NCBI RefSeq assembly: GCF_000331105.1
Contig: NC_020054.1
Span: 6,461,815-6,525,814, forward strand
From: Fibrella aestuarina BUZ 2
GTDB taxonomy: Bacteria; Bacteroidota; Bacteroidia; Cytophagales; Spirosomataceae
Direction of reading: 5' to 3'
DNA length: 64,000 nucleotides
Below are positions 1-64,000 of the stretch, piece by piece. The stretch's first letter is position 1; the number at the start of each line of letters is the position of its first letter. The notes under the pieces were generated by a model. The model was given only the letters and a program-made list of their open reading frames with translations, was not told the origin of the DNA and made no database searches. A program made the position numbers and the translations under genes.

Positions 1-531
1 CTGGCTACTCAGGATGCCGCCCAGCAGCAGCGCCGTGTCAATGGTCGACAGTTCGACCTGTTTGAAGCGCTCGCCGGTTTTCATGTCCAGGAAATGGTAG
101 AAGAACCCTTTGTAACCCGCCACGCCGGTGGGCTTGTCAGACTGGGGCGCCTGGGCAAAAAAACGGAGCGTCTGCCGGGTACGTTCGGCGGCCTGCTCCC
201 GGGTAACGTACCCACGCTCGATACCAACCAAATAGGACGTGAGGCCAAAACCTACGGCGGCAATGCTGGAGAAAGCCGTTCTTGGTGCGCGGTCGGGAAT
301 CAGGCCATTGGCCGGGTTGGCCGTTTCCCAGAAATACCGAAAGGTGTCGCGCTGCAAACTATCCAGAAAGGCGTTGTCGCTGGCAGAAAACCTTGTTGGC
401 GGTTTAGTCGTCGACAAGTGGGAAGTCGGAATGGCGATGTCGGCCGTAGCGGATTTTCCTGCGTTGAACTGATGACTCAGTGTAAGCAGCAGGGTGACCG
501 GCAGGAGCAGTTTTGAAGCGTATTGTATCAC
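1..531 (-). CDS. Glucoamylase-family protein (Glycoamylase/GH144-like), 3' end beyond the window
   Basis: About 177 codons of the N-terminal part are present; the rest lies left of base 1. No ATG fits. The frame opens after a TAG and the first good start is GTG at 531, followed by a signal peptide (VIQYASKLLLPVTLLLTL). The mature part carries DTFRYFWETANPANGLIPDR, then VGFGLTSYLVGIERGYV and GYKGFFYHFLDMKTGERF, the hallmark opening of the Glycoamylase-like family (PF10091). That family includes the GH144 endo-beta-1,2-glucanases of Bacteroidota. It lies downstream of susC and susD on the same strand, so it is probably the exported enzyme of this locus. Substrate is inferred: a beta-glucan, possibly beta-1,2-linked. 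The catalytic residues are outside the window. Confidence 0.85.
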   Translation of the reverse strand, partial: MIQYASKLLLPVTLLLTLSHQFNAGKSATADIAIPTSHLSTTKPPTRFSASDNAFLDSLQRDTFRYFWETANPANGLIPDRAPRTAFSSIAAVGFGLTSYLVGIERGYVTREQAAERTRQTLRFFAQAPQSDKPTGVAGYKGFFYHFLDMKTGERFKQVELSTIDTALLLGGILSSQ

Positions 532-550
532 TGTTTTTCGTAACGAATAA

Positions 551-597
551 GCCGATGGTACTGGCTACGTCGAGCAGGCGTAGCCAGTGCCATCGGC
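551..597. terminator. Strong hairpin between susD and the glucoamylase-family gene
   Basis: Two 19-base arms (551-569 and 579-597) pair with a single G-U type mismatch around a 9-base loop. It sits just after the susD stop on the minus strand and just before the next gene. There is no clear U-tract, so it may attenuate or protect the susCD transcript rather than fully terminate it. Confidence 0.6.
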
Positions 598-605
598 AGG
601 CTGAG

Positions 606-2135
606 TTAATATCCCGGATTCTGCGTCAGTGCGCCCCCGCTCAACTGAATCTGGTTCTGCGGGATAGGGAACACTTCGTTTTTACCCTTCGTGAACGTTT
701 TACCATGCGCCGCGAAGGCCTGCACGGCCCGCCCGGCCTGCACGTCTTCCTGCCGGATCAGGTCGAAGAAGCGGTCATGCTCCATTGCCAGTTCCACGCG
801 CCGTTCGTGCCACACCGCGGCCCGGTCGAGCGTTGTGAGCGCCGGCAGCCCGGCTCGGGTACGTAGCCGGTTGATGTCGGTGAGTGCCGCTGCATTCTGG
901 CCTGTCGCCAGCGCTGCTTCGGCGTGAATCAGCAGCACCTCGCCCAGGCGCATGATCCGAAGGTTTTTGGGTAGCCGGTCATTATTGCCGCAGTTCCGTT
1001 CGGCCGTGCGGCTGTGGTACGCCTTATAATTGTAGCGGTCATTTTCGACCGAATCACGACTTGGCACCCGGAAGCCATCCCACAGGACCGTACCGCGCGG
1101 GGCGGGATTAATAAAGATAATGGTGGCCGCCCGGCGCTGATCGTTTGCTTCGTACTCATCGACCAGACTCTGAGAAGGCGTACCAAACCCGAAGCCCAGA
1201 TCGGACCAGCCTCGTTTACCACCCGCCCGTGGCCCCTGGCAAACGACATACAGGTTGATGGCCGCGTTACACGACAGATTGATCCCAGTCTGCACCTCAA
1301 ACAGCGACTCCACACTGTTGGCCCCGGTTTCGCGCCAGATGTTGGCGTAGTTGGGCAACAGGTCGTAGCTGCCAACCTGGTTTTTCACGATCGAATCAGA
1401 CAGCGTGTAGGCCTGCTGCCAGTTTTTCTGGTACAGATACACTTTAGCCAGCATCGCCATTGCCGCTGCTTTGGTGGCCCGGCCCGTCTGCGTTTGCCCT
1501 TTTATCGGCAACACGTTGGCCGCATACCGCAAGTCCCGCACAATCAGGTCGTACACCTGCTCGCGGGTGGCGCGCTTCTGCAAATCGGTATTGTTCACCT
1601 GATCAACCGCCGGAATGGCATCGAGCAGCGGAACACCACCGAAAAACCGAACGAGGTTGAAGTAAAAATAAGCCCGCAGGAAACGGACCTCCCCTTCTAA
1701 CTGACGCCGTACCGTCGGCTCGGCTGCGCTGAGCGGAATGAGCGCCAGCGCCTGGTTGGCTTTAGCGATAGACCGAAAATAAGCCGACCACAGGTTGTTG
1801 AGATTGCCCACGCCCGCCGTTGGGTTCAGGTTGTCAAGCGTACCAAACGTATTGGCGCCATCGGCGGCCGAGCTGCCTTTGTCAGCGTCATCGGACGCGA
1901 TGTTGGTCATGCCGACGAAGTCAAAGCCGTGCATGCTTTCTTCCCAGAGGCTGTTATACACGCCCGTGACCAGGTTCTGGGCCGCTGCCGGGTCATTCCG
2001 CACCGCGTCTTCACCAATCAGGCCCTGAGGCGGCGTGGTCAGGAAATCATTACAAGCGGCCAGCCCCAGCACAAACAGGGCCATCAGCAGCGAGAGTCGA
2101 ATCGGAGATTTTACCGAAGATTTAATAGACGTCAT
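606..2135 (-). CDS. SusD/RagB-family nutrient-binding outer-membrane lipoprotein
   Basis: Surface glycan-binding lipoprotein that caps the TonB-dependent SusC channel. It has 509 residues, the usual SusD length. A signal peptide ends in the lipobox LAAC with Cys28, followed by the typical NDFLTTPPQG start of mature SusD proteins. TPR-like helical repeats and the C-terminal RagB/SusD region follow, with the conserved RLGEVLLIHAEAAL and the ELAMEHDRFFDLIRQ helix. It starts 18 bases after the susC stop, so the two are co-transcribed. The ligand cannot be read from sequence. It is inferred from the neighbouring glucoamylase-family gene to be a glucan. Confidence 0.95.
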   Translation of the reverse strand: MTSIKSSVKSPIRLSLLMALFVLGLAACNDFLTTPPQGLIGEDAVRNDPAAAQNLVTGVYNSLWEESMHGFDFVGMTNIASDDADKGSSAADGANTFGTLDNLNPTAGVGNLNNLWSAYFRSIAKANQALALIPLSAAEPTVRRQLEGEVRFLRAYFYFNLVRFFGGVPLLDAIPAVDQVNNTDLQKRATREQVYDLIVRDLRYAANVLPIKGQTQTGRATKAAAMAMLAKVYLYQKNWQQAYTLSDSIVKNQVGSYDLLPNYANIWRETGANSVESLFEVQTGINLSCNAAINLYVVCQGPRAGGKRGWSDLGFGFGTPSQSLVDEYEANDQRRAATIIFINPAPRGTVLWDGFRVPSRDSVENDRYNYKAYHSRTAERNCGNNDRLPKNLRIMRLGEVLLIHAEAALATGQNAAALTDINRLRTRAGLPALTTLDRAAVWHERRVELAMEHDRFFDLIRQEDVQAGRAVQAFAAHGKTFTKGKNEVFPIPQNQIQLSGGALTQNPGY

Positions 2136-2153
2136 GGTCGTAAGGTCGTTTGA

Positions 2154-5100
2154 TTAGAAGCCTACGTTCAACCCAACAGCGAAGGTGCGGGTGGTTGGAT
2201 AGGAGGTCAATTCGATACCAGAGTCGAGCGGCCCGCCGGGGAGTTCGGGCGAGAAACCGCTGAATTTCTGAAGTGTAAACAGGTTTTGCGAGGTCACGTA
2301 GAGGCGGGCGGTCCGCAACCGCACTTTTTCGCGCCACGCGGTCGGGATTGTGTACCCGAGCGTGAGGTTATTCAGCCGAACAAAGGAACCCGATTCCACA
2401 AAGTAGGTAGAGGCGGGCGTGGCCGACGTAATCAGGCGCGGATCGGTCTGCGAAGGGCGGGTAGGCAGCCAGCGCGCCTCGGCATAGGCCGCTTCGATGT
2501 TGTCCGTGTTTTCAAAACGGAACGCCTTTTTACCATTGTACACCTGGTTCCCCGCGTTGCCATACACGTCAGCCGTGAGGTCAAACCCTTTGTAGGTCAA
2601 CGCCAGGTTGATGCCGTAGTAGAGCTTGGGCTGATACGACCCGGCGTAGATCCGGTCATCGGTATTAATGACCCCATCGTTGTTTACGTCCTGGTATTTC
2701 AGATCACCCGGCCGCACGTTGGCGCGTGTACCAAATACCGGCGACCCGTCGATTTCGGCCTGATTCTGGAAAACGCCGATGGCATTCAGCACGTAGAAAC
2801 TACCCACCGGCTGACCGTTGTCGCTACGAGTTGTAAAGCCCTGCTGCCCAACCCCTCCGGCCAGCAGTGCCTGCCCACCGTTGAGCCCAACCAGTTGGTT
2901 CCGGTTCAGCGTCAGGTTACCGCCGATGCTATAGCCCAGGCCGCTTTTGGTCGTTTCTTTCCAGTTCAGCACAAACTCGAAGCCGCTGTTTCGGAACGAG
3001 GCGATGTTGGTCAGAAACTGGTTATCCGGGTCGCCGAAAATAGCCGGAATGATCCGGAACGCCAGTGCATCGCGGGTCGTCTTGTTGTAATAGTCGATCT
3101 CACCCGTCAGGCGGTTATCGGCCAGGGCAAACTCCAAACCCACGTCGACCTGCTGCGTCCGCTCCCACTTCAGTTGCTGATCTTTGATGTCCTGAATCGC
3201 GTTGCCGAGGGTCAGGCCATTGTTGAAAAAGTACGGAATATTCACATTGGCCGTCAGGATGTAGGCATTGCTGGCGATGTTGTCGTTGCCCAGAATACCC
3301 CAGCTCCCCCGCAGTTTCAGGAAGTTGACCAGCGACTGCGTTTTCAGGAAGCTTTCATCAGAAATAACCCAGCCGAGACCCACTGTCGGGAAGAAGCCCC
3401 AGCGTTCGCGGAACTTGGAACTGCCATCGGCCCGCAGTGAGGCATTGAACAGGTAGCGATTGGCAAACCCATACGTCGCGCGCGTCACGAACGACTGCCG
3501 GGTCTGGAGGTCGCCGCCGCTGTTGTTAGACAGCTGCTGGTCGGGATTACCCAAGCCTAGATACCACTGGTTGGGGTCGTTCGGGATGTTGATGCGGGAA
3601 CCGGTGATGAAGTTAGACGTAAACCGCTCCGTAACGGCCCCCAGTAGGAATGTGACGTCGCTTCTGCCGAACGTCTTGTCAAACGTAGCGGTGTTGTCGA
3701 TGATATACCGCTGCGACTGGCTGTTGTCGAGCGTAAGCTGACTATTCTGCTGACGCTGGTTGCCACCCGCCGTAATGAACGTAGCCGCATCGTTCTGAAA
3801 AGCCCGCAGGTACGTTCGGTTGTTGTTGAAAATCAGGTCCGTATTGAAGGCCGAACGGAGCGTGATCCACTCGGCAGGTTTGTAGCTGAGGGCCAGATTG
3901 CCCTGCAACCGGCTGTTGATGATCCGGTTGTCGCGGGCGTCGAGGCTGAGCAGCGGGTTGCCCACGTTGCCGAAGGCCGAGAGGTTCCCGTATTTAGTAT
4001 CGACCAGTGCCGGTACGATGGGCGCCGCCCGGTAGAGACTTTGATAGACCCCGTCGAGGTTGACGGCGCGTTCGTTACCACGAGCAAACGAAATCTGATT
4101 GCTGAACGTCAGTTTATCGTTGATCTTGACCTCATTATTGGCCCGCAGGGTCAACCGTTGAAAGTCGTTCGTGTTGACTACGCCCTGATCCGAGAAAAAG
4201 CCCGCGCTGATAAAAAACGTGTTGCGTTCGCCCCCGCCCGAAATAGACAGGTTGTGGTTCGATTGGGGAGCCCTCCGTAGCGCATAGTCGTACCAGTTGG
4301 TCGTTCCTGTCGACGTGAGCGGCGGATTATTGACGTTCACATTGGGAGCGGCATCGGTCAGGTAGCTGATGTACTGATCGCGGTTGGCCATTGGAATCAG
4401 GTTGGCGGCCTGCCGCACGCTGAAGTTGGCGTCGTACTGGACCTGTGTAGCCCCCGATTTGCCCCGGCGTGTGGTTACGATCACGACGCCGTTGGCCGCC
4501 CGAACGCCGTAGATCGCCGCCGAGGCATCCTTCAGCACTTCAATGCTAAGAATGTCGTTGTTGCTGATGTTACGGATATCGTCGGTGAGCACCCCGTCGA
4601 CGACGTACAGCGGGCTGACGCCCGCCAGAGCCGACCCGACTCCCCGTACCCGAATCTGCGGCTGCTCGTTGGGCCGCCCCGAGGCGATAATCTGCACCCC
4701 GGCCAGCTTACTCTGGAGGGCTTGCGTGGGCGTCTGGACGGGGTACTTAATAATTTCCTCGCCTTTTAGCTGCGCCACGGACCCCGTCAGGTCGCGTTTC
4801 CGTTGGGTCCCGTAACCCACTACCACGACTTCGTTGAGAGCCTGGGCATCGTCCGCCATAACGACATTGACCTCCGTCTGGCCGTTGACCGGCACTTCCT
4901 GTGCGGTATACCCTATGCTGGAGAAGACAAGGGTAGCGTTGGCGTCGACCTGGATCGTGTAGGCCCCTGACGCGTCGGTGGTTGTGCCCTGAGACGTCCC
5001 TTTGACCTGTACGGTGGCACCGGGTAACCCGGCCTTCGTTGCCTGGTCGGTGACCCGGCCGGTGATTCGATTTCCCGCCGTCTGCGCATAGACGGTTACG

Positions 5101-5183
5101 CTTAGCAGCCCCCAGCAAAAAGCCATCAGGAGGCGAAAACGAACACCAGTCAACTGGCTAGTAAATTGGTTTACCATATTCAT
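2154..5183 (-). CDS. SusC/RagA-family TonB-dependent outer-membrane transporter
   Basis: Imports oligosaccharides across the outer membrane together with SusD, powered by TonB/ExbBD. The reading frame extends to 5246, but the better start is the ATG at 5183: it gives a clean signal peptide ending near VTVYAQ, and a -7 promoter element lies at 5218-5225, inside the longer version. The product has about 1009 residues. The order is signal peptide, a CarboxypepD_reg-like beta-sandwich (about 36-115, GRVTDQATKAGLPGATVQVK), the TonB plug with LNEVVVVGYGTQRKRDLTGS and the SusC signature LKDASAAIYGVRAANGVV, then the 22-stranded barrel. It forms an operon with susD and the glucoamylase-family gene. 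The divergent sensor regulator is the likely controller. Confidence 0.96.
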   Translation of the reverse strand: MNMVNQFTSQLTGVRFRLLMAFCWGLLSVTVYAQTAGNRITGRVTDQATKAGLPGATVQVKGTSQGTTTDASGAYTIQVDANATLVFSSIGYTAQEVPVNGQTEVNVVMADDAQALNEVVVVGYGTQRKRDLTGSVAQLKGEEIIKYPVQTPTQALQSKLAGVQIIASGRPNEQPQIRVRGVGSALAGVSPLYVVDGVLTDDIRNISNNDILSIEVLKDASAAIYGVRAANGVVIVTTRRGKSGATQVQYDANFSVRQAANLIPMANRDQYISYLTDAAPNVNVNNPPLTSTGTTNWYDYALRRAPQSNHNLSISGGGERNTFFISAGFFSDQGVVNTNDFQRLTLRANNEVKINDKLTFSNQISFARGNERAVNLDGVYQSLYRAAPIVPALVDTKYGNLSAFGNVGNPLLSLDARDNRIINSRLQGNLALSYKPAEWITLRSAFNTDLIFNNNRTYLRAFQNDAATFITAGGNQRQQNSQLTLDNSQSQRYIIDNTATFDKTFGRSDVTFLLGAVTERFTSNFITGSRINIPNDPNQWYLGLGNPDQQLSNNSGGDLQTRQSFVTRATYGFANRYLFNASLRADGSSKFRERWGFFPTVGLGWVISDESFLKTQSLVNFLKLRGSWGILGNDNIASNAYILTANVNIPYFFNNGLTLGNAIQDIKDQQLKWERTQQVDVGLEFALADNRLTGEIDYYNKTTRDALAFRIIPAIFGDPDNQFLTNIASFRNSGFEFVLNWKETTKSGLGYSIGGNLTLNRNQLVGLNGGQALLAGGVGQQGFTTRSDNGQPVGSFYVLNAIGVFQNQAEIDGSPVFGTRANVRPGDLKYQDVNNDGVINTDDRIYAGSYQPKLYYGINLALTYKGFDLTADVYGNAGNQVYNGKKAFRFENTDNIEAAYAEARWLPTRPSQTDPRLITSATPASTYFVESGSFVRLNNLTLGYTIPTAWREKVRLRTARLYVTSQNLFTLQKFSGFSPELPGGPLDSGIELTSYPTTRTFAVGLNVGF

Positions 5184-5217
5184 GTGAATGACAACAATTT
5201 TCCTATAATTAATTGCA

Positions 5218-5225
5218 CAAAAGTA
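5218..5225 (-). promoter_or_regulatory. Bacteroidota -7 promoter element for susC
   Basis: TACTTTTG on the minus strand fits TAnnTTTG and lies about 35 bases before the ATG at 5183. No good -33 TTG is visible at the right distance, which would suit an activator-dependent promoter. The element overlaps the upstream ATG (5213) of the divergent gene, arguing against that start. Confidence 0.55.
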
Positions 5226-5332
5226 GGCTGTCAGAATACACCTCATCAGTAAAGAGGTACATCAAAACCTCATCATACCGCCGATATTTGCCGGGAAATA
5301 GCCTTTTTCAGTACATCAACATCGAGTTCAAC

Positions 5333-8206
5333 GTGATTCCGTCTCCTCAACACCAGCAGTGGCTACCCAGCCAGACAACGTACCTGCTACGGTGGTTACT
5401 CGGGTTATTGCTCGTCAGCCATACCGGTGTTGGACAAGATGCCTACCAGTTCTGCCAGCCCGACATTATCAATTACACCCGCCAGCAGTATGGGGCCCAT
5501 AAACACAATTGGAGCATTGCCCAGAGCCCCCGTACCCGATTTATGTATCTGGCCAATTCGAGGGGCCTGCTGGAATACGATGGGAGTACGTGGCGGGTGT
5601 ACGAACTTCCCAAGAAGCAGCGGGTACGGTCGGTGGCAGTCGACGAAACAGGTCGAATCTTTACGGGAGCGCTGGGCGAATTCGGCTATTGGGCACCCGG
5701 CCCCAGCGGCGAGTTGACGTATAAGTCACTGGCCCCGCTGATCAGAGACCCGGCGTTTCGGAACGAAGAAATCTGGCACGTGCTGGTGACCCCACGGGGC
5801 ATCCTCTTCCAGTCCTTTGCGTACATGTTTCGGTATTGGCAGGGGCGGGTCGAGGCGATTCCTACGCCCGGCAATGTATTGTTCGTGCGGGCGGTGCGGA
5901 ATCGGTTACTGGTGGAGGTCATTGATAAAGGCCTGTATGAACTGCGGGGCAAGACGTTCACCCTGATACCGGGTAGCGAATTTCTGGGGCGCGAAACCGT
6001 CAACACGCTGTTACCGCTTGGCAAAACGGAACTGCTCGTTGGGACTGAGCGGGCACTCTACCGGTACGATGGGCGCCGCTTTCGGCCCTTCAACGCCCAA
6101 CTCAATGCGTTCATCCAGCAGAACCGGCTTAACCGGGGCATCCAGTTGGGCGCGGACGGATACGCCTTCGGTACCTTGCTGAACGGGGTGTTGATTACCA
6201 CCTCCGACGGGCGCATCCGGTATCTGTTCAATCAGCAAACGGGCCTGCAAAACAACACGGTGCTGGCCCTCTGGCAGGATGCCAACCGCGACCTGTGGGT
6301 GGGCATGGACCAAGGCGCCGACCTGATTCACCTCAGCTCGCCTATCCGCTACTTCACCGATAGCGACGGTGACCTGGGTACGTTCTTTGATCTGGCCCGC
6401 CATCAGGGAAACCTGTATCTGGGCACGAATCAGGGCGTTTATTACAAGCCACTAGCCCAACCCGAGTTGCCGTTTCGACTGATTACGGGCACCCAGGGGC
6501 AGGTCTGGCAACTGAGCGTACAGGATGGCCAACTCCTGTGCGGGCACAATCGGGGTACGTTCCTGATCGATGGAACGACGGCCCGGCTCCTGTGCCCCAT
6601 CACGGGCGGCTGGGCGCTTCGCCGACTGGCCAAACACCCCGACCGGTTGCTTCAGGCGACGTATACCAAACTCTGCGTGTACCAGAAAGACAAGCGGGGC
6701 CAGTGGGTCTTCGCCCATACAGTGGATGGGTTTTCGGCACCGGTACGGCAATTGGAAGAAGACGAGACCGGGGCTATCTGGCTCAACAAAGCGCCCAGTC
6801 AGGGCATTCAGCGCCTGTACCTCTCGCCCGACCTGAAGCGCGTGGTGAAAAGCACCAGCTACGACTCACCCGCTTTTCAGACCACCACGGCGAACCTCGC
6901 CCAACTGGCAGGGCGCATTGTGGTGACGGCCGCGCCCATTGCGCAGGTTTTCGACCCAACGCGGCAGCAGTTCAGCCCGGCGCCGCTGCGTTTCCCGTTT
7001 CTGAAACCGGGGGTTCAGAAGCTCTTCCAACTAGCGGGCTCCGAACTGCTTCTGCTGCATCAGGATGGGCGGTTGCAGCATGTTCAGGCGGGGCAGACAA
7101 CCGCGCATGATATTCCGGTGCGCACCAATCGGTGGGTCGAAGAAGACGAAACGCTGGTCGACTTGGACACCAATTACCTGGGCCTCTGTCGTGAAAATGG
7201 CTTTGCGCTAATCCCCCGTCGTGGATTGAGCCAGTTACAGCAAACGGCCACGCCACCACCGCTGATCCGCAGCGTTACGACCCTCGACACGCCCGCTGTG
7301 CAGCATACCTTCCAGGCTCCGCAACGCCCCGACGCCGCCTTGTCGTTTTCGCACAAGCAGGCCAATCTCCTCGTCACGTTCTGCACGCCCGCCTTCACGC
7401 AGCCGGTGCAATACAGCTACTGGCTGGAAAACAACATGAGCAGTTGGTCGCCTTACCAGCCCATCCAGCAAAAAGAATTCAACAACCTGCCTGCGGGCCA
7501 GTACGTGTTGCATCTACGCGCCAACGGCAGCCCCACGGAAAGCACCCTCGCCTTTGAGATTCGCCCACCCTGGTATTGGTCGGTCTGGAGCAAGCTGGGC
7601 TATCTATTGCTGGGAGTTGGCGCGCTCACCCTCTCCTACCGGCTGCATCTGCGCCGCGTGGCCACCAAACAACAGCAATTGCGCACCGAACTCGAAGCCC
7701 GGCTCCGCCAGCAGGAAGAGGCCAGTCAGCGGGAGATTATTCTGTTGCAGAAAGAGCAACTGGAGCAAGGCCTGATTCAGAAATCGGAAGAACTGGCCAA
7801 TTCAACAATGACCCTGATTCGGAAGAACGAACTGCTGATGCAGTTGAAGGACGAGCTTAATCAGGTCAGGAATCAGGTGAACGGGCGCGGCACGGGCGAG
7901 CATTTTCAGCACATCAACCGGCTGATCGACCAGAACATTTCCAGCGAGCAGGATTGGGCGCTGTTCGAAGCCAATTTCAACAAAGTACACGAGCAGTTTC
8001 TGAAGCGGCTGATCGACCAGTACCCCGACCTGGGACAGGGCGACATGAAACTGGCCGCTTACCTACGCATGAACCTGTCGACGAAAGAAATTGCCCAGCT
8101 GCTTAACATAACGCCCCGCAGTGTCGAGTTGAAACGATACCGCCTTCGCAAAAAACTGAACCTCGACGCGCAGGCCAACCTGAGCGAATTTATGATCAAG
8201 TACTGA
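5333..8206 (+). CDS. Membrane-anchored one-component regulator: beta-propeller sensor, Y_Y_Y domain, LuxR-type HTH
   Basis: Probable carbohydrate-sensing transcription regulator. An ATG at 5213 is in frame but lies in the susC promoter. The GTG at 5333 gives about 957 residues and a signal sequence (LLRWLLGLLLVSHTGVGQ). The N-terminal half is a repetitive ligand-binding sensor propeller in the periplasm (repeats such as LWQDANRDLWVGMDQG). A Y_Y_Y-type Ig-like domain follows (QYSYWLENNMSSWSPYQP), then one membrane helix (SKLGYLLLGVGALTLSY), a coiled coil rich in Glu/Gln, and a GerE/LuxR HTH at the end (STKEIAQLLNITPRSVEL). There is no histidine kinase or receiver domain, so it is not a hybrid two-component system. 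Divergent to susCD by about 150 bases, it very likely controls that locus. A possible -7 (GATATTTG) is at 5283-5290. Confidence 0.85.
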   Translation: MIPSPQHQQWLPSQTTYLLRWLLGLLLVSHTGVGQDAYQFCQPDIINYTRQQYGAHKHNWSIAQSPRTRFMYLANSRGLLEYDGSTWRVYELPKKQRVRSVAVDETGRIFTGALGEFGYWAPGPSGELTYKSLAPLIRDPAFRNEEIWHVLVTPRGILFQSFAYMFRYWQGRVEAIPTPGNVLFVRAVRNRLLVEVIDKGLYELRGKTFTLIPGSEFLGRETVNTLLPLGKTELLVGTERALYRYDGRRFRPFNAQLNAFIQQNRLNRGIQLGADGYAFGTLLNGVLITTSDGRIRYLFNQQTGLQNNTVLALWQDANRDLWVGMDQGADLIHLSSPIRYFTDSDGDLGTFFDLARHQGNLYLGTNQGVYYKPLAQPELPFRLITGTQGQVWQLSVQDGQLLCGHNRGTFLIDGTTARLLCPITGGWALRRLAKHPDRLLQATYTKLCVYQKDKRGQWVFAHTVDGFSAPVRQLEEDETGAIWLNKAPSQGIQRLYLSPDLKRVVKSTSYDSPAFQTTTANLAQLAGRIVVTAAPIAQVFDPTRQQFSPAPLRFPFLKPGVQKLFQLAGSELLLLHQDGRLQHVQAGQTTAHDIPVRTNRWVEEDETLVDLDTNYLGLCRENGFALIPRRGLSQLQQTATPPPLIRSVTTLDTPAVQHTFQAPQRPDAALSFSHKQANLLVTFCTPAFTQPVQYSYWLENNMSSWSPYQPIQQKEFNNLPAGQYVLHLRANGSPTESTLAFEIRPPWYWSVWSKLGYLLLGVGALTLSYRLHLRRVATKQQQLRTELEARLRQQEEASQREIILLQKEQLEQGLIQKSEELANSTMTLIRKNELLMQLKDELNQVRNQVNGRGTGEHFQHINRLIDQNISSEQDWALFEANFNKVHEQFLKRLIDQYPDLGQGDMKLAAYLRMNLSTKEIAQLLNITPRSVELKRYRLRKKLNLDAQANLSEFMIKY

Positions 8207-8305
8207 GTCGTTACAAGCTCATTGTCTGGCGCTTAACAGGCAAACGGGTACAGAAGTGGGGGCCTCGTCTTTTGGTAGCACCTAAAACCTAAACGCCTGC
8301 CTTTC

Positions 8306-9943
8306 ATGAACCACCTCGCTACCGCCGATTACGCGGTTTTCCTGACCTACTTTGTCCTTGTCGTTGGTTACGGCTACTGGATTTACCGCTCGAAGCAGTC
8401 GGGCGAAACCAATACCAAAGATTTTTTTCTGGCCGAAGGGTCACTGACGTGGTGGGCCATTGGCGCTTCGCTCATTGCCTCCAACATCTCAGCCGAGCAC
8501 TTCATCGGCATGGCCGGGTCGGGTTTCGCGATGGGGCTGGCCATTTCGTCGTATGAATGGATTGCGGCGGCGACGCTGGTAATCGTGGCGGCGTTTTTTA
8601 TTCCCATCTACCTCAAAAATAACATCTCGACCATGCCCCAGTTTCTGGCGCAGCGGTATTCCGACACCGTCAGCACCATTCTGGCCATTTTCTGGCTAGT
8701 GGTCTACGTGCTTGTCAACCTCACGTCGATTCTGTATCTGGGGGCTATCGCCATCGAGTCGCTGGCGGGGATCTCGTTTACTACCTGCACCATCGGGCTG
8801 GCCATTTTTGCCATTTTTATTACCCTGGGCGGCATGAACGTCATTGGCTATACCGATGTGATCCAGGTGGTGGTGCTCATCTTTGGCGGGCTGGTGGTCA
8901 CGTACCTGGCGCTGCAACTGGTGGCCGACAAATCGGGCGTCGAGGGCGTCTGGAACGGGCTGGCCACCCTCCGCACCCGCGCCGACGACCATTTCCATAT
9001 GTTCTTCGCCGAAGGGCATCCGCATTACAACGCCCTGCCGGGTATGTCGCTGGTGTTGGGCGGGATGTGGATCAACAATCTCTATTACTGGGGCTGTAAC
9101 CAGTACATCGTGCAACGGGCGCTGGGTGCCGATCTGCCCACGGCCCGAAACGGTATTCTGTTCGCGGCGTTCCTGAAGCTGCTCATCCCGCTGATCGTGG
9201 TCATTCCCGGCATCGCGGCCTTCGTCCTGTATCAGGAGGGCACCTTCGCCGCCGCCATGACCGATGCCAACGGCAACGTCAAACCCGACCATGCGTATCC
9301 GGTGCTGATGAACCTGCTGCCTACGGGCATGAAAGGGTTGGCCTTCGCCGCGCTCACCGCCGCCGTGGTGGCCTCGCTGGCAGGCAAGTGCAACAGCATT
9401 TCCACCATTTTCACGCTCGACATCTACCGGAAGTTCGTTGACAAAGACGCGTCAGAGCAGAAGCTGGTGCGGGTAGGGCGCTGGGCTGTGGTGGTCTCCT
9501 TCGTTGTGGCCATCCTCATCGCGCCCATGCTGCGGTCGTTCGATCAGGTATATCAGTACATCCAGGAATACACCAATTTTCTCACCCCCGGCGTGTTTGC
9601 CATTTTTGCGCTGGGCTTTTTCTGGAAACGCGCCACCAACCGTGCCGCCCTCACGGTCGCCATCCTGACGATCCCGCTCTCGATTCTATTCAAATTCTGG
9701 CCAGCCATCAGCGAATTGGTTGGCGAGCGGGCCGCCGAGATTCCCTTTCTTCACCGCACTACCTGGGTTTTCTGCATCGATATGGTGCTGATGGTCGTGG
9801 TATCGCTCACCGATCCGACTAGCGAGGGCAACCCCAAAGGACTGGCTATCGACAAAGCCATGTTTCGGGTATCGCGGTCGTTTCTGGCCGGATCGGCGGC
9901 AATCGCGGTGGTGCTTATTACCTTATATACCTTGTTCTGGTAG
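8306..9943 (+). CDS. Sodium:solute symporter (SSS/SGLT family)
   Basis: Inner-membrane Na+-driven symporter of 545 residues with about 14 hydrophobic segments. The family signature in the first helices is clear (DFFLAEGSLTWWAIGASL, then SNISAEHFIGMAGSGF), resembling the vibrio sugar transporter vSGLT. NYFW-type gating residues are suggested by NNLYYWGCNQYIVQRAL in the middle. It follows the sensor regulator by 99 bases on the same strand and is probably the inner-membrane uptake step for the mono- or disaccharide released by the locus. The substrate is an inference from context. Its stop is 8 bases from that of the convergent flavin oxidoreductase gene. Confidence 0.92.
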   Translation: MNHLATADYAVFLTYFVLVVGYGYWIYRSKQSGETNTKDFFLAEGSLTWWAIGASLIASNISAEHFIGMAGSGFAMGLAISSYEWIAAATLVIVAAFFIPIYLKNNISTMPQFLAQRYSDTVSTILAIFWLVVYVLVNLTSILYLGAIAIESLAGISFTTCTIGLAIFAIFITLGGMNVIGYTDVIQVVVLIFGGLVVTYLALQLVADKSGVEGVWNGLATLRTRADDHFHMFFAEGHPHYNALPGMSLVLGGMWINNLYYWGCNQYIVQRALGADLPTARNGILFAAFLKLLIPLIVVIPGIAAFVLYQEGTFAAAMTDANGNVKPDHAYPVLMNLLPTGMKGLAFAALTAAVVASLAGKCNSISTIFTLDIYRKFVDKDASEQKLVRVGRWAVVVSFVVAILIAPMLRSFDQVYQYIQEYTNFLTPGVFAIFALGFFWKRATNRAALTVAILTIPLSILFKFWPAISELVGERAAEIPFLHRTTWVFCIDMVLMVVVSLTDPTSEGNPKGLAIDKAMFRVSRSFLAGSAAIAVVLITLYTLFW

Positions 9944-9951
9944 CAACGTAC

Positions 9952-10977
9952 CTAGGCTGCTACGGCGGCCCCGGCCGTTTCGCGAGCCAGCGCGTCACGT
10001 ACCTGAGCCGTCAGTTCAAAGGAACGAAGGCGGGCCGTGTGGTCAAAAATCTGGGCGGTTGTGATCAGTTCGTCGGGGCGAAGCTGGTCGATAAACCGGG
10101 CCAGCCCCTGCTGCACCGTGTCGGGCGAACCAACCATTGCATACCGCAACGCATGGCTGGCTCCCGCCTGATCGGCCGCAAACTGAAGCAGATCGGGGCG
10201 ATCGACGGGCGGGGGCAACATACCGGGCGTACCACGCCGCAGGTTGATGAATTGCTGCTGCACCGACGTAAACAGGCGTTGCGCTTCGGCGTCGGTATCA
10301 GCCACGACCACGTTGGCCGCCAACATGACATAAGGCTTATCCAGCGATTCTGACGGGACAAACTGCGTCCGGTACACGTGCAGGGCCTGCAACAGAGCGT
10401 CGGGGGCAAAGTGAGACGCAAAGGCGAAGGGTAAGCCGAGCATGGCGGCCAGCTGCGCGCCAAACAGGCTGGAGCCCAGTATCCAGATGGGTACGTCGAG
10501 GCCCGCGCCCGGTACAGCCTGCACCGCCTGCCCCGGCTCGGTCGGCTGGAAATAATCGCGCAGTTCGACTACATCCTGCGGGAACGTATCGGGGCCCGTG
10601 AGGTTGCGGCGCATGGCCCGGGCCGTTACCTGATCGGAACCCGGCGCGCGGCCTACGCCCAGGTCGATCCGGCCGGGGTAGAGCGATGCCAGCGTGCCAA
10701 ACTGCTCGGCAATGACCAGCGGCGAATGGTTAGGCAACATAATGCCCCCTGACCCAACGCGGATGGTTTGGGTGCCCCCCGCGATGTAGCCAATCCCCAC
10801 CGACGTAGCCGCGCTGGCCACGCCCGTCATGTTATGGTGTTCGGCCAGCCAGTAGCGGTTATACCCCCAGCGTTCGGCGTGTTGAGCCAGATCAAGCGCA
10901 TTATGCAGCGCCTGCCGGGGCGTACTGCCTTCGGTAACCGGCACCAGATCTAAAATTGAGAAAGGAATCTTTTTCAT
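9952..10977 (-). CDS. LLM-class flavin-dependent oxidoreductase (luciferase-like, MsnO8 type)
   Basis: FMN/F420-type luciferase-like monooxygenase of 341 residues, a single TIM barrel. The start [19 protein letters not shown] and the motif [10 protein letters not shown] are typical of the MsnO8/YhbW group, as are [18 protein letters not shown] and [15 protein letters not shown]. No luxB-like partner is present, so this is the stand-alone bacterial type whose natural substrate is usually unknown. It is monocistronic, convergent with the symporter, and followed upstream by an unrelated gene. Confidence 0.9.
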
Positions 10978-11102
10978 GGCGTTGGAAAGCCACGTACCCG
11001 GTCAGGTTGTGTGCCGGATGGCTTTCGTGTACAACACAAACGGTCCGGAAATCATTACCCGAACCTGTTAACCGAAAGGCAACCGGCACGACTTAACGCG
11101 CT

Positions 11103-12059
11103 TCATTGACCAGTAGCCAGGGCATTGATCGCTGCCGGAACATCTGGCTCACCCTTGAAAAACACGCCGCGTTTACCCTGTGTCAGCGCCCAGCGGTGTA
11201 GCCACGAGATGCCGCCATTCCGAACGTAGTCGTCCTGCGACTGGTAGGCGGGGTCCTGGAGCGCCTCATGGAGTGAGACGAATTGATACCCTTCGGCCGT
11301 CAGGCGCGCTAGTATATCGCCCAGATACTGCGAATTGATGGTATTGGCGTGCGTTAACAGAACATGTGCTATGGAGCGCCTGAATAGTGAGTCGGCCTGC
11401 GCCTCGTAGTAATGAACACAAGCCAGCATGTAATCGACGTATTGCTTACCGACCGACGAGGCCAGCGCACTGTCTTTCCGAAGCAACGCGACATCGTAGG
11501 CAGCGGAGAACAGATAATCGGCATTATCGATAGACACCGGCGCTTCTACATACTGCTGGCTGGCCAGATAGCGAACCAGCGAATCGCGTTTGCTGACCGT
11601 GTTGCCCCGTTGCAAATATGGATGACGAAAGTAACGGAGGCGTCGATTAGCCGCCTGAAGCAACGGACGCAGCAACGTATCGGCGCCGGCAACGTCTTGC
11701 TGGTAGGCAGCGGCCGATAGTGTATTATATCCCAGGTGCGCAAACGTGTGATTGCCTAACTCCATACCGGCTTCCAGCCAGCGCGTCAGCAGGCGCAGCT
11801 GACTGCTGTCAGGCTGTGACTGGCTCATCAGTTTTTCGCCAACGACGAAGCCAATCGCAGGTACGTTGTGTCGTTTCAGCTGTGCCAGCAACCGATCAGT
11901 CAGCGAGTCCTGCCCGGCGACGGTCCGGTAAACCCGTGAAACGGTAGGTAAATCATCAATGCTGATGCACATCCGTTTCTGAGCGCAGGCTGGTATCAAA
12001 CAACCTACTATGAACAACGACGTGAGCAAAAATCGACAGGAGACTACTGTTGTGTGCAT
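11103..12059 (-). CDS. Secreted polysaccharide deacetylase (NodB-like, CE4 type)
   Basis: Metal-dependent deacetylase of about 318 residues that removes acetyl groups from cell-wall or extracellular sugar polymers. The chosen ATG at 12059 gives a proper signal peptide (HTTVVSCRFLLTSLFIVGCL). The longer frame to 12101 enters a terminator hairpin. Motif 1 is SIDDLP (metal/base Asp pair), motif 2 is GNHTFAHLGYN (His-x3-His metal ligands), and a later region has RYFRHPYLQRGN, the expected R/P loop. The C-terminal catalytic His (VLLTHANTINSQYL) is also recognisable. It is related to the secreted Bacteroidota forms; the substrate is not predictable. Confidence 0.88.
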   Translation of the reverse strand: MHTTVVSCRFLLTSLFIVGCLIPACAQKRMCISIDDLPTVSRVYRTVAGQDSLTDRLLAQLKRHNVPAIGFVVGEKLMSQSQPDSSQLRLLTRWLEAGMELGNHTFAHLGYNTLSAAAYQQDVAGADTLLRPLLQAANRRLRYFRHPYLQRGNTVSKRDSLVRYLASQQYVEAPVSIDNADYLFSAAYDVALLRKDSALASSVGKQYVDYMLACVHYYEAQADSLFRRSIAHVLLTHANTINSQYLGDILARLTAEGYQFVSLHEALQDPAYQSQDDYVRNGGISWLHRWALTQGKRGVFFKGEPDVPAAINALATGQ

Positions 12060-12082
12060 AAGCCGTTCTAGTAACAATATAT

Positions 12083-12124
12083 GTTGGCCTTCGGAAAGCA
12101 CACCAGCGCCTTCCGAAGGCCAAC
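12083..12124. terminator. Perfect 14-bp stem-loop after the amine oxidase gene
   Basis: Arms 12083-12096 and 12111-12124 are exact complements (GTTGGCCTTCGGAA and its reverse complement) around a 14-base loop. It lies 18 bases beyond the amine oxidase stop at 12143 and separates that gene from the deacetylase gene downstream. A terminator is the simplest reading, although there is no long U-tract. Confidence 0.65.
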
Positions 12125-12142
12125 AAAGAACGTACCTACTGG

Positions 12143-13756
12143 CTAAGCGATGACCCCTATCGCTTCAAGAATCTTTTCGGCGGCATCCCGACCGGTTTCG
12201 GCCCCGCCATTCATGTATCCCTGATAATCGGCGCTGCAATGCTCACCCGCAAAAAATAAGTTGTTGACCGATTCGCCTTCAGCACCGCCAAAGCTGGTCT
12301 TTTGCCCGACGGTGTAGCAGGCGTAGCTTCCGAGCGCAAACGGGCTGCTTGGCCAGTGAAAACGCTCGGCTCGACCATTGTAGCGAGCCGACGCACCGGG
12401 GAAAATCTGGTTTAACTTAGGCAGATAATATTGCGCTTGCAGTGCCGCGCTGCCTACGCCAAGCAACGTACCCGTAACGCCGCCGGTATAGACCGTAAAG
12501 CCACCCGAGCTACCTGCCTGCAGTTGGCTATTATCCCACCCCGACTGTAGGCCATTGTCGGAGAATACGTACCCAGAATAACTCTGACTACGCCACGGAC
12601 GGTTGGAGAAACCCAACAGCAGTTTGGCGTTGGTGCCGTAACCCAATTCCCAGATAGCTCGCCGTTTGCGAGTGGGCAAACTTACGTTCAGTTGCACCTG
12701 CCGCAATTTTGTAAACGGAAGCGTCAACAGCACATAATCGGCGCGGACGGTAGCACATCCATCAAAAACCAAGTCAAGTTTGGTACCATATGTAGTCACC
12801 GCCCTCAACACGGCGCCAGTCTTAATCGAGTCCTGATACAAACCCGCCAGGCGATCAACGATCTGCTGATTACCGCCTTCAATTTTGTAGCGTTCGTCGC
12901 TGTCGCCAAATACCTCAAACTGCCCCCCACTGGTGTCGGTCGAGATAAGCGTGAGCAGGTTGAGTGCCGTTTGAACATCACAGGAAAGACCAAATTCCGT
13001 TTCGTAGGCCACCGTCAGCAACGACCGGATAAGTCCGGGAGCGCCAATAATGAGGAGGTATTCGCTAATCGACAGCCAGTCAAAGCGCAAGCCGGGGCCA
13101 CTCGTCGTGGTGTAATCAACGCTGTCGGGTAACTGATCGATGTCAGCCTGTATACGGCTGGCAATGGGCCGAAACGCCGACACGATCTGAGCCAGTGAGT
13201 AGAGCCGTCCGTTGAAGAAGTAAGCGTCTTTGATCAGCGCGGTTTCTGAAGGGGCCTGCGTATCGAGTAAGGGCAAGCCAAATTCCTGGGCCAACTGCAG
13301 CATATCCGCATGGCCACTGTCGATAAATTCACCGCCAAGTTCGGTGGCCAGGCCAGTCGCCAGCAGGTTTTTGGCCGTGCGAATCCGGCCGCCAATCACG
13401 TTGGCTCCTTCGTAGATGGTGAAATTACCGAACCCCCTTTTAGCAAGGGTATGGGCTGCGTGCAAGCCAGCAATACCAGCCCCGATAATCGCTACGCTGG
13501 GGCCACTGGTACTCAGGCGAGCGTTGCGCGCGGGCTGGACGGGCGCAAGGTCATCGGAGCGGCAACTACTCAGTGCGGCTAATCCGCCGGCAGCTAGTGC
13601 CATCTGGCCTGACGAACGCAAAAACGCCCGGCGCGACTGTTGTTCGATCAATTGGCCAACTAACTCATCGGCGGGTATCTGGGTACGTTCTGCGTCAATG
13701 GCGAGCCGATAAGCCTGACGCAACAAAGTCATCAAGGGGGTCTTCGATGTAAACAT
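12143..13756 (-). CDS. Flavin monoamine oxidase family protein with twin-arginine signal
   Basis: FAD-dependent amine oxidase of about 537 residues. The chosen ATG is at 13756. A longer frame begins at 13822 but runs through an inverted repeat. Residues near 40-70 form a Tat-like signal (SRRAFLRSSGQMALAAGGLA) ending at a Cys, so the folded enzyme is probably exported and may be lipid-anchored. The FAD-binding fingerprint VAIIGAGIAGLHAAHTLAKR is followed by an acidic strand end (FTIYEGANVIGGRIRT). The C-terminal flavin loop NLFFAGEHCSADYQGYMNGG is conserved. The substrate amine is unknown. It stands alone between hairpins. Confidence 0.88.
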   Translation of the reverse strand: MFTSKTPLMTLLRQAYRLAIDAERTQIPADELVGQLIEQQSRRAFLRSSGQMALAAGGLAALSSCRSDDLAPVQPARNARLSTSGPSVAIIGAGIAGLHAAHTLAKRGFGNFTIYEGANVIGGRIRTAKNLLATGLATELGGEFIDSGHADMLQLAQEFGLPLLDTQAPSETALIKDAYFFNGRLYSLAQIVSAFRPIASRIQADIDQLPDSVDYTTTSGPGLRFDWLSISEYLLIIGAPGLIRSLLTVAYETEFGLSCDVQTALNLLTLISTDTSGGQFEVFGDSDERYKIEGGNQQIVDRLAGLYQDSIKTGAVLRAVTTYGTKLDLVFDGCATVRADYVLLTLPFTKLRQVQLNVSLPTRKRRAIWELGYGTNAKLLLGFSNRPWRSQSYSGYVFSDNGLQSGWDNSQLQAGSSGGFTVYTGGVTGTLLGVGSAALQAQYYLPKLNQIFPGASARYNGRAERFHWPSSPFALGSYACYTVGQKTSFGGAEGESVNNLFFAGEHCSADYQGYMNGGAETGRDAAEKILEAIGVIA

Positions 13757-13801
13757 TATTCGCAAATTATTAAGTATAATTACCCGACAATTTGCGAATA
13801 A
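13756..13801 (-). promoter_or_regulatory. Inverted repeat in the leader of the amine oxidase gene
   Basis: Two perfectly complementary 13-base arms (13756-13768 and 13789-13801; TTATTCGCAAATT and its complement) flank 20 AT-rich bases. The promoter-distal arm touches the ATG at 13756. In DNA this could be an operator; in RNA it would lock the start codon in a hairpin. Confidence 0.55.
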
Positions 13802-13968
13802 ATAACTAGTTTTAGGTAGCACCGAGTGACATAATTCGTACTTTTCAAGGCTGGATGACCCGTTGACCTGCCTTACAGCTGACTAGTACTGCCTGGCTTG
13901 CGGGCACCAACCGGCGGCAATTATCGTTTACTCGCTGTAAGATTCTGACAGCCAAACAAAAAATGGCG

Positions 13969-13999
13969 TTGCGCTTTCCAATTGTGTTTTCTATCTTTG
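13969..13999 (+). promoter_or_regulatory. Promoter of the rpmG operon
   Basis: TTG at 13969-13971, 20 bases of spacing, then TATCTTTG at 13992-13999. This matches the Bacteroidota sigma-ABfr consensus and lies 28 bases before the rpmG ATG. Confidence 0.75.
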
Positions 14000-14026
14000 C
14001 GCTCCCGTTGAGAAAAAGACATAGCC

Positions 14027-14209
14027 ATGGCTAAGAAAGGTAATAGAATCCAAGTCATCCTGGAGTGCACCGAGCAGAAAGAATCGGGCGTACCAGGAAT
14101 GTCGCGGTACATCACGACTAAGAACCGCAAAAACACGCCCGCACGTATCGAGCGTAAGAAGTACAACCCCTTCCTGAAGAAGGTAACGCTTCACAAAGAA
14201 ATTAAGTAA
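14027..14209 (+). CDS. rpmG: 50S ribosomal protein L33 (bL33)
   Basis: A 60-residue basic protein with the L33 pattern ([49 protein letters not shown]). Only one Cys is present, so this is the non-zinc (C-minus) type. In most Bacteroidota rpmB (L28) lies directly upstream of rpmG. Here rpmG has its own promoter and no rpmB precedes it. It is followed by DUF4295 and ftsY, the conserved neighbours. Confidence 0.97.
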
Positions 14210-14274
14210 TTGTCATCTAAACTGGCGGAACCCGGCTTAACTTGCTGAGGAACACGTCGAAACCAACATAAGCA

Positions 14275-14430
14275 ATGGCAAAGAAGGTAGTTGCAACCCT
14301 GAAAACGAAGGACAACGGCAAAGCATTCGCGAAAGTGATCCGCGCCGTGAAATCACCCAAAACGGGTGCTTACACCTTCAAAGAGGAAATGGTACCCGTC
14401 GACGACGTGCAAAACGCACTGAAAGCGTAA
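14275..14430 (+). CDS. DUF4295 protein, probable Bacteroidota-specific ribosomal protein
   Basis: A 51-residue basic protein beginning MAKKVVATLKTKDNGKAF, with the conserved AVKSPKTGAYTFKEEMVP core of DUF4295. This family is confined to Bacteroidota and is nearly always encoded next to rpmG. From memory, a protein of this kind was seen in the Flavobacterium johnsoniae ribosome and named bL38; the identity of that protein with DUF4295 should be checked. It starts 65 bases after rpmG and ends before a strong terminator, so the two form a short ribosomal operon. Confidence 0.9.
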   Translation: MAKKVVATLKTKDNGKAFAKVIRAVKSPKTGAYTFKEEMVPVDDVQNALKA

Positions 14431-14464
14431 TCGGTTAGTTGCCTTTCCCGAAAACACTACACTG

Positions 14465-14490
14465 AAAAGTCCCCAAAAGGGACTTTTTTT
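14465..14490 (+). terminator. Rho-independent terminator of rpmG-DUF4295
   Basis: A 9-bp stem (AAAAGTCCC with GGGACTTTT) with a 5-base loop is followed by a run of T. It lies 34 bases after the DUF4295 stop. Confidence 0.9.
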
Positions 14491-14510
14491 GTTATACAGA
14501 AAAGTCGGCA

Positions 14511-14629
14511 GGCTGCGCTGTCATTAGGCTTCGCCATCATTGATGGTTATTCATGGTAAAAAACAATTAATGACTACCAATGACGCCGCAGGCAAATGAC
14601 TACCAATGACAATCAATGACGGCGCAGCC
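14511..14629. repeat. Complex inverted and direct repeat upstream of ftsY
   Basis: Outer arms 14511-14525 and 14615-14629 pair over 15 bases with one mismatch. Inside are two exact copies of AATGACTACCAATGAC (14569-14584 and 14595-14610) and further TGATGG/TCAATGAC fragments. The stretch ATGACGCCG-C-AGGC at 14580-14593 recurs with one change at 31489-31502, so this is a dispersed family. No gene is visible here. Confidence 0.6.
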
Positions 14630-14655
14630 CACTGACTATCAATAGACACTACACG

Positions 14656-15627
14656 ATGGCCTTTTTTGGATTATTTGGCAAAGAGAAAAAAGAATCGCTC
14701 GACAAGGGACTGGAAAAAACCAAAGACAGTTTTTTCTCCAAGCTGGGCCGGGCAGTCGTTGGCAAAGCAACCGTCGACGAAGAGGTGCTCGACGAACTCG
14801 AGAGCGTCCTGATCTCGTCGGACGTGGGTGTCGAAACCACCGTCAAGATCATTAACCGGATTGAAGCCCGCGTAGCCCGGGACAAGTACATGGGTACGAG
14901 CGAGTTGGACAGCATTCTGCGCGAAGAAATTGCCGGGCTGCTATCCGACAACAAACCTACCGGCAGCAACGTACCCAACGATGACTTTTCGCTCCCCGCC
15001 GATAAGAAACCTTACGTGATTATGGTCGTTGGGGTGAACGGGGTCGGCAAGACCACCACCATCGGCAAGCTGGCGGCGCAGTTTCACAAACGGGGTAAAC
15101 AGGTCGTGCTGGGCGCGGGTGATACCTTCCGGGCGGCGGCGGTCGATCAGCTCAAGCTCTGGGGCGACCGCGTGGGCGTACCGGTCATCTCGCACGGCAT
15201 GAACACAGACCCCTCGGCCGTAGCTTTCGACGCCGTGAAAAAAGGGACCGAAATGGGCGCTGACGTGGTCATTATCGACACCGCCGGCCGGTTACACACC
15301 AAAGTGAACCTGATGAACGAGTTGTCGAAGATCAAGCGGGTGATGCAGAAATTCATTCCTGACGCCCCCCACGAAGTATTGCTCGTGCTCGACGGATCGA
15401 CCGGACAGAATGCCTTTATTCAAGCCACCGAGTTTACGAAAGTGACCGAGGTCACGGCCCTGGCCATCACCAAACTCGACGGCACGGCCAAAGGTGGGGT
15501 CGTTATCGGCATTTCCGATCAATTCCAGATTCCCGTCAAGTACATCGGCGTGGGCGAAAAAATCGAAGACCTGCAAGCCTTCGACAAGATGGAGTTCGTC
15601 GATTCGTTCTTTAAGAAAGTGTCGTAA
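14656..15627 (+). CDS. ftsY: Signal recognition particle receptor FtsY
   Basis: SRP-receptor GTPase that docks ribosome-SRP complexes at the inner membrane for co-translational insertion. It has 323 residues, short and without the long acidic A domain, which is normal for Bacteroidota. The NG domain is complete: N-domain helices to about 95, G1 [10 protein letters not shown] at 126-135, [11 protein letters not shown] at 156-166, G3 DTAGR at 208-212, G4 TKLD at 272-275 followed by GTAKGG. A Phe-rich amphipathic N-terminus (MAFFGLFG) probably serves as membrane anchor. Its position after rpmG and DUF4295 is conserved in the phylum. Confidence 0.97.
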
Positions 15628-15628
15628 C

Positions 15629-15674
15629 CGTAGAGACGCAACATCCTGCACGGTCCGCCACTGCGGTCTCTACG
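15629..15674. repeat. Stem-loop repeat after ftsY
   Basis: CGTAGAGAC (15629-15637) pairs exactly with GTCTCTACG (15666-15674) around a 28-base GC-rich loop. It starts directly after the ftsY stop and may act as its terminator. Sequences of the form GTAGAGACGCAAC are, from memory, common dispersed hairpins in Cytophagales genomes. Confidence 0.5.
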
Positions 15675-15692
15675 CTACACCCCCTCCTTCCT

Positions 15693-16166
15693 ATGCGCTA
15701 CCTGTTCCTGCTTCTCTGCTTGCTGACGATCAACGCTATGGCTCAGAAAAAGCCGCGCCGGAAGGCCGCGCCCAAACAGGGTATTTGCGGGGTGGTGGTC
15801 GAGAAAGTGGGGAATCAGATGCCCAGCCCCGACGCCCCCAGCTCGAAACAAGCGGCGTTGGGGTCGCCCGTGAGCCGGGAAGTACTCGTGTATCCGCTGC
15901 TGAAGATGGACGCCGTGGAAGGGATTGAGGATGGCTTTATCACGTCGACCAACGGCGTGCTGCCCATCAAAACGACCAAATCAGCCGCCGACGGCACCTA
16001 CTGCCTGACGGGCTTATCTGCCGGCCGCTATACGGTGCTGGTTCGCGAACCCAAAGGCCTCTACGGTAGCCTGTTTGATGGCGAGGGCAACATCAACCCC
16101 GTCACGGTGCCAGCGGGAAAAACCGCCCGGCATACCATCCAGATCACCTATCAAGCCGCTTTCTAG
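15693..16166 (+). CDS. Secreted protein with a prealbumin-like/carboxypeptidase-regulatory domain
   Basis: A 157-residue protein with a clear signal peptide ([18 protein letters not shown]) and a basic linker. The remainder resembles a single beta-sandwich of the carboxypeptidase-regulatory or prealbumin-like type: [15 protein letters not shown], a loop of about 70 residues, then [20 protein letters not shown] and a final [14 protein letters not shown] strand. Two Cys could form a disulfide. No catalytic motif is seen; such modules usually support structure or binding in the envelope. The exact role is unknown. Confidence 0.7.
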
Positions 16167-16174
16167 CGCCATTC

Positions 16175-16798
16175 ATGATGGTAACCTTTCTGGTCGTTTT
16201 TGGGCTGTTCTTCCTGGCAATACGCGGGCTGTTGAAGTATACCAGCCAGACGCTAGGCGATGAATCGCCGCTCAGCCAGCCCGTCACGTACGCCTATCCC
16301 AACGATTATTTCTGGTGGCGCGAAACCGTATGGGTTTTACCAATCACGTTACTAGTAGTCTACGGAGATTGGCTATTTCTAACTCGATTCCCCACAGCTA
16401 CGAAACTCTGGCATTATCTTTTAATCGGATTTATGCCAGGACTGACGGCCTTCTTCATTTACGTGTTGAGCCGTCTTTACTGGACCGAGCGTCAGTTGGC
16501 AACCATCATCAAGGATACCCTTGTCTACCTCGATCCCCCTACGCAATCCATGGTCGTCAGCCGGGCCAGCACCGATACGGTACTCACGACTGCCAACGTG
16601 GCTGCCATTGAGATGCATACGGTCTCATTTGGCAAATTCCTGTATTTGTATTTCCGCTTCATCGATCAGGATGGCTGCGCTACGCCGATCTACGACTACG
16701 GTAAAGGCTTACCGTTTGGCATTGAAGCCTATTTTAAGGGCATTCCCGTAACCGCTTTCACCCACAGCTACCCTACGTCGCCACTGCCGTTAAGCTGA
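16175..16798 (+). CDS. Hypothetical membrane protein with three transmembrane helices
   Basis: I do not recognise a family. The 207-residue product has a hydrophobic N-terminal helix ([18 protein letters not shown]), two more around residues 52-100 ([17 protein letters not shown] and [17 protein letters not shown]), and a cytosolic C-terminal part of about 100 residues that looks like a small beta-rich, PH-like domain ([29 protein letters not shown]). It begins 8 bases after the preceding gene and probably shares its transcript. Its 3' end overlaps the convergent fbp gene by 31 bases. Confidence 0.65.
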
Positions 16799-17781
16799 CG
16801 AATCATCTCGGCGGATCCAATGAACAACGGACTCCGTTGATGCAGGTTATCAGGCGCTACGTCGAGCAAACGTATCGGCCCGTTGGTGGCTACGCCGCCC
16901 GCCTGCTCGGCAATGAACGCCATCGGGAAGCATTCGTAGAGCAACCGCAATTTGCCATTCGGCGTTTTCACCGTGGGCGGGTACAGATAGATACCACCCT
17001 TGATCAGATTCCGGTGAAAATCAGCGACGAGCGAGCCGATGTAGCGGCCCGTCAGGCGTTGTTGACGGCAGGTTTGCAGGTACGTCTGCACCGAGACCGG
17101 GTAGTCGAGTACGTTGCCCTCGTTGCAGGAGAAAATTTGCCCGATCGGCGGTTGGCTCAAGCCGGGGTGCGACAGGATGTATTCGCCCAGCGACAAGTCA
17201 TACGTAAACCCATTGACCCCGTCACCGGTCGTCAGCACCAGAATCGTGGAGGAGCCGTAGAGAATATAGCCCGCCGCTACCTGCTGATCGCCGCCTTGCA
17301 GAAAATCGGCCAGCGTTGCGGGGGTTCCGACGGGCGTAATGCGGCGGTAGATGCTGAAAATCGTACCGATCGACACGTTGACGTCGATGTTGGACGACCC
17401 ATCGAGCGGATCAATCGCGACAACGTACCTGGCATTGAGATTGCCCGTGTGAATGATGTCATCATCTTCTTCGGAGATAATGGCGCAGGTTTGCCCACCG
17501 TTTTTGAGCGCCCGAATAAACCGGATATTGGCCACCACGTCGAGCTTCTGCTGCGTTTCGCCCTGCACGTTGCCTGACCCCGCCGAGCCAGTAATGTCCA
17601 TCAGCCCGGCCCGGTTGATCTCCCGGTTGATGATTTTGCTGGCCAGCGCCATATCGCGCAACAACTGCGACAACTCGCCTGTGGCGTAGGGCACGGCCAG
17701 TTGCTTTCGCATGATAAACCGGTCGAGCGTGGTGCCCACGGGCAGGGCCAGATTCGCGAGGGAAGACTGCATGGTTGTCAC
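16768..17781 (-). CDS. fbp: Class I fructose-1,6-bisphosphatase
   Basis: Hydrolyses fructose 1,6-bisphosphate to fructose 6-phosphate, the committed late step of gluconeogenesis. It has 337 residues, the class I length. The metal site is intact: EEDDD at 104-108 and DPLDGSSN at 124-131 (class [11 protein letters not shown] signature). The substrate-loop [20 protein letters not shown] and the C-terminal [17 protein letters not shown] are conserved. An alternative ATG is three codons in. It starts 34 bases after the pckA stop, so the two are one gluconeogenic operon, presumably controlled from the pckA promoter. Confidence 0.96.
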
Positions 17782-17815
17782 GGTCGAGCGCGTTTGAGTG
17801 CGTGAATGGGTGAGC

Positions 17816-19438
17816 TTATAACGCGTTTATCTTCTGATCGAACCGGGCTTTCAACTCGCTCGCCTGTGCATCGTAAGCGGCTCCGTCGGCCCAGGTTTGT
17901 CGCGGGTCGAGTAACGCATCGGGCACGTTTGGGCAGCTCGCTGGAACGGATAACCTAAAAACAGGATGCGCCTGGTAACGTACCCCACCCGAATTGGCCA
18001 TATCGGGATCAAGCGTGCCGTTGAGCGCCGCCTGAATCAGCGCCCGCGTGTGGGCAAGGCTGATGCGATGCCCCACGCCAAAGGGACCGCCCGTCCAGCC
18101 GGTGTTCACCAACCAGACTGTCGTGCTGTGCTGCCGGATTTTCTCGCCCAGCAAGTCGGCGTATTGGCGGGCCGGTAGCGGCATAAACGCCGCCCCAAAA
18201 CAAGCCGAAAACGTAGCTTCGGGCTCAGAAACACCCATTTCCGTACCAGCCACTTTGGCCGTATAACCCAGCAAAAAGTACTGCATCGCCTGTTCGGTTG
18301 TAAGCCGGGCAATGGGCGGCAGCACGCCGAACGCATCGCAGGTCAGGAAGAAAATCGTATCCGGATGGCCCGCCACCGACGGGTTCAACGCGTTGTCGAT
18401 AAAGTTGATCGGGTACGATGTGCGGGTATTCTCGGTAATCGTCGTGTCGGTGTAATCGACAGTACTGGTGCCAGCGTTGAACCGCGTATTTTCGACAATT
18501 GCCCCGTAGCGAATCGCGTCGTAGATCTGTGGTTCACGCTCGTGGGTCAGGTCGACTACTTTAGCGTAACACCCCCCTTCAAAGTTGAAGATACCGTCAT
18601 CGTTCCAGCCGTGTTCGTCGTCGCCCACCAGTTGGCGGGTCGGGTCGGCCGAGAGCGTCGTTTTGCCCGTACCCGATAGCCCGAAAAACACCGCCACGTT
18701 GGGTTTGCCATCACGCCCGACGCCCACGTTAGCCGAGCAGTGCATGGGCAACACCTGCTGACGAGGCAATAGGAAATTGAGGGCCGAAAAAATACCTTTC
18801 TTGATCTCTCCGGCATAGCCTGTGCCGCCAATCAGCAGCACCCGCTTCGCCAGATTCAGAATCGCAAAATTTTCGCTTCGGGTGCCATCCTCAGCCGGAT
18901 TCGCCTTGAACTCAGGTACCGCCAGAATGGTAAAGTCAGGCTCAAAACGGGTCAGTTCGTCGTTCGCAACACGCTGAAACATGTTGTAGCAGAACAGATT
19001 CTGCCAGGCCGAGGTCGTCAGAATGCACAGATTGAGTTGCTGTGCTTCATTCGCCGCGCTGGCCGCCCGGGCGTAGCGTACGTAGATGGTTTCGTATTCG
19101 AGGTAACTGCGCATCCGGCGATGCAACTGCTCGAATCGTTGCGGATCAAACGGCAGGTTCACCCGGCCCCAATCGACGGTTGTTTCGGTTAGGTCGTCGC
19201 GTACGATGTAACGGTCTTTGGGCGACCGACCTGTAAACGTACCTGTGGTGCATTGCAGCGCGCCCGTATCGGTCAGTTGCCCCTCACCCTGCTGAATCGC
19301 CTGCTCAATGAGCGCCGCTGGCGGTAGCTGGAAAAACAGTTCGGCCGGATCGTTCAGACCCAGAAACTCGATGGCCCGTTCGGCGGGAAAATTCAGACTG
19401 ATGAGGTTGGCAAACGGCTGCGCTTGTTCAATGACCAT
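17816..19438 (-). CDS. pckA: Phosphoenolpyruvate carboxykinase (ATP)
   Basis: Converts oxaloacetate and ATP to phosphoenolpyruvate, the first gluconeogenic step. With the ATG at 19438 it has 540 residues, the usual length; a longer frame to 19465 enters the promoter. Signatures: [15 protein letters not shown] near residue 65-79, the substrate loop and P-loop GLSGTGKT at 253-260, and [20 protein letters not shown] just after, with metal and oxaloacetate ligands. It leads an operon with fbp. The promoter contains a 26-bp perfect palindrome and is divergent from a RamB/ScfR-like regulator. Confidence 0.97.
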
Positions 19439-19462
19439 GACCGATGAAGTTAAGTAGACGCA

Positions 19463-19470
19463 CAAACATA
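19463..19470 (-). promoter_or_regulatory. -7 promoter element of pckA-fbp
   Basis: TATGTTTG on the minus strand, 24 bases before the pckA ATG. No TTG is present at -33, where the palindrome 19484-19509 sits instead. This suggests that the promoter depends on, or is blocked by, a bound regulator. Confidence 0.6.
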
Positions 19471-19483
19471 CTGCGAACTTCTA

Positions 19484-19509
19484 TAATTTAGCGAACGTTC
19501 GCTAAATTA
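19484..19509. promoter_or_regulatory. 26-bp perfect palindrome, likely operator
   Basis: TAATTTAGCGAAC is followed directly by its exact reverse complement. It covers the -33 region of pckA and lies between the pckA promoter and a possible promoter of the divergent regulator. A perfect dyad of this length with no loop is a protein-binding site rather than an RNA hairpin. Confidence 0.8.
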
Positions 19510-19539
19510 ATTACAAACGCTCTTATCAATTGGTCTTTG

Positions 19540-19547
19540 TAGCTTTG
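19540..19547 (+). promoter_or_regulatory. Possible -7 element of the RamB-like regulator gene
   Basis: TAGCTTTG fits TAnnTTTG on the plus strand. If used, the transcript would have a leader of about 200 bases containing two GC-rich hairpin repeats before the ATG at 19751. Confidence 0.4.
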
Positions 19548-19548
19548 T

Positions 19549-19590
19549 ACCCCACCCCCTGCCCCCTCCCCTCAAACAAGGGGAGGGGGG
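19549..19590 (+). repeat. GC-rich hairpin repeat, copy A
   Basis: Pattern CCCCACCCC, variable 4 bases, CCCTCCCCT, short loop, GGGGAGGGGG. The last two parts form a hairpin. Copies A and C read in this direction; B, D and E read in the opposite one. It lies in a 312-base gene-free stretch (19439-19750) that holds only the pckA promoter, palindrome and copies A and B. Confidence 0.85.
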
Positions 19591-19679
19591 CTTCTGAGTA
19601 GCTGGCGTAGCCAGACAGCGTAGTGCCGTTATTTCGTCAGCTTTTTAGGCCAAAAGAACATCTTTGACATCCTTTTGCC

Positions 19680-19745
19680 GGTAAGCGAAGCTACTGTAGA
19701 GCAGTTCCCCTCCCCTTGTTTAAGGGGAGGGGCTAGGGGTGGGGT
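19680..19745 (-). repeat. GC-rich hairpin repeat, copy B, left arm of a gene-bracketing inverted repeat
   Basis: The 66-base unit starts with GGTAAGCGAAGCTACTGTAG and ends in the GGGGTGGGGT form of the hairpin repeat, 5 bases before the regulator ATG. Its reverse complement recurs at 21261-21325, right after the same gene, with only a few mismatches. Confidence 0.9.
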
Positions 19746-19750
19746 ATCCT

Positions 19751-21256
19751 ATGACTACAGATCGCGATAAAGTACGCCTCATTTTTGGGCTGAAACTGAA
19801 ACAGTTGCGCGCCGAACGGGGCTTTTCCACCTACGACCTAGCCGACCGCACCGGCCTGTCGCCGTCGTACCTCAACGAGATTGAGAAGGGGAAAAAGTAC
19901 CCGAAAACGGAGAAGATTTTTGCGCTGGCCAAAGCGCTCGACACCGACTACGATGCTCTAGTGTCGTTGAAGGTCAACAAGCAACTGGAGCCGGTCGCCG
20001 AACTACTTAACTCAAACGCACTGAGCCAGTTGCCATTTGAGTTGTTTGGCATCGAACCGGAATATTTTCTGGAAGTGATGGCCAATGCACCCGCTAAGCT
20101 GAGCGCCTTCATCAACACCATCATCGAGATTGGCCGGAACTACGATTTGCGTGTCGAGCAGTTTTTTCTGTCGGTGCTGCGAACGTACCAGGCCATGCAC
20201 GACACTTATTTCGACGATCTGGAACAACAGGCCGACGCCTTTCTGGCAAGCCATGACGTACCCAATCGTGAGCCAGCCGGCGACGTACCCACGTACCTGA
20301 CGCAGGTCCTCACCGGGGAGTACAGCCTTAGCGTTGTTCCTTACGACGCCCATACGTACCCCGACCTGATGTCGCTTCGCTCCGTTTTTTTACCCGAAAA
20401 GAACACGCTACTCGTCAACAGCCAATTATCGACCGAGCAGACGGCCTTCACGCTGGGCCGCGAAATCGGGTATAACCAGTTGAAACTGGTCAATCGGCCG
20501 CTGGAGTCATCAATGCTCCGGGCGTCATCATTCGATGAAGTGCTGAACAACTTCCGGGCGTCGTACTTCGCGCGGGCCATCCTGATTCCCCGCCAAACGC
20601 TACACCCGCTGCTGACCGACTTGTTTCGCCAACGTACCTGGCAGCCTGATCAATTACTGCGCATGATGGCGTCGTTCACCGTAACGCCGGAAATGTTTTT
20701 GCTGCGCATGATGAATCTGCTGGCGCACGATTTTGGCCTGAACGACCTGTTTTTCCTCCGATTCGACAATCCGGGCGTTAACCATTCAGCCGATCAGCCC
20801 CGGTTCGTGTTGTCGAAAGAGCTACACCTGAGCCGCCTGCACACCCCACACGGTGTGGCGCGCGACGAGCACTACTGCCGCCGACAGGTCGCCCTGACGA
20901 TGCTGACCGACCTGCGGGACCAGCAAACGCAGGGTCAATGGAACGGGCAGCCGATCTGCCGGGCGCAAATCACCACCTATGCCAGCGACGGGTCGGCGTA
21001 TTTTGTGCTGTCGATCGCCAACTCATCACCGCCGACTACCACCAACAGCAGCATCAACATCGGCCTGCCCCTCACCGATACACTGCGCAATACACTGGCT
21101 TTTCTCGACGACGCAACCATTCCCCGCACCGACGTCGGCGAAACCTGCGAACGCTGCCCCATCACCGACTGCGCCGTCCGGGCTGCCCCGCCGACTGTCT
21201 TACTAAAAGAACAGCAAACGCAGGCGATTCAGGCGCAGATTGAAGCGCTGCGTTGA
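19751..21256 (+). CDS. RamB/ScfR-type transcriptional regulator (XRE HTH, degenerate IrrE-like domain, Cys-rich tail)
   Basis: A 501-residue regulator. A GTG at 19739 lies inside repeat B; the ATG at 19751 is better. Residues 10-68 form an XRE-type HTH (LAERGFSTYDLADRTGLSPS style; note SPSYLNEIEKGKKYPK). The middle resembles the ImmA/IrrE domain, but the HExxH motif is replaced by GREIGY, so no protease activity is expected. The tail CERCPITDCAVRAAPP matches the Cys-rich end of the short-chain fatty acyl regulators (ScfR, RamB). Known members control acetate, propionate and pck genes. Divergence from pckA-fbp and the palindrome between them make gluconeogenesis control the likely job. This last step is inference. 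Confidence 0.85.
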   Translation: MTTDRDKVRLIFGLKLKQLRAERGFSTYDLADRTGLSPSYLNEIEKGKKYPKTEKIFALAKALDTDYDALVSLKVNKQLEPVAELLNSNALSQLPFELFGIEPEYFLEVMANAPAKLSAFINTIIEIGRNYDLRVEQFFLSVLRTYQAMHDTYFDDLEQQADAFLASHDVPNREPAGDVPTYLTQVLTGEYSLSVVPYDAHTYPDLMSLRSVFLPEKNTLLVNSQLSTEQTAFTLGREIGYNQLKLVNRPLESSMLRASSFDEVLNNFRASYFARAILIPRQTLHPLLTDLFRQRTWQPDQLLRMMASFTVTPEMFLLRMMNLLAHDFGLNDLFFLRFDNPGVNHSADQPRFVLSKELHLSRLHTPHGVARDEHYCRRQVALTMLTDLRDQQTQGQWNGQPICRAQITTYASDGSAYFVLSIANSSPPTTTNSSINIGLPLTDTLRNTLAFLDDATIPRTDVGETCERCPITDCAVRAAPPTVLLKEQQTQAIQAQIEALR

Positions 21257-21260
21257 TGTT

Positions 21261-21325
21261 ACCCCACCCCCACCCCTCCCCTTAAACAAAGGGAGGAGAA
21301 CTGCTCTACAGTAGCTTCGCTTACC
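21261..21325 (+). repeat. GC-rich hairpin repeat, copy C, right arm of the bracketing inverted repeat
   Basis: Begins 5 bases after the regulator stop codon with ACCCCACCCCCACCCCTCCC and ends with CTACAGTAGCTTCGCTTACC. It is the near-exact reverse complement of copy B over the full 65 bases. Confidence 0.9.
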
Positions 21326-21423
21326 AGCAAGACCGGCACTTAGTCAACTCTTCCCCCTCTGTTTCAGGAGGAAAAAAGAATATCGTACAGCGGTTGCGCT
21401 AACAAAGCTTTTTCAAAAGCATT

Positions 21424-21464
21424 CCCCTCCCCTGCCTTTCAGGGGAGGGGGCAGGGGGTGGGGT
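21424..21464 (-). repeat. GC-rich hairpin repeat, copy D
   Basis: CCCCTCCCCT, loop, AGGGGAGGGGGCAGGGGGTG and a GGGT end. Over 24 bases it is the exact complement of copy A. It touches the stop codon of the DUF559 gene at 21464-21466. Confidence 0.85.
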
Positions 21465-21826
21465 CAACGGCTAAAGCAGGCAATGATCTTGGCCAGAACG
21501 GCGTCAATATCCATTTCAACTTCGTTGTTCGTTACCCGCAGCGTGTGGATCGCTAGTTGAGCCAGGGTTGCGTCCCGTTCAGCATCGTGTTGGCGGGCCT
21601 CCGCTGGTGCATGAGCGCTGCCATCTACTTCGACAGCAAGCCGTTCGGCGGGGCAATAAAAGTCGAGCACGTACATACCCACACTATGCTGCCGCCTGAA
21701 CTTACGCCCCAGCAATTGGCTGTTCCGCAGCCGTTCCCAGAGACGTGCCTCGGCGTCGGTCGGTCCCTTTCGCAAGTCCCGCCGCACCGCCTCCATGTGT
21801 TTACGATTATGTATTAACTGACTCAT
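21464..21826 (-). CDS. DUF559 (Vsr-like endonuclease fold) protein
   Basis: A 120-residue single-domain protein of the DUF559 family, related to very-short-patch-repair and restriction-type nucleases. The N-terminal NRKHMEAVRRDLRKGPTDAE leads to the family core RLRNSQLLGRKFRRQHSVG, then YVLDFYCPAERLAVEVDGS, which holds the conserved Asp and Glu of the nuclease fold. The role of these very common small proteins is not established. It stands alone, flanked on both sides by GC-rich hairpin repeats in the same orientation (copies D and E). Confidence 0.85.
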   Translation of the reverse strand: MSQLIHNRKHMEAVRRDLRKGPTDAEARLWERLRNSQLLGRKFRRQHSVGMYVLDFYCPAERLAVEVDGSAHAPAEARQHDAERDATLAQLAIHTLRVTNNEVEMDIDAVLAKIIACFSR

Positions 21827-21951
21827 TCGTAGTGTATTGGTGGTTCGACCACAAGATACTAGTGGTCATCAAAATAGCATCGACTATTAAAGCCGTAGAG
21901 CAAGTCACCAGACTAGTGCCAATCACCGGAAGGAGGCGGGCATTCAAGCCT

Positions 21952-21992
21952 CCCCTCCCCTTTTTTGAGGGGAGGGGGCCGGGGGGTGGGGT
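21952..21992 (-). repeat. GC-rich hairpin repeat, copy E
   Basis: Same orientation as D, with CCCCTCCCC, a T-rich loop, GAGGGGAGGGGG and a GGGGTGGGGT end. It lies in the rimO leader. A GAACTTTG near 22002 could be an imperfect -7 element for rimO. Confidence 0.8.
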
Positions 21993-22045
21993 CAACCCCG
22001 AACTTTGCGCCGCCGATCAGTCGTTACCAACAAAACCGATTTGTT

Positions 22046-23368
22046 TTGAAGACCAAAGGCTTAGTAAAGAATAAGATTAACATCGTCACGCTGGGTTGCT
22101 CCAAGAACCTGGTCGATTCCGAGAATCTATACACGCAACTGCGGGGCAACGGCATGAACGTTACCCACGAATCGAAGAAAGACGATGCCAATATTGTGGT
22201 GATCAACACCTGCGGGTTCATCGATAACGCCAAAGAAGAGTCGATCAACACCATCCTGCGTTATGTTGATGCCAAAGAGGCGGGTGTTGTGGATAAAGTG
22301 TATGTCACGGGTTGTTTGTCGCACCGCTACAAAGACGAACTGGAAGTCGAAATGCCGACCGTCGATGCGTGGTTTGGCACCAACGAACTGCCCCGCATGC
22401 TGAAGACGCTCCGCGCCGATTACAAACAGGAGCTTGTGGGCGAACGTCTGCTGACAACCCCGGCGCACTACGCGTACCTAAAAATCGCCGAAGGCTGCGA
22501 CCGCCCCTGTTCGTTTTGCGCCATTCCGCTCATGCGCGGGCACCACGTGTCACGCCCGATGGACGAGCTGGTGACGGAAGCCAAGTCGCTGGCCCGCCGT
22601 GGCACCAAAGAACTGATTCTGATTGCGCAGGACCTGACCTACTACGGCCTCGATCTGGACAAAAAACGCTCACTCGCTACCCTAGTTGACCGCCTTGCCG
22701 ACGTGGAGGGCATCGACTGGATACGGCTGCAATACGCTTACCCGTCGGGTTTCCCGATGGACGTGCTCGACGTAATGCGCGACCGGCCCAACGTCTGCAA
22801 CTACCTCGACATGCCCCTGCAAACCGGCTCGACCGAGTTGTTGAAGGTAATGCGGCGCGGCATTACGCGCGAAAAAACCGAGGAGTTAGTGCACACCATC
22901 CGCGAGAAAGTGCCGGGCATTCACCTGCGGACCACGCTGATTGTAGGTCACCCCGGCGAAACCGATGCCCTCTTCGACGAGACGCTCGACTTTGTGGACC
23001 GGATGCGCTTCGACCGGCTGGGTACGTTCACCTACTCGCACGAAGACCAGACGCACTCCTTTACCATGCCTGACAACGTACCTGACGAGGTGAAACAGGA
23101 GCGCGCCGACGCCATTATGGAAGTGCAGGAAGGGATCTCGCACGAAAAGAACCTCACCAAAATAGGCCAGACCTACAAGGTACTCTTCGACCGGAAAGAG
23201 GGTGGCTACTTCATCGGCCGCACCGAATTCGACTCGCCCGAAGTCGACAACGAAGTGCTGGTGCCCGCTACAAAAGACACCTATGTGCGCCTCGGCGATT
23301 TCGCCCAGGTACGTATCACCGACGCTCAACCGTTTGATTTATACGGCGAACTGGTAACGACGATGTAA
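22046..23368 (+). CDS. rimO: Ribosomal protein uS12 methylthiotransferase RimO
   Basis: Radical-SAM enzyme that adds a methylthio group to an Asp of ribosomal protein S12. The open frame extends to 21965, but that part is the translated repeat E. The TTG at 22046 gives MKTKGLVKNKINIVTLGCSK, the family start, and 440 residues. N-terminal cluster ligands are Cys18, Cys56 and Cys90; the radical-SAM triad is Cys151, Cys155 and Cys158 (CDRPCSFC). A C-terminal TRAM domain follows the barrel. The S12-specific features GCSKN and MPLQTGS separate it from MiaB. A terminator follows at 23395-23424. Confidence 0.95.
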   Translation: MKTKGLVKNKINIVTLGCSKNLVDSENLYTQLRGNGMNVTHESKKDDANIVVINTCGFIDNAKEESINTILRYVDAKEAGVVDKVYVTGCLSHRYKDELEVEMPTVDAWFGTNELPRMLKTLRADYKQELVGERLLTTPAHYAYLKIAEGCDRPCSFCAIPLMRGHHVSRPMDELVTEAKSLARRGTKELILIAQDLTYYGLDLDKKRSLATLVDRLADVEGIDWIRLQYAYPSGFPMDVLDVMRDRPNVCNYLDMPLQTGSTELLKVMRRGITREKTEELVHTIREKVPGIHLRTTLIVGHPGETDALFDETLDFVDRMRFDRLGTFTYSHEDQTHSFTMPDNVPDEVKQERADAIMEVQEGISHEKNLTKIGQTYKVLFDRKEGGYFIGRTEFDSPEVDNEVLVPATKDTYVRLGDFAQVRITDAQPFDLYGELVTTM

Positions 23369-23394
23369 CACAAAAGAACGTATTCGATACAGTG

Positions 23395-23424
23395 AAAGGC
23401 AGGCCGCGTGGTTTGCCTTTTTTT
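23395..23424 (+). terminator. Rho-independent terminator of rimO
   Basis: AAAGGCA pairs with TGCCTTT across a GC-rich loop and is followed by TTTT. It lies 26 bases after the stop. Confidence 0.75.
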
Positions 23425-23478
23425 GTGCTGGCTTGAGCACAAATGCAAAGTTCGCGTTGGTGCCTGACTGACAGCCTA

Positions 23479-24375
23479 TCAGCCAGCCTTTCGTATTGAC
23501 TCCGGCCCGACGGCTTCGATGGCGGGTACACCAGCGGGGTAATGACGGTACGTGGCTTTTTCAACCAGAGACGGGTAATGTTCGAACGTAACCCACCGGA
23601 GGGGCCACTTGCGGAGCCACAACGCCCCTTCCAGCGTCTTGACGAACCAGGCCGGGGCAGCCGGATAGCCAAACGCCGTCCGCAGGGGCTCGGTCAATAG
23701 AGCTGAAGCAGCCGGTTTTACGGCAAACCGCAGCCACGTCGGAAACCAGCCTTCGACAATGCGGACGGTGGCGTCGGCCACGCGGCGGTTGCTTTCGGTA
23801 TAGCGAAAATGCCGGTGTTCATAAGACGTCGTGAACGCCAGCATGTCGGCCATCGAGGCGGGTAGATCGTGCAGGTTCATGCGACGGCCCACTTCCATGA
23901 AAAACGTGAAGAGCGCCAATTCTTCATTGGGCGTAAGCGCCCGCCAGCCGTAGCGTCGTAGCCAGTTGATGGGGTACGTGACGAACGTGGCCAGTACAAA
24001 CAGATAGTCCGCGTTGTCGATGCGGTAATGGCTGTGGATGTGGTTCATGTGGGCGATGGCCCGCTGCCCTTTCTCATCGTCGTAGCCCGATTCCATAAAC
24101 TGCGCGATGAGTCGGCTGGTGTCGTCGTATCGTTTCTGGCCGTGGCGCTCAAACTCACCCGTGCGGGCCAATAACCCCGATACGCGCGGACTGGCATAGG
24201 TATGAAACAAGGCCAACTCAAGCGACCGCACGATGTCGTACGGAAACTCATACGCCACCAGCAGGTGCACCATGCGCTGATGATCGCGCACCGGATCGAG
24301 CCGTTCCAGTTCCTGCCGCACCGCCGGATCGCGAAACAAGCCAAACCGCTTATGATAGATCGTCTCCGTTTGCAT
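23479..24375 (-). CDS. DUF2236 / MpaB-like oxygenase family protein
   Basis: A 298-residue protein of the DUF2236 family, which includes latex-clearing protein and fungal MpaB; members bind a b-type heme or are suspected oxygenases. Recognisable parts are LFHTYASPRVSGLLARTGEF, the HMNHIHSHYRI region rich in His (possible heme ligands), and the ATFVTYPINWLRRYGWRAL helix. No signal peptide is visible. The substrate is unknown. It is separated from the upstream gene by a long hairpin repeat and appears monocistronic. Confidence 0.75.
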   Translation of the reverse strand: MQTETIYHKRFGLFRDPAVRQELERLDPVRDHQRMVHLLVAYEFPYDIVRSLELALFHTYASPRVSGLLARTGEFERHGQKRYDDTSRLIAQFMESGYDDEKGQRAIAHMNHIHSHYRIDNADYLFVLATFVTYPINWLRRYGWRALTPNEELALFTFFMEVGRRMNLHDLPASMADMLAFTTSYEHRHFRYTESNRRVADATVRIVEGWFPTWLRFAVKPAASALLTEPLRTAFGYPAAPAWFVKTLEGALWLRKWPLRWVTFEHYPSLVEKATYRHYPAGVPAIEAVGPESIRKAG

Positions 24376-24404
24376 GTTTACGAAGATACGAATGAATGAT
24401 TGGC

Positions 24405-24516
24405 ACGCGGATTTTTAGGATAGTCGCGGATTTTCTTTTCTGAATGTGATAGACCACGATCAGTTGGCTTTTATCCATTCAGAGAAAAAATTCGCGACTA
24501 TCCTAAAAATCCGCGT
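24405..24516. repeat. Long imperfect inverted repeat (about 41-base arms)
   Basis: Arms 24405-24446 and 24476-24516 pair over about 41 bases with few mismatches (ACGCGGATTTTTAGGATAGT and complement). It lies downstream of the PNPOx-like gene and may end its transcript. This AATCCGCG-type hairpin is, from memory, a common dispersed repeat in Cytophagales. Confidence 0.75.
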
Positions 24517-24546
24517 CATCCGTACGGCCCGCCGCTGCGGTTCCCG

Positions 24547-25167
24547 TCAGCCGAGATAACTTGGCAGTTCGGCTATGTTGTAAGTGGCTGCAATGGGCGT
24601 TCCCCACGACGTCTCCAGCGGAATAACACCAGCCCAGGTAGGTAAGTCGACATCGCCGGGGTCGTCGTTGGGGCCGCCCGTGCGGACTTTGGCCGACGCC
24701 TCTGCCAGCGAGAAAGCCAACACGGTCGTTTTGCGCAGTTCGCTGTCAGTCGTGGCGCGCAGATCGGCCCAACGGCCCGGAATCAGGTGGTCGGTAATGA
24801 GCGTCAGCGCGTGCAGGCATTCGGATTCGTCGGTAACCTTTTCAGCCTGCGCCATCACCACCACCGACCGGTAATTGACCGAATGTGAGAACGCCGATTT
24901 GGCCAGCACCAGCCCATCGGCCAGCATCACGCTGATACAGACCGAAGCCCCGTTTTCGATGCTGCGAATGAAGTGGCTTCCTACCGAGCCGTGAATGTAC
25001 AGCCGGTCTTCGTGGCGGGCATAGGCCGTAGGAATGGCCATTGGCTGCCCATTCAGCACGTAGCTGACGGTGCAAAAAAGCCCTTCATCCAGAATAGAAT
25101 AAATGGTTTCGGTATCGTAGGCCGTGCGTTTCGCCAGCCGGCTGGGGGTTGTTCGAGGTGTTTGCAT
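24547..25167 (-). CDS. Pyridoxamine 5'-phosphate oxidase-related flavin-binding protein
   Basis: A 206-residue split-barrel protein of the PNPOx-related family (Pyridox_ox_2 type). Key parts: TIYSILDEGLFCTVSYVLNG, the flavin-phosphate region RLYIHGSVGSHFIRSIENG, and SVNYRSVVVMAQAEKV. Proteins like this bind FMN or FAD; few have known reactions and it need not make PLP. It is divergent from a MocR-type regulator with 102 bases between, a classic arrangement in which the PLP-dependent regulator controls the flavoprotein gene. Confidence 0.85.
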   Translation of the reverse strand: MQTPRTTPSRLAKRTAYDTETIYSILDEGLFCTVSYVLNGQPMAIPTAYARHEDRLYIHGSVGSHFIRSIENGASVCISVMLADGLVLAKSAFSHSVNYRSVVVMAQAEKVTDESECLHALTLITDHLIPGRWADLRATTDSELRKTTVLAFSLAEASAKVRTGGPNDDPGDVDLPTWAGVIPLETSWGTPIAATYNIAELPSYLG

Positions 25168-25186
25168 GGCACAAACGTCAGTCTTT

Positions 25187-25210
25187 ACTGGCCTATCTAT
25201 ATATACCAGT
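25187..25210. promoter_or_regulatory. Dyad in the PNPOx-like/MocR intergenic region
   Basis: ACTGG (25187-25191) and CCAGT (25206-25210) flank an AT-rich core of alternating TA steps, 20 bases from the PNPOx-like ATG. The position suits a MocR operator that acts on both divergent promoters. Confidence 0.4.
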
Positions 25211-25212
25211 TT

Positions 25213-25242
25213 TTGAAAAACAGCTAGTCCGGTTTAGTTTTG
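25213..25242 (+). promoter_or_regulatory. Promoter of the MocR-type regulator gene
   Basis: TTG at 25213-25215, 19 bases, TAGTTTTG at 25235-25242: a full Bacteroidota consensus. The start site would fall near 25250, which rules out the in-frame TTG at 25240 and supports the ATG at 25270. Confidence 0.75.
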
Positions 25243-25269
25243 GTAAAACGCCGCCAACTACCGACAATC

Positions 25270-26757
25270 ATGCTCCCCTTTGCCACCCTGCTTCAGTTAA
25301 CTACCGCAACCTCAACGCCCCTCTACGTTCAGCTTAGTCAGCAGCTGGGGCAGCTGATTCGGGCAGGTACGTTGGCGGCGGGGCAACGCCTGCCGGGCAG
25401 CCGGTTATTGGCCGCCCAACTTGCCATCAATCGCCTGACGGTGGTGGCAGCCTACGACGATTTGCTGGCGCAGGGATGGCTAAGCAGCCGGGGAGGCAGC
25501 GGTACGTTTGTCGCCGATCATTTACCAGAACCAGCCCCTCAGTCCATCCATAATCAGGTTGTGAACCCCACGGTGCAGCCCGGTTATACATTCGCCTCGC
25601 GCCCGCACTTGAAGGTACCCGTGCGCAACAGCCCGGCCGGCCTGCGCTTCGACGATGGCCTGCCCGACGCCCGGCTGGCCCCGCTCGATGAACTGAGCGG
25701 GGCCTATCGATCCTATAGCCGCTGGGGCAACAAACAGGCCCACTTTGGGTACGCCGACACGCACGGACACCCGTTCCTGCGGGAACAGTTGGCACAGCAC
25801 CTCAACGAAACCCGTGGGCTACAAATCGGACCCGCCAATGTGCTGATCACGCGCGGCACGGTCATGGGTATTCACCTGGTCTGCCAGACCTTGCTCCGGC
25901 CCGGCGACGTGCTGGTAACGGGTGGCATCACCTGGACGACGGCGAGTATGAACGCCCAACAAGCCGGTGCGCGCGTACTGACTGTTCCCGTGGATGAGCA
26001 TGGCCTCGACGTAGACGCGCTGGCTGATCTGTGCGCCCGTCAGCCCGTTCGGATGGTCTACATCACGCCGCACCATCACTACCCCACCACGGTCACACTC
26101 CGGGCCGACCGGCGTCTGCGCCTCTTGCAATTGGCCGACCAATATGGCTTTGCGCTCTTCGAAGACGATTACGATTATGATTTTCACTACCTGGGCCGGC
26201 CCATCCTGCCCCTCGCCAGCGCCGACCGGCACGGCATGGTCGTTTACGTGGGATCGATGACCAAATCGGTAGCCCCCGCGTTTAGGGTGGGCTATGTGGT
26301 GGCCCCATCGGCGCTGATCGACGAACTAGCCCGGTTACGACGCATCATCGACCGGCAGGGCGATCCGGCCCTTGAGTTTGCCATTGGGCAATTGTTTGAA
26401 ACGGGCGAGATGAAGCGCCATTTTCGCAAAGCCCTCCGAACGTACCTGGGGCGCCGCGACCACATCGCTCAACTACTGAGCAGCGAACTGGCCAACGACC
26501 TCTCGTTTACCAAACCCGACGGCGGCCTGGCACTCTGGGCTACGTTTCGGCCCGATGTTGACCTGCCCGCGCTGGCCGAGCAGGCCGCATCGTTGGGGCT
26601 TTCGCTCTCGTCGGGCCTGCCGCATGTGCGCCCGGGGCAGCAACCACACAGCATCCGCATGGGCTTTGCGTCATCCACCGAAGCCGAACTGGAACAGGCC
26701 GTGGCGATCCTGAAGCGGGTTACAATGGGTCCCAATAATAAAGCCTCCCGTCGGTAG
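25270..26757 (+). CDS. MocR/PdxR-type PLP-dependent transcriptional regulator
   Basis: A 495-residue fusion of a GntR-type winged helix and a fold-type I aminotransferase. The winged helix spans about 10-80 (PLYVQLSQQLGQLIRAGTLA, then RLPGSRLLAAQLAINRLTV). The aminotransferase part shows the PLP Asp region VRMVYITPHHHYPTTVTL, the FEDDYDYDFHY segment, and the Schiff-base Lys in GSMTKSVAPAFRVGYV. MocR proteins sense PLP or PLP-linked amines. The divergent PNPOx-like gene is the likely target. A terminator overlaps its 3' end. Confidence 0.93.
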   Translation: MLPFATLLQLTTATSTPLYVQLSQQLGQLIRAGTLAAGQRLPGSRLLAAQLAINRLTVVAAYDDLLAQGWLSSRGGSGTFVADHLPEPAPQSIHNQVVNPTVQPGYTFASRPHLKVPVRNSPAGLRFDDGLPDARLAPLDELSGAYRSYSRWGNKQAHFGYADTHGHPFLREQLAQHLNETRGLQIGPANVLITRGTVMGIHLVCQTLLRPGDVLVTGGITWTTASMNAQQAGARVLTVPVDEHGLDVDALADLCARQPVRMVYITPHHHYPTTVTLRADRRLRLLQLADQYGFALFEDDYDYDFHYLGRPILPLASADRHGMVVYVGSMTKSVAPAFRVGYVVAPSALIDELARLRRIIDRQGDPALEFAIGQLFETGEMKRHFRKALRTYLGRRDHIAQLLSSELANDLSFTKPDGGLALWATFRPDVDLPALAEQAASLGLSLSSGLPHVRPGQQPHSIRMGFASSTEAELEQAVAILKRVTMGPNNKASRR

Positions 26758-26787
26758 CCGCGCTTCAGCGACCAGCCAGGAGGCTTT
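26740..26787. terminator. Bidirectional terminator between MocR gene and CHRD gene
   Basis: AAAGCCTCC (26740-26748) pairs with GGAGGCTTT (26779-26787) around a 30-base loop. The left arm lies inside the last codons of the MocR gene. A 62-base gap without genes follows. Confidence 0.7.
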
Positions 26788-26819
26788 GTTAACGACTAGT
26801 TGACAGACCAGTTGCCGGG

Positions 26820-27644
26820 TCAGAATGGTTTAATATCGCCCCGAATTTCGCCAGCAGGATAGATCGGCGTATGCAGGTTGGCGTAATAGAACCCATTCAG
26901 CATGCTATCCACCCGCGTGGCGGTGGTGAGCGTGGTTATCCCGATAATGGGCGAACTCAGGGCGGCAAACGGGATTTCAACTGGCCCAACCCCCGTTGGC
27001 GAATTGGGCGTGATCCGGTGTAAATGGCCCGCCGATGGCGTGATGCCCGCATACGTAACCGTATAGCTCAGCACCCGGGTTGCGGGGTCCAGCACCCCCG
27101 CAAACGTGCCGGTAGCGGCCGAAGGCGTTGGTGTTGGCTTTTCGCTGGCGCCATTCAGCACCGCACTCAACTTCACGGGGCCGTCCACCCGGATATTCCC
27201 GCGAATCTCACCCGCCGGGTTGGCTGGCGTGTGCAGGTTGGCGTAGTAGAAACCCCGGATCAGGCTATCCGCCCGGCCCTGCGAGGCCAGTATGGCGGTA
27301 CCGATGATGGGCGAGCCCAGCGCCGCAAACGGAATCTCGACTGGTCCCGTCAGCGTGGGTGAATTAGGCGTAATTCGGTGCAGGTGGCCCGCTGTCGGGG
27401 TTATTCCTGTGTAAGTCAGCGTGTAGCTCAGCACCCGGGTCGACCGGTCGAGAATCCCCACGAACGTACCTGTACCGGGCGAGTTAACCGGGCTGGGACG
27501 TTCAGCCGAACCGCTGAGGTTGGCTACCAGCCGTACCTGCGCATCGGCGGGTAAGTCGATCCGGTGATCGCAGGCGACAAGGGCTATGCCTAGGATACTA
27601 CTAAGCAGAATGTACAGGAAGCGGTAGTGGCGTGAGCGGGTCAT
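26820..27644 (-). CDS. Lipoprotein with two CHRD domains
   Basis: A 274-residue envelope lipoprotein: signal peptide and lipobox LVAC with Cys25, then two tandem CHRD (chordin-like) domains of about 115 residues each. Each repeat has the same signature, beginning with an LNGASEKP/LSGSAERP motif, then GTGTFVG or ATGTFAG, LSYTLTYTGITPTAGHLHRI, and ending FYYANLHTPANPAGEIRG. The two halves are so alike that they arose by internal duplication. CHRD domains occur in secreted proteins of unknown bacterial role, possibly in binding. It is monocistronic. Confidence 0.88.
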   Translation of the reverse strand: MTRSRHYRFLYILLSSILGIALVACDHRIDLPADAQVRLVANLSGSAERPSPVNSPGTGTFVGILDRSTRVLSYTLTYTGITPTAGHLHRITPNSPTLTGPVEIPFAALGSPIIGTAILASQGRADSLIRGFYYANLHTPANPAGEIRGNIRVDGPVKLSAVLNGASEKPTPTPSAATGTFAGVLDPATRVLSYTVTYAGITPSAGHLHRITPNSPTGVGPVEIPFAALSSPIIGITTLTTATRVDSMLNGFYYANLHTPIYPAGEIRGDIKPF

Positions 27645-27886
27645 TGGCTATTTGTGTTGACGTGGTTGATAAGCCGAAGCCTGATTACACCAATTGATTG
27701 ATTGGCAACCAGTTACCTATCGCTACGAGAAAGATCCGCAAAAGGTTGCGTACCGTAACCGACGTTTAGTCAATATATCCGCTAACTATGTTTTTTGTGC
27801 AGTATAAGGGCAACTCTCTGCGCAAAATAGTCAAGATTGTACACAAGTATATCAGGAACCAGAGATTTTTTTGTCCTATTCCAACG

Positions 27887-27894
27887 TAATTTTG
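27887..27894 (+). promoter_or_regulatory. Possible -7 element upstream of the DUF1553 gene
   Basis: TAATTTTG fits TAnnTTTG, 28 bases before the ATG at 27923. The -33 spacing is poor. The rest of the gap 27645-27886 shows no gene. Confidence 0.45.
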
Positions 27895-27922
27895 GCTTCA
27901 TAACCAACTTACCATTTGGTGT

Positions 27923-30900
27923 ATGCAGCGCTGGTCAACGAAGCGTTTAACGTACCTGAGCCTGCTGGCTTCCGCTTCCGCCTTTGGTAGCGTGATCTGG
28001 TCGTCTTGTGGGCAGCACAATAACCTGAGCAAACCGGCCGACGTGGTAGCTGCCGAGGCAGGTCTGCCCGAAAAAGTCGACTACAATCTCCACGTCAAGC
28101 CCATTCTGTCGGACCGTTGCTTTGCCTGCCATGGCCCCGACAAAAACAAGCAGCAGGCGGGCCTGCGGCTCGACACGCCCGAAGGCGCTTATGAAGCGCT
28201 GGCCAAAAGCGGCAAAACGGCCGTTGTACCGGGCGATCCGGGTGGCAGCGAACTGGCCCACCGTATCCTGAGCGCTGACCCCGACGAGGTAATGCCCACG
28301 CCTAAGTCGAACCTGACGCTGAGTGCCGACGAAAAAGCCTTGTTGTTGCGCTGGATTGAACAGGGTGCCGAATACAAACAGCACTGGTCGCTGGTGGCGC
28401 CCACGATGCCCGAAGTGCCTAACCCAGCTAACGACCGCTGGTCGCGCAACGACATCGACCGGTTTGTACTGGCAAAATTGGGGGATAAGAAACTGACCCA
28501 CGCGTCCGAAGCCGACAAGCTGACCCTGCTCCGCCGCGTGAGCCTCGACCTGACGGGCCTGCCCCCCACCCCGGCCGACGTCGACGCCTTTCTGGCCGAC
28601 AAATCGCCCAACGCCTACGAAAAAGTGGTCGATCGGTTGTTAAAAAGCCCGCACTACGGCGAACGGCAGGCGATGGAATGGCTCGACGTGGCGCGCTACG
28701 CCGATACGCACGGCTATCAGGACGACGGCCTGCGCACGGTCTGGCCTTACCGCGACTGGGTGATCCGGTCCTATAACGCCAATCAGCCGTTCGATCAGTT
28801 TGTAACCTGGCAACTGGCGGGCGATCTGCTACCCCGTTCGGCCAACATCAACGAGCAGCGCGACAAGTGGCTGGCTACTGCCTTCAACCGTAACCACCAG
28901 CAAACGCAGGAAGGGGGCGTCGTCGACGAAGAATACCGCGTGGAATATGTCGCCGACCGGGTCAACACGTTCGGGAAAGCGTTTCTGGGGCTAACCACCG
29001 AATGCGCCCGCTGCCACGACCACAAATACGACCCCATTTCGCAGAAGGATTACTTCTCGCTGTACGCCTTTTTCAATACGAACAGCGAACGGGGACAGAT
29101 TCCCTACAACGGCGAAGCGGCCCCCACGGTTACGCTCCTTAACCAGCAGGAACAGGCCCAGCTCGCTTACATCCGGCAAAAGCTGACGCCGCTCCAGAAG
29201 CAGTTGAACCCCAACCAGCCGGTTTATCAGCAACGGTTTGCTGGCTGGCTCGCGCAGGCCGAACGTACCCAGCCGAAACCGAACGAGACCGCGTTGCTAG
29301 CGCACTACACCTTCGACGAGGAAAACCGGGGCGACGCGGAGGCGTATGATGAAAAACGAAACGCCGAAAACCGCAAAAAAGACGAGGAACGGCAACGCCT
29401 TGAAGCACGGGCTAAAGCCGCCGGGAAAACCTACGTACCCAAGCCGGAGCCTCGCCAGTCCAAAACTCGGGCCTCCGTTGAGCAGGACCCACGCAATGCC
29501 TTCCTCAACAGTGTCAACGATACACTGCATGCCCAGTTAGGCGGCGATGTCGACAACCTGCCCCGTTCGGTGCCGGGCCGGTTTGGCAAGGCCCGGTTTC
29601 TGCCCGGCGATAGTTACATCGCGCTACCCTACGAAATGGCGGCGTTTGAGCAGAACCAGCCCTTTACCATCAGTTCCTGGTTCAAGCTGAACAAAGTCGG
29701 CAGCGGCCTTACGCTGCTGGGGCGCACCACCGGCCCGATGGACGGGCAACGTGGTTACCAGCTTGACCTGTTGGGTGATGGCCGATTGAAGCTCATGCTG
29801 AGCCACGTATGGCCCGCCAATGCGCTCGATGTGGAATCGGTGGAAAAAGTACCGGTCGGCCAGTGGTTTCAGGTAGCGTTCACCTACGACGGAATGGGAA
29901 AAGCGCGGGGCCTGACGCTTTACCTGAACGGGGAGCCCATGCCCACCCGCACCGTGACGGATCATCTGATTCACAGCATCGTGTGGGGTCGCCACAAGTC
30001 GCACTGGGCGCAGCACTCGTTCTACGTGGGCCGGATGCACGATAATTTCTACAAAGATTTTGCCGTCGACGAACTGCGGATCTACAACCGCTGCCTCACG
30101 CCCATCGAGCTGCCTCGTTTGGCTGGCAAACCCGACGCGCTGGCCCTGGCCTTGCGCACCCCGTCGGCCAACCGAACCCCTGAGCAGCGCGCCGCCCTCT
30201 ACACCTATTACGTCCGCACGCAGGACCCCGGTTACCGCGCTACCTTCGACAGCACGATGGTTTACCGGGCCAAGCACTTCATGACGCTAACGGATGCGAA
30301 TCAGGTCATGGTGATGCGCGAAATGAGTCAGCCGCGCCGCACGTTCCTGCTGCAACGGGGAGCCTACGACGCCCCCGGCGAAGAAGTGACCGCCGCGACC
30401 CCGCACTTCCTGCCCGCTCTGCCCGGCAACGTACCCAAAAACCGTCTTGGACTGGCCCAATGGCTGCTTGGTGCCGAGAATCCGCTCTTCAGCCGGGTGA
30501 TGGTCAACCGGGTGTGGCAGCAATACTTCGGGCAGGGGCTGGCCAAAAACGTCGACGACTTCGGGAATCAAGGCGCGCTCCCCTCCCACCCCGAACTGCT
30601 CGATTACCTGGCCGTGCGTTTCCGGCTTGGCGACGGGGCGGCCGTCAAACCCTGGGACCTGAAAGCCCTACACCGCCTCATAGTAACGTCGGCGACCTAC
30701 CGGCAAAACTCATCCGTATCGGCGGCGTCCCGCGAAGCTGATTTCGACAATACGTACCTGAGTCGTGGGCCCAGCTACCGGCTGTCGGCCGAGCAGGTTC
30801 GCGACAACGCGCTGGCGGCGAGTGGCCTGCTCACGCGCCGCATTGGCGGGCCGAGCGTGCGACCTTACCAACCGGCGGGCATCTGGGAGGCGCTCTCGAC

Positions 30901-31411
30901 CCGCAACGCGGTCAACTACGTGCAGAGCAAGGGCGACAGCCTCTACCGGCGCAGCATGTACACGATCTGGAAGCGGTCGTCGCCCCCACCGATGATGCTC
31001 AATTTCGATGCGTCGGAGCGGCACATCTGTATTGTGAAACGGCAAAAAACCAGCACCCCGTTGCAGGCCCTCGTGACCCTCAACGACCCGCAGTTTGTGG
31101 AAGCCGCCCGTGTGCTGGCGCAGAAAGCAGGAAGCACGGCACAGAGGTCCGGGGCCACGGGACCGGCGATCATCGACCAGTTTTTCAAAGCCATCATCAG
31201 CCGCCCGGCGCGACCAAAAGAGCTGACGCTGATGCAGCAACTCTACGCCGACGAACTGGCCGATTTCCAGAAAAACCCGAAACGCGCCGCCGAATTATTG
31301 TCGGTAGGCGATTATCCGGTCGATAAAACGTTGCCACCCGCCCAACTCGCCGCCTGGACCGTAGTAGCGAGTACTTTACTCAATTTCGACGAAGCGATTA
31401 TTAAACGATAA
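27923..31411 (+). CDS. Planctomycetes-type cytochrome/DUF1549/DUF1553 protein with embedded LamG domain
   Basis: A 1162-residue exported lipoprotein (signal ending IWSSC, Cys29). Domains in order: a PSCyt1-type cytochrome c with a heme site CFACH near 66-70; DUF1549 (about 165-370, RRVSLDLTGLPPTPADVDAF, ECARCHDHKYDPIS with a second CxxCH); a LamG-like jelly-roll about 540-720 (LPGDSYIALPYEMAAFEQNQ); then DUF1553 (about 820-1130, NRLGLAQWLLGAENPLFSRV, RLSAEQVRDNALAASGLL). The set is typical of Planctomycetes and some Bacteroidota and always sits beside DUF1501. Its reaction is not established. The pair is thought to serve breakdown of sulfated or complex polymers, or redox at the envelope. Confidence 0.92.
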   Translation: MQRWSTKRLTYLSLLASASAFGSVIWSSCGQHNNLSKPADVVAAEAGLPEKVDYNLHVKPILSDRCFACHGPDKNKQQAGLRLDTPEGAYEALAKSGKTAVVPGDPGGSELAHRILSADPDEVMPTPKSNLTLSADEKALLLRWIEQGAEYKQHWSLVAPTMPEVPNPANDRWSRNDIDRFVLAKLGDKKLTHASEADKLTLLRRVSLDLTGLPPTPADVDAFLADKSPNAYEKVVDRLLKSPHYGERQAMEWLDVARYADTHGYQDDGLRTVWPYRDWVIRSYNANQPFDQFVTWQLAGDLLPRSANINEQRDKWLATAFNRNHQQTQEGGVVDEEYRVEYVADRVNTFGKAFLGLTTECARCHDHKYDPISQKDYFSLYAFFNTNSERGQIPYNGEAAPTVTLLNQQEQAQLAYIRQKLTPLQKQLNPNQPVYQQRFAGWLAQAERTQPKPNETALLAHYTFDEENRGDAEAYDEKRNAENRKKDEERQRLEARAKAAGKTYVPKPEPRQSKTRASVEQDPRNAFLNSVNDTLHAQLGGDVDNLPRSVPGRFGKARFLPGDSYIALPYEMAAFEQNQPFTISSWFKLNKVGSGLTLLGRTTGPMDGQRGYQLDLLGDGRLKLMLSHVWPANALDVESVEKVPVGQWFQVAFTYDGMGKARGLTLYLNGEPMPTRTVTDHLIHSIVWGRHKSHWAQHSFYVGRMHDNFYKDFAVDELRIYNRCLTPIELPRLAGKPDALALALRTPSANRTPEQRAALYTYYVRTQDPGYRATFDSTMVYRAKHFMTLTDANQVMVMREMSQPRRTFLLQRGAYDAPGEEVTAATPHFLPALPGNVPKNRLGLAQWLLGAENPLFSRVMVNRVWQQYFGQGLAKNVDDFGNQGALPSHPELLDYLAVRFRLGDGAAVKPWDLKALHRLIVTSATYRQNSSVSAASREADFDNTYLSRGPSYRLSAEQVRDNALAASGLLTRRIGGPSVRPYQPAGIWEALSTRNAVNYVQSKGDSLYRRSMYTIWKRSSPPPMMLNFDASERHICIVKRQKTSTPLQALVTLNDPQFVEAARVLAQKAGSTAQRSGATGPAIIDQFFKAIISRPARPKELTLMQQLYADELADFQKNPKRAAELLSVGDYPVDKTLPPAQLAAWTVVASTLLNFDEAIIKR

Positions 31412-31421
31412 GGAAGTCAGT

Positions 31422-31503
31422 AGCCTTCGGCGTCATGTATAGTCACTGGGTGGTCATTTATCGCAACTAGAACGACGAATGACCATACATGACGCCGAAG
31501 GCT
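31422..31503. repeat. Hairpin repeat between DUF1553 and DUF1501 genes
   Basis: Outer arms 31422-31439 and 31486-31503 pair exactly over 18 bases (AGCCTTCGGCGTCATGTA). An inner TGGTCATT/AATGACCA pair continues the stem past a bulge. It may lower expression of the second gene. It shares ATGACGCCG-x-AGGC with the repeat upstream of ftsY. Confidence 0.75.
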
Positions 31504-31527
31504 GATGACGACAGATGACATTACTTC

Positions 31528-32994
31528 ATGGACATTCAGGACGAAGTATTCGATAACATCCACGACACCTTAAGTCGCCGGACGTTTCTGGGGCAGACCG
31601 GCGCAGGGCTGGGTACGTTGGCGCTGGCGTCGCTGCTCAATCCGGGGCAGTTGTTTGCCGGCAGTACGGCTCCTGGTGATGGCCCCGCGCTGGGTAAACC
31701 GCATTTCCCGCCCAAAGTAAAGCGGGTGATCTACCTGTTTCAGAGCGGCGCGCCTTCCCAACTCGATCTGTTCGATTACAAGCCAAAGCTCGAAAGCATG
31801 TGGGGGCAGGATCTGCCCGCGTCGGTCCGGAATGGGCAACGACTGACGGGCATGAGCGCCGGGCAGAACAAATTTCCGCTGGCGGCTTCAGCGTTCAAGT
31901 TTGCGCAGCACGGACCGGGGCGCATGTGGGTGAGCGAGTTACTGCCTAACATTGCCGGCATTGCCGGCGACGCCACGTTTATCCGGACCATGAACACCGA
32001 CGCTATCAACCACGACCCCGCCATTACGTTTATCCAGACGGGTAGTCAGCAGGGCGGGCGGCCGAGTTTCGGGTCGTGGGTCAGCTACGGGCTGGGCAGC
32101 GACAACCAGAATCTGCCGTCGTTTGTGGTGTTGCTCTCCAAAGCCCGTAACGGCGATCAGCCGCTCTACGCCAAGCTGTGGAGCAACGGATTCCTGCCGT
32201 CGGTGCATCAGGGCGTGGTGTTCCGGTCGGGGCCCGATCCGGTGTTTTACCTCAACAATCCGCCGGGTATCGACCGTACGAGCCGCCGCCGCATGCTCGA
32301 CTACCTCACCAAACTCCACGCCGAGCAGAGCCACCACGTGCTGGACCCGGAGATCAACAGCCGGATGCAGCAGTACGAAATGGCCTACCGCATGCAGGCG
32401 TCGGTACCCGAAACGCTCGACATCGCGCATGAGCCCAACTACATTTTCGATATGTATGGCCCCGACAGCCGCAAGCCGGGTACGTTTGCCGCCAACTGCC
32501 TGCTGGCGCGAAAGCTGATCGAGAAAGACGTGAAGTTTGTGCAGCTCTACCACCAGGGCTGGGATCAGCACGGCAACCTGCCGAATGATATTCAGGTGAT
32601 GACCAAAAGCGTCGATCAGGCGTCGGCGGCATTAGTGAAAGACCTCAAGCAGCGCGGCCTCCTCGACGACACGCTCGTGATCTGGGGCGGCGAATTCGGC
32701 CGGACCAACTACTCGCAGGGCAAGCTGAGCAAAGCAAACTACGGCCGCGATCACCACCCGCGTTGCTACACGATCTGGATGGCTGGGGCGGGCGTAAAGA
32801 AAGGACTCGTGTACGGCGAGACCGACGAATTTGGCTACAACGTGGCCAAAGATCCCGTCCACATCCACGACTTTCAGGCGACCATCATGCACCTGATGGG
32901 CGTCGACCACGAGAAACTGACGTTCAAACACCAGGGTCGCCGCTACCGCCTCACCGACGTGCACGGCAAAGTAGTAAAGCCGCTGCTGGCGTAG
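31528..32994 (+). CDS. DUF1501 family protein with Tat signal
   Basis: A 488-residue exported protein of the alkaline-phosphatase/sulfatase-like fold. The twin-arginine signal is at residues 17-45 (SRRTFLGQTGAGLGTLALAS). Then comes the family core VKRVIYLFQSGAPSQLDLFD, GRMWVSELLPNIAGIAGDA, INHDPAITFIQTGSQQGGRP and, near the C-terminus, LVIWGGEFGRTNYSQG with GRDHHPRCYTIWMAGAG. The conserved Asp/His set suggests a metal site but the activity is unknown. It is the partner of the DUF1553 gene 117 bases upstream. A low-GC HNH gene starts 6 bases after it. Confidence 0.93.
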   Translation: MDIQDEVFDNIHDTLSRRTFLGQTGAGLGTLALASLLNPGQLFAGSTAPGDGPALGKPHFPPKVKRVIYLFQSGAPSQLDLFDYKPKLESMWGQDLPASVRNGQRLTGMSAGQNKFPLAASAFKFAQHGPGRMWVSELLPNIAGIAGDATFIRTMNTDAINHDPAITFIQTGSQQGGRPSFGSWVSYGLGSDNQNLPSFVVLLSKARNGDQPLYAKLWSNGFLPSVHQGVVFRSGPDPVFYLNNPPGIDRTSRRRMLDYLTKLHAEQSHHVLDPEINSRMQQYEMAYRMQASVPETLDIAHEPNYIFDMYGPDSRKPGTFAANCLLARKLIEKDVKFVQLYHQGWDQHGNLPNDIQVMTKSVDQASAALVKDLKQRGLLDDTLVIWGGEFGRTNYSQGKLSKANYGRDHHPRCYTIWMAGAGVKKGLVYGETDEFGYNVAKDPVHIHDFQATIMHLMGVDHEKLTFKHQGRRYRLTDVHGKVVKPLLA

Positions 32995-32999
32995 TATCG

Positions 33000-33350
33000 A
33001 TGACTTGTAAAAAATGTGGCACTGATAATTGGGGCACTTGGATTTCATCATCTACGTCGAAACTCCATGTGTATTGCAAAACATGCCGAAGAGACAGGGC
33101 TAATGCTTATTCGCAACGAAGAGCCAAAGCTCCTGGTACACACACTACCAGTCAATGGCTTGCTAAGTTAAAAGAACATGACAAATGCCCCGCCTGTAAT
33201 CGGCTATGGAAATCTATCCCCCATAGGCCTGACAAGCGCTATCGTTACGTTTGGACCAAAGATCATATTGTTCCGCTAAGCAGAGGAGGTACAGACAGCA
33301 TCGAAAATATTCAACCACTATGCTATCAGTGCAATTTTGGTAAGCGGTGA
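33000..33350 (+). CDS. HNH endonuclease, low-GC and probably acquired
   Basis: A 116-residue protein. The ATG at 33000 overlaps no upstream gene and gives MTCKKCGTDNWGTW, whose CxxC pairs with a second one (CKTC) as a likely zinc ribbon. A third CPAC and the C-terminal HNH core follow: KDHIVPLSRGGTDSIENIQP and LCYQCNFGKR. This is the stand-alone HNH type found in phages and mobile loci. By hand count its GC is about 44%, well below the neighbours. No integrase, intron or methylase is next to it, so it may be a remnant or a restriction-type solo nuclease. Confidence 0.85.
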   Translation: MTCKKCGTDNWGTWISSSTSKLHVYCKTCRRDRANAYSQRRAKAPGTHTTSQWLAKLKEHDKCPACNRLWKSIPHRPDKRYRYVWTKDHIVPLSRGGTDSIENIQPLCYQCNFGKR

Positions 33351-33408
33351 GAGCATTTCGATCTTTAGACCATCCTGTTTCGGCAGCCTTGACATTCGCC
33401 AGCGCCCA

Positions 33409-34485
33409 CTACTCCACCCGGAACGCGGCGAGGGCTTTGGTCGGTTTACCGTCGTTGCCCCAGGCGCTGAGGCCGTATTTACTCCAGCTTCGGGCGCCCT
33501 GCGGTTCCCAGTATAGCACGCCCAGCCCTTTGCGGTTAGGCACAGCCTTTACTTTTTGCTGCACGGCCACCAGCATGTCGTAGGTGTTCTGCACCTCGGT
33601 GTCTTCCCCGCCGACTTCTACCACCATCACCTCTTTGTTGTACCGCGTCGCCAGATCGGTCAGGTTATCGCCCAGATCGTTGATCGACAGCGTGTAATCG
33701 GGACTGCCATCGAGCCAGTAGGGGTAATACGACAGCCCAATCACGTCGTAGCGCGCCTTGTGCACGGTGGCGCTATCGAACCAGGCCCGGAACCTGGGCC
33801 GGTTGTTGCCCTGATCAACGTGCAGGATCACCTTCGACTGCGGGCTTACGGCCTTGATGGCGTCGTAGCCTTTGTTGATCAGTTGCGCCAGTTGGTTCCA
33901 GTGGGCCGTGCTGCCTTCGGGCAGGAGCATGCCGCCGGGGGTTTCGTTACCCACCTGCACCCACTCCGGCGTGATGCCTTTGGCCTTCAGGGCCGTCATC
34001 ACGTCGCGGGTGTAGTCATACACGTCGGTGAGCAGCATAGGAAAGTCGTGCGTTTGCCAGGCGGCGGGCTTGATCTGCTTCGAAGGATCGGCCCAACTGT
34101 CGCTGTAGTGGAAATCGATCATCACGCGCATGCCTGCTTGTTGCGCCCGCACGGCCATCGCCACCGTTTCGTCGCGGCTGCAGTGCCCGCTCTGCGGGTC
34201 GTTGGATGGATTCACCCAGGTACGTAGCCGGATGCTGTTCATGCCGTGATCTTTCAGTATCTGGAAGCAGTCCTGCGATACGCCCTGCTCGTTGTAAAAT
34301 GTATAGCCGGTCGCCTCCATCTGCGGCAACCAGCTGATATCGGCGCCTTTAGCGAAGGCCGGTTGGGTCGTTGTGTTGGTTCGGTTGGGGGCAAGCGTCC
34401 GTTTGGCACAGCCTACGCCCAGCACCGTCAGCAGCCCGGCCATCGCCAGCAGCCGACCGTTGAGAAGTTGCATACAGTTCATCAT
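33409..34485 (-). CDS. GH53 arabinogalactan endo-beta-1,4-galactanase, lipoprotein
   Basis: Cleaves beta-1,4-galactan side chains of pectin. With the ATG at 34485 (or 34482) it has about 358 residues and a lipobox LGVGC (Cys26), so it is anchored in the envelope. The frame can be read to 34629 but the extra part has no signal sequence. GH53 landmarks: GADISWLPQMEATGYTFY, SIRLRTWVNP, MIDFHYSDSWADPSKQ, acid/base Glu181 in WVQVGNE, and the nucleophile Glu290 in VMVVEVGGED. No SusC/D pair accompanies it. It is divergent from the M14 peptidase gene. Confidence 0.93.
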   Translation of the reverse strand: MMNCMQLLNGRLLAMAGLLTVLGVGCAKRTLAPNRTNTTTQPAFAKGADISWLPQMEATGYTFYNEQGVSQDCFQILKDHGMNSIRLRTWVNPSNDPQSGHCSRDETVAMAVRAQQAGMRVMIDFHYSDSWADPSKQIKPAAWQTHDFPMLLTDVYDYTRDVMTALKAKGITPEWVQVGNETPGGMLLPEGSTAHWNQLAQLINKGYDAIKAVSPQSKVILHVDQGNNRPRFRAWFDSATVHKARYDVIGLSYYPYWLDGSPDYTLSINDLGDNLTDLATRYNKEVMVVEVGGEDTEVQNTYDMLVAVQQKVKAVPNRKGLGVLYWEPQGARSWSKYGLSAWGNDGKPTKALAAFRVE

Positions 34486-34642
34486 ACAAAGAACGGTCTG
34501 AATGGGCCGTGCTGTATGGCGCATCCGCTCGAAAAGTAACGTCTGGATTGTCCTTTGGGCCTTTTCGTGCAGTAAATCAACCCGGTAAGGCTTGTATAGT
34601 GTGGGGGCTTCCCCATCTTCGTGGTGCATTTACCGACACACT

Positions 34643-37210
34643 ATGACCAACCGCTACATCAACCTGATTCTCTGTCTGTTCACGTCCCTGATCGCCTCGG
34701 CGCAGGTTGCCGACAGCTACTACCTCCCCCAGACCGTTCAGTACAACGCCGCCATCCCCACACCCCGCCAACACCTGGGGTATCAGGTGGGCGAATGGCA
34801 TGTTTCGCACGACCAGATCGTGGGCTACATGAAAAAGCTCGACGAGGTATCTGACCGGATCACCCTCGTGGAATACGGACGTACCTACGAAAGCCGCCCG
34901 CTACTGCTGCTCACGATCACGTCGCCCCAGAACCAGCAACAGATCGACCGGCTTAAAGCTGAACACGTTCAGTTGGCCGACCCCGCCCGCTCGACGGGCC
35001 TCGATGTGAGCAAAATGCCCGCCGTAGTCTGGATGGGCTACACCGTCCACGGCAACGAACCCAGCGGCAACAATTCGGCCCTGCTGGCGGCGTACTACCT
35101 GGCGGCGGCACAGGGGCCCGCCATCGACTCACTGCTCAACGAAAGCATCATCCTGCTCGACCCGTGCATCAATCCCGATGGGGCCAACCGCTTCGCCAAC
35201 TGGGTCAACGCGCACAAGAGCCAGAACCTGGTCAGCGATCCGGCGAGCCGGGAGTTCAACGAGGTGTGGCCCAACGGACGGACAAACCACTACTGGTTCG
35301 ACCTCAACCGCGATTACCTCTACCAGCAGCACCCCGAAAGCCAGAGCCGAATGGTGAAGTTTCACGAGTGGAAACCGAACCTGCTCACCGACCACCACGA
35401 GATGGGCACCAACAGCACGTTTTTCTTTCAGCCGGGCGTACCCAGCCGCACCCACCCGCTGACGCCCCGCCGCAACGTGGAGCTGACCAACCGATTCGGG
35501 CAGTTTCAGGCCGAAGGCATGCAGCGGATTGGCTCGTTGTTCTACACGCAGGAAAACTTCGACGACTTCTACTATGGCAAAGGCTCGACGTACCCCGACG
35601 TGCACGGCTGCGTCGGGATTCTGTTTGAGCAGGCGAGTTCGCGGGGGCACGCGCAGGAAGGCAGCAACGGGCTGCTCACCTTCCCGTTCACCATCCGCAA
35701 TCAGTTTACGGCCATGCTCTCGACACTCCGGGCGGCGCGGGCCATGCGCGTCGACCTGCTCAATTTCCAGCGCGATCACTACCGCGAAGCTAACGCCGAC
35801 GACGTGCGGGCCTATGTGTTTGGCAACAGCAACGACCGGGTACGTACCTGGGAAATGGTGAACATTCTGCGGCGGAATCAGGTAGCCGTGTATGAACTGA
35901 ACCGCGACGAAACCCTCGACGGACGTACCTACACGCGCGGTAATGCGTACCTCGTGCCGCTGGCCCAGCCGCAACACCGCCTCATCCGCAGCATGTTCGA
36001 AAAGCGCACGACCTTCCAGGACAGCCTCTTCTACGACATCTCGGCCTGGTCGATGCCCCATTGTTTCAACGTACCGTATTCGGAAGCCCGGACTGCGCTG
36101 ACGCCCGGTGCTAAAGTCGAGGCCAACCCCTTCCCGAAAGGGCGGGTTATTAGCGGACCCGTCGGTACCGATTACGCCTACCTCTTCGCGTGGGACAGCT
36201 ATTTCGCGCCCCGCGCCGCCAGCGAACTGATGCGCAAAGGGTACCGGCTCAAAAGCGCATCGCAGCCATTCAGTGCGCAGGTTTACAGTCAGTCGCAGCC
36301 GATGCGGTTTGATTACGGAACGGTGCAGATTCTGGCCAATGGGCAAGACCCCGTTCAGCTTCGCAACCTGCTGGCAACGCTGGCCGAACGGGATGGCGTC
36401 GATTTTTACGCCGTCTCGTCGGGGATGACGCCCGACGGCATTGATCTGGGCAGCGACAATTTCAAAAATATGCGGCAACCTCGACCGTTGCTGGTGGTGG
36501 GTTCGGGCGTGAGCAACCTCGACGCGGGCGAAGTGTGGCACCTACTCGACACCCGCGTCAACGTTCCCTTATCGACCGTCGATATGGCGCAGATGAGCCG
36601 CGTCAACCTCGACCGCTACAATGTGCTGGTGCTTGTGAGCGGCGACTACAACGGCCTGCCGACGGAGAAAATCAGGCAGTGGGTGCAAAACGGCGGTACG
36701 CTGGTGGCCATGACCGACGCCGTGCGCTGGGCGAGCGAAAAAGGCCTGTCGACCGCCCGGCTCAAGCGCATCCCGACCGATACGACCGGCACCCGCGCTT
36801 ATGCCGATTACGAACGATACAGCGGCTCACGCGTGATTGGCGGGGCCATTTTCCAGACCCGTGCTGACCTCACGCACCCGCTGCTCTATGGCTACAAAAC
36901 CAATTTGCTCTCGGTGTTCAAAGACAATACCGTGTTTCTGGAAAAAAGCCGCGACCCCTTCGCCACGCCACTCTATTACACGCCAACGCCACTGGTGAGT
37001 GGGTACGTGGCGTCGGCCAACGAACGGCTTTTCCGCGACACGCCCGCCATTGTCGTGAACACGCTGGGCAGCGGGCGAGTCATCGCCATGGCCGACAACC
37101 CGAATTTCCGGGCCTTCTGGTACGGCACCAACAAGCTCTTTCTGAATGCCCTCTTTTTCGGTAATCAGATTGGCGCGTTTGCCCGTGGCAGTTCTGACGA
37201 AAACGATTAA
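34643..37210 (+). CDS. Secreted M14 zinc carboxypeptidase family protein
   Basis: An 855-residue protein with a signal peptide ending LIASAQ. The ATG at 34643 is preferred over an upstream one at 34592 that has no signal sequence. The M14 domain occupies about 40-380: zinc ligands His136 and Glu139 in GYTVHGNEPSG, the third ligand in the LTDHHEMGTN region, and DLNRDYLYQQHPESQSR. The C-terminal 400 residues include a glutamine-amidotransferase-like fold (LLVVGSGVSNLDAGEVWHLL), as is usual for this long Bacteroidota subfamily. The substrate peptide is unknown. A strong terminator follows. Confidence 0.9.
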   Translation: MTNRYINLILCLFTSLIASAQVADSYYLPQTVQYNAAIPTPRQHLGYQVGEWHVSHDQIVGYMKKLDEVSDRITLVEYGRTYESRPLLLLTITSPQNQQQIDRLKAEHVQLADPARSTGLDVSKMPAVVWMGYTVHGNEPSGNNSALLAAYYLAAAQGPAIDSLLNESIILLDPCINPDGANRFANWVNAHKSQNLVSDPASREFNEVWPNGRTNHYWFDLNRDYLYQQHPESQSRMVKFHEWKPNLLTDHHEMGTNSTFFFQPGVPSRTHPLTPRRNVELTNRFGQFQAEGMQRIGSLFYTQENFDDFYYGKGSTYPDVHGCVGILFEQASSRGHAQEGSNGLLTFPFTIRNQFTAMLSTLRAARAMRVDLLNFQRDHYREANADDVRAYVFGNSNDRVRTWEMVNILRRNQVAVYELNRDETLDGRTYTRGNAYLVPLAQPQHRLIRSMFEKRTTFQDSLFYDISAWSMPHCFNVPYSEARTALTPGAKVEANPFPKGRVISGPVGTDYAYLFAWDSYFAPRAASELMRKGYRLKSASQPFSAQVYSQSQPMRFDYGTVQILANGQDPVQLRNLLATLAERDGVDFYAVSSGMTPDGIDLGSDNFKNMRQPRPLLVVGSGVSNLDAGEVWHLLDTRVNVPLSTVDMAQMSRVNLDRYNVLVLVSGDYNGLPTEKIRQWVQNGGTLVAMTDAVRWASEKGLSTARLKRIPTDTTGTRAYADYERYSGSRVIGGAIFQTRADLTHPLLYGYKTNLLSVFKDNTVFLEKSRDPFATPLYYTPTPLVSGYVASANERLFRDTPAIVVNTLGSGRVIAMADNPNFRAFWYGTNKLFLNALFFGNQIGAFARGSSDEND

Positions 37211-37212
37211 GG

Positions 37213-37277
37213 CGTTTCAGGTTTACCGTCTAAGGTTTGATGTTTACAGCAGGCCCTTAGACGGTAAACCTGAAACG
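37213..37277. terminator. Perfect 23-bp hairpin after the M14 peptidase gene
   Basis: Arms 37213-37235 and 37255-37277 are exact complements (CGTTTCAGGTTTACCGTCTA and three more bases) with a 19-base loop. The hairpin starts 2 bases after the stop codon. Confidence 0.75.
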
Positions 37278-37305
37278 TCAAACCTGTTAAGCACCAAACT
37301 GCCTC

Positions 37306-38280
37306 TTGCGCGAATTACTCCACGATATCCGAACGTACCTGCGGGCCGACTTTAAGCCTGGCCTGTATGCCATTACGGCGGCCTGGGTTGCCCTGCTTAT
37401 CAGCATCAATTACGCCATTGGGCTGGAGAATACCATCATCGATGCGCAGCCGTTCAGCCCCTGGCGGCCAGTATGGTACCTGGCGCTCTACGCCACGGCC
37501 TATTACGGTGCGTTCTGGTTATGGAGCCGCTTTCACCACCGCTCCGATATCTGGCGCGACCGGCGTTTCTGGCGGCACACGCTGGTGGCGTTGGTCGTTT
37601 ACAGCTATGCCGTTGGCTCCAGTGTTTACGCCGATCTGGCCCGGCGCGTCGAGGATATGCGGCTTTATCCGTATGTGTACCGCGTGCTGGGTAACCTGCA
37701 CTCCATCCTGACGATCCTGCTGCCGCTGGTTCTGTATTACTACCTGATCGACAAACCTCAGAATGGCTTTTACGGCCTGCAACCAAAGCGCAAAGGCCTG
37801 TTGGTCTACCTGACGCTCCTGCTGCTGATGGTACCTATCATTGCCTTAGCCGCTACCCAACCCGATTTTTTGCAGGCCTATCCCACCTACCGCAACACGG
37901 GGGCGCACCTGGCGCTGAACGTACCGGAGTGGCTCACCATCCTTGGCTACGAATTGGCCTATGGCTGGGATTTCGTGCCGACCGAACTGCTCTTTCGGGG
38001 CTTTCTGGTCATCGGTCTCAGTCGGCTACTGAACCCCGCGCTGACCAACGCGGCGACTCAGCCAACAGGCCTCACCACGCCGGGGCCAGTTTTGCCCATG
38101 ATTGTCTGGTATGCCAGTATTCACTTCGGGCGACCGTTGGGCGAAACCCTTTCGTCACTCGTCGGCGGCTACATCCTGGGCGTGCTGGCCCTGTCGACAC
38201 GTAGTATCTGGGGCGGTCTGTTTATTCATATCGGCATCGCCTGGCTGATGGAAGCCGCCGCCTTTCTGGCCAGCCGGTAG
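37306..38280 (+). CDS. CPBP-family intramembrane protease-like protein
   Basis: A 324-residue polytopic membrane protein with about eight helices; the start is TTG at 37306 since no ATG is available. The C-terminal third carries CPBP (Abi) family motifs: TELLFRGFLVIGLSRLL for motif 1, IHFGRPLGETLSSLVGGYIL for motif 2, and WGGLFIHIGIAWLMEA for motif 3. In active members motif 1 is EExxxR; here the first Glu is Thr. Activity is therefore uncertain, though the second Glu, the Arg and both His positions are kept. Its target is unknown. It appears monocistronic. Confidence 0.82.
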   Translation: MRELLHDIRTYLRADFKPGLYAITAAWVALLISINYAIGLENTIIDAQPFSPWRPVWYLALYATAYYGAFWLWSRFHHRSDIWRDRRFWRHTLVALVVYSYAVGSSVYADLARRVEDMRLYPYVYRVLGNLHSILTILLPLVLYYYLIDKPQNGFYGLQPKRKGLLVYLTLLLLMVPIIALAATQPDFLQAYPTYRNTGAHLALNVPEWLTILGYELAYGWDFVPTELLFRGFLVIGLSRLLNPALTNAATQPTGLTTPGPVLPMIVWYASIHFGRPLGETLSSLVGGYILGVLALSTRSIWGGLFIHIGIAWLMEAAAFLASR

Positions 38281-38348
38281 CGTTTATGGTTGTTGAGGAC
38301 GCCCATTGTTTACTCAACAAAAACTTTAATAAGGAGTAGCAAACTGAT

Positions 38349-38403
38349 TTAATCCACAATCACTTAGGTTATCCACACTGTTTTCTGTCGAAATTGTGGA
38401 TAA
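38349..38403. promoter_or_regulatory. Cluster of three DnaA-box-like sequences
   Basis: TTATCCACA at 38369-38377, its exact reverse complement at 38395-38403, and TAATCCACA (one mismatch) at 38350-38358. They lie in a 185-base AT-rich gap between convergent genes. A small origin-like or DnaA-titrating site is possible. Confidence 0.5.
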
Positions 38404-38456
38404 CTCGGTAACCCAAGTCCATTTACCGACATGTTGTGCGCTTGAGTTACCGAGTT
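38402..38456. terminator. Hairpin between convergent CPBP and DoxX genes
   Basis: AACTCGGTAAC (38402-38412) pairs with GTTACCGAGTT (38446-38456). It lies 10 bases beyond the DoxX stop and could serve both genes. Confidence 0.5.
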
Positions 38457-38465
38457 CGTATTTTC

Positions 38466-38870
38466 TTAAACGCCCACCAACGGGCCGCGAGCCGAGGGAG
38501 TTGCTGCCGCCAGCAGCCGTTTGTGGTAGTAGACGTATGACACGTACCCCACGATCGGAATCACAATGATGGGCGCCCACGTACCCAGCGGTTTCCCACT
38601 CATGGCGATGCAATAGATAGCCCCCAGAATGTCGATCATCAGCCCAGCATAAGCCCATTCGCGCAGGCGCGGAAAACCGGGCACCAGCAGAGCAATCACC
38701 CCCAGCAGTTTAGCCCACCCTACCAGAGGTAACAAATAGGCCGGTAACCCTATTTCTTTGAACCCCTGCACGGCTTCGGGCATAACGATGATATCAGGAA
38801 TGGCCGACCCCAGCATAACGAAGGCAAACAGACCCGTGGCAATCCAGTAAATTGTGTTGATTGTTTTCAT
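38466..38870 (-). CDS. DoxX family membrane protein
   Basis: A 134-residue protein with four hydrophobic helices of the DoxX family (IYWIATGLFAFVMLGSAIPD, AYLLPLVGWAKLLGVIALLV, EWAYAGLMIDILGAIYCIAM, IIVIPIVGYVSYVYYHKRLL). Members are small inner-membrane proteins linked to redox or thiosulfate metabolism, with few proven roles. It follows a VOC-family gene by 48 bases on the same strand and the two are probably one operon. Confidence 0.88.
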   Translation of the reverse strand: MKTINTIYWIATGLFAFVMLGSAIPDIIVMPEAVQGFKEIGLPAYLLPLVGWAKLLGVIALLVPGFPRLREWAYAGLMIDILGAIYCIAMSGKPLGTWAPIIVIPIVGYVSYVYYHKRLLAAATPSARGPLVGV

Positions 38871-38918
38871 GATTGACAGTGTATTTGTGTGTTGACTAGA
38901 CAGTAGCGCGACAGCGAG

Positions 38919-39338
38919 CTAGGCGGCTTCCGGCTTGCTGAAGTTCAGAAACCAGTGGAAGCCGTACTGATCCGTAAAATCACCGAAAAGACTGTTCCAG
39001 AAGGTGTGTTCCAGCGGATGCAGCACCTCACCGCCCGCCGATAGCTTGGCGAACAGATCGGTGATTTCGGCTTCGCTACCGCATTCCAGCATCAGCGACA
39101 CCGCATGCCCAATAACGTCGCCGGGCCCAACGTGCAAATCATCGCCCATGAGCATAAAGCTGCCCAGTTTCAGGTCGGCGTGCAGGATTTGGTCTTTTTT
39201 GTCGGCCGGGAAGTCGCCTGCCATCGGTGAGTCGCTAATCGGTAACAGCACCAATTCGCCACCAAGACACTCCTGATAGAACGTCATGGCTTCGCGGCAG
39301 TTGCCGTTAAAATGCAGGTAAGCAGTGAGTTGTGTCAT
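38919..39338 (-). CDS. VOC family protein (PhnB-like)
   Basis: A 139-residue protein of the PhnB/YjdN branch of the vicinal oxygen chelate superfamily. Typical parts: YLHFNGNCREAMTFYQECLG, LKLGSFMLMGDDLH, and SLMLECGSEAEITDLFAKLS, ending with WNSLFGDFTDQYGFHWFLNF. Several metal-ligand positions of classic glyoxalases are not conserved in this branch and the function is unknown. It is first in a likely operon with DoxX. Confidence 0.9.
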   Translation of the reverse strand: MTQLTAYLHFNGNCREAMTFYQECLGGELVLLPISDSPMAGDFPADKKDQILHADLKLGSFMLMGDDLHVGPGDVIGHAVSLMLECGSEAEITDLFAKLSAGGEVLHPLEHTFWNSLFGDFTDQYGFHWFLNFSKPEAA

Positions 39339-39373
39339 AATTCTGTATTTGTTGTTTTGATCGGGTAACTACA

Positions 39374-39381
39374 CAAAGATA
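39374..39381 (-). promoter_or_regulatory. -7 promoter element of the VOC-doxX operon
   Basis: TATCTTTG on the minus strand, 35 bases before the ATG at 39338. No clear -33 element. Confidence 0.5.
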
Positions 39382-39533
39382 CAGGGGCACTACTGCCCGA
39401 ATCGGGGGTAAAAGCGGCAACGTAGGGGGGCTTTTGCGCCATAGTTTTCGACCAGATCAGGGACCCCAAAAAGAGTGGTTCCGCACTAACTACAGACCGA
39501 CTCAGTAACTTGTGAGGCAAGGCCTCCTTCTCC

Positions 39534-40721
39534 ATGAACTCCTCCGGCACGCTGGCTTATCCGCAACTGACCTCGACCCGCTTTGTCGCGGCCTTTCTGG
39601 TTATTGTGTATCACTTCGGGATTTTACCCAGACAAGTCGTTCCTTTTCTCTGGTTCGACCAGATCCATTTTTTCAATCTGGCTGGTGGTTCGGCGGTCTA
39701 TTACTTTTTCGTCCTATCTGGCTTTGTCCTGACAGCCGCCTACCGCGACAGGCCGCTTCGTTACGGGTTGTTTATCGCTAATCGGTTAGGTCGGATTTAC
39801 CCGGTGTATTTCGTTGCCCTGTGTCTGACACTGCTCGTTACAAGCCTGCCTTCTGAGCACGTTGTCGGGTGGTTTCATACACCATCAATTGATGGCACCA
39901 AGCAACTAGTGAAGGCCGCGTTGCTGTCGGCAAAGACGCTGAGCAAACGGGATCTGTGCCTGTCTGTTTTGCTGCTACAGGGATGGCACGTCACTACCTG
40001 GCAGGCATTCAACGGACCGGGTTGGTCCTTATCGGTGGAGTTCTTTCTGTACCTGCTTTTTCCGTTTCTGTTGCCGCTTGTTCGTCGGGAAGCAGCAACC
40101 TACCGCCGTGTTTTTTTGATTGTGGGTATTGCAGGGTCTACTGCCTGCCCGCTGCTACTGGCATCGCCCCTTGTCGATAGCAGCCGGGGTTTTCTGTTTA
40201 TTGGTTCTCCCCTGTTGGCTATCCCCGGTTTTCTGCTCGGCATGGTTGCCTACGAGTTTGGGTTGCGGTGCCGCCTGCCAGCGGGATCGCGGGTGCCTGC
40301 TTTCGTTTTTTTGGGAAGTGTCGGCGGCTGCGTTCTCTTGCTTAGTGTCTTTGAAGCCAGCGACTTTTTACTCAATCCGTTCTTCGCGCTGATTATCTGG
40401 AGTCTGTCGCAGGACACGTCGATTATCACCCGCACACTAGCGCATCCCAAACTGGTTTTGCTCGGCGAAGTGAGCTACGGGTATTATATCCTGCAACTCC
40501 CGATATTCCTGCTCGCCAGCCAATGGCTGCACCCGTTTGACGGCCTGACCGATACGACCTTTTTCTATCGGTTCAACGGCCTGTTGCTGCTGGTTGCCTG
40601 GGGAAGCTTCGTGGGCTTTGAGACGCCTGTCAGGCGCTTCGTGAAAACGATCACCGCCCGCATCGACCATCGCCTCACGCGCCTGGACCAACGCAGCCTT
40701 CCCTTGCCGAAATCGGCTTGA
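39534..40721 (+). CDS. Acyltransferase 3 family membrane protein (OafA/YrhL-like)
   Basis: A 395-residue membrane protein with about ten helices that transfers acyl groups, usually acetyl, to surface sugars. The family opening is present: TSTRFVAAFLVIVYHFG with the conserved Arg and His, then AVYYFFVLSGFVLTAAYRDR and RIYPVYFVALCLTL. The C-terminal part has LGEVSYGYYILQLPIFLL. No soluble SGNH domain is attached. No glycan cluster is next to it, so the acceptor is unknown. Confidence 0.9.
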   Translation: MNSSGTLAYPQLTSTRFVAAFLVIVYHFGILPRQVVPFLWFDQIHFFNLAGGSAVYYFFVLSGFVLTAAYRDRPLRYGLFIANRLGRIYPVYFVALCLTLLVTSLPSEHVVGWFHTPSIDGTKQLVKAALLSAKTLSKRDLCLSVLLLQGWHVTTWQAFNGPGWSLSVEFFLYLLFPFLLPLVRREAATYRRVFLIVGIAGSTACPLLLASPLVDSSRGFLFIGSPLLAIPGFLLGMVAYEFGLRCRLPAGSRVPAFVFLGSVGGCVLLLSVFEASDFLLNPFFALIIWSLSQDTSIITRTLAHPKLVLLGEVSYGYYILQLPIFLLASQWLHPFDGLTDTTFFYRFNGLLLLVAWGSFVGFETPVRRFVKTITARIDHRLTRLDQRSLPLPKSA

Positions 40722-40821
40722 CAGAAGACCTGAAAGGGGTTGATCCAGGCAATACGGCACGCTTGCTCCTATTTTTCGTGCCCAGTTACTAACGTGGTTA
40801 GCCATTCTGGTCGGGCTTCCT

Positions 40822-40829
40822 TATTTTTG
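40822..40829 (+). promoter_or_regulatory. -7 promoter element of ahcY
   Basis: TATTTTTG fits TAnnTTTG, 46 bases before the ahcY ATG. No recognisable SAM or SAH riboswitch was found in the 154-base gap. Confidence 0.5.
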
Positions 40830-40875
40830 TACTTTATTAAGAACAGCACTTAACAAACTGCTGGTAATCAAGATT

Positions 40876-42186
40876 ATGCAAACGTCAACCTACGTCCCCT
40901 ACAAGGTTAAGGACATTGCCCTCGCGGAGTGGGGCCGGAAAGAAATTCGTTTGGCCGAGGCCGAAATGCCGGGCCTGATGGCGCTACGGGCTGAATATGG
41001 TCCCAGCAAGCCACTGGCCGGTGCTCGGATTGCGGGTTGTCTGCACATGACCATCCAGACGGCGGTGCTTATCGAAACCCTCGTTGAACTGGGTGCCGAT
41101 GTGACCTGGTCATCCTGCAACATCTTCTCGACGCAAGACCACGCCGCTGCGGCCATTGCCGCGGCTGGTATCCCCGTTTACGCCTGGAAAGGCATGAACG
41201 AAGAAGAATTCAACTGGTGTATCGAGCAGACGCTGTTCTTCGGTGAAGACCGCCAACCGCTCAACATGATCCTCGACGATGGCGGCGACCTCACCAACAT
41301 GGTGTTCGACGTGTATCCTGAGCTGATCGGTGGGATCAAAGGGCTGTCGGAAGAAACCACGACGGGTGTTCACCGGCTGTATGAGCGCATGAAGAATGGC
41401 ACGCTCCATCTGCCTGCTATTAACGTGAATGACTCGGTAACGAAGTCGAAATTCGACAACAAATACGGTTGCCGCGAATCACTGGTCGATGCCATCCGCC
41501 GCGCCACCGACCTGATGCTGGCTGGTAAAGTAGCCGTTGTGGCTGGTTACGGCGACGTAGGTAAAGGCTCAGCCGAGTCGTTGCGTGGGGCAGGTTGCCG
41601 CGTACTGGTGACCGAAATCGATCCCATCTGCGCCTTGCAGGCCGCTATGGACGGCTACGAAGTGCTGCCGATGGACGAGGCCGTTACCCGCGCCAACATC
41701 TTCGTGACGGCTACGGGCAACATTGGCATCATTAAAGACCGCCATTTCCGCGCCATGCGCGACAAATCGGTAGTGTGTAACATTGGCCACTTCGATAACG
41801 AAATCGATATGGCGTGGCTGAACGAGACGTACGGGCAGACCAAAAGCCAGATTAAGCCGCAGGTGGATATGTACGAAGTCGACGGCAAGGAAATCATCGT
41901 GCTGGCTGAAGGCCGGCTGGTGAACCTAGGCTGTGCCATGGGCCACCCGTCGTTTGTGATGTCGTGTTCGTTCTCAAACCAGACGCTGGCCCAGCTCGAA
42001 CTGTGGACCAACGCCGACAAGTACGAAAACAAGGTATATGTGCTGCCGAAAGTGCTCGACGAAAAAGTAGCGGCCCTTCACCTCTCGCATGTGGGTGCTA
42101 AACTGGAACCGCTGGCGCAGGATCAGGCCGATTACATTGGCGTGCAGGTATCGGGTCCGTTCAAATCAGAACTGTATCGGTACTAG
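40876..42186 (+). CDS. ahcY: Adenosylhomocysteinase
   Basis: Reversibly hydrolyses S-adenosylhomocysteine to homocysteine and adenosine and so keeps methylation running. It has 436 residues. Family landmarks: [15 protein letters not shown] and the [20 protein letters not shown] substrate region, [32 protein letters not shown] with the catalytic Lys and Asp, the NAD fold [17 protein letters not shown], and the tail [20 protein letters not shown] with the conserved Lys-x4-Tyr. It is a single gene with its own promoter and terminator. Confidence 0.98.
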
Positions 42187-42217
42187 GCTTTTACGGCCAC
42201 CGTCAACTTGCTTAAGG

Positions 42218-42249
42218 GCGTGGCTTCGGAAACGGAGCCGCGCTTTTTT
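42218..42249 (+). terminator. Rho-independent terminator of ahcY
   Basis: An 11-bp stem with two G-U pairs and a GAAA loop is followed by six T. It lies 31 bases after the stop. The rest of the gap to 42377 holds short palindromes (for example ACCGGT) but no gene. Confidence 0.85.
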
Positions 42250-42377
42250 GTTGGCTGGGTACGTTGCCTAACAAGAGGAGCCAGCATGAGCAAACAATGT
42301 AAAAAAAGAACATTTTTGAGCCGTCAATTACGTATGCGTACCGGTACCTATATACCTACACATACGTGTGGTAGCGC

Positions 42378-43769
42378 TTGAAGACCTTGGTTAAGCAAAC
42401 ACCTTTTCGCCTAATCGCCTGGCAGCAATGGCTCACTGTGAGCCTGTGGCTCTCCGTAGTTGGCTCAGTGTGGGGGCAGACGCCGCAACTGCGCCCAACC
42501 CCATACGTGACGGGCCTGTATCATCCGGTCGATATGGCGGCGATCGGGCCACAGCAGCTACTGGTCGCTCAGACCAACGGACAGGTCCGGCTGGTCCAGA
42601 ATGGGGTAATCCAATCGCCCGTCGTGCTCGACATTGGCCCGCTGCTCTTTGACCTCGACTTCAACGGCATCTTCGGGCTGTGCGTGCATCCGCAGTTCGC
42701 TCAGAACGGCTACCTCTACGTGCAGTATTTTCGGAAGACGGACCAGGCGGCCGTCGTTGCCCGCTATACCTGCACGCGCACAGCGCCCATACAGGCCAGT
42801 CTGGCCTCGGCACAACTCATTTTCACGGTGCCTTACCCGGCAGCGGGGCATCGGTCGGGGCGCATTACGTTTGGGCCGGATGGCTACCTCTACATCAGCA
42901 CCGGCGATTCGGGCGAGGGCGCGCGCGGCAGTCAGGGTGACCCCAGCCAGCTCGCCCAGAACCGGCAAAGTCCGTTTGGCAAACTGTTCCGAATCGATGT
43001 CGACGCTGCCACACCCTACGCCATCCCGCCCGACAACCCATTTGCCAGCCCGACCGACGGCGTTCCCGACGAACTTTATGCGCTGGGCCTACGCAACCCC
43101 TGGCGATGGAGCTTTGATAAACTTACGGGCGACCTCTGGATGGCCGACATTGGGCAGGATGGCTGGGAAGAGCTAACCGTGACGCCTGCCGCAGCCCCCG
43201 CTCCCCAGAACTACGGCTGGCCCTGCTACGAAGGTACCCACCCCTACGCCACCAGCGGGTGCAGCCTCACCACCGTTTTTGCCCAGCCCCTGCTCGATTA
43301 CGCTGGTTACAACAACAACGGCCAGCAGGCGCGGTCAATTACGGGTGGTTTTGTGTACCGGGGCAGTACCTACCCTAGCCTGCGTGGCTGGTATGTCTAC
43401 GGCGACTGGTCGCAGGGAACCCTCTGGACGCTGCGTCGCCCCACCAACACCACCTACCAGAACGTTACGCAGACACCGACCGTCGACGGATTGGTGTCGT
43501 TTGGCGAAGGCACCGATGGCCAACTCTATGCCCTGTCTTTCTGGAGTGGAACCGTCTACGCACTGGGTGTCTATACGCTCGGCAGCGCTCAAACCGGCAA
43601 CTGGCAGGCACCCACCACCTGGACCTGCCAATGCGTTCCCGATGCCACGGCGGCCACCGTAGTGGCCGCTACCCACACCGTCGAGGTCAGCCAGCCGACA
43701 CCTGCTCAGTCGGTTCAGCTACGCGGGACGATCCGGTTCTCCGGCAACGGAGCCTTACGATTTCAGTAA
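42378..43769 (+). CDS. Secreted PQQ-dependent sugar dehydrogenase (glucose/sorbosone dehydrogenase family)
   Basis: A 463-residue protein with a TTG start at 42378 and a signal peptide (LWLSVVGSVWGQ). The soluble-GDH/YliI-type six-bladed propeller covers about 30-395: HPVDMAAIGPQQLLVAQTNG, DFNGIFGLCVHPQFAQNGYL with the catalytic-type His, and GLRNPWRWSFDKLTGDLWMA with the PQQ-binding Arg. Then DIGQDGWEELTV and NYGWPCYEG complete the family marks. The last 60 residues (GNWQAPTTWTCQCVPDATAA) look like a small sorting or binding tail. It oxidises aldose sugars in the periplasm if PQQ is available; no pqq genes are in view. Confidence 0.9.
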   Translation: MKTLVKQTPFRLIAWQQWLTVSLWLSVVGSVWGQTPQLRPTPYVTGLYHPVDMAAIGPQQLLVAQTNGQVRLVQNGVIQSPVVLDIGPLLFDLDFNGIFGLCVHPQFAQNGYLYVQYFRKTDQAAVVARYTCTRTAPIQASLASAQLIFTVPYPAAGHRSGRITFGPDGYLYISTGDSGEGARGSQGDPSQLAQNRQSPFGKLFRIDVDAATPYAIPPDNPFASPTDGVPDELYALGLRNPWRWSFDKLTGDLWMADIGQDGWEELTVTPAAAPAPQNYGWPCYEGTHPYATSGCSLTTVFAQPLLDYAGYNNNGQQARSITGGFVYRGSTYPSLRGWYVYGDWSQGTLWTLRRPTNTTYQNVTQTPTVDGLVSFGEGTDGQLYALSFWSGTVYALGVYTLGSAQTGNWQAPTTWTCQCVPDATAATVVAATHTVEVSQPTPAQSVQLRGTIRFSGNGALRFQ

Positions 43770-43796
43770 ATGACTCGTTCAATGGCCCAATGGTAT

Positions 43797-44645
43797 CTAT
43801 TGTCGCAAAACACCCGCCCGGTACTTGCCGGGCGACGTACCCAGCCGGGCCTGAAAGAGCCGGTTTAGGGTACTGATGTTGTCGAACCCAGCCTGCGTTG
43901 CAATCTGGCTGATGGGCAGATCAGTAGCCGTGAGCAACTGGCAGACGTGCGTCAGCCGCACTTTGTTGAGGTAGTCGACAAATGTCACGCCCATGTGCTG
44001 CCTGAACCACCGGCAGAAGGCGTTGGGCGAAAAGTGGCAGGCATGGGCAATTTCCTGCAACGAAACCGGGCGCTGGTAATGCGTATTGATGTAATCGACG
44101 GCCGTCCGGATGCGGGTAGCGGCACCAGTCATTACGGCATGGCGCTGATACGCCTGTTGCAGGATCGGCTCGCGCTCAGGTACGTTGCTGAGCCGGTCAA
44201 GCAGTTCGATGAGCCGCACCAACGCCGCCGTACCCGTCTGATGCACCGTCTCTTTCAGCAACGTAACCAGCACAGCGGCGGGGTTCGGAAACGAAAGCCC
44301 ACATCGGGCCGACTCGAAAAAGGCCGCCAATGGTTTACACTCGGCAAACGAATCGAGCAGGTTGGGCGGAAACTGGATGCAATACGCTTCGACTAACTCC
44401 CCTTGCTCATCGGCGTAGCTGACAAACGTGTGGGGCAGGCTCTCGCCAATCAGGAAAAGGCTTCCTTCGTCGTACAGCGAAATAGCATCGCCAATAAACC
44501 GCACCCCTTTCCCCCGTGCAAAGTAGACAAGCTCCAGTTCGGGATGGTAATGCCAGTGGGATTCAAAAGCCGGCTGGCAGAGCCGAAAGGCTTTGAACGA
44601 CGCAGTCGCCAGGTTGGTAATCCCCCTTTCCAGCTCAGGTTTCAT
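43797..44645 (-). CDS. AraC-family transcriptional regulator with cupin sensor
   Basis: A 282-residue regulator. The N-terminal half is a cupin arm for ligand sensing (HWHYHPELELVYFARGKGVR with His and Glu residues). The C-terminal about 100 residues are two AraC helix-turn-helix units (VSLQEIAHACHFSPNAFCRW, then LPISQIATQAGFDNISTLNR) with the end signature FQARLGTSPGKYR. It is divergent, by about 200 bases, from a PhyH-esterase-GH127 operon and is its likely activator. Confidence 0.93.
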   Translation of the reverse strand: MKPELERGITNLATASFKAFRLCQPAFESHWHYHPELELVYFARGKGVRFIGDAISLYDEGSLFLIGESLPHTFVSYADEQGELVEAYCIQFPPNLLDSFAECKPLAAFFESARCGLSFPNPAAVLVTLLKETVHQTGTAALVRLIELLDRLSNVPEREPILQQAYQRHAVMTGAATRIRTAVDYINTHYQRPVSLQEIAHACHFSPNAFCRWFRQHMGVTFVDYLNKVRLTHVCQLLTATDLPISQIATQAGFDNISTLNRLFQARLGTSPGKYRAGVLRQ

Positions 44646-44843
44646 AGGCAGACAGCGGTGAGGAGATGACCTTCAAAATGAGCCAATATTACCAGTGTAC
44701 TAGTACTAAACGATTGATACGGTTAATATCCGAAAAGTATTGGACTAAAGTGGTAAAACAGCAGCGTGCTTTTTGCGCGCACCTTTGCCTTATCCGAGCC
44801 GCTACGTTGGCTCCTCAGTTCAAGCTTATCACTATTCCTGTTT

Positions 44844-45647
44844 ATGCCCATGCAATCACTGGATACGCCCTACGAACTCCAACCCGAGCAGATCGATTTT
44901 TACCAGAAAAACCGGTTTATCAAACTCAAACACGTGTTCGACGCCGACACGCTGGCCCATTACAATGACGTTATCAGCCAGCAAGTAGCCTCGATGAACA
45001 CCGTATCTACTGCCCTCGACCAGCGCGACACCTACGGCAAGGCCTTTTTACAGCTATTCAACCTGTGGCGCGAAAACGAGGCTATCAAACCGTTTGTGTT
45101 CAGCCGACGGCTAGCCAGGATTGCCGCCGAGCTGATGCAGGTCGATGGCGTGCGGATGTACCACGATCAGGCGCTGTTCAAAGAAGGCGGTGGCGGCATC
45201 ACACCCTGGCATGCCGACCAGTACTACTGGCCGCTCAGCAGTGACAAGACCATCACGGCCTGGATTCCGTTGCAGGCCGTGCCCCTGCCCATGGGGCCAC
45301 TCGAATTCAGCGCGGGCAGCCACCGAATTGTGGAAGGCCGCGACCTGAAGATCAGCGACGACAGCGAGAAGCTCATCGCCGAAAAACTGCGCGTCACCGA
45401 CTTTGCGCACGTCATCGAACCGTTTGAGCTGGGCGAAGTGAGCTTCCATTCGGGGTGGGTGTTCCACCGCGCCGGTGCCAACGTGACCAATCAGGTACGG
45501 AAAGTGATGACCGTGATTTACATGGACAAGGATATGCTCCTGCAGCAGCCCACCAACAAGAACCAGGAAAACGATTGGCATACCTGGTGCCCCGGCGCCG
45601 AAGTTGGGCAGGTAATCGATACCGAACTGAATCCAGTCCTTTACTAG
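44844..45647 (+). CDS. Phytanoyl-CoA dioxygenase (PhyH) family protein
   Basis: Non-heme iron, 2-oxoglutarate-dependent oxygenase of about 267 residues. The frame opens at 44766, but the first part is hydrophobic and unlike the family; ATG 44844 or 44850 fits better. Iron ligands are His123 and Asp125 in TPWHADQYYWP and a distal His in FHSGWVFHRAGANVTNQ; the Arg of that segment binds 2-oxoglutarate. It hydroxylates an unknown small molecule. It is first in an operon with an esterase and GH127, 9 bases before the next gene. Confidence 0.88.
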   Translation: MPMQSLDTPYELQPEQIDFYQKNRFIKLKHVFDADTLAHYNDVISQQVASMNTVSTALDQRDTYGKAFLQLFNLWRENEAIKPFVFSRRLARIAAELMQVDGVRMYHDQALFKEGGGGITPWHADQYYWPLSSDKTITAWIPLQAVPLPMGPLEFSAGSHRIVEGRDLKISDDSEKLIAEKLRVTDFAHVIEPFELGEVSFHSGWVFHRAGANVTNQVRKVMTVIYMDKDMLLQQPTNKNQENDWHTWCPGAEVGQVIDTELNPVLY

Positions 45648-45656
45648 CCCGTTCCG

Positions 45657-46577
45657 ATGAACCGACTCGTCGCCTTACTGCTCGTTTGCTACACGTCGCT
45701 AACCTACGCCCAGCCTGTGCCCCGGCCCGTAGCGGGCACAATCAGGCGAATGGAAAACGTCGCGTCCAGGTTTGTCGAACCGCGCCACGTCGACATCTGG
45801 CTACCAGCCGGGTACAGCGCCAACAAGCAATACGCCGTCGTGTATATGCACGACGGGCAAATGCTTTTCGACTCGGCCACCACCTGGAATCACCAGAGCT
45901 GGGATGTCGATGACGTGGCTACCAGTCTGCTGGCGGCGCATCAGGTGCAGGACTTTATCGTGGTCGGCGTCTGGAACGCCGGGAAGAGTCGTCACGCCAA
46001 CTACTTTCCGCAAAAACCATACGCCTCACTGACTACTGAGCAGAAAGCGGCTGTCAACCAGCAGCTTCAGGCCATCGGCCGAACGACCGAACCCTTCCAG
46101 CCCAACTCAGATGCGTACCTGAAATTTCTGGTCACGGAGCTAAAACCGCACATCGACAGTACTTACGCCGTTTACACCGACCGGGCGCATACGTTTGTGG
46201 CGGGCAGCAGCATGGGCGGCCTCATTTCCCTGTATGCTCTCTGCGAATACCCGGCAGTTTTCGGTGGCGCGGCCTGCCTGTCTACCCACTGGCCGGGCAT
46301 TTTCTCGGTCGACAACAACCCCGTTCCGGCGGCTTTTTTCGACTATCTACGTACCCGGCTGCCTGACCCTAAAACGCATAAGCTCTATTTCGACTACGGC
46401 GATCAGACGTTGGACGCGCTTTATCCGCCGCTGCAACAGCAGGCCGATGCAGTGATGCGCACCAAAGGGTACACGGTCACGAACTGGACCACCCGGTTTT
46501 TCCCTGGCGAAAACCACAGCGAACAGGCCTGGCACAAACGGCTTGCTATTCCGCTCACCTTTCTGCTAACGAACTAA
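45657..46577 (+). CDS. Secreted alpha/beta-hydrolase esterase (esterase D/CE1-like)
   Basis: A 306-residue protein with a signal peptide (LVALLLVCYTSLTYAQ). It is of the putative esterase family (PF00756): RHVDIWLPAGYSANKQYAVV, YMHDGQMLFD, then the nucleophile elbow AGSSMGG with Ser185 and the C-terminal His in GENHSEQAW. The acid is likely the Asp in LYFDYGDQTLD. CE1-like enzymes remove acyl or feruloyl groups from plant polymers. Placement ahead of a GH127 gene with a 4-base gap suggests that it deacylates the same arabinose-containing substrate. Confidence 0.88.
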   Translation: MNRLVALLLVCYTSLTYAQPVPRPVAGTIRRMENVASRFVEPRHVDIWLPAGYSANKQYAVVYMHDGQMLFDSATTWNHQSWDVDDVATSLLAAHQVQDFIVVGVWNAGKSRHANYFPQKPYASLTTEQKAAVNQQLQAIGRTTEPFQPNSDAYLKFLVTELKPHIDSTYAVYTDRAHTFVAGSSMGGLISLYALCEYPAVFGGAACLSTHWPGIFSVDNNPVPAAFFDYLRTRLPDPKTHKLYFDYGDQTLDALYPPLQQQADAVMRTKGYTVTNWTTRFFPGENHSEQAWHKRLAIPLTFLLTN

Positions 46578-46581
46578 GCTC

Positions 46582-48504
46582 ATGATGATGCTACCTCTGT
46601 GCCGCCTCTGGTTGGCCCTTACCTGGGGGGCCCTCACTTGTGTAGCCGCCCCCAGTCTGTTGATGGCTCAGGCGCCGCTACCCGAAACCTATCAGTGGCT
46701 GCCCCTTGGCGACGTAAAGCCGAGAGGTTGGCTCCAGGCCCAGATGAAGCAGGACTTGCAGGGCTTCGTGGGAAACCTGGACCGGCTGGTGCCCGACCTG
46801 ATCGTGAAGGATGATATCTACGGCAAAAACCGCCTTACCACAAAGGTGAAAGCCAAAGACGTGGGCGCCATCGCCGAAAACGGCGACTGGAACGTGCAGT
46901 TCCTATGGTGGAACAGCGAAACCCAATCGAACTGGCGCGACGGATTTGTGCGGCAGGCGTTCCTGTCGGGCGATCTGAAGGCCCAACAGCGCGCCAAATC
47001 CTACATTACGGGTATACTGGCCACGCAGGATGCGGACGGTTACCTGGGCGTGTATGCCCCCGATCTGCGCTATAGGCTCACGGGCGAAAACGGCGAACTC
47101 TGGGCCAAAGCCACCCTGTTTCGGGTGCTGTTAGGCTATTACGAACTAACCAAAGACCCCCGGGTCTGGCAGGCGGTGGTGAAGGCCGTCGACAACGTGA
47201 TGGTCAATTACCCGATCAATCAGTCGTCGCCGTTCAGGGCCGAAAAGCCATTCGCGGGACTGAGCCACGGCCTCGTTTTCACCGATGTGCTCGACCGGCT
47301 CTACCAGCTCACCAACGATCGGAAATACCTCGACTACGCGCTGTTTCTGTACACCGATTATTCAAAAAACGCCGTCTCGGAAACCGATATCCAGTTGCCC
47401 AATATTCTGGACGACAACTACCGAATGCACGGGCACGGCGTACACAGCTACGAGCACCTTCGCCCGCTGACGGTGGCCTATTGGGCGTCGGGCGATGCGC
47501 AACTGAAGCAGGCGCTGGATCGATACCAGCAACGAATCGAGCAACTGACGACCCCCACCGGCGGCCCCATCGGTGACGAATGGATCACGCAGGCGTCGGC
47601 CGACGCCACCCAAACCGGCTACGAGTATTGCTCATTGCACGAGTTGCTGCATAGTTATTCGATGCTCTTGCAGAAAACGGGTCGCCCCGCCTACGCCGAT
47701 CAGATCGAGCGGCTGTTTTTTAACGCGGCCCAGGGCGCTCGCCACCCCACCCACAGCAGCATTGCTTACCTGAAAACCGACAATTCGTACGCGATGACCG
47801 GGACTCGAAACGGCGGAGGCGACCCCAAACAAACCCGCTACAAGTATTCGCCCGCCCACCAGGATGCTGCCGTCTGTTGCGTACCCAATGCGGGGCGTAT
47901 TGCCGCCTATTATGTGCAGGCCATGTGGATGCGCCAAGCCGACGGGCTGGTGGCCAACCTGCTTGGGCCCTGCCAACTAGCCACGCAGCTTGGCGACAAT
48001 GCTGTATCCATCCAGGAACAAACCGACTATCCTAACCAGACTAGTTTTGTGTTCACCATACAGGCGCAACGGCCCTTCCGGCTCAAAATCAGGCAACCCA
48101 CCTGGGCCACAGCCGCCACCTGTAGTCACCCCTACGACCGCGAACCGGGCTACCTCGCCCTGCCGGTCAAGGCGGGTAAAACCGTGATCCGGCTGGCCTT
48201 CAACGCCGCCGTGATGGCGCATCCGTTTGCCAACAGCGAAACCTATTTCAGCTACGGCCCTTTGGTCTACGCTCACCCCCTACCGGCCCAAGAAGCCGTT
48301 GTGAAGACCTTCCCGGTGGCGGGGTTCGCCGATCGGACGTACCGCCCCGTCGAACTGGCTACGTATCGGTACGTACCCAGCAGCCCGGCAACGTACCTGA
48401 ACTCGACCATCACCATCCGGGCAAAAAATGAAAAAACGCAGGTGATCGAGCCGATCCGGCTGGTACCCGTAGCGGGGACGATTCTGCGGCAGGTTACATT
48501 CTAA
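46582..48504 (+). CDS. GH127-family beta-L-arabinofuranosidase-like protein
   Basis: A 640-residue exported protein (signal ending LLMAQ). The (alpha/alpha)6 barrel of GH127 (old DUF1680) begins at PLGDVKPRGWLQAQM. The zinc/catalytic set of the family is present: Glu348 and Cys350 in YEYCSLHE, and Cys432-Cys433 in AAVCCVPNAGR, matching the Glu-x-Cys and Cys-Cys of the characterised HypBA1 enzyme. Release of beta-L-arabinofuranose is the inferred reaction; the family also covers other specificities (GH146 relatives). It is last in the AraC-linked operon. The next gene is convergent. Confidence 0.9.
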   Translation: MMMLPLCRLWLALTWGALTCVAAPSLLMAQAPLPETYQWLPLGDVKPRGWLQAQMKQDLQGFVGNLDRLVPDLIVKDDIYGKNRLTTKVKAKDVGAIAENGDWNVQFLWWNSETQSNWRDGFVRQAFLSGDLKAQQRAKSYITGILATQDADGYLGVYAPDLRYRLTGENGELWAKATLFRVLLGYYELTKDPRVWQAVVKAVDNVMVNYPINQSSPFRAEKPFAGLSHGLVFTDVLDRLYQLTNDRKYLDYALFLYTDYSKNAVSETDIQLPNILDDNYRMHGHGVHSYEHLRPLTVAYWASGDAQLKQALDRYQQRIEQLTTPTGGPIGDEWITQASADATQTGYEYCSLHELLHSYSMLLQKTGRPAYADQIERLFFNAAQGARHPTHSSIAYLKTDNSYAMTGTRNGGGDPKQTRYKYSPAHQDAAVCCVPNAGRIAAYYVQAMWMRQADGLVANLLGPCQLATQLGDNAVSIQEQTDYPNQTSFVFTIQAQRPFRLKIRQPTWATAATCSHPYDREPGYLALPVKAGKTVIRLAFNAAVMAHPFANSETYFSYGPLVYAHPLPAQEAVVKTFPVAGFADRTYRPVELATYRYVPSSPATYLNSTITIRAKNEKTQVIEPIRLVPVAGTILRQVTF

Positions 48505-48553
48505 GCCCTTCTTCAGCCACCATATGACCTCGTTTAGGCCCAGCAAAATTTAC

Positions 48554-49576
48554 CTAGGGGCGCATTTGCAGACCCTTGGTATCGAGGTACCAGTGCGTCA
48601 CGCAACTGATTTGATTGGGCGTAGCGGTCCACGTTGTCAAATCGAACGTACCTGAGCCGTCGGCCGTCCCTTGCACTTCGATCGCCCGAAGCGCCTTCTT
48701 ACCGCCGATCCAGACAAGCGGCTTACCCACAACGCATTGATCGGGCTTGCTCGGTTTGGTGGGAGCAACGAAATAAGCGACTCCTTGGCCAAAGACCCGG
48801 GCGAGGCCATTGGCATCAATGGCAACCGCCGTTTGCTCACTCACGCCAATGCCCCGCCCGGTCAGGTCCCAGTCGGTGCGCATCCGGGCCAGAAACGCCG
48901 CCAGCCTTCCCTGTCGTTTGCGCTCGGCAAAATGGGTATCTGTGATGGTGTTGGCCAGAAATGGTGCGTCGATAAAATCGTTGCGGCCCAGCATCAGGTT
49001 CGGGTGATAGGGGTCGCTCAGGGCTTCGGCCGAGGTAAGGCTCTCCCGAAAAGCCGGGTAATACAGCCCGCCCAATATGGCACAACCTGCGCTCGTACCA
49101 CCCACGGGCACTTTCTTGGTATTGATGAGGTAATTGATCGCCTCTTCTACCTTCGAGTCCTTCCAGTAGTTGACATACTTGGCCTGGTCACCACCCGCGA
49201 TAAACAACGCTTCGGCGTTGCGGATGGTCTGCGCGACGGAATCGTCGTTGGCCCAATCGCCTGAGTTCAGCAGAATGGTCTCGACCGAGTTGACGGATTC
49301 GCCCAGTTCCGAAAACAGGTATTGATTGTACCCATCAGCCCCACTCGCCCGCAGAATAACTACGTCGCCCCCACCAGCTCTTTTCAGCAACCACCGCATG
49401 GCCGCGGCCACGTCTGTACTACCACCCGCCAGCAGCATACCGGGCGTGGTGGTGGTGGTTACGTCGGCGGGGTCGCCGGTGAGCCAACTGGTGGGCGTAT
49501 CAGGTACGTTGGTGGGCCTTAGTGCTAAACCAAGCAGGCTTAGTAAAGCCAGTGTCAGGGCGGATAGTCGATTCAT
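48554..49576 (-). CDS. Cyanophycinase-like peptidase (S51 family), exported
   Basis: About 340 residues with the ATG at 49576, which gives a signal peptide (MNRLSALTLALLSLLGLA). The S51 nucleophile Ser162 lies in GGTSAGCAI, preceded by LFIAGGDQAKYVNYW; later come TDTHFAERKRQGRLAAFLAR and GIGVSEQTAVAID, all typical of cyanophycinase and peptidase E. Bacteroidota forms usually have no cyanophycin synthetase partner, so the substrate may be isoaspartyl or other peptides. A terminator separates it from the upstream gene. Confidence 0.9.
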   Translation of the reverse strand: MNRLSALTLALLSLLGLALRPTNVPDTPTSWLTGDPADVTTTTTPGMLLAGGSTDVAAAMRWLLKRAGGGDVVILRASGADGYNQYLFSELGESVNSVETILLNSGDWANDDSVAQTIRNAEALFIAGGDQAKYVNYWKDSKVEEAINYLINTKKVPVGGTSAGCAILGGLYYPAFRESLTSAEALSDPYHPNLMLGRNDFIDAPFLANTITDTHFAERKRQGRLAAFLARMRTDWDLTGRGIGVSEQTAVAIDANGLARVFGQGVAYFVAPTKPSKPDQCVVGKPLVWIGGKKALRAIEVQGTADGSGTFDLTTWTATPNQISCVTHWYLDTKGLQMRP

Positions 49577-49627
49577 GGATGGGTGGGGTATGTCAGTACT
49601 AGCACAGTTCGCGCCTACGTGACAGGC

Positions 49628-49662
49628 AAAAATAAAGCCCGACACCTTTCGGCATCGGGCTT
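49628..49662 (-). terminator. Rho-independent terminator of the YugP-like protease gene
   Basis: On the minus strand AAGCCCGA pairs with TCGGGCTT around a 12-base loop and is followed by TATTTTT. Confidence 0.85.
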
Positions 49663-49689
49663 CGGCTTAAATCTAGTCAGATTCGTCCG

Positions 49690-50373
49690 TTAATCGCGGC
49701 TACGTCCGTTCAGGATGCTCACGTAATAGAGCAACGTAGCCAGCGAACTCAGGGCGGCCACTACGTAGGTCATCGCGGCCCATTTCAGGCCATCTTTCGC
49801 TACGCCATACTCCCGCTGCGATACCACGCCGCGGCTCTCAATCCAGGCCAGCGCGCGTTTGCTGGCGTCGAACTCAACGGGCAGCGTGATGAAGCTAAAC
49901 AGGGTCGTGACGGCAAAAAGACTGACACCGATCGTCAGCGGTATCAACGTGCTGTTGATCATCAGGATACCCGCCAGCAAAATCCACTGCATGTATTGCG
50001 AGGAGATGCTCACGAACGGCACAATGGCCGAACGGAACTGAAGCGGGCCGTAGGCTACCTTATGTTGCACAGCGTGGCCGCACTCGTGGGCCGCCACGGC
50101 CGCCGCCATCACACTCCGCCCATGGTAGACATCGGGTGAGAGGTTCACGGTTTTGTCCTGCGGGTTGTAGTGGTCGGTGAGTTGGCCCTCAACCGACAGC
50201 ACGCGCACGTCGGAGACGCCGTTTTCATACAGCATCTTTTCGGCCACTTCGGCTCCGGTCAGGCCGCTGCTGAGCGGAATCTGTGAGTACTCGCTGAATT
50301 TGCTCCGCAGTCGCCACTGCACAAACAGGCCGACGAGGAACAGGATAATCATTAACAAATAAGCACCAGGCAT
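49690..50373 (-). CDS. YugP-like zinc metallopeptidase, membrane-bound
   Basis: A 227-residue membrane protease of the Zn_peptidase_2 (PF04298) family. The zinc motif HECGHAVQH follows AAAVAAHECG, with an N-terminal helix (YLLMIILFLVGLFVQWRL) and two to three further helices (WILLAGILMINSTLIPLTIG; TYVVAALSSLATLLYYVSIL). The EFDASKRALAWI motif gives the third ligand. The natural substrate is unknown. It has its own terminator. Confidence 0.93.
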   Translation of the reverse strand: MPGAYLLMIILFLVGLFVQWRLRSKFSEYSQIPLSSGLTGAEVAEKMLYENGVSDVRVLSVEGQLTDHYNPQDKTVNLSPDVYHGRSVMAAAVAAHECGHAVQHKVAYGPLQFRSAIVPFVSISSQYMQWILLAGILMINSTLIPLTIGVSLFAVTTLFSFITLPVEFDASKRALAWIESRGVVSQREYGVAKDGLKWAAMTYVVAALSSLATLLYYVSILNGRSRD

Positions 50374-50524
50374 GGTCGTTGGAATTGGTTACGGTTGCTA
50401 ATACACGCTAACAACTCAGTAAGAAAACAAAGTGTTGGCCAAAAATGTCCCATCTCCCATTCCACTCGTCCGGCCGGGCTGCCGTTGGTCAAGGGCGAAC
50501 GGCAGTCCGACTCTGGGTACGTTG

Positions 50525-51007
50525 TCAGCCGTAAGCTGCCACAATTTTTCCGATCAGCGCGGTGGTTGAGTAGCCCGGCACCAGTGCGATGGTCTCAACG
50601 CTTCCGCCGTTGCTCAGCACAAAATCGGCCCCTACGATGGTAGCCACGCTGTAATCGTCGCCTTTTACGAGTACATCGGGCCGCACGGCTTCAATCAGTT
50701 CAAGCGGCGTGGGTTCGTCGAACAACGTCACAATATCCACAAATTGCAGGGCGGCCATAAGCCGGGCGCGGGCCGTTTCGTTCACTACTGGCCGCAACGG
50801 GCCTTTGATCCGGCTCACTGAGGCATCGGTGTTGAGGCCTAGCACCAGTTTGTCGCCCAGGGCGCGGGCTTTTTCGAGGTAATCGATATGGCCCAGGTGT
50901 ACGATATCGAAGCACCCGTTGGTAAATACCACGCGCAGCCCCTGCTGATGCCAATCGGCCACCTGCGCTACGGCGTCATCGCGGGTATGTATTTTAGAGG
51001 CAGTCAT
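50525..51007 (-). CDS. rfaE2: D-glycero-beta-D-manno-heptose 1-phosphate adenylyltransferase
   Basis: A 160-residue nucleotidyltransferase that makes ADP-heptose for lipopolysaccharide core. It is the stand-alone C-terminal half of HldE. The signature TNGCFDIVHLGHIDYLEKAR contains the HxGH motif, and later parts VVNETARARLMAALQFVDIV and RPDVLVKGDDY are typical. The heptokinase half is not in the window. It is followed upstream by a flippase-like gene on the same strand with 47 bases between. Confidence 0.95.
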   Translation of the reverse strand: MTASKIHTRDDAVAQVADWHQQGLRVVFTNGCFDIVHLGHIDYLEKARALGDKLVLGLNTDASVSRIKGPLRPVVNETARARLMAALQFVDIVTLFDEPTPLELIEAVRPDVLVKGDDYSVATIVGADFVLSNGGSVETIALVPGYSTTALIGKIVAAYG

Positions 51008-51054
51008 GTGATCAGGGCAGTAAGCTTATTTCGTAAAAATCACGTACGGACCAA

Positions 51055-52077
51055 TCAGCGGCCTTCCCCGATGGTGGCCGCACCAACCGTCGGGTCGGCA
51101 GCCCGGCCCCGGCCCAACACAAGTAGAAACGCCAGCCCACCCGCCACGATGACCACAGCCCATTGCGACAGCAACATCAGCGTGGCCAGCGTTTGCCCGT
51201 CCTGCTTGGTGAGGCCATACAGCACCAGCGCCGACCCCACCATGATGTTGAACGAGCCCAGCCCGCCTTGCGTGGGCGCAGCCATACCGATACTGCCCAT
51301 CATCAGGATGGTGAGCGCCGCTACCGGACCCAGGCTGGCGGTTTGTGGCATGGCGAAAAACAGGACGTAGGTCGAGAAATAGTAGAGCGTCCAGATGAGC
51401 AGCGTATGAAAAATAAACAAGCCCGGCTGACGCAGTTTCCGCACGCTTAGCAGCCCCTCGAGCAGGCCCAGCACGAAGGTTTCGACTTTGGCAAACAGCG
51501 CATTACGCCGCAGCACTTCTTTGTATCGGTTGTACAGAAACAGGGCCACGACGGCGCTGCCCAGCCCAGCGGCCAGGAGCCAGTACAGACCGGCTTTTGA
51601 GCCACCGCCGCCTTTGCCAGCAAATAACTCCATCACCAGATCGCCCAGCCGACCGGCTTCCAGCACGAGCGTCAGGCCGATTACCAGCAGCAGCATGAGT
51701 ACGTCGAAAATCCGCTCGGCAACGACCGTTCCGAAACTGACGTTGACAGGTACGTTGTCCAGCCGGTTGAGCGTACCGCAGCGCGTTACTTCACCCATGC
51801 GCGGAATCAGCAGGTTGGCGAAATAGCCCGTCATTACCGACAGCAGGGCGTTGGTCTGCGAAGGCCGCTGCCCCACCACCGGCTCGAGCAGCAGGCTCCA
51901 CCGGACGCCCCGGCTCCAGTGGGCCACCATGATGATGACGGCGTAGGCGCCCACCCACAGGTAATTGGCCTGCGCGATGGCGGCAAACATGGCGTCGAGG
52001 TCGATGTCTTTGAAGACATACCACAACAAGCCGCCCGCAATGGTCAGCGAGATGGCGTAGGTCAGCAGGTTTTTCAT
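51055..52077 (-). CDS. Lysylphosphatidylglycerol synthase-type transmembrane/flippase-like protein
   Basis: A 340-residue polytopic protein with about eight helices, of the TIGR00374/LPG_synthase_TM family. Features: SRGVRWSLLLEPVVGQ, SVMTGYFANLLIPRMGEVTR with the conserved Arg, and TILMMGSIGMAAPTQGGLGS. Such proteins are believed to move or modify lipids; the cytosolic LPG synthase domain is absent. Its ATG overlaps the stop of the upstream DUF4293 gene (TAATG), so translation is coupled. Confidence 0.92.
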   Translation of the reverse strand: MKNLLTYAISLTIAGGLLWYVFKDIDLDAMFAAIAQANYLWVGAYAVIIMVAHWSRGVRWSLLLEPVVGQRPSQTNALLSVMTGYFANLLIPRMGEVTRCGTLNRLDNVPVNVSFGTVVAERIFDVLMLLLVIGLTLVLEAGRLGDLVMELFAGKGGGGSKAGLYWLLAAGLGSAVVALFLYNRYKEVLRRNALFAKVETFVLGLLEGLLSVRKLRQPGLFIFHTLLIWTLYYFSTYVLFFAMPQTASLGPVAALTILMMGSIGMAAPTQGGLGSFNIMVGSALVLYGLTKQDGQTLATLMLLSQWAVVIVAGGLAFLLVLGRGRAADPTVGAATIGEGR

Positions 52078-52550
52078 TACCGGATGCGGTTCGACTCGCG
52101 CACGAGCTTTTCGTCGCGACGGATGAAGCGGTTAGCCAGCGCATTCAGCACCAGTGCCACCACGATAGACCAGAAACCCGTCAGGAACGAACCCTGATCG
52201 GCTGGATTTCCGTACGATTTTCCGTTTATTAGTACGTTATACAAAATAACGCCCATGGAAGCCGTCAGCAGAATGGCATTGACGGCGCAAAGACCCATTT
52301 GCAGTAATCTTTTTTTGTACTGAAAAATGGCGACCAACGCGATGACGGCGATGATTACCAGTAGCCCGCCCAGATACCAAAGCGGCGTAACAAAGGTGGT
52401 AACACCTTGTTCATAAGCATATTGCAGCGAAGTAAGCTCGGCTTCTTCGCCAGGTTTGCTGCCGGGTTTCTCCCAGATGGGGTTGGCCAGCGTTACCCCC
52501 ATAGCGGCGGCAATCAGGAACAGGAAGATACTTTGAATGCGTTGAATCAT
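52077..52550 (-). CDS. DUF4293 family membrane protein
   Basis: A 157-residue protein with four helices, of the Bacteroidota-specific DUF4293 family (MIQRIQSIFLFLIAAAMGVT start is diagnostic). The second and third helices (LWYLGGLLVIIAVIALVAIF, GLCAVNAILLTASMGVILYN) flank a short basic loop. Its function is unknown; it usually sits near rho or lipid genes. Its stop codon overlaps the start of the flippase-like gene by one base. Confidence 0.92.
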   Translation of the reverse strand: MIQRIQSIFLFLIAAAMGVTLANPIWEKPGSKPGEEAELTSLQYAYEQGVTTFVTPLWYLGGLLVIIAVIALVAIFQYKKRLLQMGLCAVNAILLTASMGVILYNVLINGKSYGNPADQGSFLTGFWSIVVALVLNALANRFIRRDEKLVRESNRIR

Positions 52551-52687
52551 GATCGGACTCGAAAACTAACTTTAGTAATAAAACTGTTCAGCCATCAGTA
52601 AACAACTAAGGCTGTTTTGCTCTTATTGATTAACCCAGTGCGGTACGTAATCGCATACAAAAGTAGCCCGAAAGCATGGCATAACGC

Positions 52688-53347
52688 ATGAATACGCAAG
52701 TCGTCGTTACGGCAGATGGGTCACACTCGATCCTGAACACCGACATTGGTCAGCATTATCATTCTATTTACGGAGCCATTCAGGAATCGGAGCGGGTATT
52801 TATTGAGCTCGGTCTGACCTATGCGTTTACCTTATTCGAGGGGCCGATCCGGGTTTTCGAGATGGGGTTTGGCACGGGGCTCAATGCCCTGATGACGACC
52901 CGGGAAGCGATGCGCCTGCACCACCCTATCGACTACGTAGCCGTAGAAGCTTACCCGATTGATCCCACAGCGGGCAAATCGCTCAATTATGATGGGCAGC
53001 TAACCACCTTCTGGCTCGACGATCTGCACGATGCTCCCTGGGGCATCCAGACGCCCATTACCCCCTACTTTACGCTGACCAAATACCGGACGCCCATTCA
53101 GGCGTTGCCCAACGTAGGGCCGTTTCACGTGATCTACTACGATGCGTTTGCCCCCGAAGGCCAGCCCGAACTCTGGACGACCGAGATTTTTGAGCAAATG
53201 GCCTCCATGCTTCGGCCCGGTGGTATCCTGACAACCTACTGCTCGAAATCGGCGGTGCAGCGAAACCTGCGCGACGCTGGTTTTCTGGTGGAAAAACACA
53301 CGGGCCCGGCTCGCAAGCGCGAGGTCATCCGGGCCATTCGGTTGTAA
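52688..53347 (+). CDS. mnmD: tRNA (5-methylaminomethyl-2-thiouridine) methyltransferase MnmD
   Basis: A 219-residue SAM-dependent enzyme that completes the mnm5s2U34 modification in tRNA; it is the MTase half of MnmC, encoded alone. The opening TADGSHSILNTDIGQHYHSI, the SAM site VFEMGFGTGLNALMT, VAVEAYPIDP and YYDAFAPEGQPELW with the DAFxP motif are typical. The FAD oxidase half is absent, as in many Bacteroidota. It is convergent with the Y-family polymerase gene. Confidence 0.94.
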   Translation: MNTQVVVTADGSHSILNTDIGQHYHSIYGAIQESERVFIELGLTYAFTLFEGPIRVFEMGFGTGLNALMTTREAMRLHHPIDYVAVEAYPIDPTAGKSLNYDGQLTTFWLDDLHDAPWGIQTPITPYFTLTKYRTPIQALPNVGPFHVIYYDAFAPEGQPELWTTEIFEQMASMLRPGGILTTYCSKSAVQRNLRDAGFLVEKHTGPARKREVIRAIRL

Positions 53348-53365
53348 TGAAACCGTAGCGTTTCC

Positions 53366-54652
53366 TCACAGATCATCCCACTCGATGTCGTGTAGGTCTT
53401 TGATGGAGCCGAAGCCAATGAGGTCTTTTAGGCCCTCGCCTTCCCGTAGTTCGGTAGCCCGAATCAGGTGTTTGCCGCCCAGCCGCTCGTTGATGGCGTA
53501 GAGCGTTTGCCGCAGTTTGTCTTTGCGGCTGTGATCTTCAAATAACGTATACTGGACGTCGTTCGCGGCGACAAAATCGCTCACGCCCACGCCAATCTGC
53601 CGTACGTCGCCGTTCAGCAGCGGGCCACGGCGGTGCTGCTGCGCGTACCTGACCATTCGTTGGCAAATCGTCTGAAACAACTCAATGCCGTCCTGCATCG
53701 GTACGCTGAACGCCAGTTCGTCTTCATAGCGCTGATCGTTCCAGTAACGTACCCAGGCCTGCAGCCGTTGGCAAAACAGGTGCCGGTGCACCATGCGGCG
53801 TTCGAGCGTCAGGCATAGGGTCCGCAGGATCATCTCCAGCACCTCGACCGACTGCCGTTGCTCGGCCGACACCGACCGAATGGCCTGCATGTTTTTGTAA
53901 GCCTGCGTCGCCAGATCGACCTCACCCCCAAAGTTGAGCCGCAAGTGCCAGTGCCAGCCAATGATACTTTGGCAAACGACCTTGAGCCGGTCGGGTGAGG
54001 CGTAGCGCAGGTCGAGCGGCGTTTGAATTCCGCCTTTCCGGAGCCGGGTTGCCATGCGCTCGCCAATACCGGGCAGGTCGGTGAGGGTTAGCCGCGCCAG
54101 TACCGCATCGATGTTGTCGGGTGAAATAGTGGTCAGGCCATCGGGCTTTTGCTGATTGGAAGCCAGTTTTGCCAGAAATACGTTGGGCGCAATGCCGATG
54201 GAGCATTGGAGGTAGTCGCCCACGTCGGTGCGGATCGCCGCTTTGATGCGCCGGGCTACCTCGTCCATGCTTTTGTAGGTTAGTTGATGGCGGGTCAGGT
54301 CCACCACCGCCTCGTCGATGCTTTTGGGCAGCACATCCGCCGAGAATCGCTTCAGCACGTCGATGATTCGGATGTGGTACTGCCGGTAGCGGTCCGGGCT
54401 GGTTTCAATCGCAATCAGGTCGGGGCAGCGTTGCCGGGCGTCGTCGAGGCGCATGCCCGTTCGTACACCTCGTTTTTTGGCCTCGATCGACGGCGCAATG
54501 ACGCAGCCGCGCGGGCCCGTATACACACAAACCGCCACCGGCTTATGGCGCAACCGGGGGTCGTCCTGCTGTTCACAACTGGCAAAAAAACTGTTCATAT
54601 CCACAAACAGGACAGTTGGTTTTGTATGAGGGCGCAGGTGGTTTGCGTTCAT
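53366..54652 (-). CDS. Y-family DNA polymerase (DinB/UmuC type)
   Basis: Translesion polymerase of 428 residues. Catalytic acids: Asp18 in VLFVDMNSFFASCE and Asp113-Glu114 in SIDEAVVDL. The helix-hairpin-helix LTDLPGIGERMATRLRKGG and the little-finger region (SVSAEQRQSVEVLEMILRTL) follow. The tail NDVQYTLFEDHSRKDKLRQT is the UmuC-type C-terminus. It is divergent from an S24-family gene, an arrangement like umuC with umuD or a cognate repressor. Expression under DNA damage is inferred. Confidence 0.93.
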   Translation of the reverse strand: MNANHLRPHTKPTVLFVDMNSFFASCEQQDDPRLRHKPVAVCVYTGPRGCVIAPSIEAKKRGVRTGMRLDDARQRCPDLIAIETSPDRYRQYHIRIIDVLKRFSADVLPKSIDEAVVDLTRHQLTYKSMDEVARRIKAAIRTDVGDYLQCSIGIAPNVFLAKLASNQQKPDGLTTISPDNIDAVLARLTLTDLPGIGERMATRLRKGGIQTPLDLRYASPDRLKVVCQSIIGWHWHLRLNFGGEVDLATQAYKNMQAIRSVSAEQRQSVEVLEMILRTLCLTLERRMVHRHLFCQRLQAWVRYWNDQRYEDELAFSVPMQDGIELFQTICQRMVRYAQQHRRGPLLNGDVRQIGVGVSDFVAANDVQYTLFEDHSRKDKLRQTLYAINERLGGKHLIRATELREGEGLKDLIGFGSIKDLHDIEWDDL

Positions 54653-54731
54653 GTATTATTCGCTACAAAGACATGAAATATGCTTTCCTTTTGATAGTAA
54701 TTTGTCGTAAACTTGCATTGAACGGGTGCAA

Positions 54732-54751
54732 TATATTTCAATCAAAATATA
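54732..54751. promoter_or_regulatory. Inverted repeat between polymerase and S24 genes
   Basis: TATATTT and AAATATA flank 6 bases in an AT-rich 123-base divergent intergenic region. It is a plausible operator for the S24-type regulator, 25 bases before that gene. Confidence 0.45.
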
Positions 54752-54775
54752 CTATCCAATTTTTATAACATAAAA

Positions 54776-55492
54776 ATGGAAGAGTGTGCAGTAAACATCG
54801 AGGCAGTGGAAACGATTCAGGATCGGCTGAAGCAGGTATTTGACGCATTGGGCATGACCATCTATCAGATATCGAAGGACTTAGGTGAAAACCCGTCGAA
54901 GTTCTATAATATCCTGAGTGGCCGGGCCAAACCGTCGTACGACACCATCATGAGCCTGTTGGCCTGCTACCCGCAGATCCGGGCCGATTACTTGCTGCGG
55001 GGTCTTCTGCCCGTGCTGGGCGAAAGCGAACAGGAAGGCAACAGCCGCTTCACGGTGGCCGACGAAAACCTGGTCGAAGTGCCGTTCGTGCCCATTAAAT
55101 TCTACGCCAGCTTTGTGGAGACCTACACGGAGGGCTTCCGCAAAATGGACATGGATACCTACCGGGTCCGTAGCTCGTCGATTCGGTCGAGCCGGCCGGT
55201 GGTGGTGATCGAAATTTCAGGGAATAGTATGACGCCCCAGTTAAGCAACGGGGCGAAAGTCCTGGCGGAGCAGGTCGACCAAAGCAACTGGGAATACCAG
55301 TCGGGCGGCATTTTTGCGGTCATGTACCGCGACTTTTTCGTGGTCAAACGAATCCGCGACAACGAACTGATGACGAAGAAATACCTGACACTCCACTCCG
55401 ACAATCCGCTGGGCGGTAGTGTCACGGTGAGCCACAAAGACCTGCGCGGTATGTGGAAAATCGTCAGCATCGTCGATTCGCCGGTGGAATAG
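54776..55492 (+). CDS. LexA/CI-like S24 regulator with XRE-type HTH
   Basis: A 238-residue protein. Residues about 15-78 form an HTH (FDALGMTIYQISKDLGENPS, KFYNILSGRAKPS). The C-terminal half is an S24 peptidase fold: catalytic Ser151 in ISGNSMTP and Lys191 in FFVVKRIRD. No obvious Ala-Gly self-cleavage site precedes the domain, so it may not be cleaved in the LexA manner. It is probably the repressor of the divergent Y-family polymerase and of itself. The stop codon is part of a long inverted repeat. Confidence 0.9.
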   Translation: MEECAVNIEAVETIQDRLKQVFDALGMTIYQISKDLGENPSKFYNILSGRAKPSYDTIMSLLACYPQIRADYLLRGLLPVLGESEQEGNSRFTVADENLVEVPFVPIKFYASFVETYTEGFRKMDMDTYRVRSSSIRSSRPVVVIEISGNSMTPQLSNGAKVLAEQVDQSNWEYQSGGIFAVMYRDFFVVKRIRDNELMTKKYLTLHSDNPLGGSVTVSHKDLRGMWKIVSIVDSPVE

Positions 55493-55623
55493 CGAAGTCT
55501 GGGAAATCGGATAAAGCAGAAGTCCGTAGGATTGACAGTCGTTCAGTGGTGCTCAGACATCACACACTAAAACGACTCTCAACCCTACGGACTTCTGCTT
55601 TATCCGAGTTGCCAGACTTCGCT
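55491..55623. repeat. Very long inverted repeat (53-base arms)
   Basis: Arms 55491-55543 and 55571-55623 pair over 53 bases with about five mismatches (AGCGAAGTCTGG at the outer end, GGATAAAGCAGAAGTCCGTA inside), leaving a 27-base loop. It fills the gap between the convergent S24 gene and a hypothetical gene and takes in the last two bases of the S24 stop. Confidence 0.9.
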
Positions 55624-55625
55624 GT

Positions 55626-56300
55626 TTACAACAGCCCCTTCGCAAAGTTCAGCACACCGCCAAGTTGCTGCTTAACGGCCGGTTCGGCCGCAGCCCCACC
55701 CACACCCGACAACTTGCCGACGCCCGCGAGCGCATTGCTGATGAGCGAGTTGCCCGTGGTGGCTGCAGAACCACCGCCAATGGCAGGCAGGGCTCCTTTC
55801 ATCAGATTGAGGCCACCCGTCAGCGCGCCTACCGAACCAAGCAGGCCACCACCGCCACCCAGCAAACTACTGATCTGGTTGGCACCAAGCGCCATTTTCA
55901 CCAGCGACACGGCTTTGCTCAGCACGTTTCCCCCAACCAGCCCGCTGCTCACGCCCGGAATCAGTTTCTTCAAATTACCGGCCTGACTCATTAGCTTGTC
56001 TTTAAAATCGCCTTTGCTGGTAGCAGCCTGTGCTTCGGCGGCGGCTACGCCAGCGTTGAGCGCGCTCACCGTAGCCGCTTTGTCGCCCTTGTTTCTGGCC
56101 GCCAAAGCGGCATCCAGTTTGGCAGCAGCGGTATCGGCCGGTGATTGCGCCATTGCCGCCGTATCGGCCGTCATCGGGGTGGGCGAAGCCATCGTAGTGG
56201 GTGCTTTGGGCAACCCTGCTGGTAGTTGGGCCAATGCAAGCGTGCTCCCCAACAGCGTAGCCAGCGCGGGCAGCAAGCCCCTGAATGCAGTATGTAGCAT
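55626..56300 (-). CDS. Hypothetical secreted Ala/Gly-rich protein
   Basis: About 224 residues from the ATG at 56300, with a signal peptide ending STLALAQ. The composition is low-complexity, rich in Ala, Gly, Leu and Ser, with a putatively helical middle (DTAAAKLDAALAARNKGDKA) and glycine-rich loops (SSLLGGGGGLLGSVGALTGG) that could form hydrophobic helices. I do not recognise a confident family; a distant relation to DUF2780-type proteins is possible. Codon pattern and clean start support it as real. It is convergent with the S24 gene. Confidence 0.6.
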   Translation of the reverse strand: MLHTAFRGLLPALATLLGSTLALAQLPAGLPKAPTTMASPTPMTADTAAMAQSPADTAAAKLDAALAARNKGDKAATVSALNAGVAAAEAQAATSKGDFKDKLMSQAGNLKKLIPGVSSGLVGGNVLSKAVSLVKMALGANQISSLLGGGGGLLGSVGALTGGLNLMKGALPAIGGGSAATTGNSLISNALAGVGKLSGVGGAAAEPAVKQQLGGVLNFAKGLL

Positions 56301-56405
56301 GATAAATTTGGTTGTCAAGTTGATCTGCGCCTCTAATCATCCGGTATCTTCGGCGACCTTAGCAGGGCTAAGACGATGAATTAACCTGTTTGTAACGATA
56401 ATTCA

Positions 56406-57536
56406 ATGCGACACCCTTTTCTTTACCTTGCCCTCTTCGTAAGTGGCATGATCACCGCCCCACTCCAGGCCCAACCGACGCCCGAGCGGCTCTATGTGGG
56501 TACGTATTCAACACGGGGCAGCGAGGGGATTTACACGTTTGCCTTCGACCGCACCGCGGGTACGCTGACGCAAATCGGCTCGACCAAAAACGACAAAAGC
56601 CCGTCGTTCTTGGCTCTCCACCCATCCAAGCGGTATCTCTACTCCGTCAACGAATCGAGCGACGGCCCCAACGGCGTCAACGCCTACGCGATCGACGCTA
56701 AAACCGGCGCACTCACGCTGCTGAACCAGGGATCGTCGGAAGGCAGCGGCCCCTGCCATGTCAGCCTCGACAAGACCGGACGGCTTGCCTTTATCTCGGC
56801 CTATGGTGGCGGTACGTTCGCAGCCTTGCCCGTTGGGGCGGATGGCAGAGTAGGAGCGCCTTCGTTCAAGATGAAATACGAAGGGGGTAACCCGGCCAAT
56901 CCCCGCCAAAACGGGGTCCATATTCACTCGGCGACGGTTTCGCCCGACAACCGCTTTGTGTACGTAGCCGATCTGGGCTCCGACCGGATCTACACCTACG
57001 CCATCGACGCCACTAAGCAGCGCGTTTCGCCCGCTGCTACACCCTACACGACGGTGAAAGGCGGCTCGGGCCCGCGCCACATGGTCATTCATCCCAATGG
57101 CCGGTTTACCTATCTGGTTGAAGAACTCACCTCGTCGACGGCCGCTTTCAGCCGCGATGCCAAAACGGGCGCCCTGACGCTTCTGCAAGACAACGTACCT
57201 ACGCTCCCGGCCGATTTCAGCGCCCAGAACACCTCGGCCGATATTCACATGGACCCGTCGGGCAAGTTTGTGTACCAGTCGAACCGCGGCCTGAACGCGC
57301 TCTCGATGCTGACCGTGGGCGCCGATGGTAAACTGACAATGGCAGGCACGACACCAACCGATGGCAAAGCCCCACGGAACTTCTGGGTCGACCCGCGCGG
57401 GCAGTTTGTGATCGTCGCCAATCAGGAAACGGACAACCTTGTGGTGTTCCGCCGCGACACCAAAACGGGTAAGCTCACCCCCACCGGCCACAGCGTGAAA
57501 GTACCCGCGCCGGTCTGCGTTATTTCTGGCAATTAA
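56406..57536 (+). CDS. Lactonase family protein (6-phosphogluconolactonase-type seven-bladed propeller), exported
   Basis: A 376-residue protein with a signal peptide (LYLALFVSGMITAPLQAQ). The YbhE/Pgl-type propeller starts RLYVGTYSTRGSEGIYTF and shows repeats such as SPSFLALHPSKRYLYSVNE, GPCHVSLDKTGRLAF and GPRHMVIHPNGRFTYLVEE. Because it is exported, it is more likely a periplasmic sugar-lactone hydrolase than the cytosolic pentose phosphate enzyme. It is followed after 14 bases by a DUF1080 gene, so the two are probably co-transcribed and act on oxidised sugars. Confidence 0.9.
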   Translation: MRHPFLYLALFVSGMITAPLQAQPTPERLYVGTYSTRGSEGIYTFAFDRTAGTLTQIGSTKNDKSPSFLALHPSKRYLYSVNESSDGPNGVNAYAIDAKTGALTLLNQGSSEGSGPCHVSLDKTGRLAFISAYGGGTFAALPVGADGRVGAPSFKMKYEGGNPANPRQNGVHIHSATVSPDNRFVYVADLGSDRIYTYAIDATKQRVSPAATPYTTVKGGSGPRHMVIHPNGRFTYLVEELTSSTAAFSRDAKTGALTLLQDNVPTLPADFSAQNTSADIHMDPSGKFVYQSNRGLNALSMLTVGADGKLTMAGTTPTDGKAPRNFWVDPRGQFVIVANQETDNLVVFRRDTKTGKLTPTGHSVKVPAPVCVISGN

Positions 57537-57550
57537 CCCCCTCCCTATCT

Positions 57551-58147
57551 ATGCAACGGTTTCTGTTTGCTCTCTTCCTGCCCCTTCTGTTTGTGATGGC
57601 GGCCCCCACCAAAAAAATAACGCTCTTCAACGGCAAAGACCTGACGGGCTGGAAAATCTACGGCACCGAGAAATGGTATGTCGATAATGGCGAGTTGATC
57701 TGTGAAAGCGGCCCCGACAAGCAATATGGCTACCTGGCCACCGAGGCGTTCTACAAAAACTTCGACCTGTCGGTGCAGTTCAAGCAGGAAGCCAACGGCA
57801 ATAGTGGCGTGTTTTTCCGCTCGACCATCGACGGCACAAGAATCAGTGGCTGGCAGGTTGAAGTCGCGCCCAAAGACCACGATACGGGCGGTATTTACGA
57901 ATCATACGGACGGGGTTGGCTCGAACAGATACCCGCCGAAAAAGAGACGATTCTGAAGCCGGGCGAGTGGAACACGCTTCGTATCCGCGTGGAAGGCGAC
58001 CACGTGCAAACGTACCTGAACGGCAAGCCGATGGTCGATATGCGCGACGCAAAAATCGGCGCCGCAAATGGCTCCATCGCTCTACAGATTCACGACGGCG
58101 GCGGCATCAAAGTCCGCTGGCGCAAGCTGATCCTGAAGGAGTTGTGA
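57551..58147 (+). CDS. DUF1080 (3-keto-disaccharide hydrolase) family protein
   Basis: A 198-residue exported protein (signal peptide MQRFLFALFLPLLFVMA) with a concanavalin-like jelly-roll. Family marks: ITLFNGKDLTGWKIYGTEKW, FYKNFDLSVQFKQEANGNSG, VFFRST, GWQVEVAPKDHDTGGIYESY, LKPGEWNTLRIRVEGDHVQT and the terminal GSIALQIHDGGGIKVRWR. Members cleave 3-keto-glycosides made by periplasmic dehydrogenases. The upstream lactonase fits such an oxidative sugar route; no matching Gfo/Idh dehydrogenase is in the window. Confidence 0.93.
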   Translation: MQRFLFALFLPLLFVMAAPTKKITLFNGKDLTGWKIYGTEKWYVDNGELICESGPDKQYGYLATEAFYKNFDLSVQFKQEANGNSGVFFRSTIDGTRISGWQVEVAPKDHDTGGIYESYGRGWLEQIPAEKETILKPGEWNTLRIRVEGDHVQTYLNGKPMVDMRDAKIGAANGSIALQIHDGGGIKVRWRKLILKEL

Positions 58148-58252
58148 GAATGTATAATGAATAGTGCACAATGTATAACGGGCTGACGCGAGAAATTGAT
58201 CTGGCGCCAGCCCATTGTACATTGTACATTGTACATTATTCATTACACATTC
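58148..58252. repeat. Inverted repeat with an embedded 7-bp tandem repeat
   Basis: A long AT-rich stem joins 58148-58185 with 58208-58252 (GAATGTATAATGAATA and complement with small changes). The right arm holds three exact tandem copies of CATTGTA (58213-58233), so it is longer. It lies between convergent genes and may terminate both. Confidence 0.75.
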
Positions 58253-58259
58253 CGTATGC

Positions 58260-59384
58260 CTACTTCAACTCGATATACGACATCGTGTGCACGTCGTCGG
58301 CTTTGCTGTTGACGAACTTCTTCTCGGGCTTGTCGTAATCGCTGATATAGAGCCGCTTACCTTTCAACAGCACTTCAGCAGGTTGGTCGAGCCGACCATA
58401 TTGCCCGTCGGTATCGCCGTTCTGCGCCAGCGTACTCACGGTGCCATCGGCCAGATTCACCGTCATGATGGCATTCATGCGGGAGTTGCAGAGGTACATT
58501 GTATTGGTCGCCCGATCCACAATCAGGCCATCTACGCAGGCAATTGGCTGACTGACACTAAGCACCTGTTTTGAGGCAAAACTGCCATCTGGTTTGAGCG
58601 CCACTTTGTAGAGCGTACCGTCGCCAAACGAGCCGGTGTACAAATTTCCCTGACTGTCGTAGTCCAGCCCATCAGCGCCATTATCGAGGCCCGTTTCGTT
58701 TACGGTGGTCGTAAACGTAGTCAGCACATGCGGGTCCATCGTTTTAGGTTTCAGCACGATAGGCGCGTTAGTTGTCGCCTTGTTCAACTCGGCCATCGTG
58801 AACCGGAAAATGGCGCTTCCTTTGTCATCTTTGTCGGTATCCCACTGGCTGTCGGTCACGTAGAGGTTGTTGCCTTTCCAGAGCACGGCATTCGACAAAC
58901 CAAAGCCCGTCACCAACTGATCGACGCCCAACACCTTACCGCCTTTCATGCGAATGCGCATCAACCGCGATTTGTTATTTTTATCGTTTTCATATTGGTT
59001 ATCAGCGTAGTACAGGTTACCATCTGGTCCAAAGGCCAGATCCATCGGGCAGGCGTGCTTTGTCTCGGGGTGGGCGGGCAGATCGCTGACGAACTGCACC
59101 GAATCACCGACGATTTTCAGCAAAACGCCGGGGTAATCGTTGTTGGCCAGATTAGGCATCGACAGGTAGACCGTGCCATCAGGGCCCAGCGCCAGGCCGT
59201 CGGGTGTGTTGTATTTTTCGGGCAGTGTAGCCAGCAGCACCGGATTACCAATGGTGGGCACAGAATCGGCGGCCATTGCCGTAGCAGTAGAGTCGGCAAT
59301 TTCGGTTGAAGTCTCCTTTTTCTGCTGCTGACAGCGCGCCAGAAAGCCGATGATAATCAGCGTAAGAAGTACGTAACGGGTCAT
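58260..59384 (-). CDS. SMP-30/NHL-type beta-propeller lipoprotein
   Basis: A 374-residue envelope lipoprotein (IGFLARC with Cys18). After a low-complexity linker a six-bladed propeller follows, with blade motifs TPDGLALGPDGTVYLSMPN, CPMDLAFGPDGNLYYADNQ, NAVLWKGNNLYVTDSQ, GADGLDYDSQGNLYTGSFGD and CVDGLIVDRATNTMYLCNSR. It resembles SMP-30/gluconolactonase and NHL repeats, with Asp/Glu/Asn at metal-like positions. It may hydrolyse a lactone or only bind a ligand. It is convergent with the DUF1080 gene and has no operon partner. Confidence 0.8.
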   Translation of the reverse strand: MTRYVLLTLIIIGFLARCQQQKKETSTEIADSTATAMAADSVPTIGNPVLLATLPEKYNTPDGLALGPDGTVYLSMPNLANNDYPGVLLKIVGDSVQFVSDLPAHPETKHACPMDLAFGPDGNLYYADNQYENDKNNKSRLMRIRMKGGKVLGVDQLVTGFGLSNAVLWKGNNLYVTDSQWDTDKDDKGSAIFRFTMAELNKATTNAPIVLKPKTMDPHVLTTFTTTVNETGLDNGADGLDYDSQGNLYTGSFGDGTLYKVALKPDGSFASKQVLSVSQPIACVDGLIVDRATNTMYLCNSRMNAIMTVNLADGTVSTLAQNGDTDGQYGRLDQPAEVLLKGKRLYISDYDKPEKKFVNSKADDVHTMSYIELK

Positions 59385-59446
59385 ATAACGTTAAGTGTTA
59401 AACAGGAAGTAAACAGCCTGCCCAACACTTTGTTACACTTCGTTAC

Positions 59447-59932
59447 CTAACGGGTAGCCAGCAACTCGTTGAGGTTGAGGGGCCGCGTGTACATCTCGAT
59501 GCTGCCGTCGGGCCGCAGGGGCCATTCGTCGCGGGGGCGATCCCAATACAGCTCAACGCCGTTCTGGTCGGGGTCATTCAGGTAAATCGCCTCCGATACG
59601 CCGTGGTCCGAGGCGCCAGTGAGCGGGTAGCCCGCGTCGAGCAGGCGTTGCAGCGCTACGGCCAGATCGCGGCGAGTCGGGTACAGAATGGCCGTGTGAA
59701 ACAGCCCGGCGGCACGCACCGGCGCAGGCGGGGCATCTTTGCTGTACCAGGTGTTGAGACCGATGTGGTGGTGGTAACCACCTGCCGAGATAAACGCTGC
59801 CTGATCGCCGTACATGGTGATTAGTTCAAAGCCGAGCAGGTCGCAGTAGAAAGCCATTGCCCGTTTCAGGTCGGCTACTTTCAAATGAACATGCCCAATG
59901 CGGGTCTGGGCGGGTAGTGAGTAAGGTGCCAT
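59447..59932 (-). CDS. VOC family dioxygenase-like protein (CatE-type)
   Basis: A 161-residue protein from the ATG at 59932; the longer frame to 60034 lacks family similarity and overlaps the divergent dnaJ gene. Typical glyoxalase/catechol dioxygenase parts: [50 protein letters not shown] with a His, [20 protein letters not shown] and [19 protein letters not shown] with the metal Glu. Metal-ligand His and Glu are kept, so activity is likely, substrate unknown. It starts 91 bases from the divergent dnaJ ATG. Confidence 0.9.
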
Positions 59933-60023
59933 ACGATGCCGTAACCTTCGCCGGGCAATTTGCGTTCTTGGGGTAGCTGACCGGCGGCGATTGACCACGC
60001 AGCAAACTAATCCGTTCCTCACT

Positions 60024-60953
60024 ATGGACTTCATTGATTATTATAAGATTCTGGGCATACCGAAAACAGCCTCTGAGGATGAGATCAAGAAGGCCTACCG
60101 GAAATTGGCCCGGAAAATGCATCCCGACCTCAACCCCAACGACCCGGAGGCCAATAAGAAGTTTCAGCAACTGAACGAAGCCAACGAGGTACTCAGCGAC
60201 CCCGACAAGCGCAAGAAGTACGATCAGTACGGCAAAGACTGGCAACATGCCGAACAGTTTGAGCAGGCGCGGGAATCCGCGCGGCAGCAGCAACGTACCC
60301 AGAACCCGTATGGCGGTGCTCAGTATGGCGGAGGCGACGGCGGCTATTCGTTCTCGGGCGATTTTGACGGCAGTAACTTCTCCGACTTTTTCGCCTCGAT
60401 GTTTGGCTCTGAAGCGGGCAGCGGTTTCGGTCGGCGCGAAGCGCGCTTTCGGGGTCAGGACTACGAAGCTGAACTCCGCCTCAGCCTGCGCGATGCCTAC
60501 ACGACCCACAAACAATCGCTGACCGTCAACGGCAAAACCATCGGCATCACCGTCTACGCGGGGGTCGAAAACGGTCAGAAGATCAAACTGACGGGCTATG
60601 GCGCACCCGGCGTCAACGGCGGGCCCAACGGTGACCTGTACCTCACCTTCCTGATCGACGATGATCCGCGCTACAAACGGCAGGGCAACGACCTGTACGT
60701 GACCGAGGAAATCGACCTGCTGACGGCGCTGCTGGGCGGCGAAAAAGTGGTCGATACGCTGTCGGGGCAGGTGAAAGTACCCGTCAAAGCCGAAACCCAG
60801 CCCGGCACCAAAATCCGGCTGCGGGGCAAAGGATTCCCGGTCTACCGGCAGGAAAACACCTTCGGCGACTTGTATGTGCAATGGCAGGTGAAACTCCCTA
60901 CCAACCTGACCGACGACCAGAAAGACCAACTCCGCGCAGCCCTTACCCGTTAA
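60024..60953 (+). CDS. cbpA: J-domain chaperone of the CbpA type
   Basis: Hsp40 co-chaperone of 309 residues that stimulates DnaK. The ATG at 60024 follows an upstream in-frame start that lacks similarity. The J domain covers about 5-70 with the HPD motif in [11 protein letters not shown] Gly/Phe-rich linker ([20 protein letters not shown]) leads to two C-terminal substrate domains, and the zinc-finger of true DnaJ is absent, hence CbpA type. It is followed after 11 bases by cbpM, its known modulator, forming a two-gene operon. Confidence 0.95.
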
Positions 60954-60964
60954 CCGATCGTCTC

Positions 60965-61255
60965 ATGTTTGCAAACGACCTGATTCCGGCCACCGATTTC
61001 TGCGTGTACCACCACGTCGAAATCACCTTTATTCATACCCTGGCTCAACACGGGCTGATTAACGTCGTGACGGTTGAGCAGACCGATTACGTGCAGCCCG
61101 ACCAGCTCACCCGCCTTGAAAAGCTCGTCAGGCTGCATCAAGAGTTGGCCATCCACCCCGACGACCTCGACATTGTCGATAACCTGCTCGATCAGGTCGA
61201 GACCCTTCAGCGGCAGGTAACTACCCTTCAAAACCAGTTGCGGTTTTATCAGTAG
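60965..61255 (+). CDS. cbpM: Chaperone modulator CbpM
   Basis: A 96-residue protein of the MerR-like CbpM family that inhibits CbpA by binding its J domain. The ATG at 60965 lies inside a longer frame that begins within the dnaJ gene. The sequence fits: FCVYHHVEITFIHTLAQHGL, then LTRLEKLVRLHQELAIHPDD and a C-terminal coiled coil (LDQVETLQRQVTTLQNQLRF). The DNA-binding part of MerR is not retained. The stop is close to the convergent molybdopterin gene. Confidence 0.92.
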   Translation: MFANDLIPATDFCVYHHVEITFIHTLAQHGLINVVTVEQTDYVQPDQLTRLEKLVRLHQELAIHPDDLDIVDNLLDQVETLQRQVTTLQNQLRFYQ

Positions 61256-61263
61256 GGCTTAGG

Positions 61264-63396
61264 CTACATTCCATTCACCCAAACCGGTACACCCGATAGG
61301 GCGGCGTTGCCCGTCAGCGAATCGGCAAAGGCTTCGTCGGTCAGGTCGTTGACGCTGGCCCCGGCATGTTGCTGCGCCACGTCGAGCCGGGTGCCAGTGC
61401 GGTGGTGGCCGTAGCCGTGCGGCATGCACACTACGCCGGGCATAATATCGGGCGTGATGTCGGCGGGTATATCGACTTCGCCCACGCGGGAACGTACCCG
61501 AACCGATTGGCCCGTTACGATGCCCAACCGGGCCGCGTCGGTAGGGTGCAACAGCAACGTACAGCGGTTTCGCCCTTTCATCAGCACGCGGGCGTTGTGC
61601 ATCCACGAGTTGTTGTCACGCAGATGCCGGCGGCTGATCAGGAGCAACGAATCGGGGGCAGGTGTGCCCTCTTGCAGAGCCGCATGGGCGCGGGGCAAGT
61701 CGGCCAGAAACAGGGCGGGAGCCACGTCGATGCGGCCATTCGGCGTGAACAGGCGGCCGGGTAACTGCGACTGCAACGGCCCCAGATCGACGCCATGTGG
61801 GTACTCGCGCAGGTACGTTAGACTCAGTCCCTGCCTGGCGTAAGGCCCATAGCGCAACCCCTGATCGATGATCTTTTCCGGGTTTTGTAGTGTCCACTCC
61901 GCGCGCGACGTACCCAGTAAGCGCAACCGTAGGTGCTCGAAAATTTCCCAGTCATACAGCGTGCCATCGGGTTTGGGCACCATCGGCTCTGAGTAGCGGG
62001 CGGTATTGCGGATCGCCAGCATGTGGAAGGTCAGGTCGTAATTGGCCGTTTCGAGGCCCGTCAGCGGCGGTAAGATGTAGTGAGCATGGCGCGTGGTTTC
62101 GTTCAGGTAGATATCAATCGACACCATGAAGTCGAGTTGCGTCAGCGCTGTCTCCAGCCGCCGTCCGTTGGGCGTCGACAGCACCGGATTCCCGCAACTC
62201 GTAACCAGCGCCCGCAGTTGTCCGTCGCCCGGCGTTTCGATTTCCTCGGCTAAGCAAGCCACTGGCAGTTCGCCCATAAACTCCGGCTTCTGGCTCACCC
62301 GACTTTGAAAGCGGTTGTACTTGTTGTAAACGGGCCGGGGCGAACCGGGGCGGGTGGCTAGCACGTCGATGGCGGGTGAGGTAAACAGCATCCCGCCCGG
62401 CTCGTCGAGGTGGCCCGTCAGCAGGTTAAGTACGTTGATGAGCCACAGACAAAGCCCACCAAATTCCTGCGTTGAAACGCCCACCCGCCCGTAGAGAGCC
62501 GCACGGGGCGTCTGCGCCAGTTCATGCGCCAACGCCCGAATCACGTCGGGCGAAATACCCGTTATGGCCATTACCGATTCAGGCGTAAATGGGGCTACGG
62601 CCTCCTGCAACGTACCCAGCCCGTCGGTCAGCGCGGTCAGGCGACCGGGGTTAACCAGTTGTTCGGCAAACAGCGTTTGCGTCATGGCCAAGAGCAAAAA
62701 CACGTCGGTGCCGGGTCGGATAAAGTGATGCTCGTCGGCCCGGTGGGCTGTTTCGGTACGGCGGGGATCGATAACGACGACGCGGCCGCCCCGCTGCTGA
62801 ATAGCCCGCAGGCGTGTGCTCACGTCCGGGGCCGTCATGATGCTACCGTTCGACGCGATGGGGTTTCCACCGATGATGAGCCAGAAATCGGTGTGGTCGA
62901 GGTCGGGAACGGGCATTAGCAGCGGGTGGCCAAACAACTGCCAGGCCGCAAAATGATGCGGAAACTGATCGACCGACGAAGCCGAAAACACGGCGCGGGC
63001 GCCCAGGGCTTTCACCATGCCCGGCATGGCCAGAAACGACCCCGAATTGTGCACCGTTGGGTTACCGGCATAGACACCGATGGCGCTCGGCCCGTGCTGG
63101 GTACGTACCTGATGCAGCCGGTCGGCGACTTCGTCCAGGGCCTGCTCCCACCCGATTTCCTGCCAGTCGGTGCCTACGCGTTTCAGCGGTTTTCGCAGCC
63201 GGTTTGGGTCTTCATACACATCCCGCAACGCCACCGCTTTCGGGCAAATATGACCCCGGCTGAAGGGATCATCGGGGTCCCCCGCGATACTGACGACCTG
63301 CCCGTTTCGGTGCGTCACGATCAGGCCACAGATGGCCTCGCAAAGGTTACAGGCCCGGTAGTAGGTTCGCAGGGATTGATCAGTTGATGAAGACAT
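61264..63396 (-). CDS. Molybdopterin-dependent oxidoreductase (BisC/formate dehydrogenase-like), cytosolic
   Basis: A 710-residue molybdenum/tungsten enzyme. The N-terminal [4Fe-4S] site is Cys16, Cys19, Cys23 and Cys51 (RACNLCEAIC, ICPKAVALRDVYEDPNRLR). The cofactor-binding Mo-bis-MGD domains follow (DFWLIIGGNPIASNGSI, GGRVVVIDPRRTETAHRA, LVTSCGNPVLSTPNGRRLE), and the C-terminal domain (VRVRSRVGEVDIPADITPDI, CMPHGYGHHR). No signal peptide or partner subunits are present. Single-gene forms of this type occur in many Bacteroidota with unknown substrates. It is convergent with the cbpA-cbpM operon. Confidence 0.92.
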   Translation of the reverse strand: MSSSTDQSLRTYYRACNLCEAICGLIVTHRNGQVVSIAGDPDDPFSRGHICPKAVALRDVYEDPNRLRKPLKRVGTDWQEIGWEQALDEVADRLHQVRTQHGPSAIGVYAGNPTVHNSGSFLAMPGMVKALGARAVFSASSVDQFPHHFAAWQLFGHPLLMPVPDLDHTDFWLIIGGNPIASNGSIMTAPDVSTRLRAIQQRGGRVVVIDPRRTETAHRADEHHFIRPGTDVFLLLAMTQTLFAEQLVNPGRLTALTDGLGTLQEAVAPFTPESVMAITGISPDVIRALAHELAQTPRAALYGRVGVSTQEFGGLCLWLINVLNLLTGHLDEPGGMLFTSPAIDVLATRPGSPRPVYNKYNRFQSRVSQKPEFMGELPVACLAEEIETPGDGQLRALVTSCGNPVLSTPNGRRLETALTQLDFMVSIDIYLNETTRHAHYILPPLTGLETANYDLTFHMLAIRNTARYSEPMVPKPDGTLYDWEIFEHLRLRLLGTSRAEWTLQNPEKIIDQGLRYGPYARQGLSLTYLREYPHGVDLGPLQSQLPGRLFTPNGRIDVAPALFLADLPRAHAALQEGTPAPDSLLLISRRHLRDNNSWMHNARVLMKGRNRCTLLLHPTDAARLGIVTGQSVRVRSRVGEVDIPADITPDIMPGVVCMPHGYGHHRTGTRLDVAQQHAGASVNDLTDEAFADSLTGNAALSGVPVWVNGM

Positions 63397-63605
63397 AAAT
63401 TAGGGCTGGTGGCGCTAGTAGTTTGTTAAGAATAAGGAAAAGTAAAGAAAGTTTATAGCTAAACATAGATAGCCTGTAAACAGCTATTTTTCAGTAGCAC
63501 TAATTCTAAAACAAAAAGGGCGATTCGGCAGATACGTAAGTAGCACCTGATAGTAAACGCTGTTGACTATATGCACAGCTACAGGCAGGCGCGCCTATTT
63601 ACGTT

Positions 63606-64000
63606 ATGAAAAAATACGGGTTACTTCTTCTCATTTGGGGAATCAGCCTGATGGTTACCGATGTCGTTCTTGCGCAAAAATCGCCCGATTCGTTAGCCAC
63701 AAGGGCTTATTTGACCGATTGCATTCAGTACGCGCTCGCCAATCAACCTATCGTTCGTCAGTCGCTCATTGATCAGGAAATTGCCGACCGCAACATTCGC
63801 GTGGCCCAATCAGGTTGGCTACCACAGGTCAATGCTGGCTACAATTTATTTCACTACCTCAAACTGCCCGTCACGCTCATCCCCGACGCGACCACCGGCG
63901 AGCGACGGCCCGTTACCCTGGGGGCGCGCAACACATCCACGGCTTCCTTTTCGCTGTCGCAAAACCTGCTCAGCCGCGATCTGCTACTGGCCAACCAGAC
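63606..64000 (+). CDS. TolC-family outer-membrane efflux protein, 5' part only
   Basis: The first 131 codons are in the window. A signal peptide (YGLLLLIWGISLMVTDVVLA, then Q) is followed by a typical OEP start: AYLTDCIQYALANQPIVRQS, IADRNIRVAQSGWLPQVNAG, then a beta-strand region and SFSLSQNLLSRDLL. The alternation of coiled-coil and strand is that of TolC-like channels. Partner RND or MFP genes would lie to the right. The 209-base gap upstream (63397-63605) is AT-rich, contains no gene, and shows no clear -7 element. Confidence 0.88.
   Translation, partial: MKKYGLLLLIWGISLMVTDVVLAQKSPDSLATRAYLTDCIQYALANQPIVRQSLIDQEIADRNIRVAQSGWLPQVNAGYNLFHYLKLPVTLIPDATTGERRPVTLGARNTSTASFSLSQNLLSRDLLLANQ

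Follow-up and report, generated by a model that had tools for sequence, protein, structure and literature searches.

An octamer repeated throughout a Fibrella genome

The window analysed here is the whole stretch of 64,000 nucleotides from the 6.94-Mb genome of a member of the genus Fibrella, and the feature under study is a short word, ACGTACCY, that recurs on both strands, inside ORFs as well as between them (Table 1). The original prediction had put the 7-mer ACGTACC/GGTACGT at roughly 80 copies, most of them with Y at the eighth position, and had regarded the word as massively over-represented. The exact count is 81 (50 on the plus and 31 on the minus strand), 72 of these continue with Y, and all nine quoted coordinates read as claimed, including both GGGTACGTACCT composites and the copies placed outside genes, one of which is intergenic only in part. 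Genome-wide, there are 3,472 + 3,572 = 7,044 copies of ACGTACCY on the two strands, or about one per kb, compared with 117 + 103 = 220 for the reversed word as control.

Table 1. Copies of the word and their arrangement in the window.
Feature	Positions	Strand	Remarks
ACGTACCY, 72 copies, whole window	1..64000	46 +, 26 -	exact count
Inverted pair	177..213	both	RGGTACGT 177-184 (-), ACGTACCC 206-213 (+)
ACGTACCT	9946..9953	+	boundary of ORFs 8306-9943 (+) and 9952-10977 (-); 2-base overlap with end of 9952-10977
ACGTACCC	10992..10999	+	between ORFs 9952-10977 (-) and 11103-12101 (-)
ACGTACCT	12130..12137	+	between ORFs 11103-12101 (-) and 12143-13822 (-)
Direct cluster of four copies	20256..20361	+	copies at 20256, 20283, 20291, 20354
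Composite GGGTACGTACCT	35838..35849	both	opposite-strand copies sharing four bases
ACGTACCC	42257..42264	-	plus strand reads GGGTACGT; between ORFs 40876-42186 (adenosylhomocysteinase) and 42378-43769
Core with G at position 8	48368	-	left out of ACGTACCY count
Two copies	48371..48398	+	copies at 48371 and 48391
Composite GGGTACGTACCT	63099..63110	both	opposite-strand copies sharing four bases

No 7-mer of the window ranks above ACGTACC in Markov models of orders 1, 2 and 3, and the enrichment of the Fibrella word by composition is 15.9-28.8. At order 5, where raised 6-mers within the word already let the model take up most of the signal, ACGTACC itself (81 observed, 62.9 expected) falls outside the top list of the window, with ACGTACCC at 39/22.3 and ACGTACCT at 33/17.7. 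In 340 kb sampled from the genome, observed and expected counts at this order are 387/299.3 for ACGTACC, 154/79.8 for ACGTACCT, 165/91.0 for ACGTACCC, 124/41.4 for ACGTACCTG and 108/33.2 for ACGTACCCA.

Codon choice had already been considered insufficient to explain the word, and this holds: the word exceeds a synonymous-codon shuffle 6.7-fold, the excess is seen in 6 of 6 frame/orientation classes, and intergenic DNA contains 48 words versus 4.1 under the control, so that coding and intergenic DNA are both enriched. As the excess survives the Markov counts and spans all frames and intergenic DNA, neither of the two outcomes that had been named as speaking against the prediction, disappearance in a Markov count and confinement to one coding frame, was found. 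Although the word is raised in coding DNA, an artefact of codon or dipeptide usage is therefore rejected for the DNA sampled, all the more as two word-poor sister species (see below) encode core proteins of about 87% identity in these regions and yet lack the word.

For chromosome organisation by means of a polar word there is no support. KOPS and AIMS are octamers with many copies as well, but they are defined by a strand bias that increases toward the terminus (PMC5993296), whereas in 804 kb the Fibrella word has no strand bias, the best split being 54.7% against a permutation mean of 54.1%. The second contig is as dense as the chromosome (98 words per 100 kb sampled, 51 plus and 47 minus). 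Apart from its length and its many copies, little recommends the word as a KOPS-like guide, and together with the coding artefact this explanation is hardly conceivable.

Core and flanks of the motif

A more accurate notation for the word is (A preferred)-ACGTACC-Y-R. It is not its own reverse complement; the exact core is sharp, and the flanking positions are graded. Pooled one-mismatch forms of the Fibrella core show no enrichment (0.80 at order 2, 1.07 at order 1, 0.88 by composition); the one-mismatch tail by composition is 0.88-1.24 in Fibrella, and a tail is present only in genome G027 (3.19 by composition).

This all-or-none behaviour bears on two explanations. The word could be the site of a non-polar nucleoid-associated or other chromosome-binding protein, which would agree with the even density of chromosome and second contig; in addition, 91% of 937 sites have a pyrimidine followed by a purine at positions 8-9, a step that could mean a bend. 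However, binding sites usually tolerate mismatches, no candidate protein is at hand, and the word has been lost in two sister species, so that we regard such a protein as improbable. Alternatively, the word could act like Chi, halting and redirecting a RecBCD/AddAB-type nuclease and thereby shielding host DNA during break repair. Chi-type words vary from species to species, and like Chi (GCTGGTGG), the Fibrella word is asymmetric, 7-8 bases long, recognized exactly and used in both orientations. E. coli Chi shows a leading-strand bias that is absent here, though not every Chi need show one. In E. coli, Chi is enriched only 6.7-fold by composition and has a one-mismatch tail of 2.5 (PMC1939737), in contrast to 15.9-28.8 and 0.88-1.24 in Fibrella, and in 180 kb from each of the word-poor sisters no word of similar strength takes its place, although a shorter one would escape. 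A Chi-like role is therefore quite unlikely, if slightly less so than a binding protein.

The gaps between words are near Poisson in three word-rich Fibrella genomes (CV 1.06, 0.95 and 1.11), and regular spacing was not seen. Close intergenic pairs are mostly inverted, with inverted-to-direct ratios of 21:4 and 27:11; for the other pairs, the ratios are 58:75 and 28:31. Stretches of low word density hold phage-type or mobile genes.

Conservation and loss within the genus

Five genomes of the genus were compared, three of which are word-rich (G000, G001, G003) and two word-poor (G002, G004). In the syntenic core, 15/30 sites are conserved from G000 to G001, 14/31 from G000 to G003 and 31/38 from G001 to G003, where the controls for the same pairs gave 0.15, 0.15 and 0.25 with in-phase windows and 0.20, 0.21 and 0.31 with anagram words. 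In the poor sisters, G002 has kept 6/26, 4/24 and 3/26 sites, which is the control level or below, and G004 only 1/26, 0/24 and 0/24, which is below its own control (p 0.0085-0.017). Conservation at orthologous sites is therefore far above controls between rich species and nowhere above controls in the poor sisters. The former implies that loss of the word is opposed, and not merely that its gain is raised; the latter, in case of G004, implies that loss of a drive alone is no sufficient explanation.

Related words outside Fibrella

Similar words were found elsewhere: AAGTACCY has 13,622 copies in another genus, AGGTATAG has 4,064 in Pontibacter sp. FD36, and AACTATA and AAGTATA were found in two further genomes. 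The genomes regarded as word-rich outside Fibrella are G027, Pontibacter FD36, G383 and G347. They share the frame A-NN-TA-(CC or TA), which was drawn after part of the data had already been viewed. In one ranking, a context-dispersal filter with a diversity cut-off of 0.70 excluded ACGTACC of the Fibrella pools (0.58-0.68); without it, the word would score 7.0-9.0 and stand below G027 (15.4). In a separate ranking, ACGTACC is first in 3 of 3 Fibrella pools.

Several candidates were discarded as dialects. AACTATA of G016 (L110) is really a 44-base tandem array, the top words of G011, L045 and L062 resemble longer or simple repeats, and CCTAGG of Hymenobacter BT559, a palindrome with 25 sites in 21 kb, is no more than a loose fit to the frame. 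Among ten named Cytophagales plasmid stretches (50 kb), none has a word as strong as those of G027 or Pontibacter; weak candidates there are CGACTAC in H. swuensis (23/3.3) and ACTACCTG in H. DG25B (13/1.5).

We tentatively propose that part of the Cytophagales (Bacteroidota) carry words for self-recognition that follow the pattern A-NN-TA-(CC or TA), with one or a few of them in each species and up to about 14,000 copies per genome, which may be gained, changed or lost between sisters and would serve as a DNA self-watermark with dialects, read by a putative all-or-none receptor or enzyme. In the open-access literature searched, such words are not described for Bacteroidota, nor is ACGTACC as a repeated word among the matches listed.

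What could read such a word?

The original prediction had compared the word to DNA uptake sequences and to cyanobacterial HIP1, and this part of it fits the density, the use of both strands, the frame independence, the conservation, the related words and the inverted pairs. The main rival of an uptake function is a maintenance like that proposed for cyanobacterial HIPs, in which a DNA modification enzyme acts at the word, and modification-linked repair or protection creates and preserves it. The sharp core is what an enzyme site would show, and HIP1 and the alternate HIPs likewise occur about once per kb, also in coding DNA; the occurrence among sister species is patchy, and some relatives of HIP1 carriers have alternate words that are accompanied by matching methyltransferases (Elhai 2015, PMC4390886). 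Moreover, the same word-finding script returned HIP1 as top word of a Trichormus plasmid. However, HIPs are palindromes, the Fibrella word is asymmetric, its gaps are near Poisson, and the two methyltransferase families searched yielded no match to it. PF01555 is missing from the rich G001, and PF07669 was found in each of the nine rich and poor genomes searched, although its matches in G000 are weak, so that neither family follows the word by presence. The function of HIP1 itself is described as still unsettled (PMC4390886). Altogether, we consider a modification-linked origin possible but rather unlikely.

Our preferred explanation, held with reservation, is that a sequence-specific reader of double-stranded DNA has ACGTACCYR as its target, and that the word is spread and maintained by a drive in favour of the copies that carry it, most likely through self-DNA recognition in uptake and homologous recombination. 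A putative reader would bind the word in DNA that enters the cell or recombines, and fully matching alleles would be taken up or recombined with greater frequency. Mutations at single positions would thereby spread if they complete the word and be replaced if they break it. Related readers elsewhere may recognize A-NN-TA-CC or A-NN-TA-TA, and in a species that has lost its reader, the words would decay at a neutral rate.

Judged from its sequence behaviour, the word appears most like the DUS dialects. Inverted intergenic pairs are a trait of DUS and USS, and like the DUS of Neisseriaceae and the USS of Pasteurellaceae, the Fibrella word is non-palindromic and present in thousands of copies on both strands at about one per kb. 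DUS dialects share an invariant core, CTG (PMC3630211), as the Fibrella-type words share A..TA. The exact core with graded flanks, the frame independence and the conservation between species fit uptake as well, and the low density at phage-type and mobile genes counts for it. Against it count the full word density on the second contig, the ten plasmid stretches with nothing as strong, and the near misses, which are enriched 3.0-fold for USS and 5.8-fold for DUS (PMC1939737) but 0.80-1.24 in Fibrella. All eight genomes searched encode the competence protein ComEC; its presence speaks for uptake, but its occurrence in the poor G002 and G004 speaks against it, and it is thus no gene that tracks the word. 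We know of no transformation of these bacteria, and a literature search found none. As near misses are not enriched, and as a ComP-like receptor and word-dependent transformation are putative here, we do not class the word, which belongs to another phylum, is unrelated to DUS and USS and is patchy within its genus, as a DUS.

A few groups are known in which words are maintained in thousands of copies per genome, namely as USS, DUS, HIP1 and Chi. The Fibrella word points to a so far undescribed system for reading such words, perhaps for the recognition of own-kind DNA. As rich and poor sisters occur in one genus and related words elsewhere, such a reader can be sought by comparison of gene content, and gain, change and loss of the words become testable. 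If the uptake explanation is true, the word would testify to sequence-selective transformation in Bacteroidota, which would affect gene flow between species.

Excess of the word in all frames and between genes

The original prediction held that the octamer ACGTACCY (core ACGTACC, either strand) is massively over-represented, and exact counts bear this out: the window, which covers 6461815-6525814 of the larger contig (C2), holds 81 cores, 72 of them ACGTACCY, and the whole genome of 6,937,263 bases (G000; two contigs of 6,775,444 and 161,819, the smaller of which we take to be a plasmid) holds 7,044 octamers vs 220 of the reversed word.

Copies of the word in the window, and four word-poor samples from rich genomes
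Feature	Position	Strand	Basis or content
ACGTACCY, n=46	starts 206, 5378, 8900, 9946, 9997, 10992, 12130, 12466, 12567, 14969, 17423, 17978, 19237, 20256, 20283, 20291, 20354, 20632, 23076, 26440, 27464, 27950, 29263, 29433, 30429, 30752, 34879, 35588, 35842, 35923, 37333, 38542, 38579, 43835, 46349, 48371, 48391, 48646, 53747, 57193, 58010, 60293, 61492, 61908, 62610, 63103	+	window count
ACGTACCY, n=26	low ends 177, 857, 3808, 6376, 6553, 10489, 11859, 13681, 17078, 23020, 23307, 23972, 25365, 31611, 32478, 34218, 35838, 37001, 42257, 44178, 49502, 50515, 51748, 56498, 61811, 63099	-	window count
L170			tail match
L162			phage-type helicase and integrase matches
L013	G000:C2 4.50-4.52 Mb		phage-type genes; head maturation protease match, portal match weak
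L014	G000:C2 5.00-5.02 Mb		phage-type genes; matches to methyltransferases (C5 and N6 DNA), DNA clamp (extra DNA polymerase III beta clamp), unnamed PHROG

The coding test used 404 kb of G000, window included, with 391 octamers; genes were called by a simple home-made ORF-and-codon score, and the expectation came from shuffling synonymous codons inside each gene or, between genes, from an order-2 Markov model. Coding DNA holds 342 copies against 50.8 expected, and each frame is raised (sense 71, 71 and 53 vs 24.3, 8.8 and 1.6; antisense 36, 33 and 78 vs 8.8, 1.6 and 5.8), as is intergenic DNA (48 vs 4.1), while the reversed word in coding DNA stays at 7 vs 9.6. The claim that the word occurs in all frames and outside genes, beyond codon choice, thus stands, and the excess is neither a coding effect nor chance.

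Distribution along the replicons

Comparative statements draw on sampled DNA: 904 kb from G000, 280 kb apiece from two further word-rich Fibrella genomes (G001, G003), and 180 kb apiece from two word-poor sister species (G002, G004) and from G027, of another genus of the family. The 162-kb contig carries 98 copies per 100 kb sampled. In 38 chromosome samples of G000 (804 kb), 438 copies lie on the + and 401 on the - strand, and the optimal division into two arcs matches the strand of 54.7% (permutation mean 54.1%, 95th percentile 55.8%), so that a polar role in chromosome organisation found no support there. Gaps between copies are near Poisson in the rich species (CV 1.06, 0.95, 1.11), with close neighbours commoner than expected in G000; copies in G027 are clustered (CV 1.27).

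Neighbouring copies 5-100 bases apart and both intergenic are mostly inverted (inverted:direct 21:4 in rich Fibrella, 27:11 in G027), vs 58:75 and 28:31 for other pairs, and several copies lie inside long hairpins as judged by eye. Rich Fibrella have 1.32 copies per kb between convergent genes (43 copies over 32.7 kb), against 0.97 in coding DNA; the corresponding values in G027 are 11.4 (31 copies over 2.7 kb) and 1.64. A preliminary tally on a smaller sample set, with genes called more strictly, put the convergent gaps at 1.34-3.11 and 12.98.

Median density over 71 rich-genome samples is 1.00 per kb, and the five lowest are L170, L014, L162, L012 and L013. Family annotation, confined to selected proteins of L170, L014, L162 and L013, gave matches to phage-type or mobile families (Table); these four samples together, 80 kb in all, hold 26 copies.

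An exact word without enriched near misses

When samples from the three rich species are pooled, ACGTACC occurs 898 times vs 186 expected (order 2), while the 21 words one mismatch away sum to 2,199 vs 2,762 (0.80), ACCTACC being highest at 1.26; under order 1 their summed ratio is 1.07, and individual words range over 0.43-1.89. The 3' neighbours TG, CA and TA are favoured (24-, 19- and 14-fold; CG 5.9, CC 4.9, others at most 2.1), positions 8-9 form a pyrimidine-purine step in 91% of 937 G000 sites, and A is the favoured base before the core (8.1-fold vs 2.7-3.9 for other bases); farther flanks show weak preferences (at most 0.12 bits). By composition only, zero and one mismatches give 28.8 and 1.24 for ACGTACCYR and 15.9 and 0.88 for ACGTACCY in G000, and 37.0 and 3.19 for AAGTACCY in G027. 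Under a balance of mutation against selection or drive, enrichments of 6.7- to 28.8-fold would mean that full matches have a scaled advantage of roughly 1.9 to 3.4 and that near misses have none.

Published values, recalculated from the (obs-exp)/exp figures in Tables 1 and 6 of PMC1939737, give enrichments, with one-mismatch values in brackets, of 184 (3.0) for the H. influenzae uptake sequence USS, 393 (5.8) for the N. gonorrhoeae DUS, 1,130 (11.4) for the Synechocystis HIP1 10-mer and 6.7 (2.5) for E. coli Chi. One-mismatch forms of USS and DUS are thus enriched, whereas those of the Fibrella word are not.

Dialects in other lineages

G027 holds 13,622 AAGTACCY in 6.9 Mb vs 558 of the reversed word, the top count among 200 family genomes; in 180 kb AAGTACCY is raised 12.6-fold, AGGTACCY and AACTACCY each 6.7-fold, and density is 4.1 per kb between genes vs 1.84 in coding DNA. 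AAGTACCY is moderately raised in G020 (3,238), G044 (2,435), G018 (2,268) and G007 (1,978), and AAGTACC ranks first among 7-mers in 15 kb of G020, not so in 15 kb of G044. In the 4.8 Mb of Pontibacter sp. FD36 (L029, in G412), AGGTATAG occurs 4,064 times and the reversed word 117 times. Two congeneric genomes from a different family, taken to be Pontibacter, were chosen because AGGTATAG is raised (G383, 591; G347, 435); their top 7-mers, dispersed and in unlike contexts, are AACTATA in G383 (33 per 15 kb; AAGTATA 25) and AAGTATA in G347 (27 per 15 kb). The samples of FD36, G383 and G347 span 15-21 kb.

All dialect words match A-NN-TA-(CC or TA), a frame defined after part of the data had been seen, with NN = AG, GG and AC recurring in both families. 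When the strongest dispersed 7-mers of 95 units were ranked (the filter removed the Fibrella pools), the HIP1 control came first, followed by G383, FD36, G027 and G347, all in A[ACG][CG]TANN; this frame covers 1.2% of 7-mers, and 3 of the 29 further rows listed match it. Most sampled genera of the family yielded no comparable word, nor did ten named plasmid stretches.

Other repeats were met in passing. The palindrome CCTAGG, possibly a HIP-like word, occurs 25 times in 21 kb of Hymenobacter sp. BT559 (L027), and GGGCCCC/GGGGCCC 43 times vs 11.2 in 21 kb of a Hymenobacter MAG (L067). G016 (L110, about 14500-15370) has a tandem array of period ~44 bases containing AACTATAACC, and in 20 kb of G011 (L108) a repeat that includes AGACAGGGCATG occurs roughly 24 times. 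Seven genomes of genus g32 in the same family (G183, G164, G154, G186, G083, G116, G192) strongly avoid AAGTACCY (19 to 90 vs 437 to 566 reversed), unlike sister species of g32, perhaps through restriction of a GTAC-type site. Among the matches listed for two genomes of family f5 in the same order, AGGTATAG in both (G052, G237) and ACGTACCY in G052 lie almost entirely on a single strand, which may be an artefact.

Rich and poor Fibrella species

Totals are 7,044, 6,261 and 7,322 in G000, G001 and G003 vs 1,261 and 1,190 in G002 and G004; in the syntenic rpoB, murG and nuoL regions (60 kb per genome) they are 57, 44 and 52 vs 9 and 1. The tree ((G000,(G001,G003)100)67,(G002,G004)100), from 19 proteins and 9,755 columns rooted on G027, places G000 weakly (67), and on this topology a single gain or a single loss suffices.

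After removal of sites with gaps or flank identity <0.6 (27 of 57 for G000 vs G001), the word is kept at 15/30 orthologous places from G000 to G001, 14/31 from G000 to G003 and 31/38 from G001 to G003, in excess of in-phase windows (0.15, 0.15, 0.25) and anagram words (0.20, 0.21, 0.31; p 2e-4, 3e-3, 3e-10). From G000, G001 and G003 into G002 it is kept at 6/26, 4/24 and 3/26, and into G004 at 1/26, 0/24 and 0/24, in six mutually dependent comparisons (controls: in-phase 0.10-0.17, anagram 0.19-0.24); retention in G004 falls short of the control level (p 0.0085-0.017). Of the 19 sampled G004 copies, 18 lie outside the core regions and 1 inside (L101, L133-L137 vs L182, L188, L194), and 74% have the rich-type 3' flank (CA, TG or TA; G002 27%, rich species 80-81%); the G004 copies may stem from transfer from rich relatives.

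A putative reader of the word

The strongest alternative is a process tied to DNA modification, of the kind put forward for HIP1 (PMC4390886); the presence of the two methyltransferase families searched does not track the word. In Neisseriaceae, according to PMC3630211, biased self-uptake acts with homologous recombination and the dialects share an invariant CTG, and biased self-uptake there produces the traits that our data require. We lean, somewhat short of even confidence, towards a word system that works most like an uptake-sequence system. As near misses lack enrichment in Fibrella and any receptor is putative, we state a likeness to such a system and do not class the word as one. Whatever the system, the data call for a putative reader that would recognise the exact word in double-stranded DNA, favour full-word sequences over those one base off and act on both contigs; sister species would differ in whether it is active, and the letters that it recognises would change.
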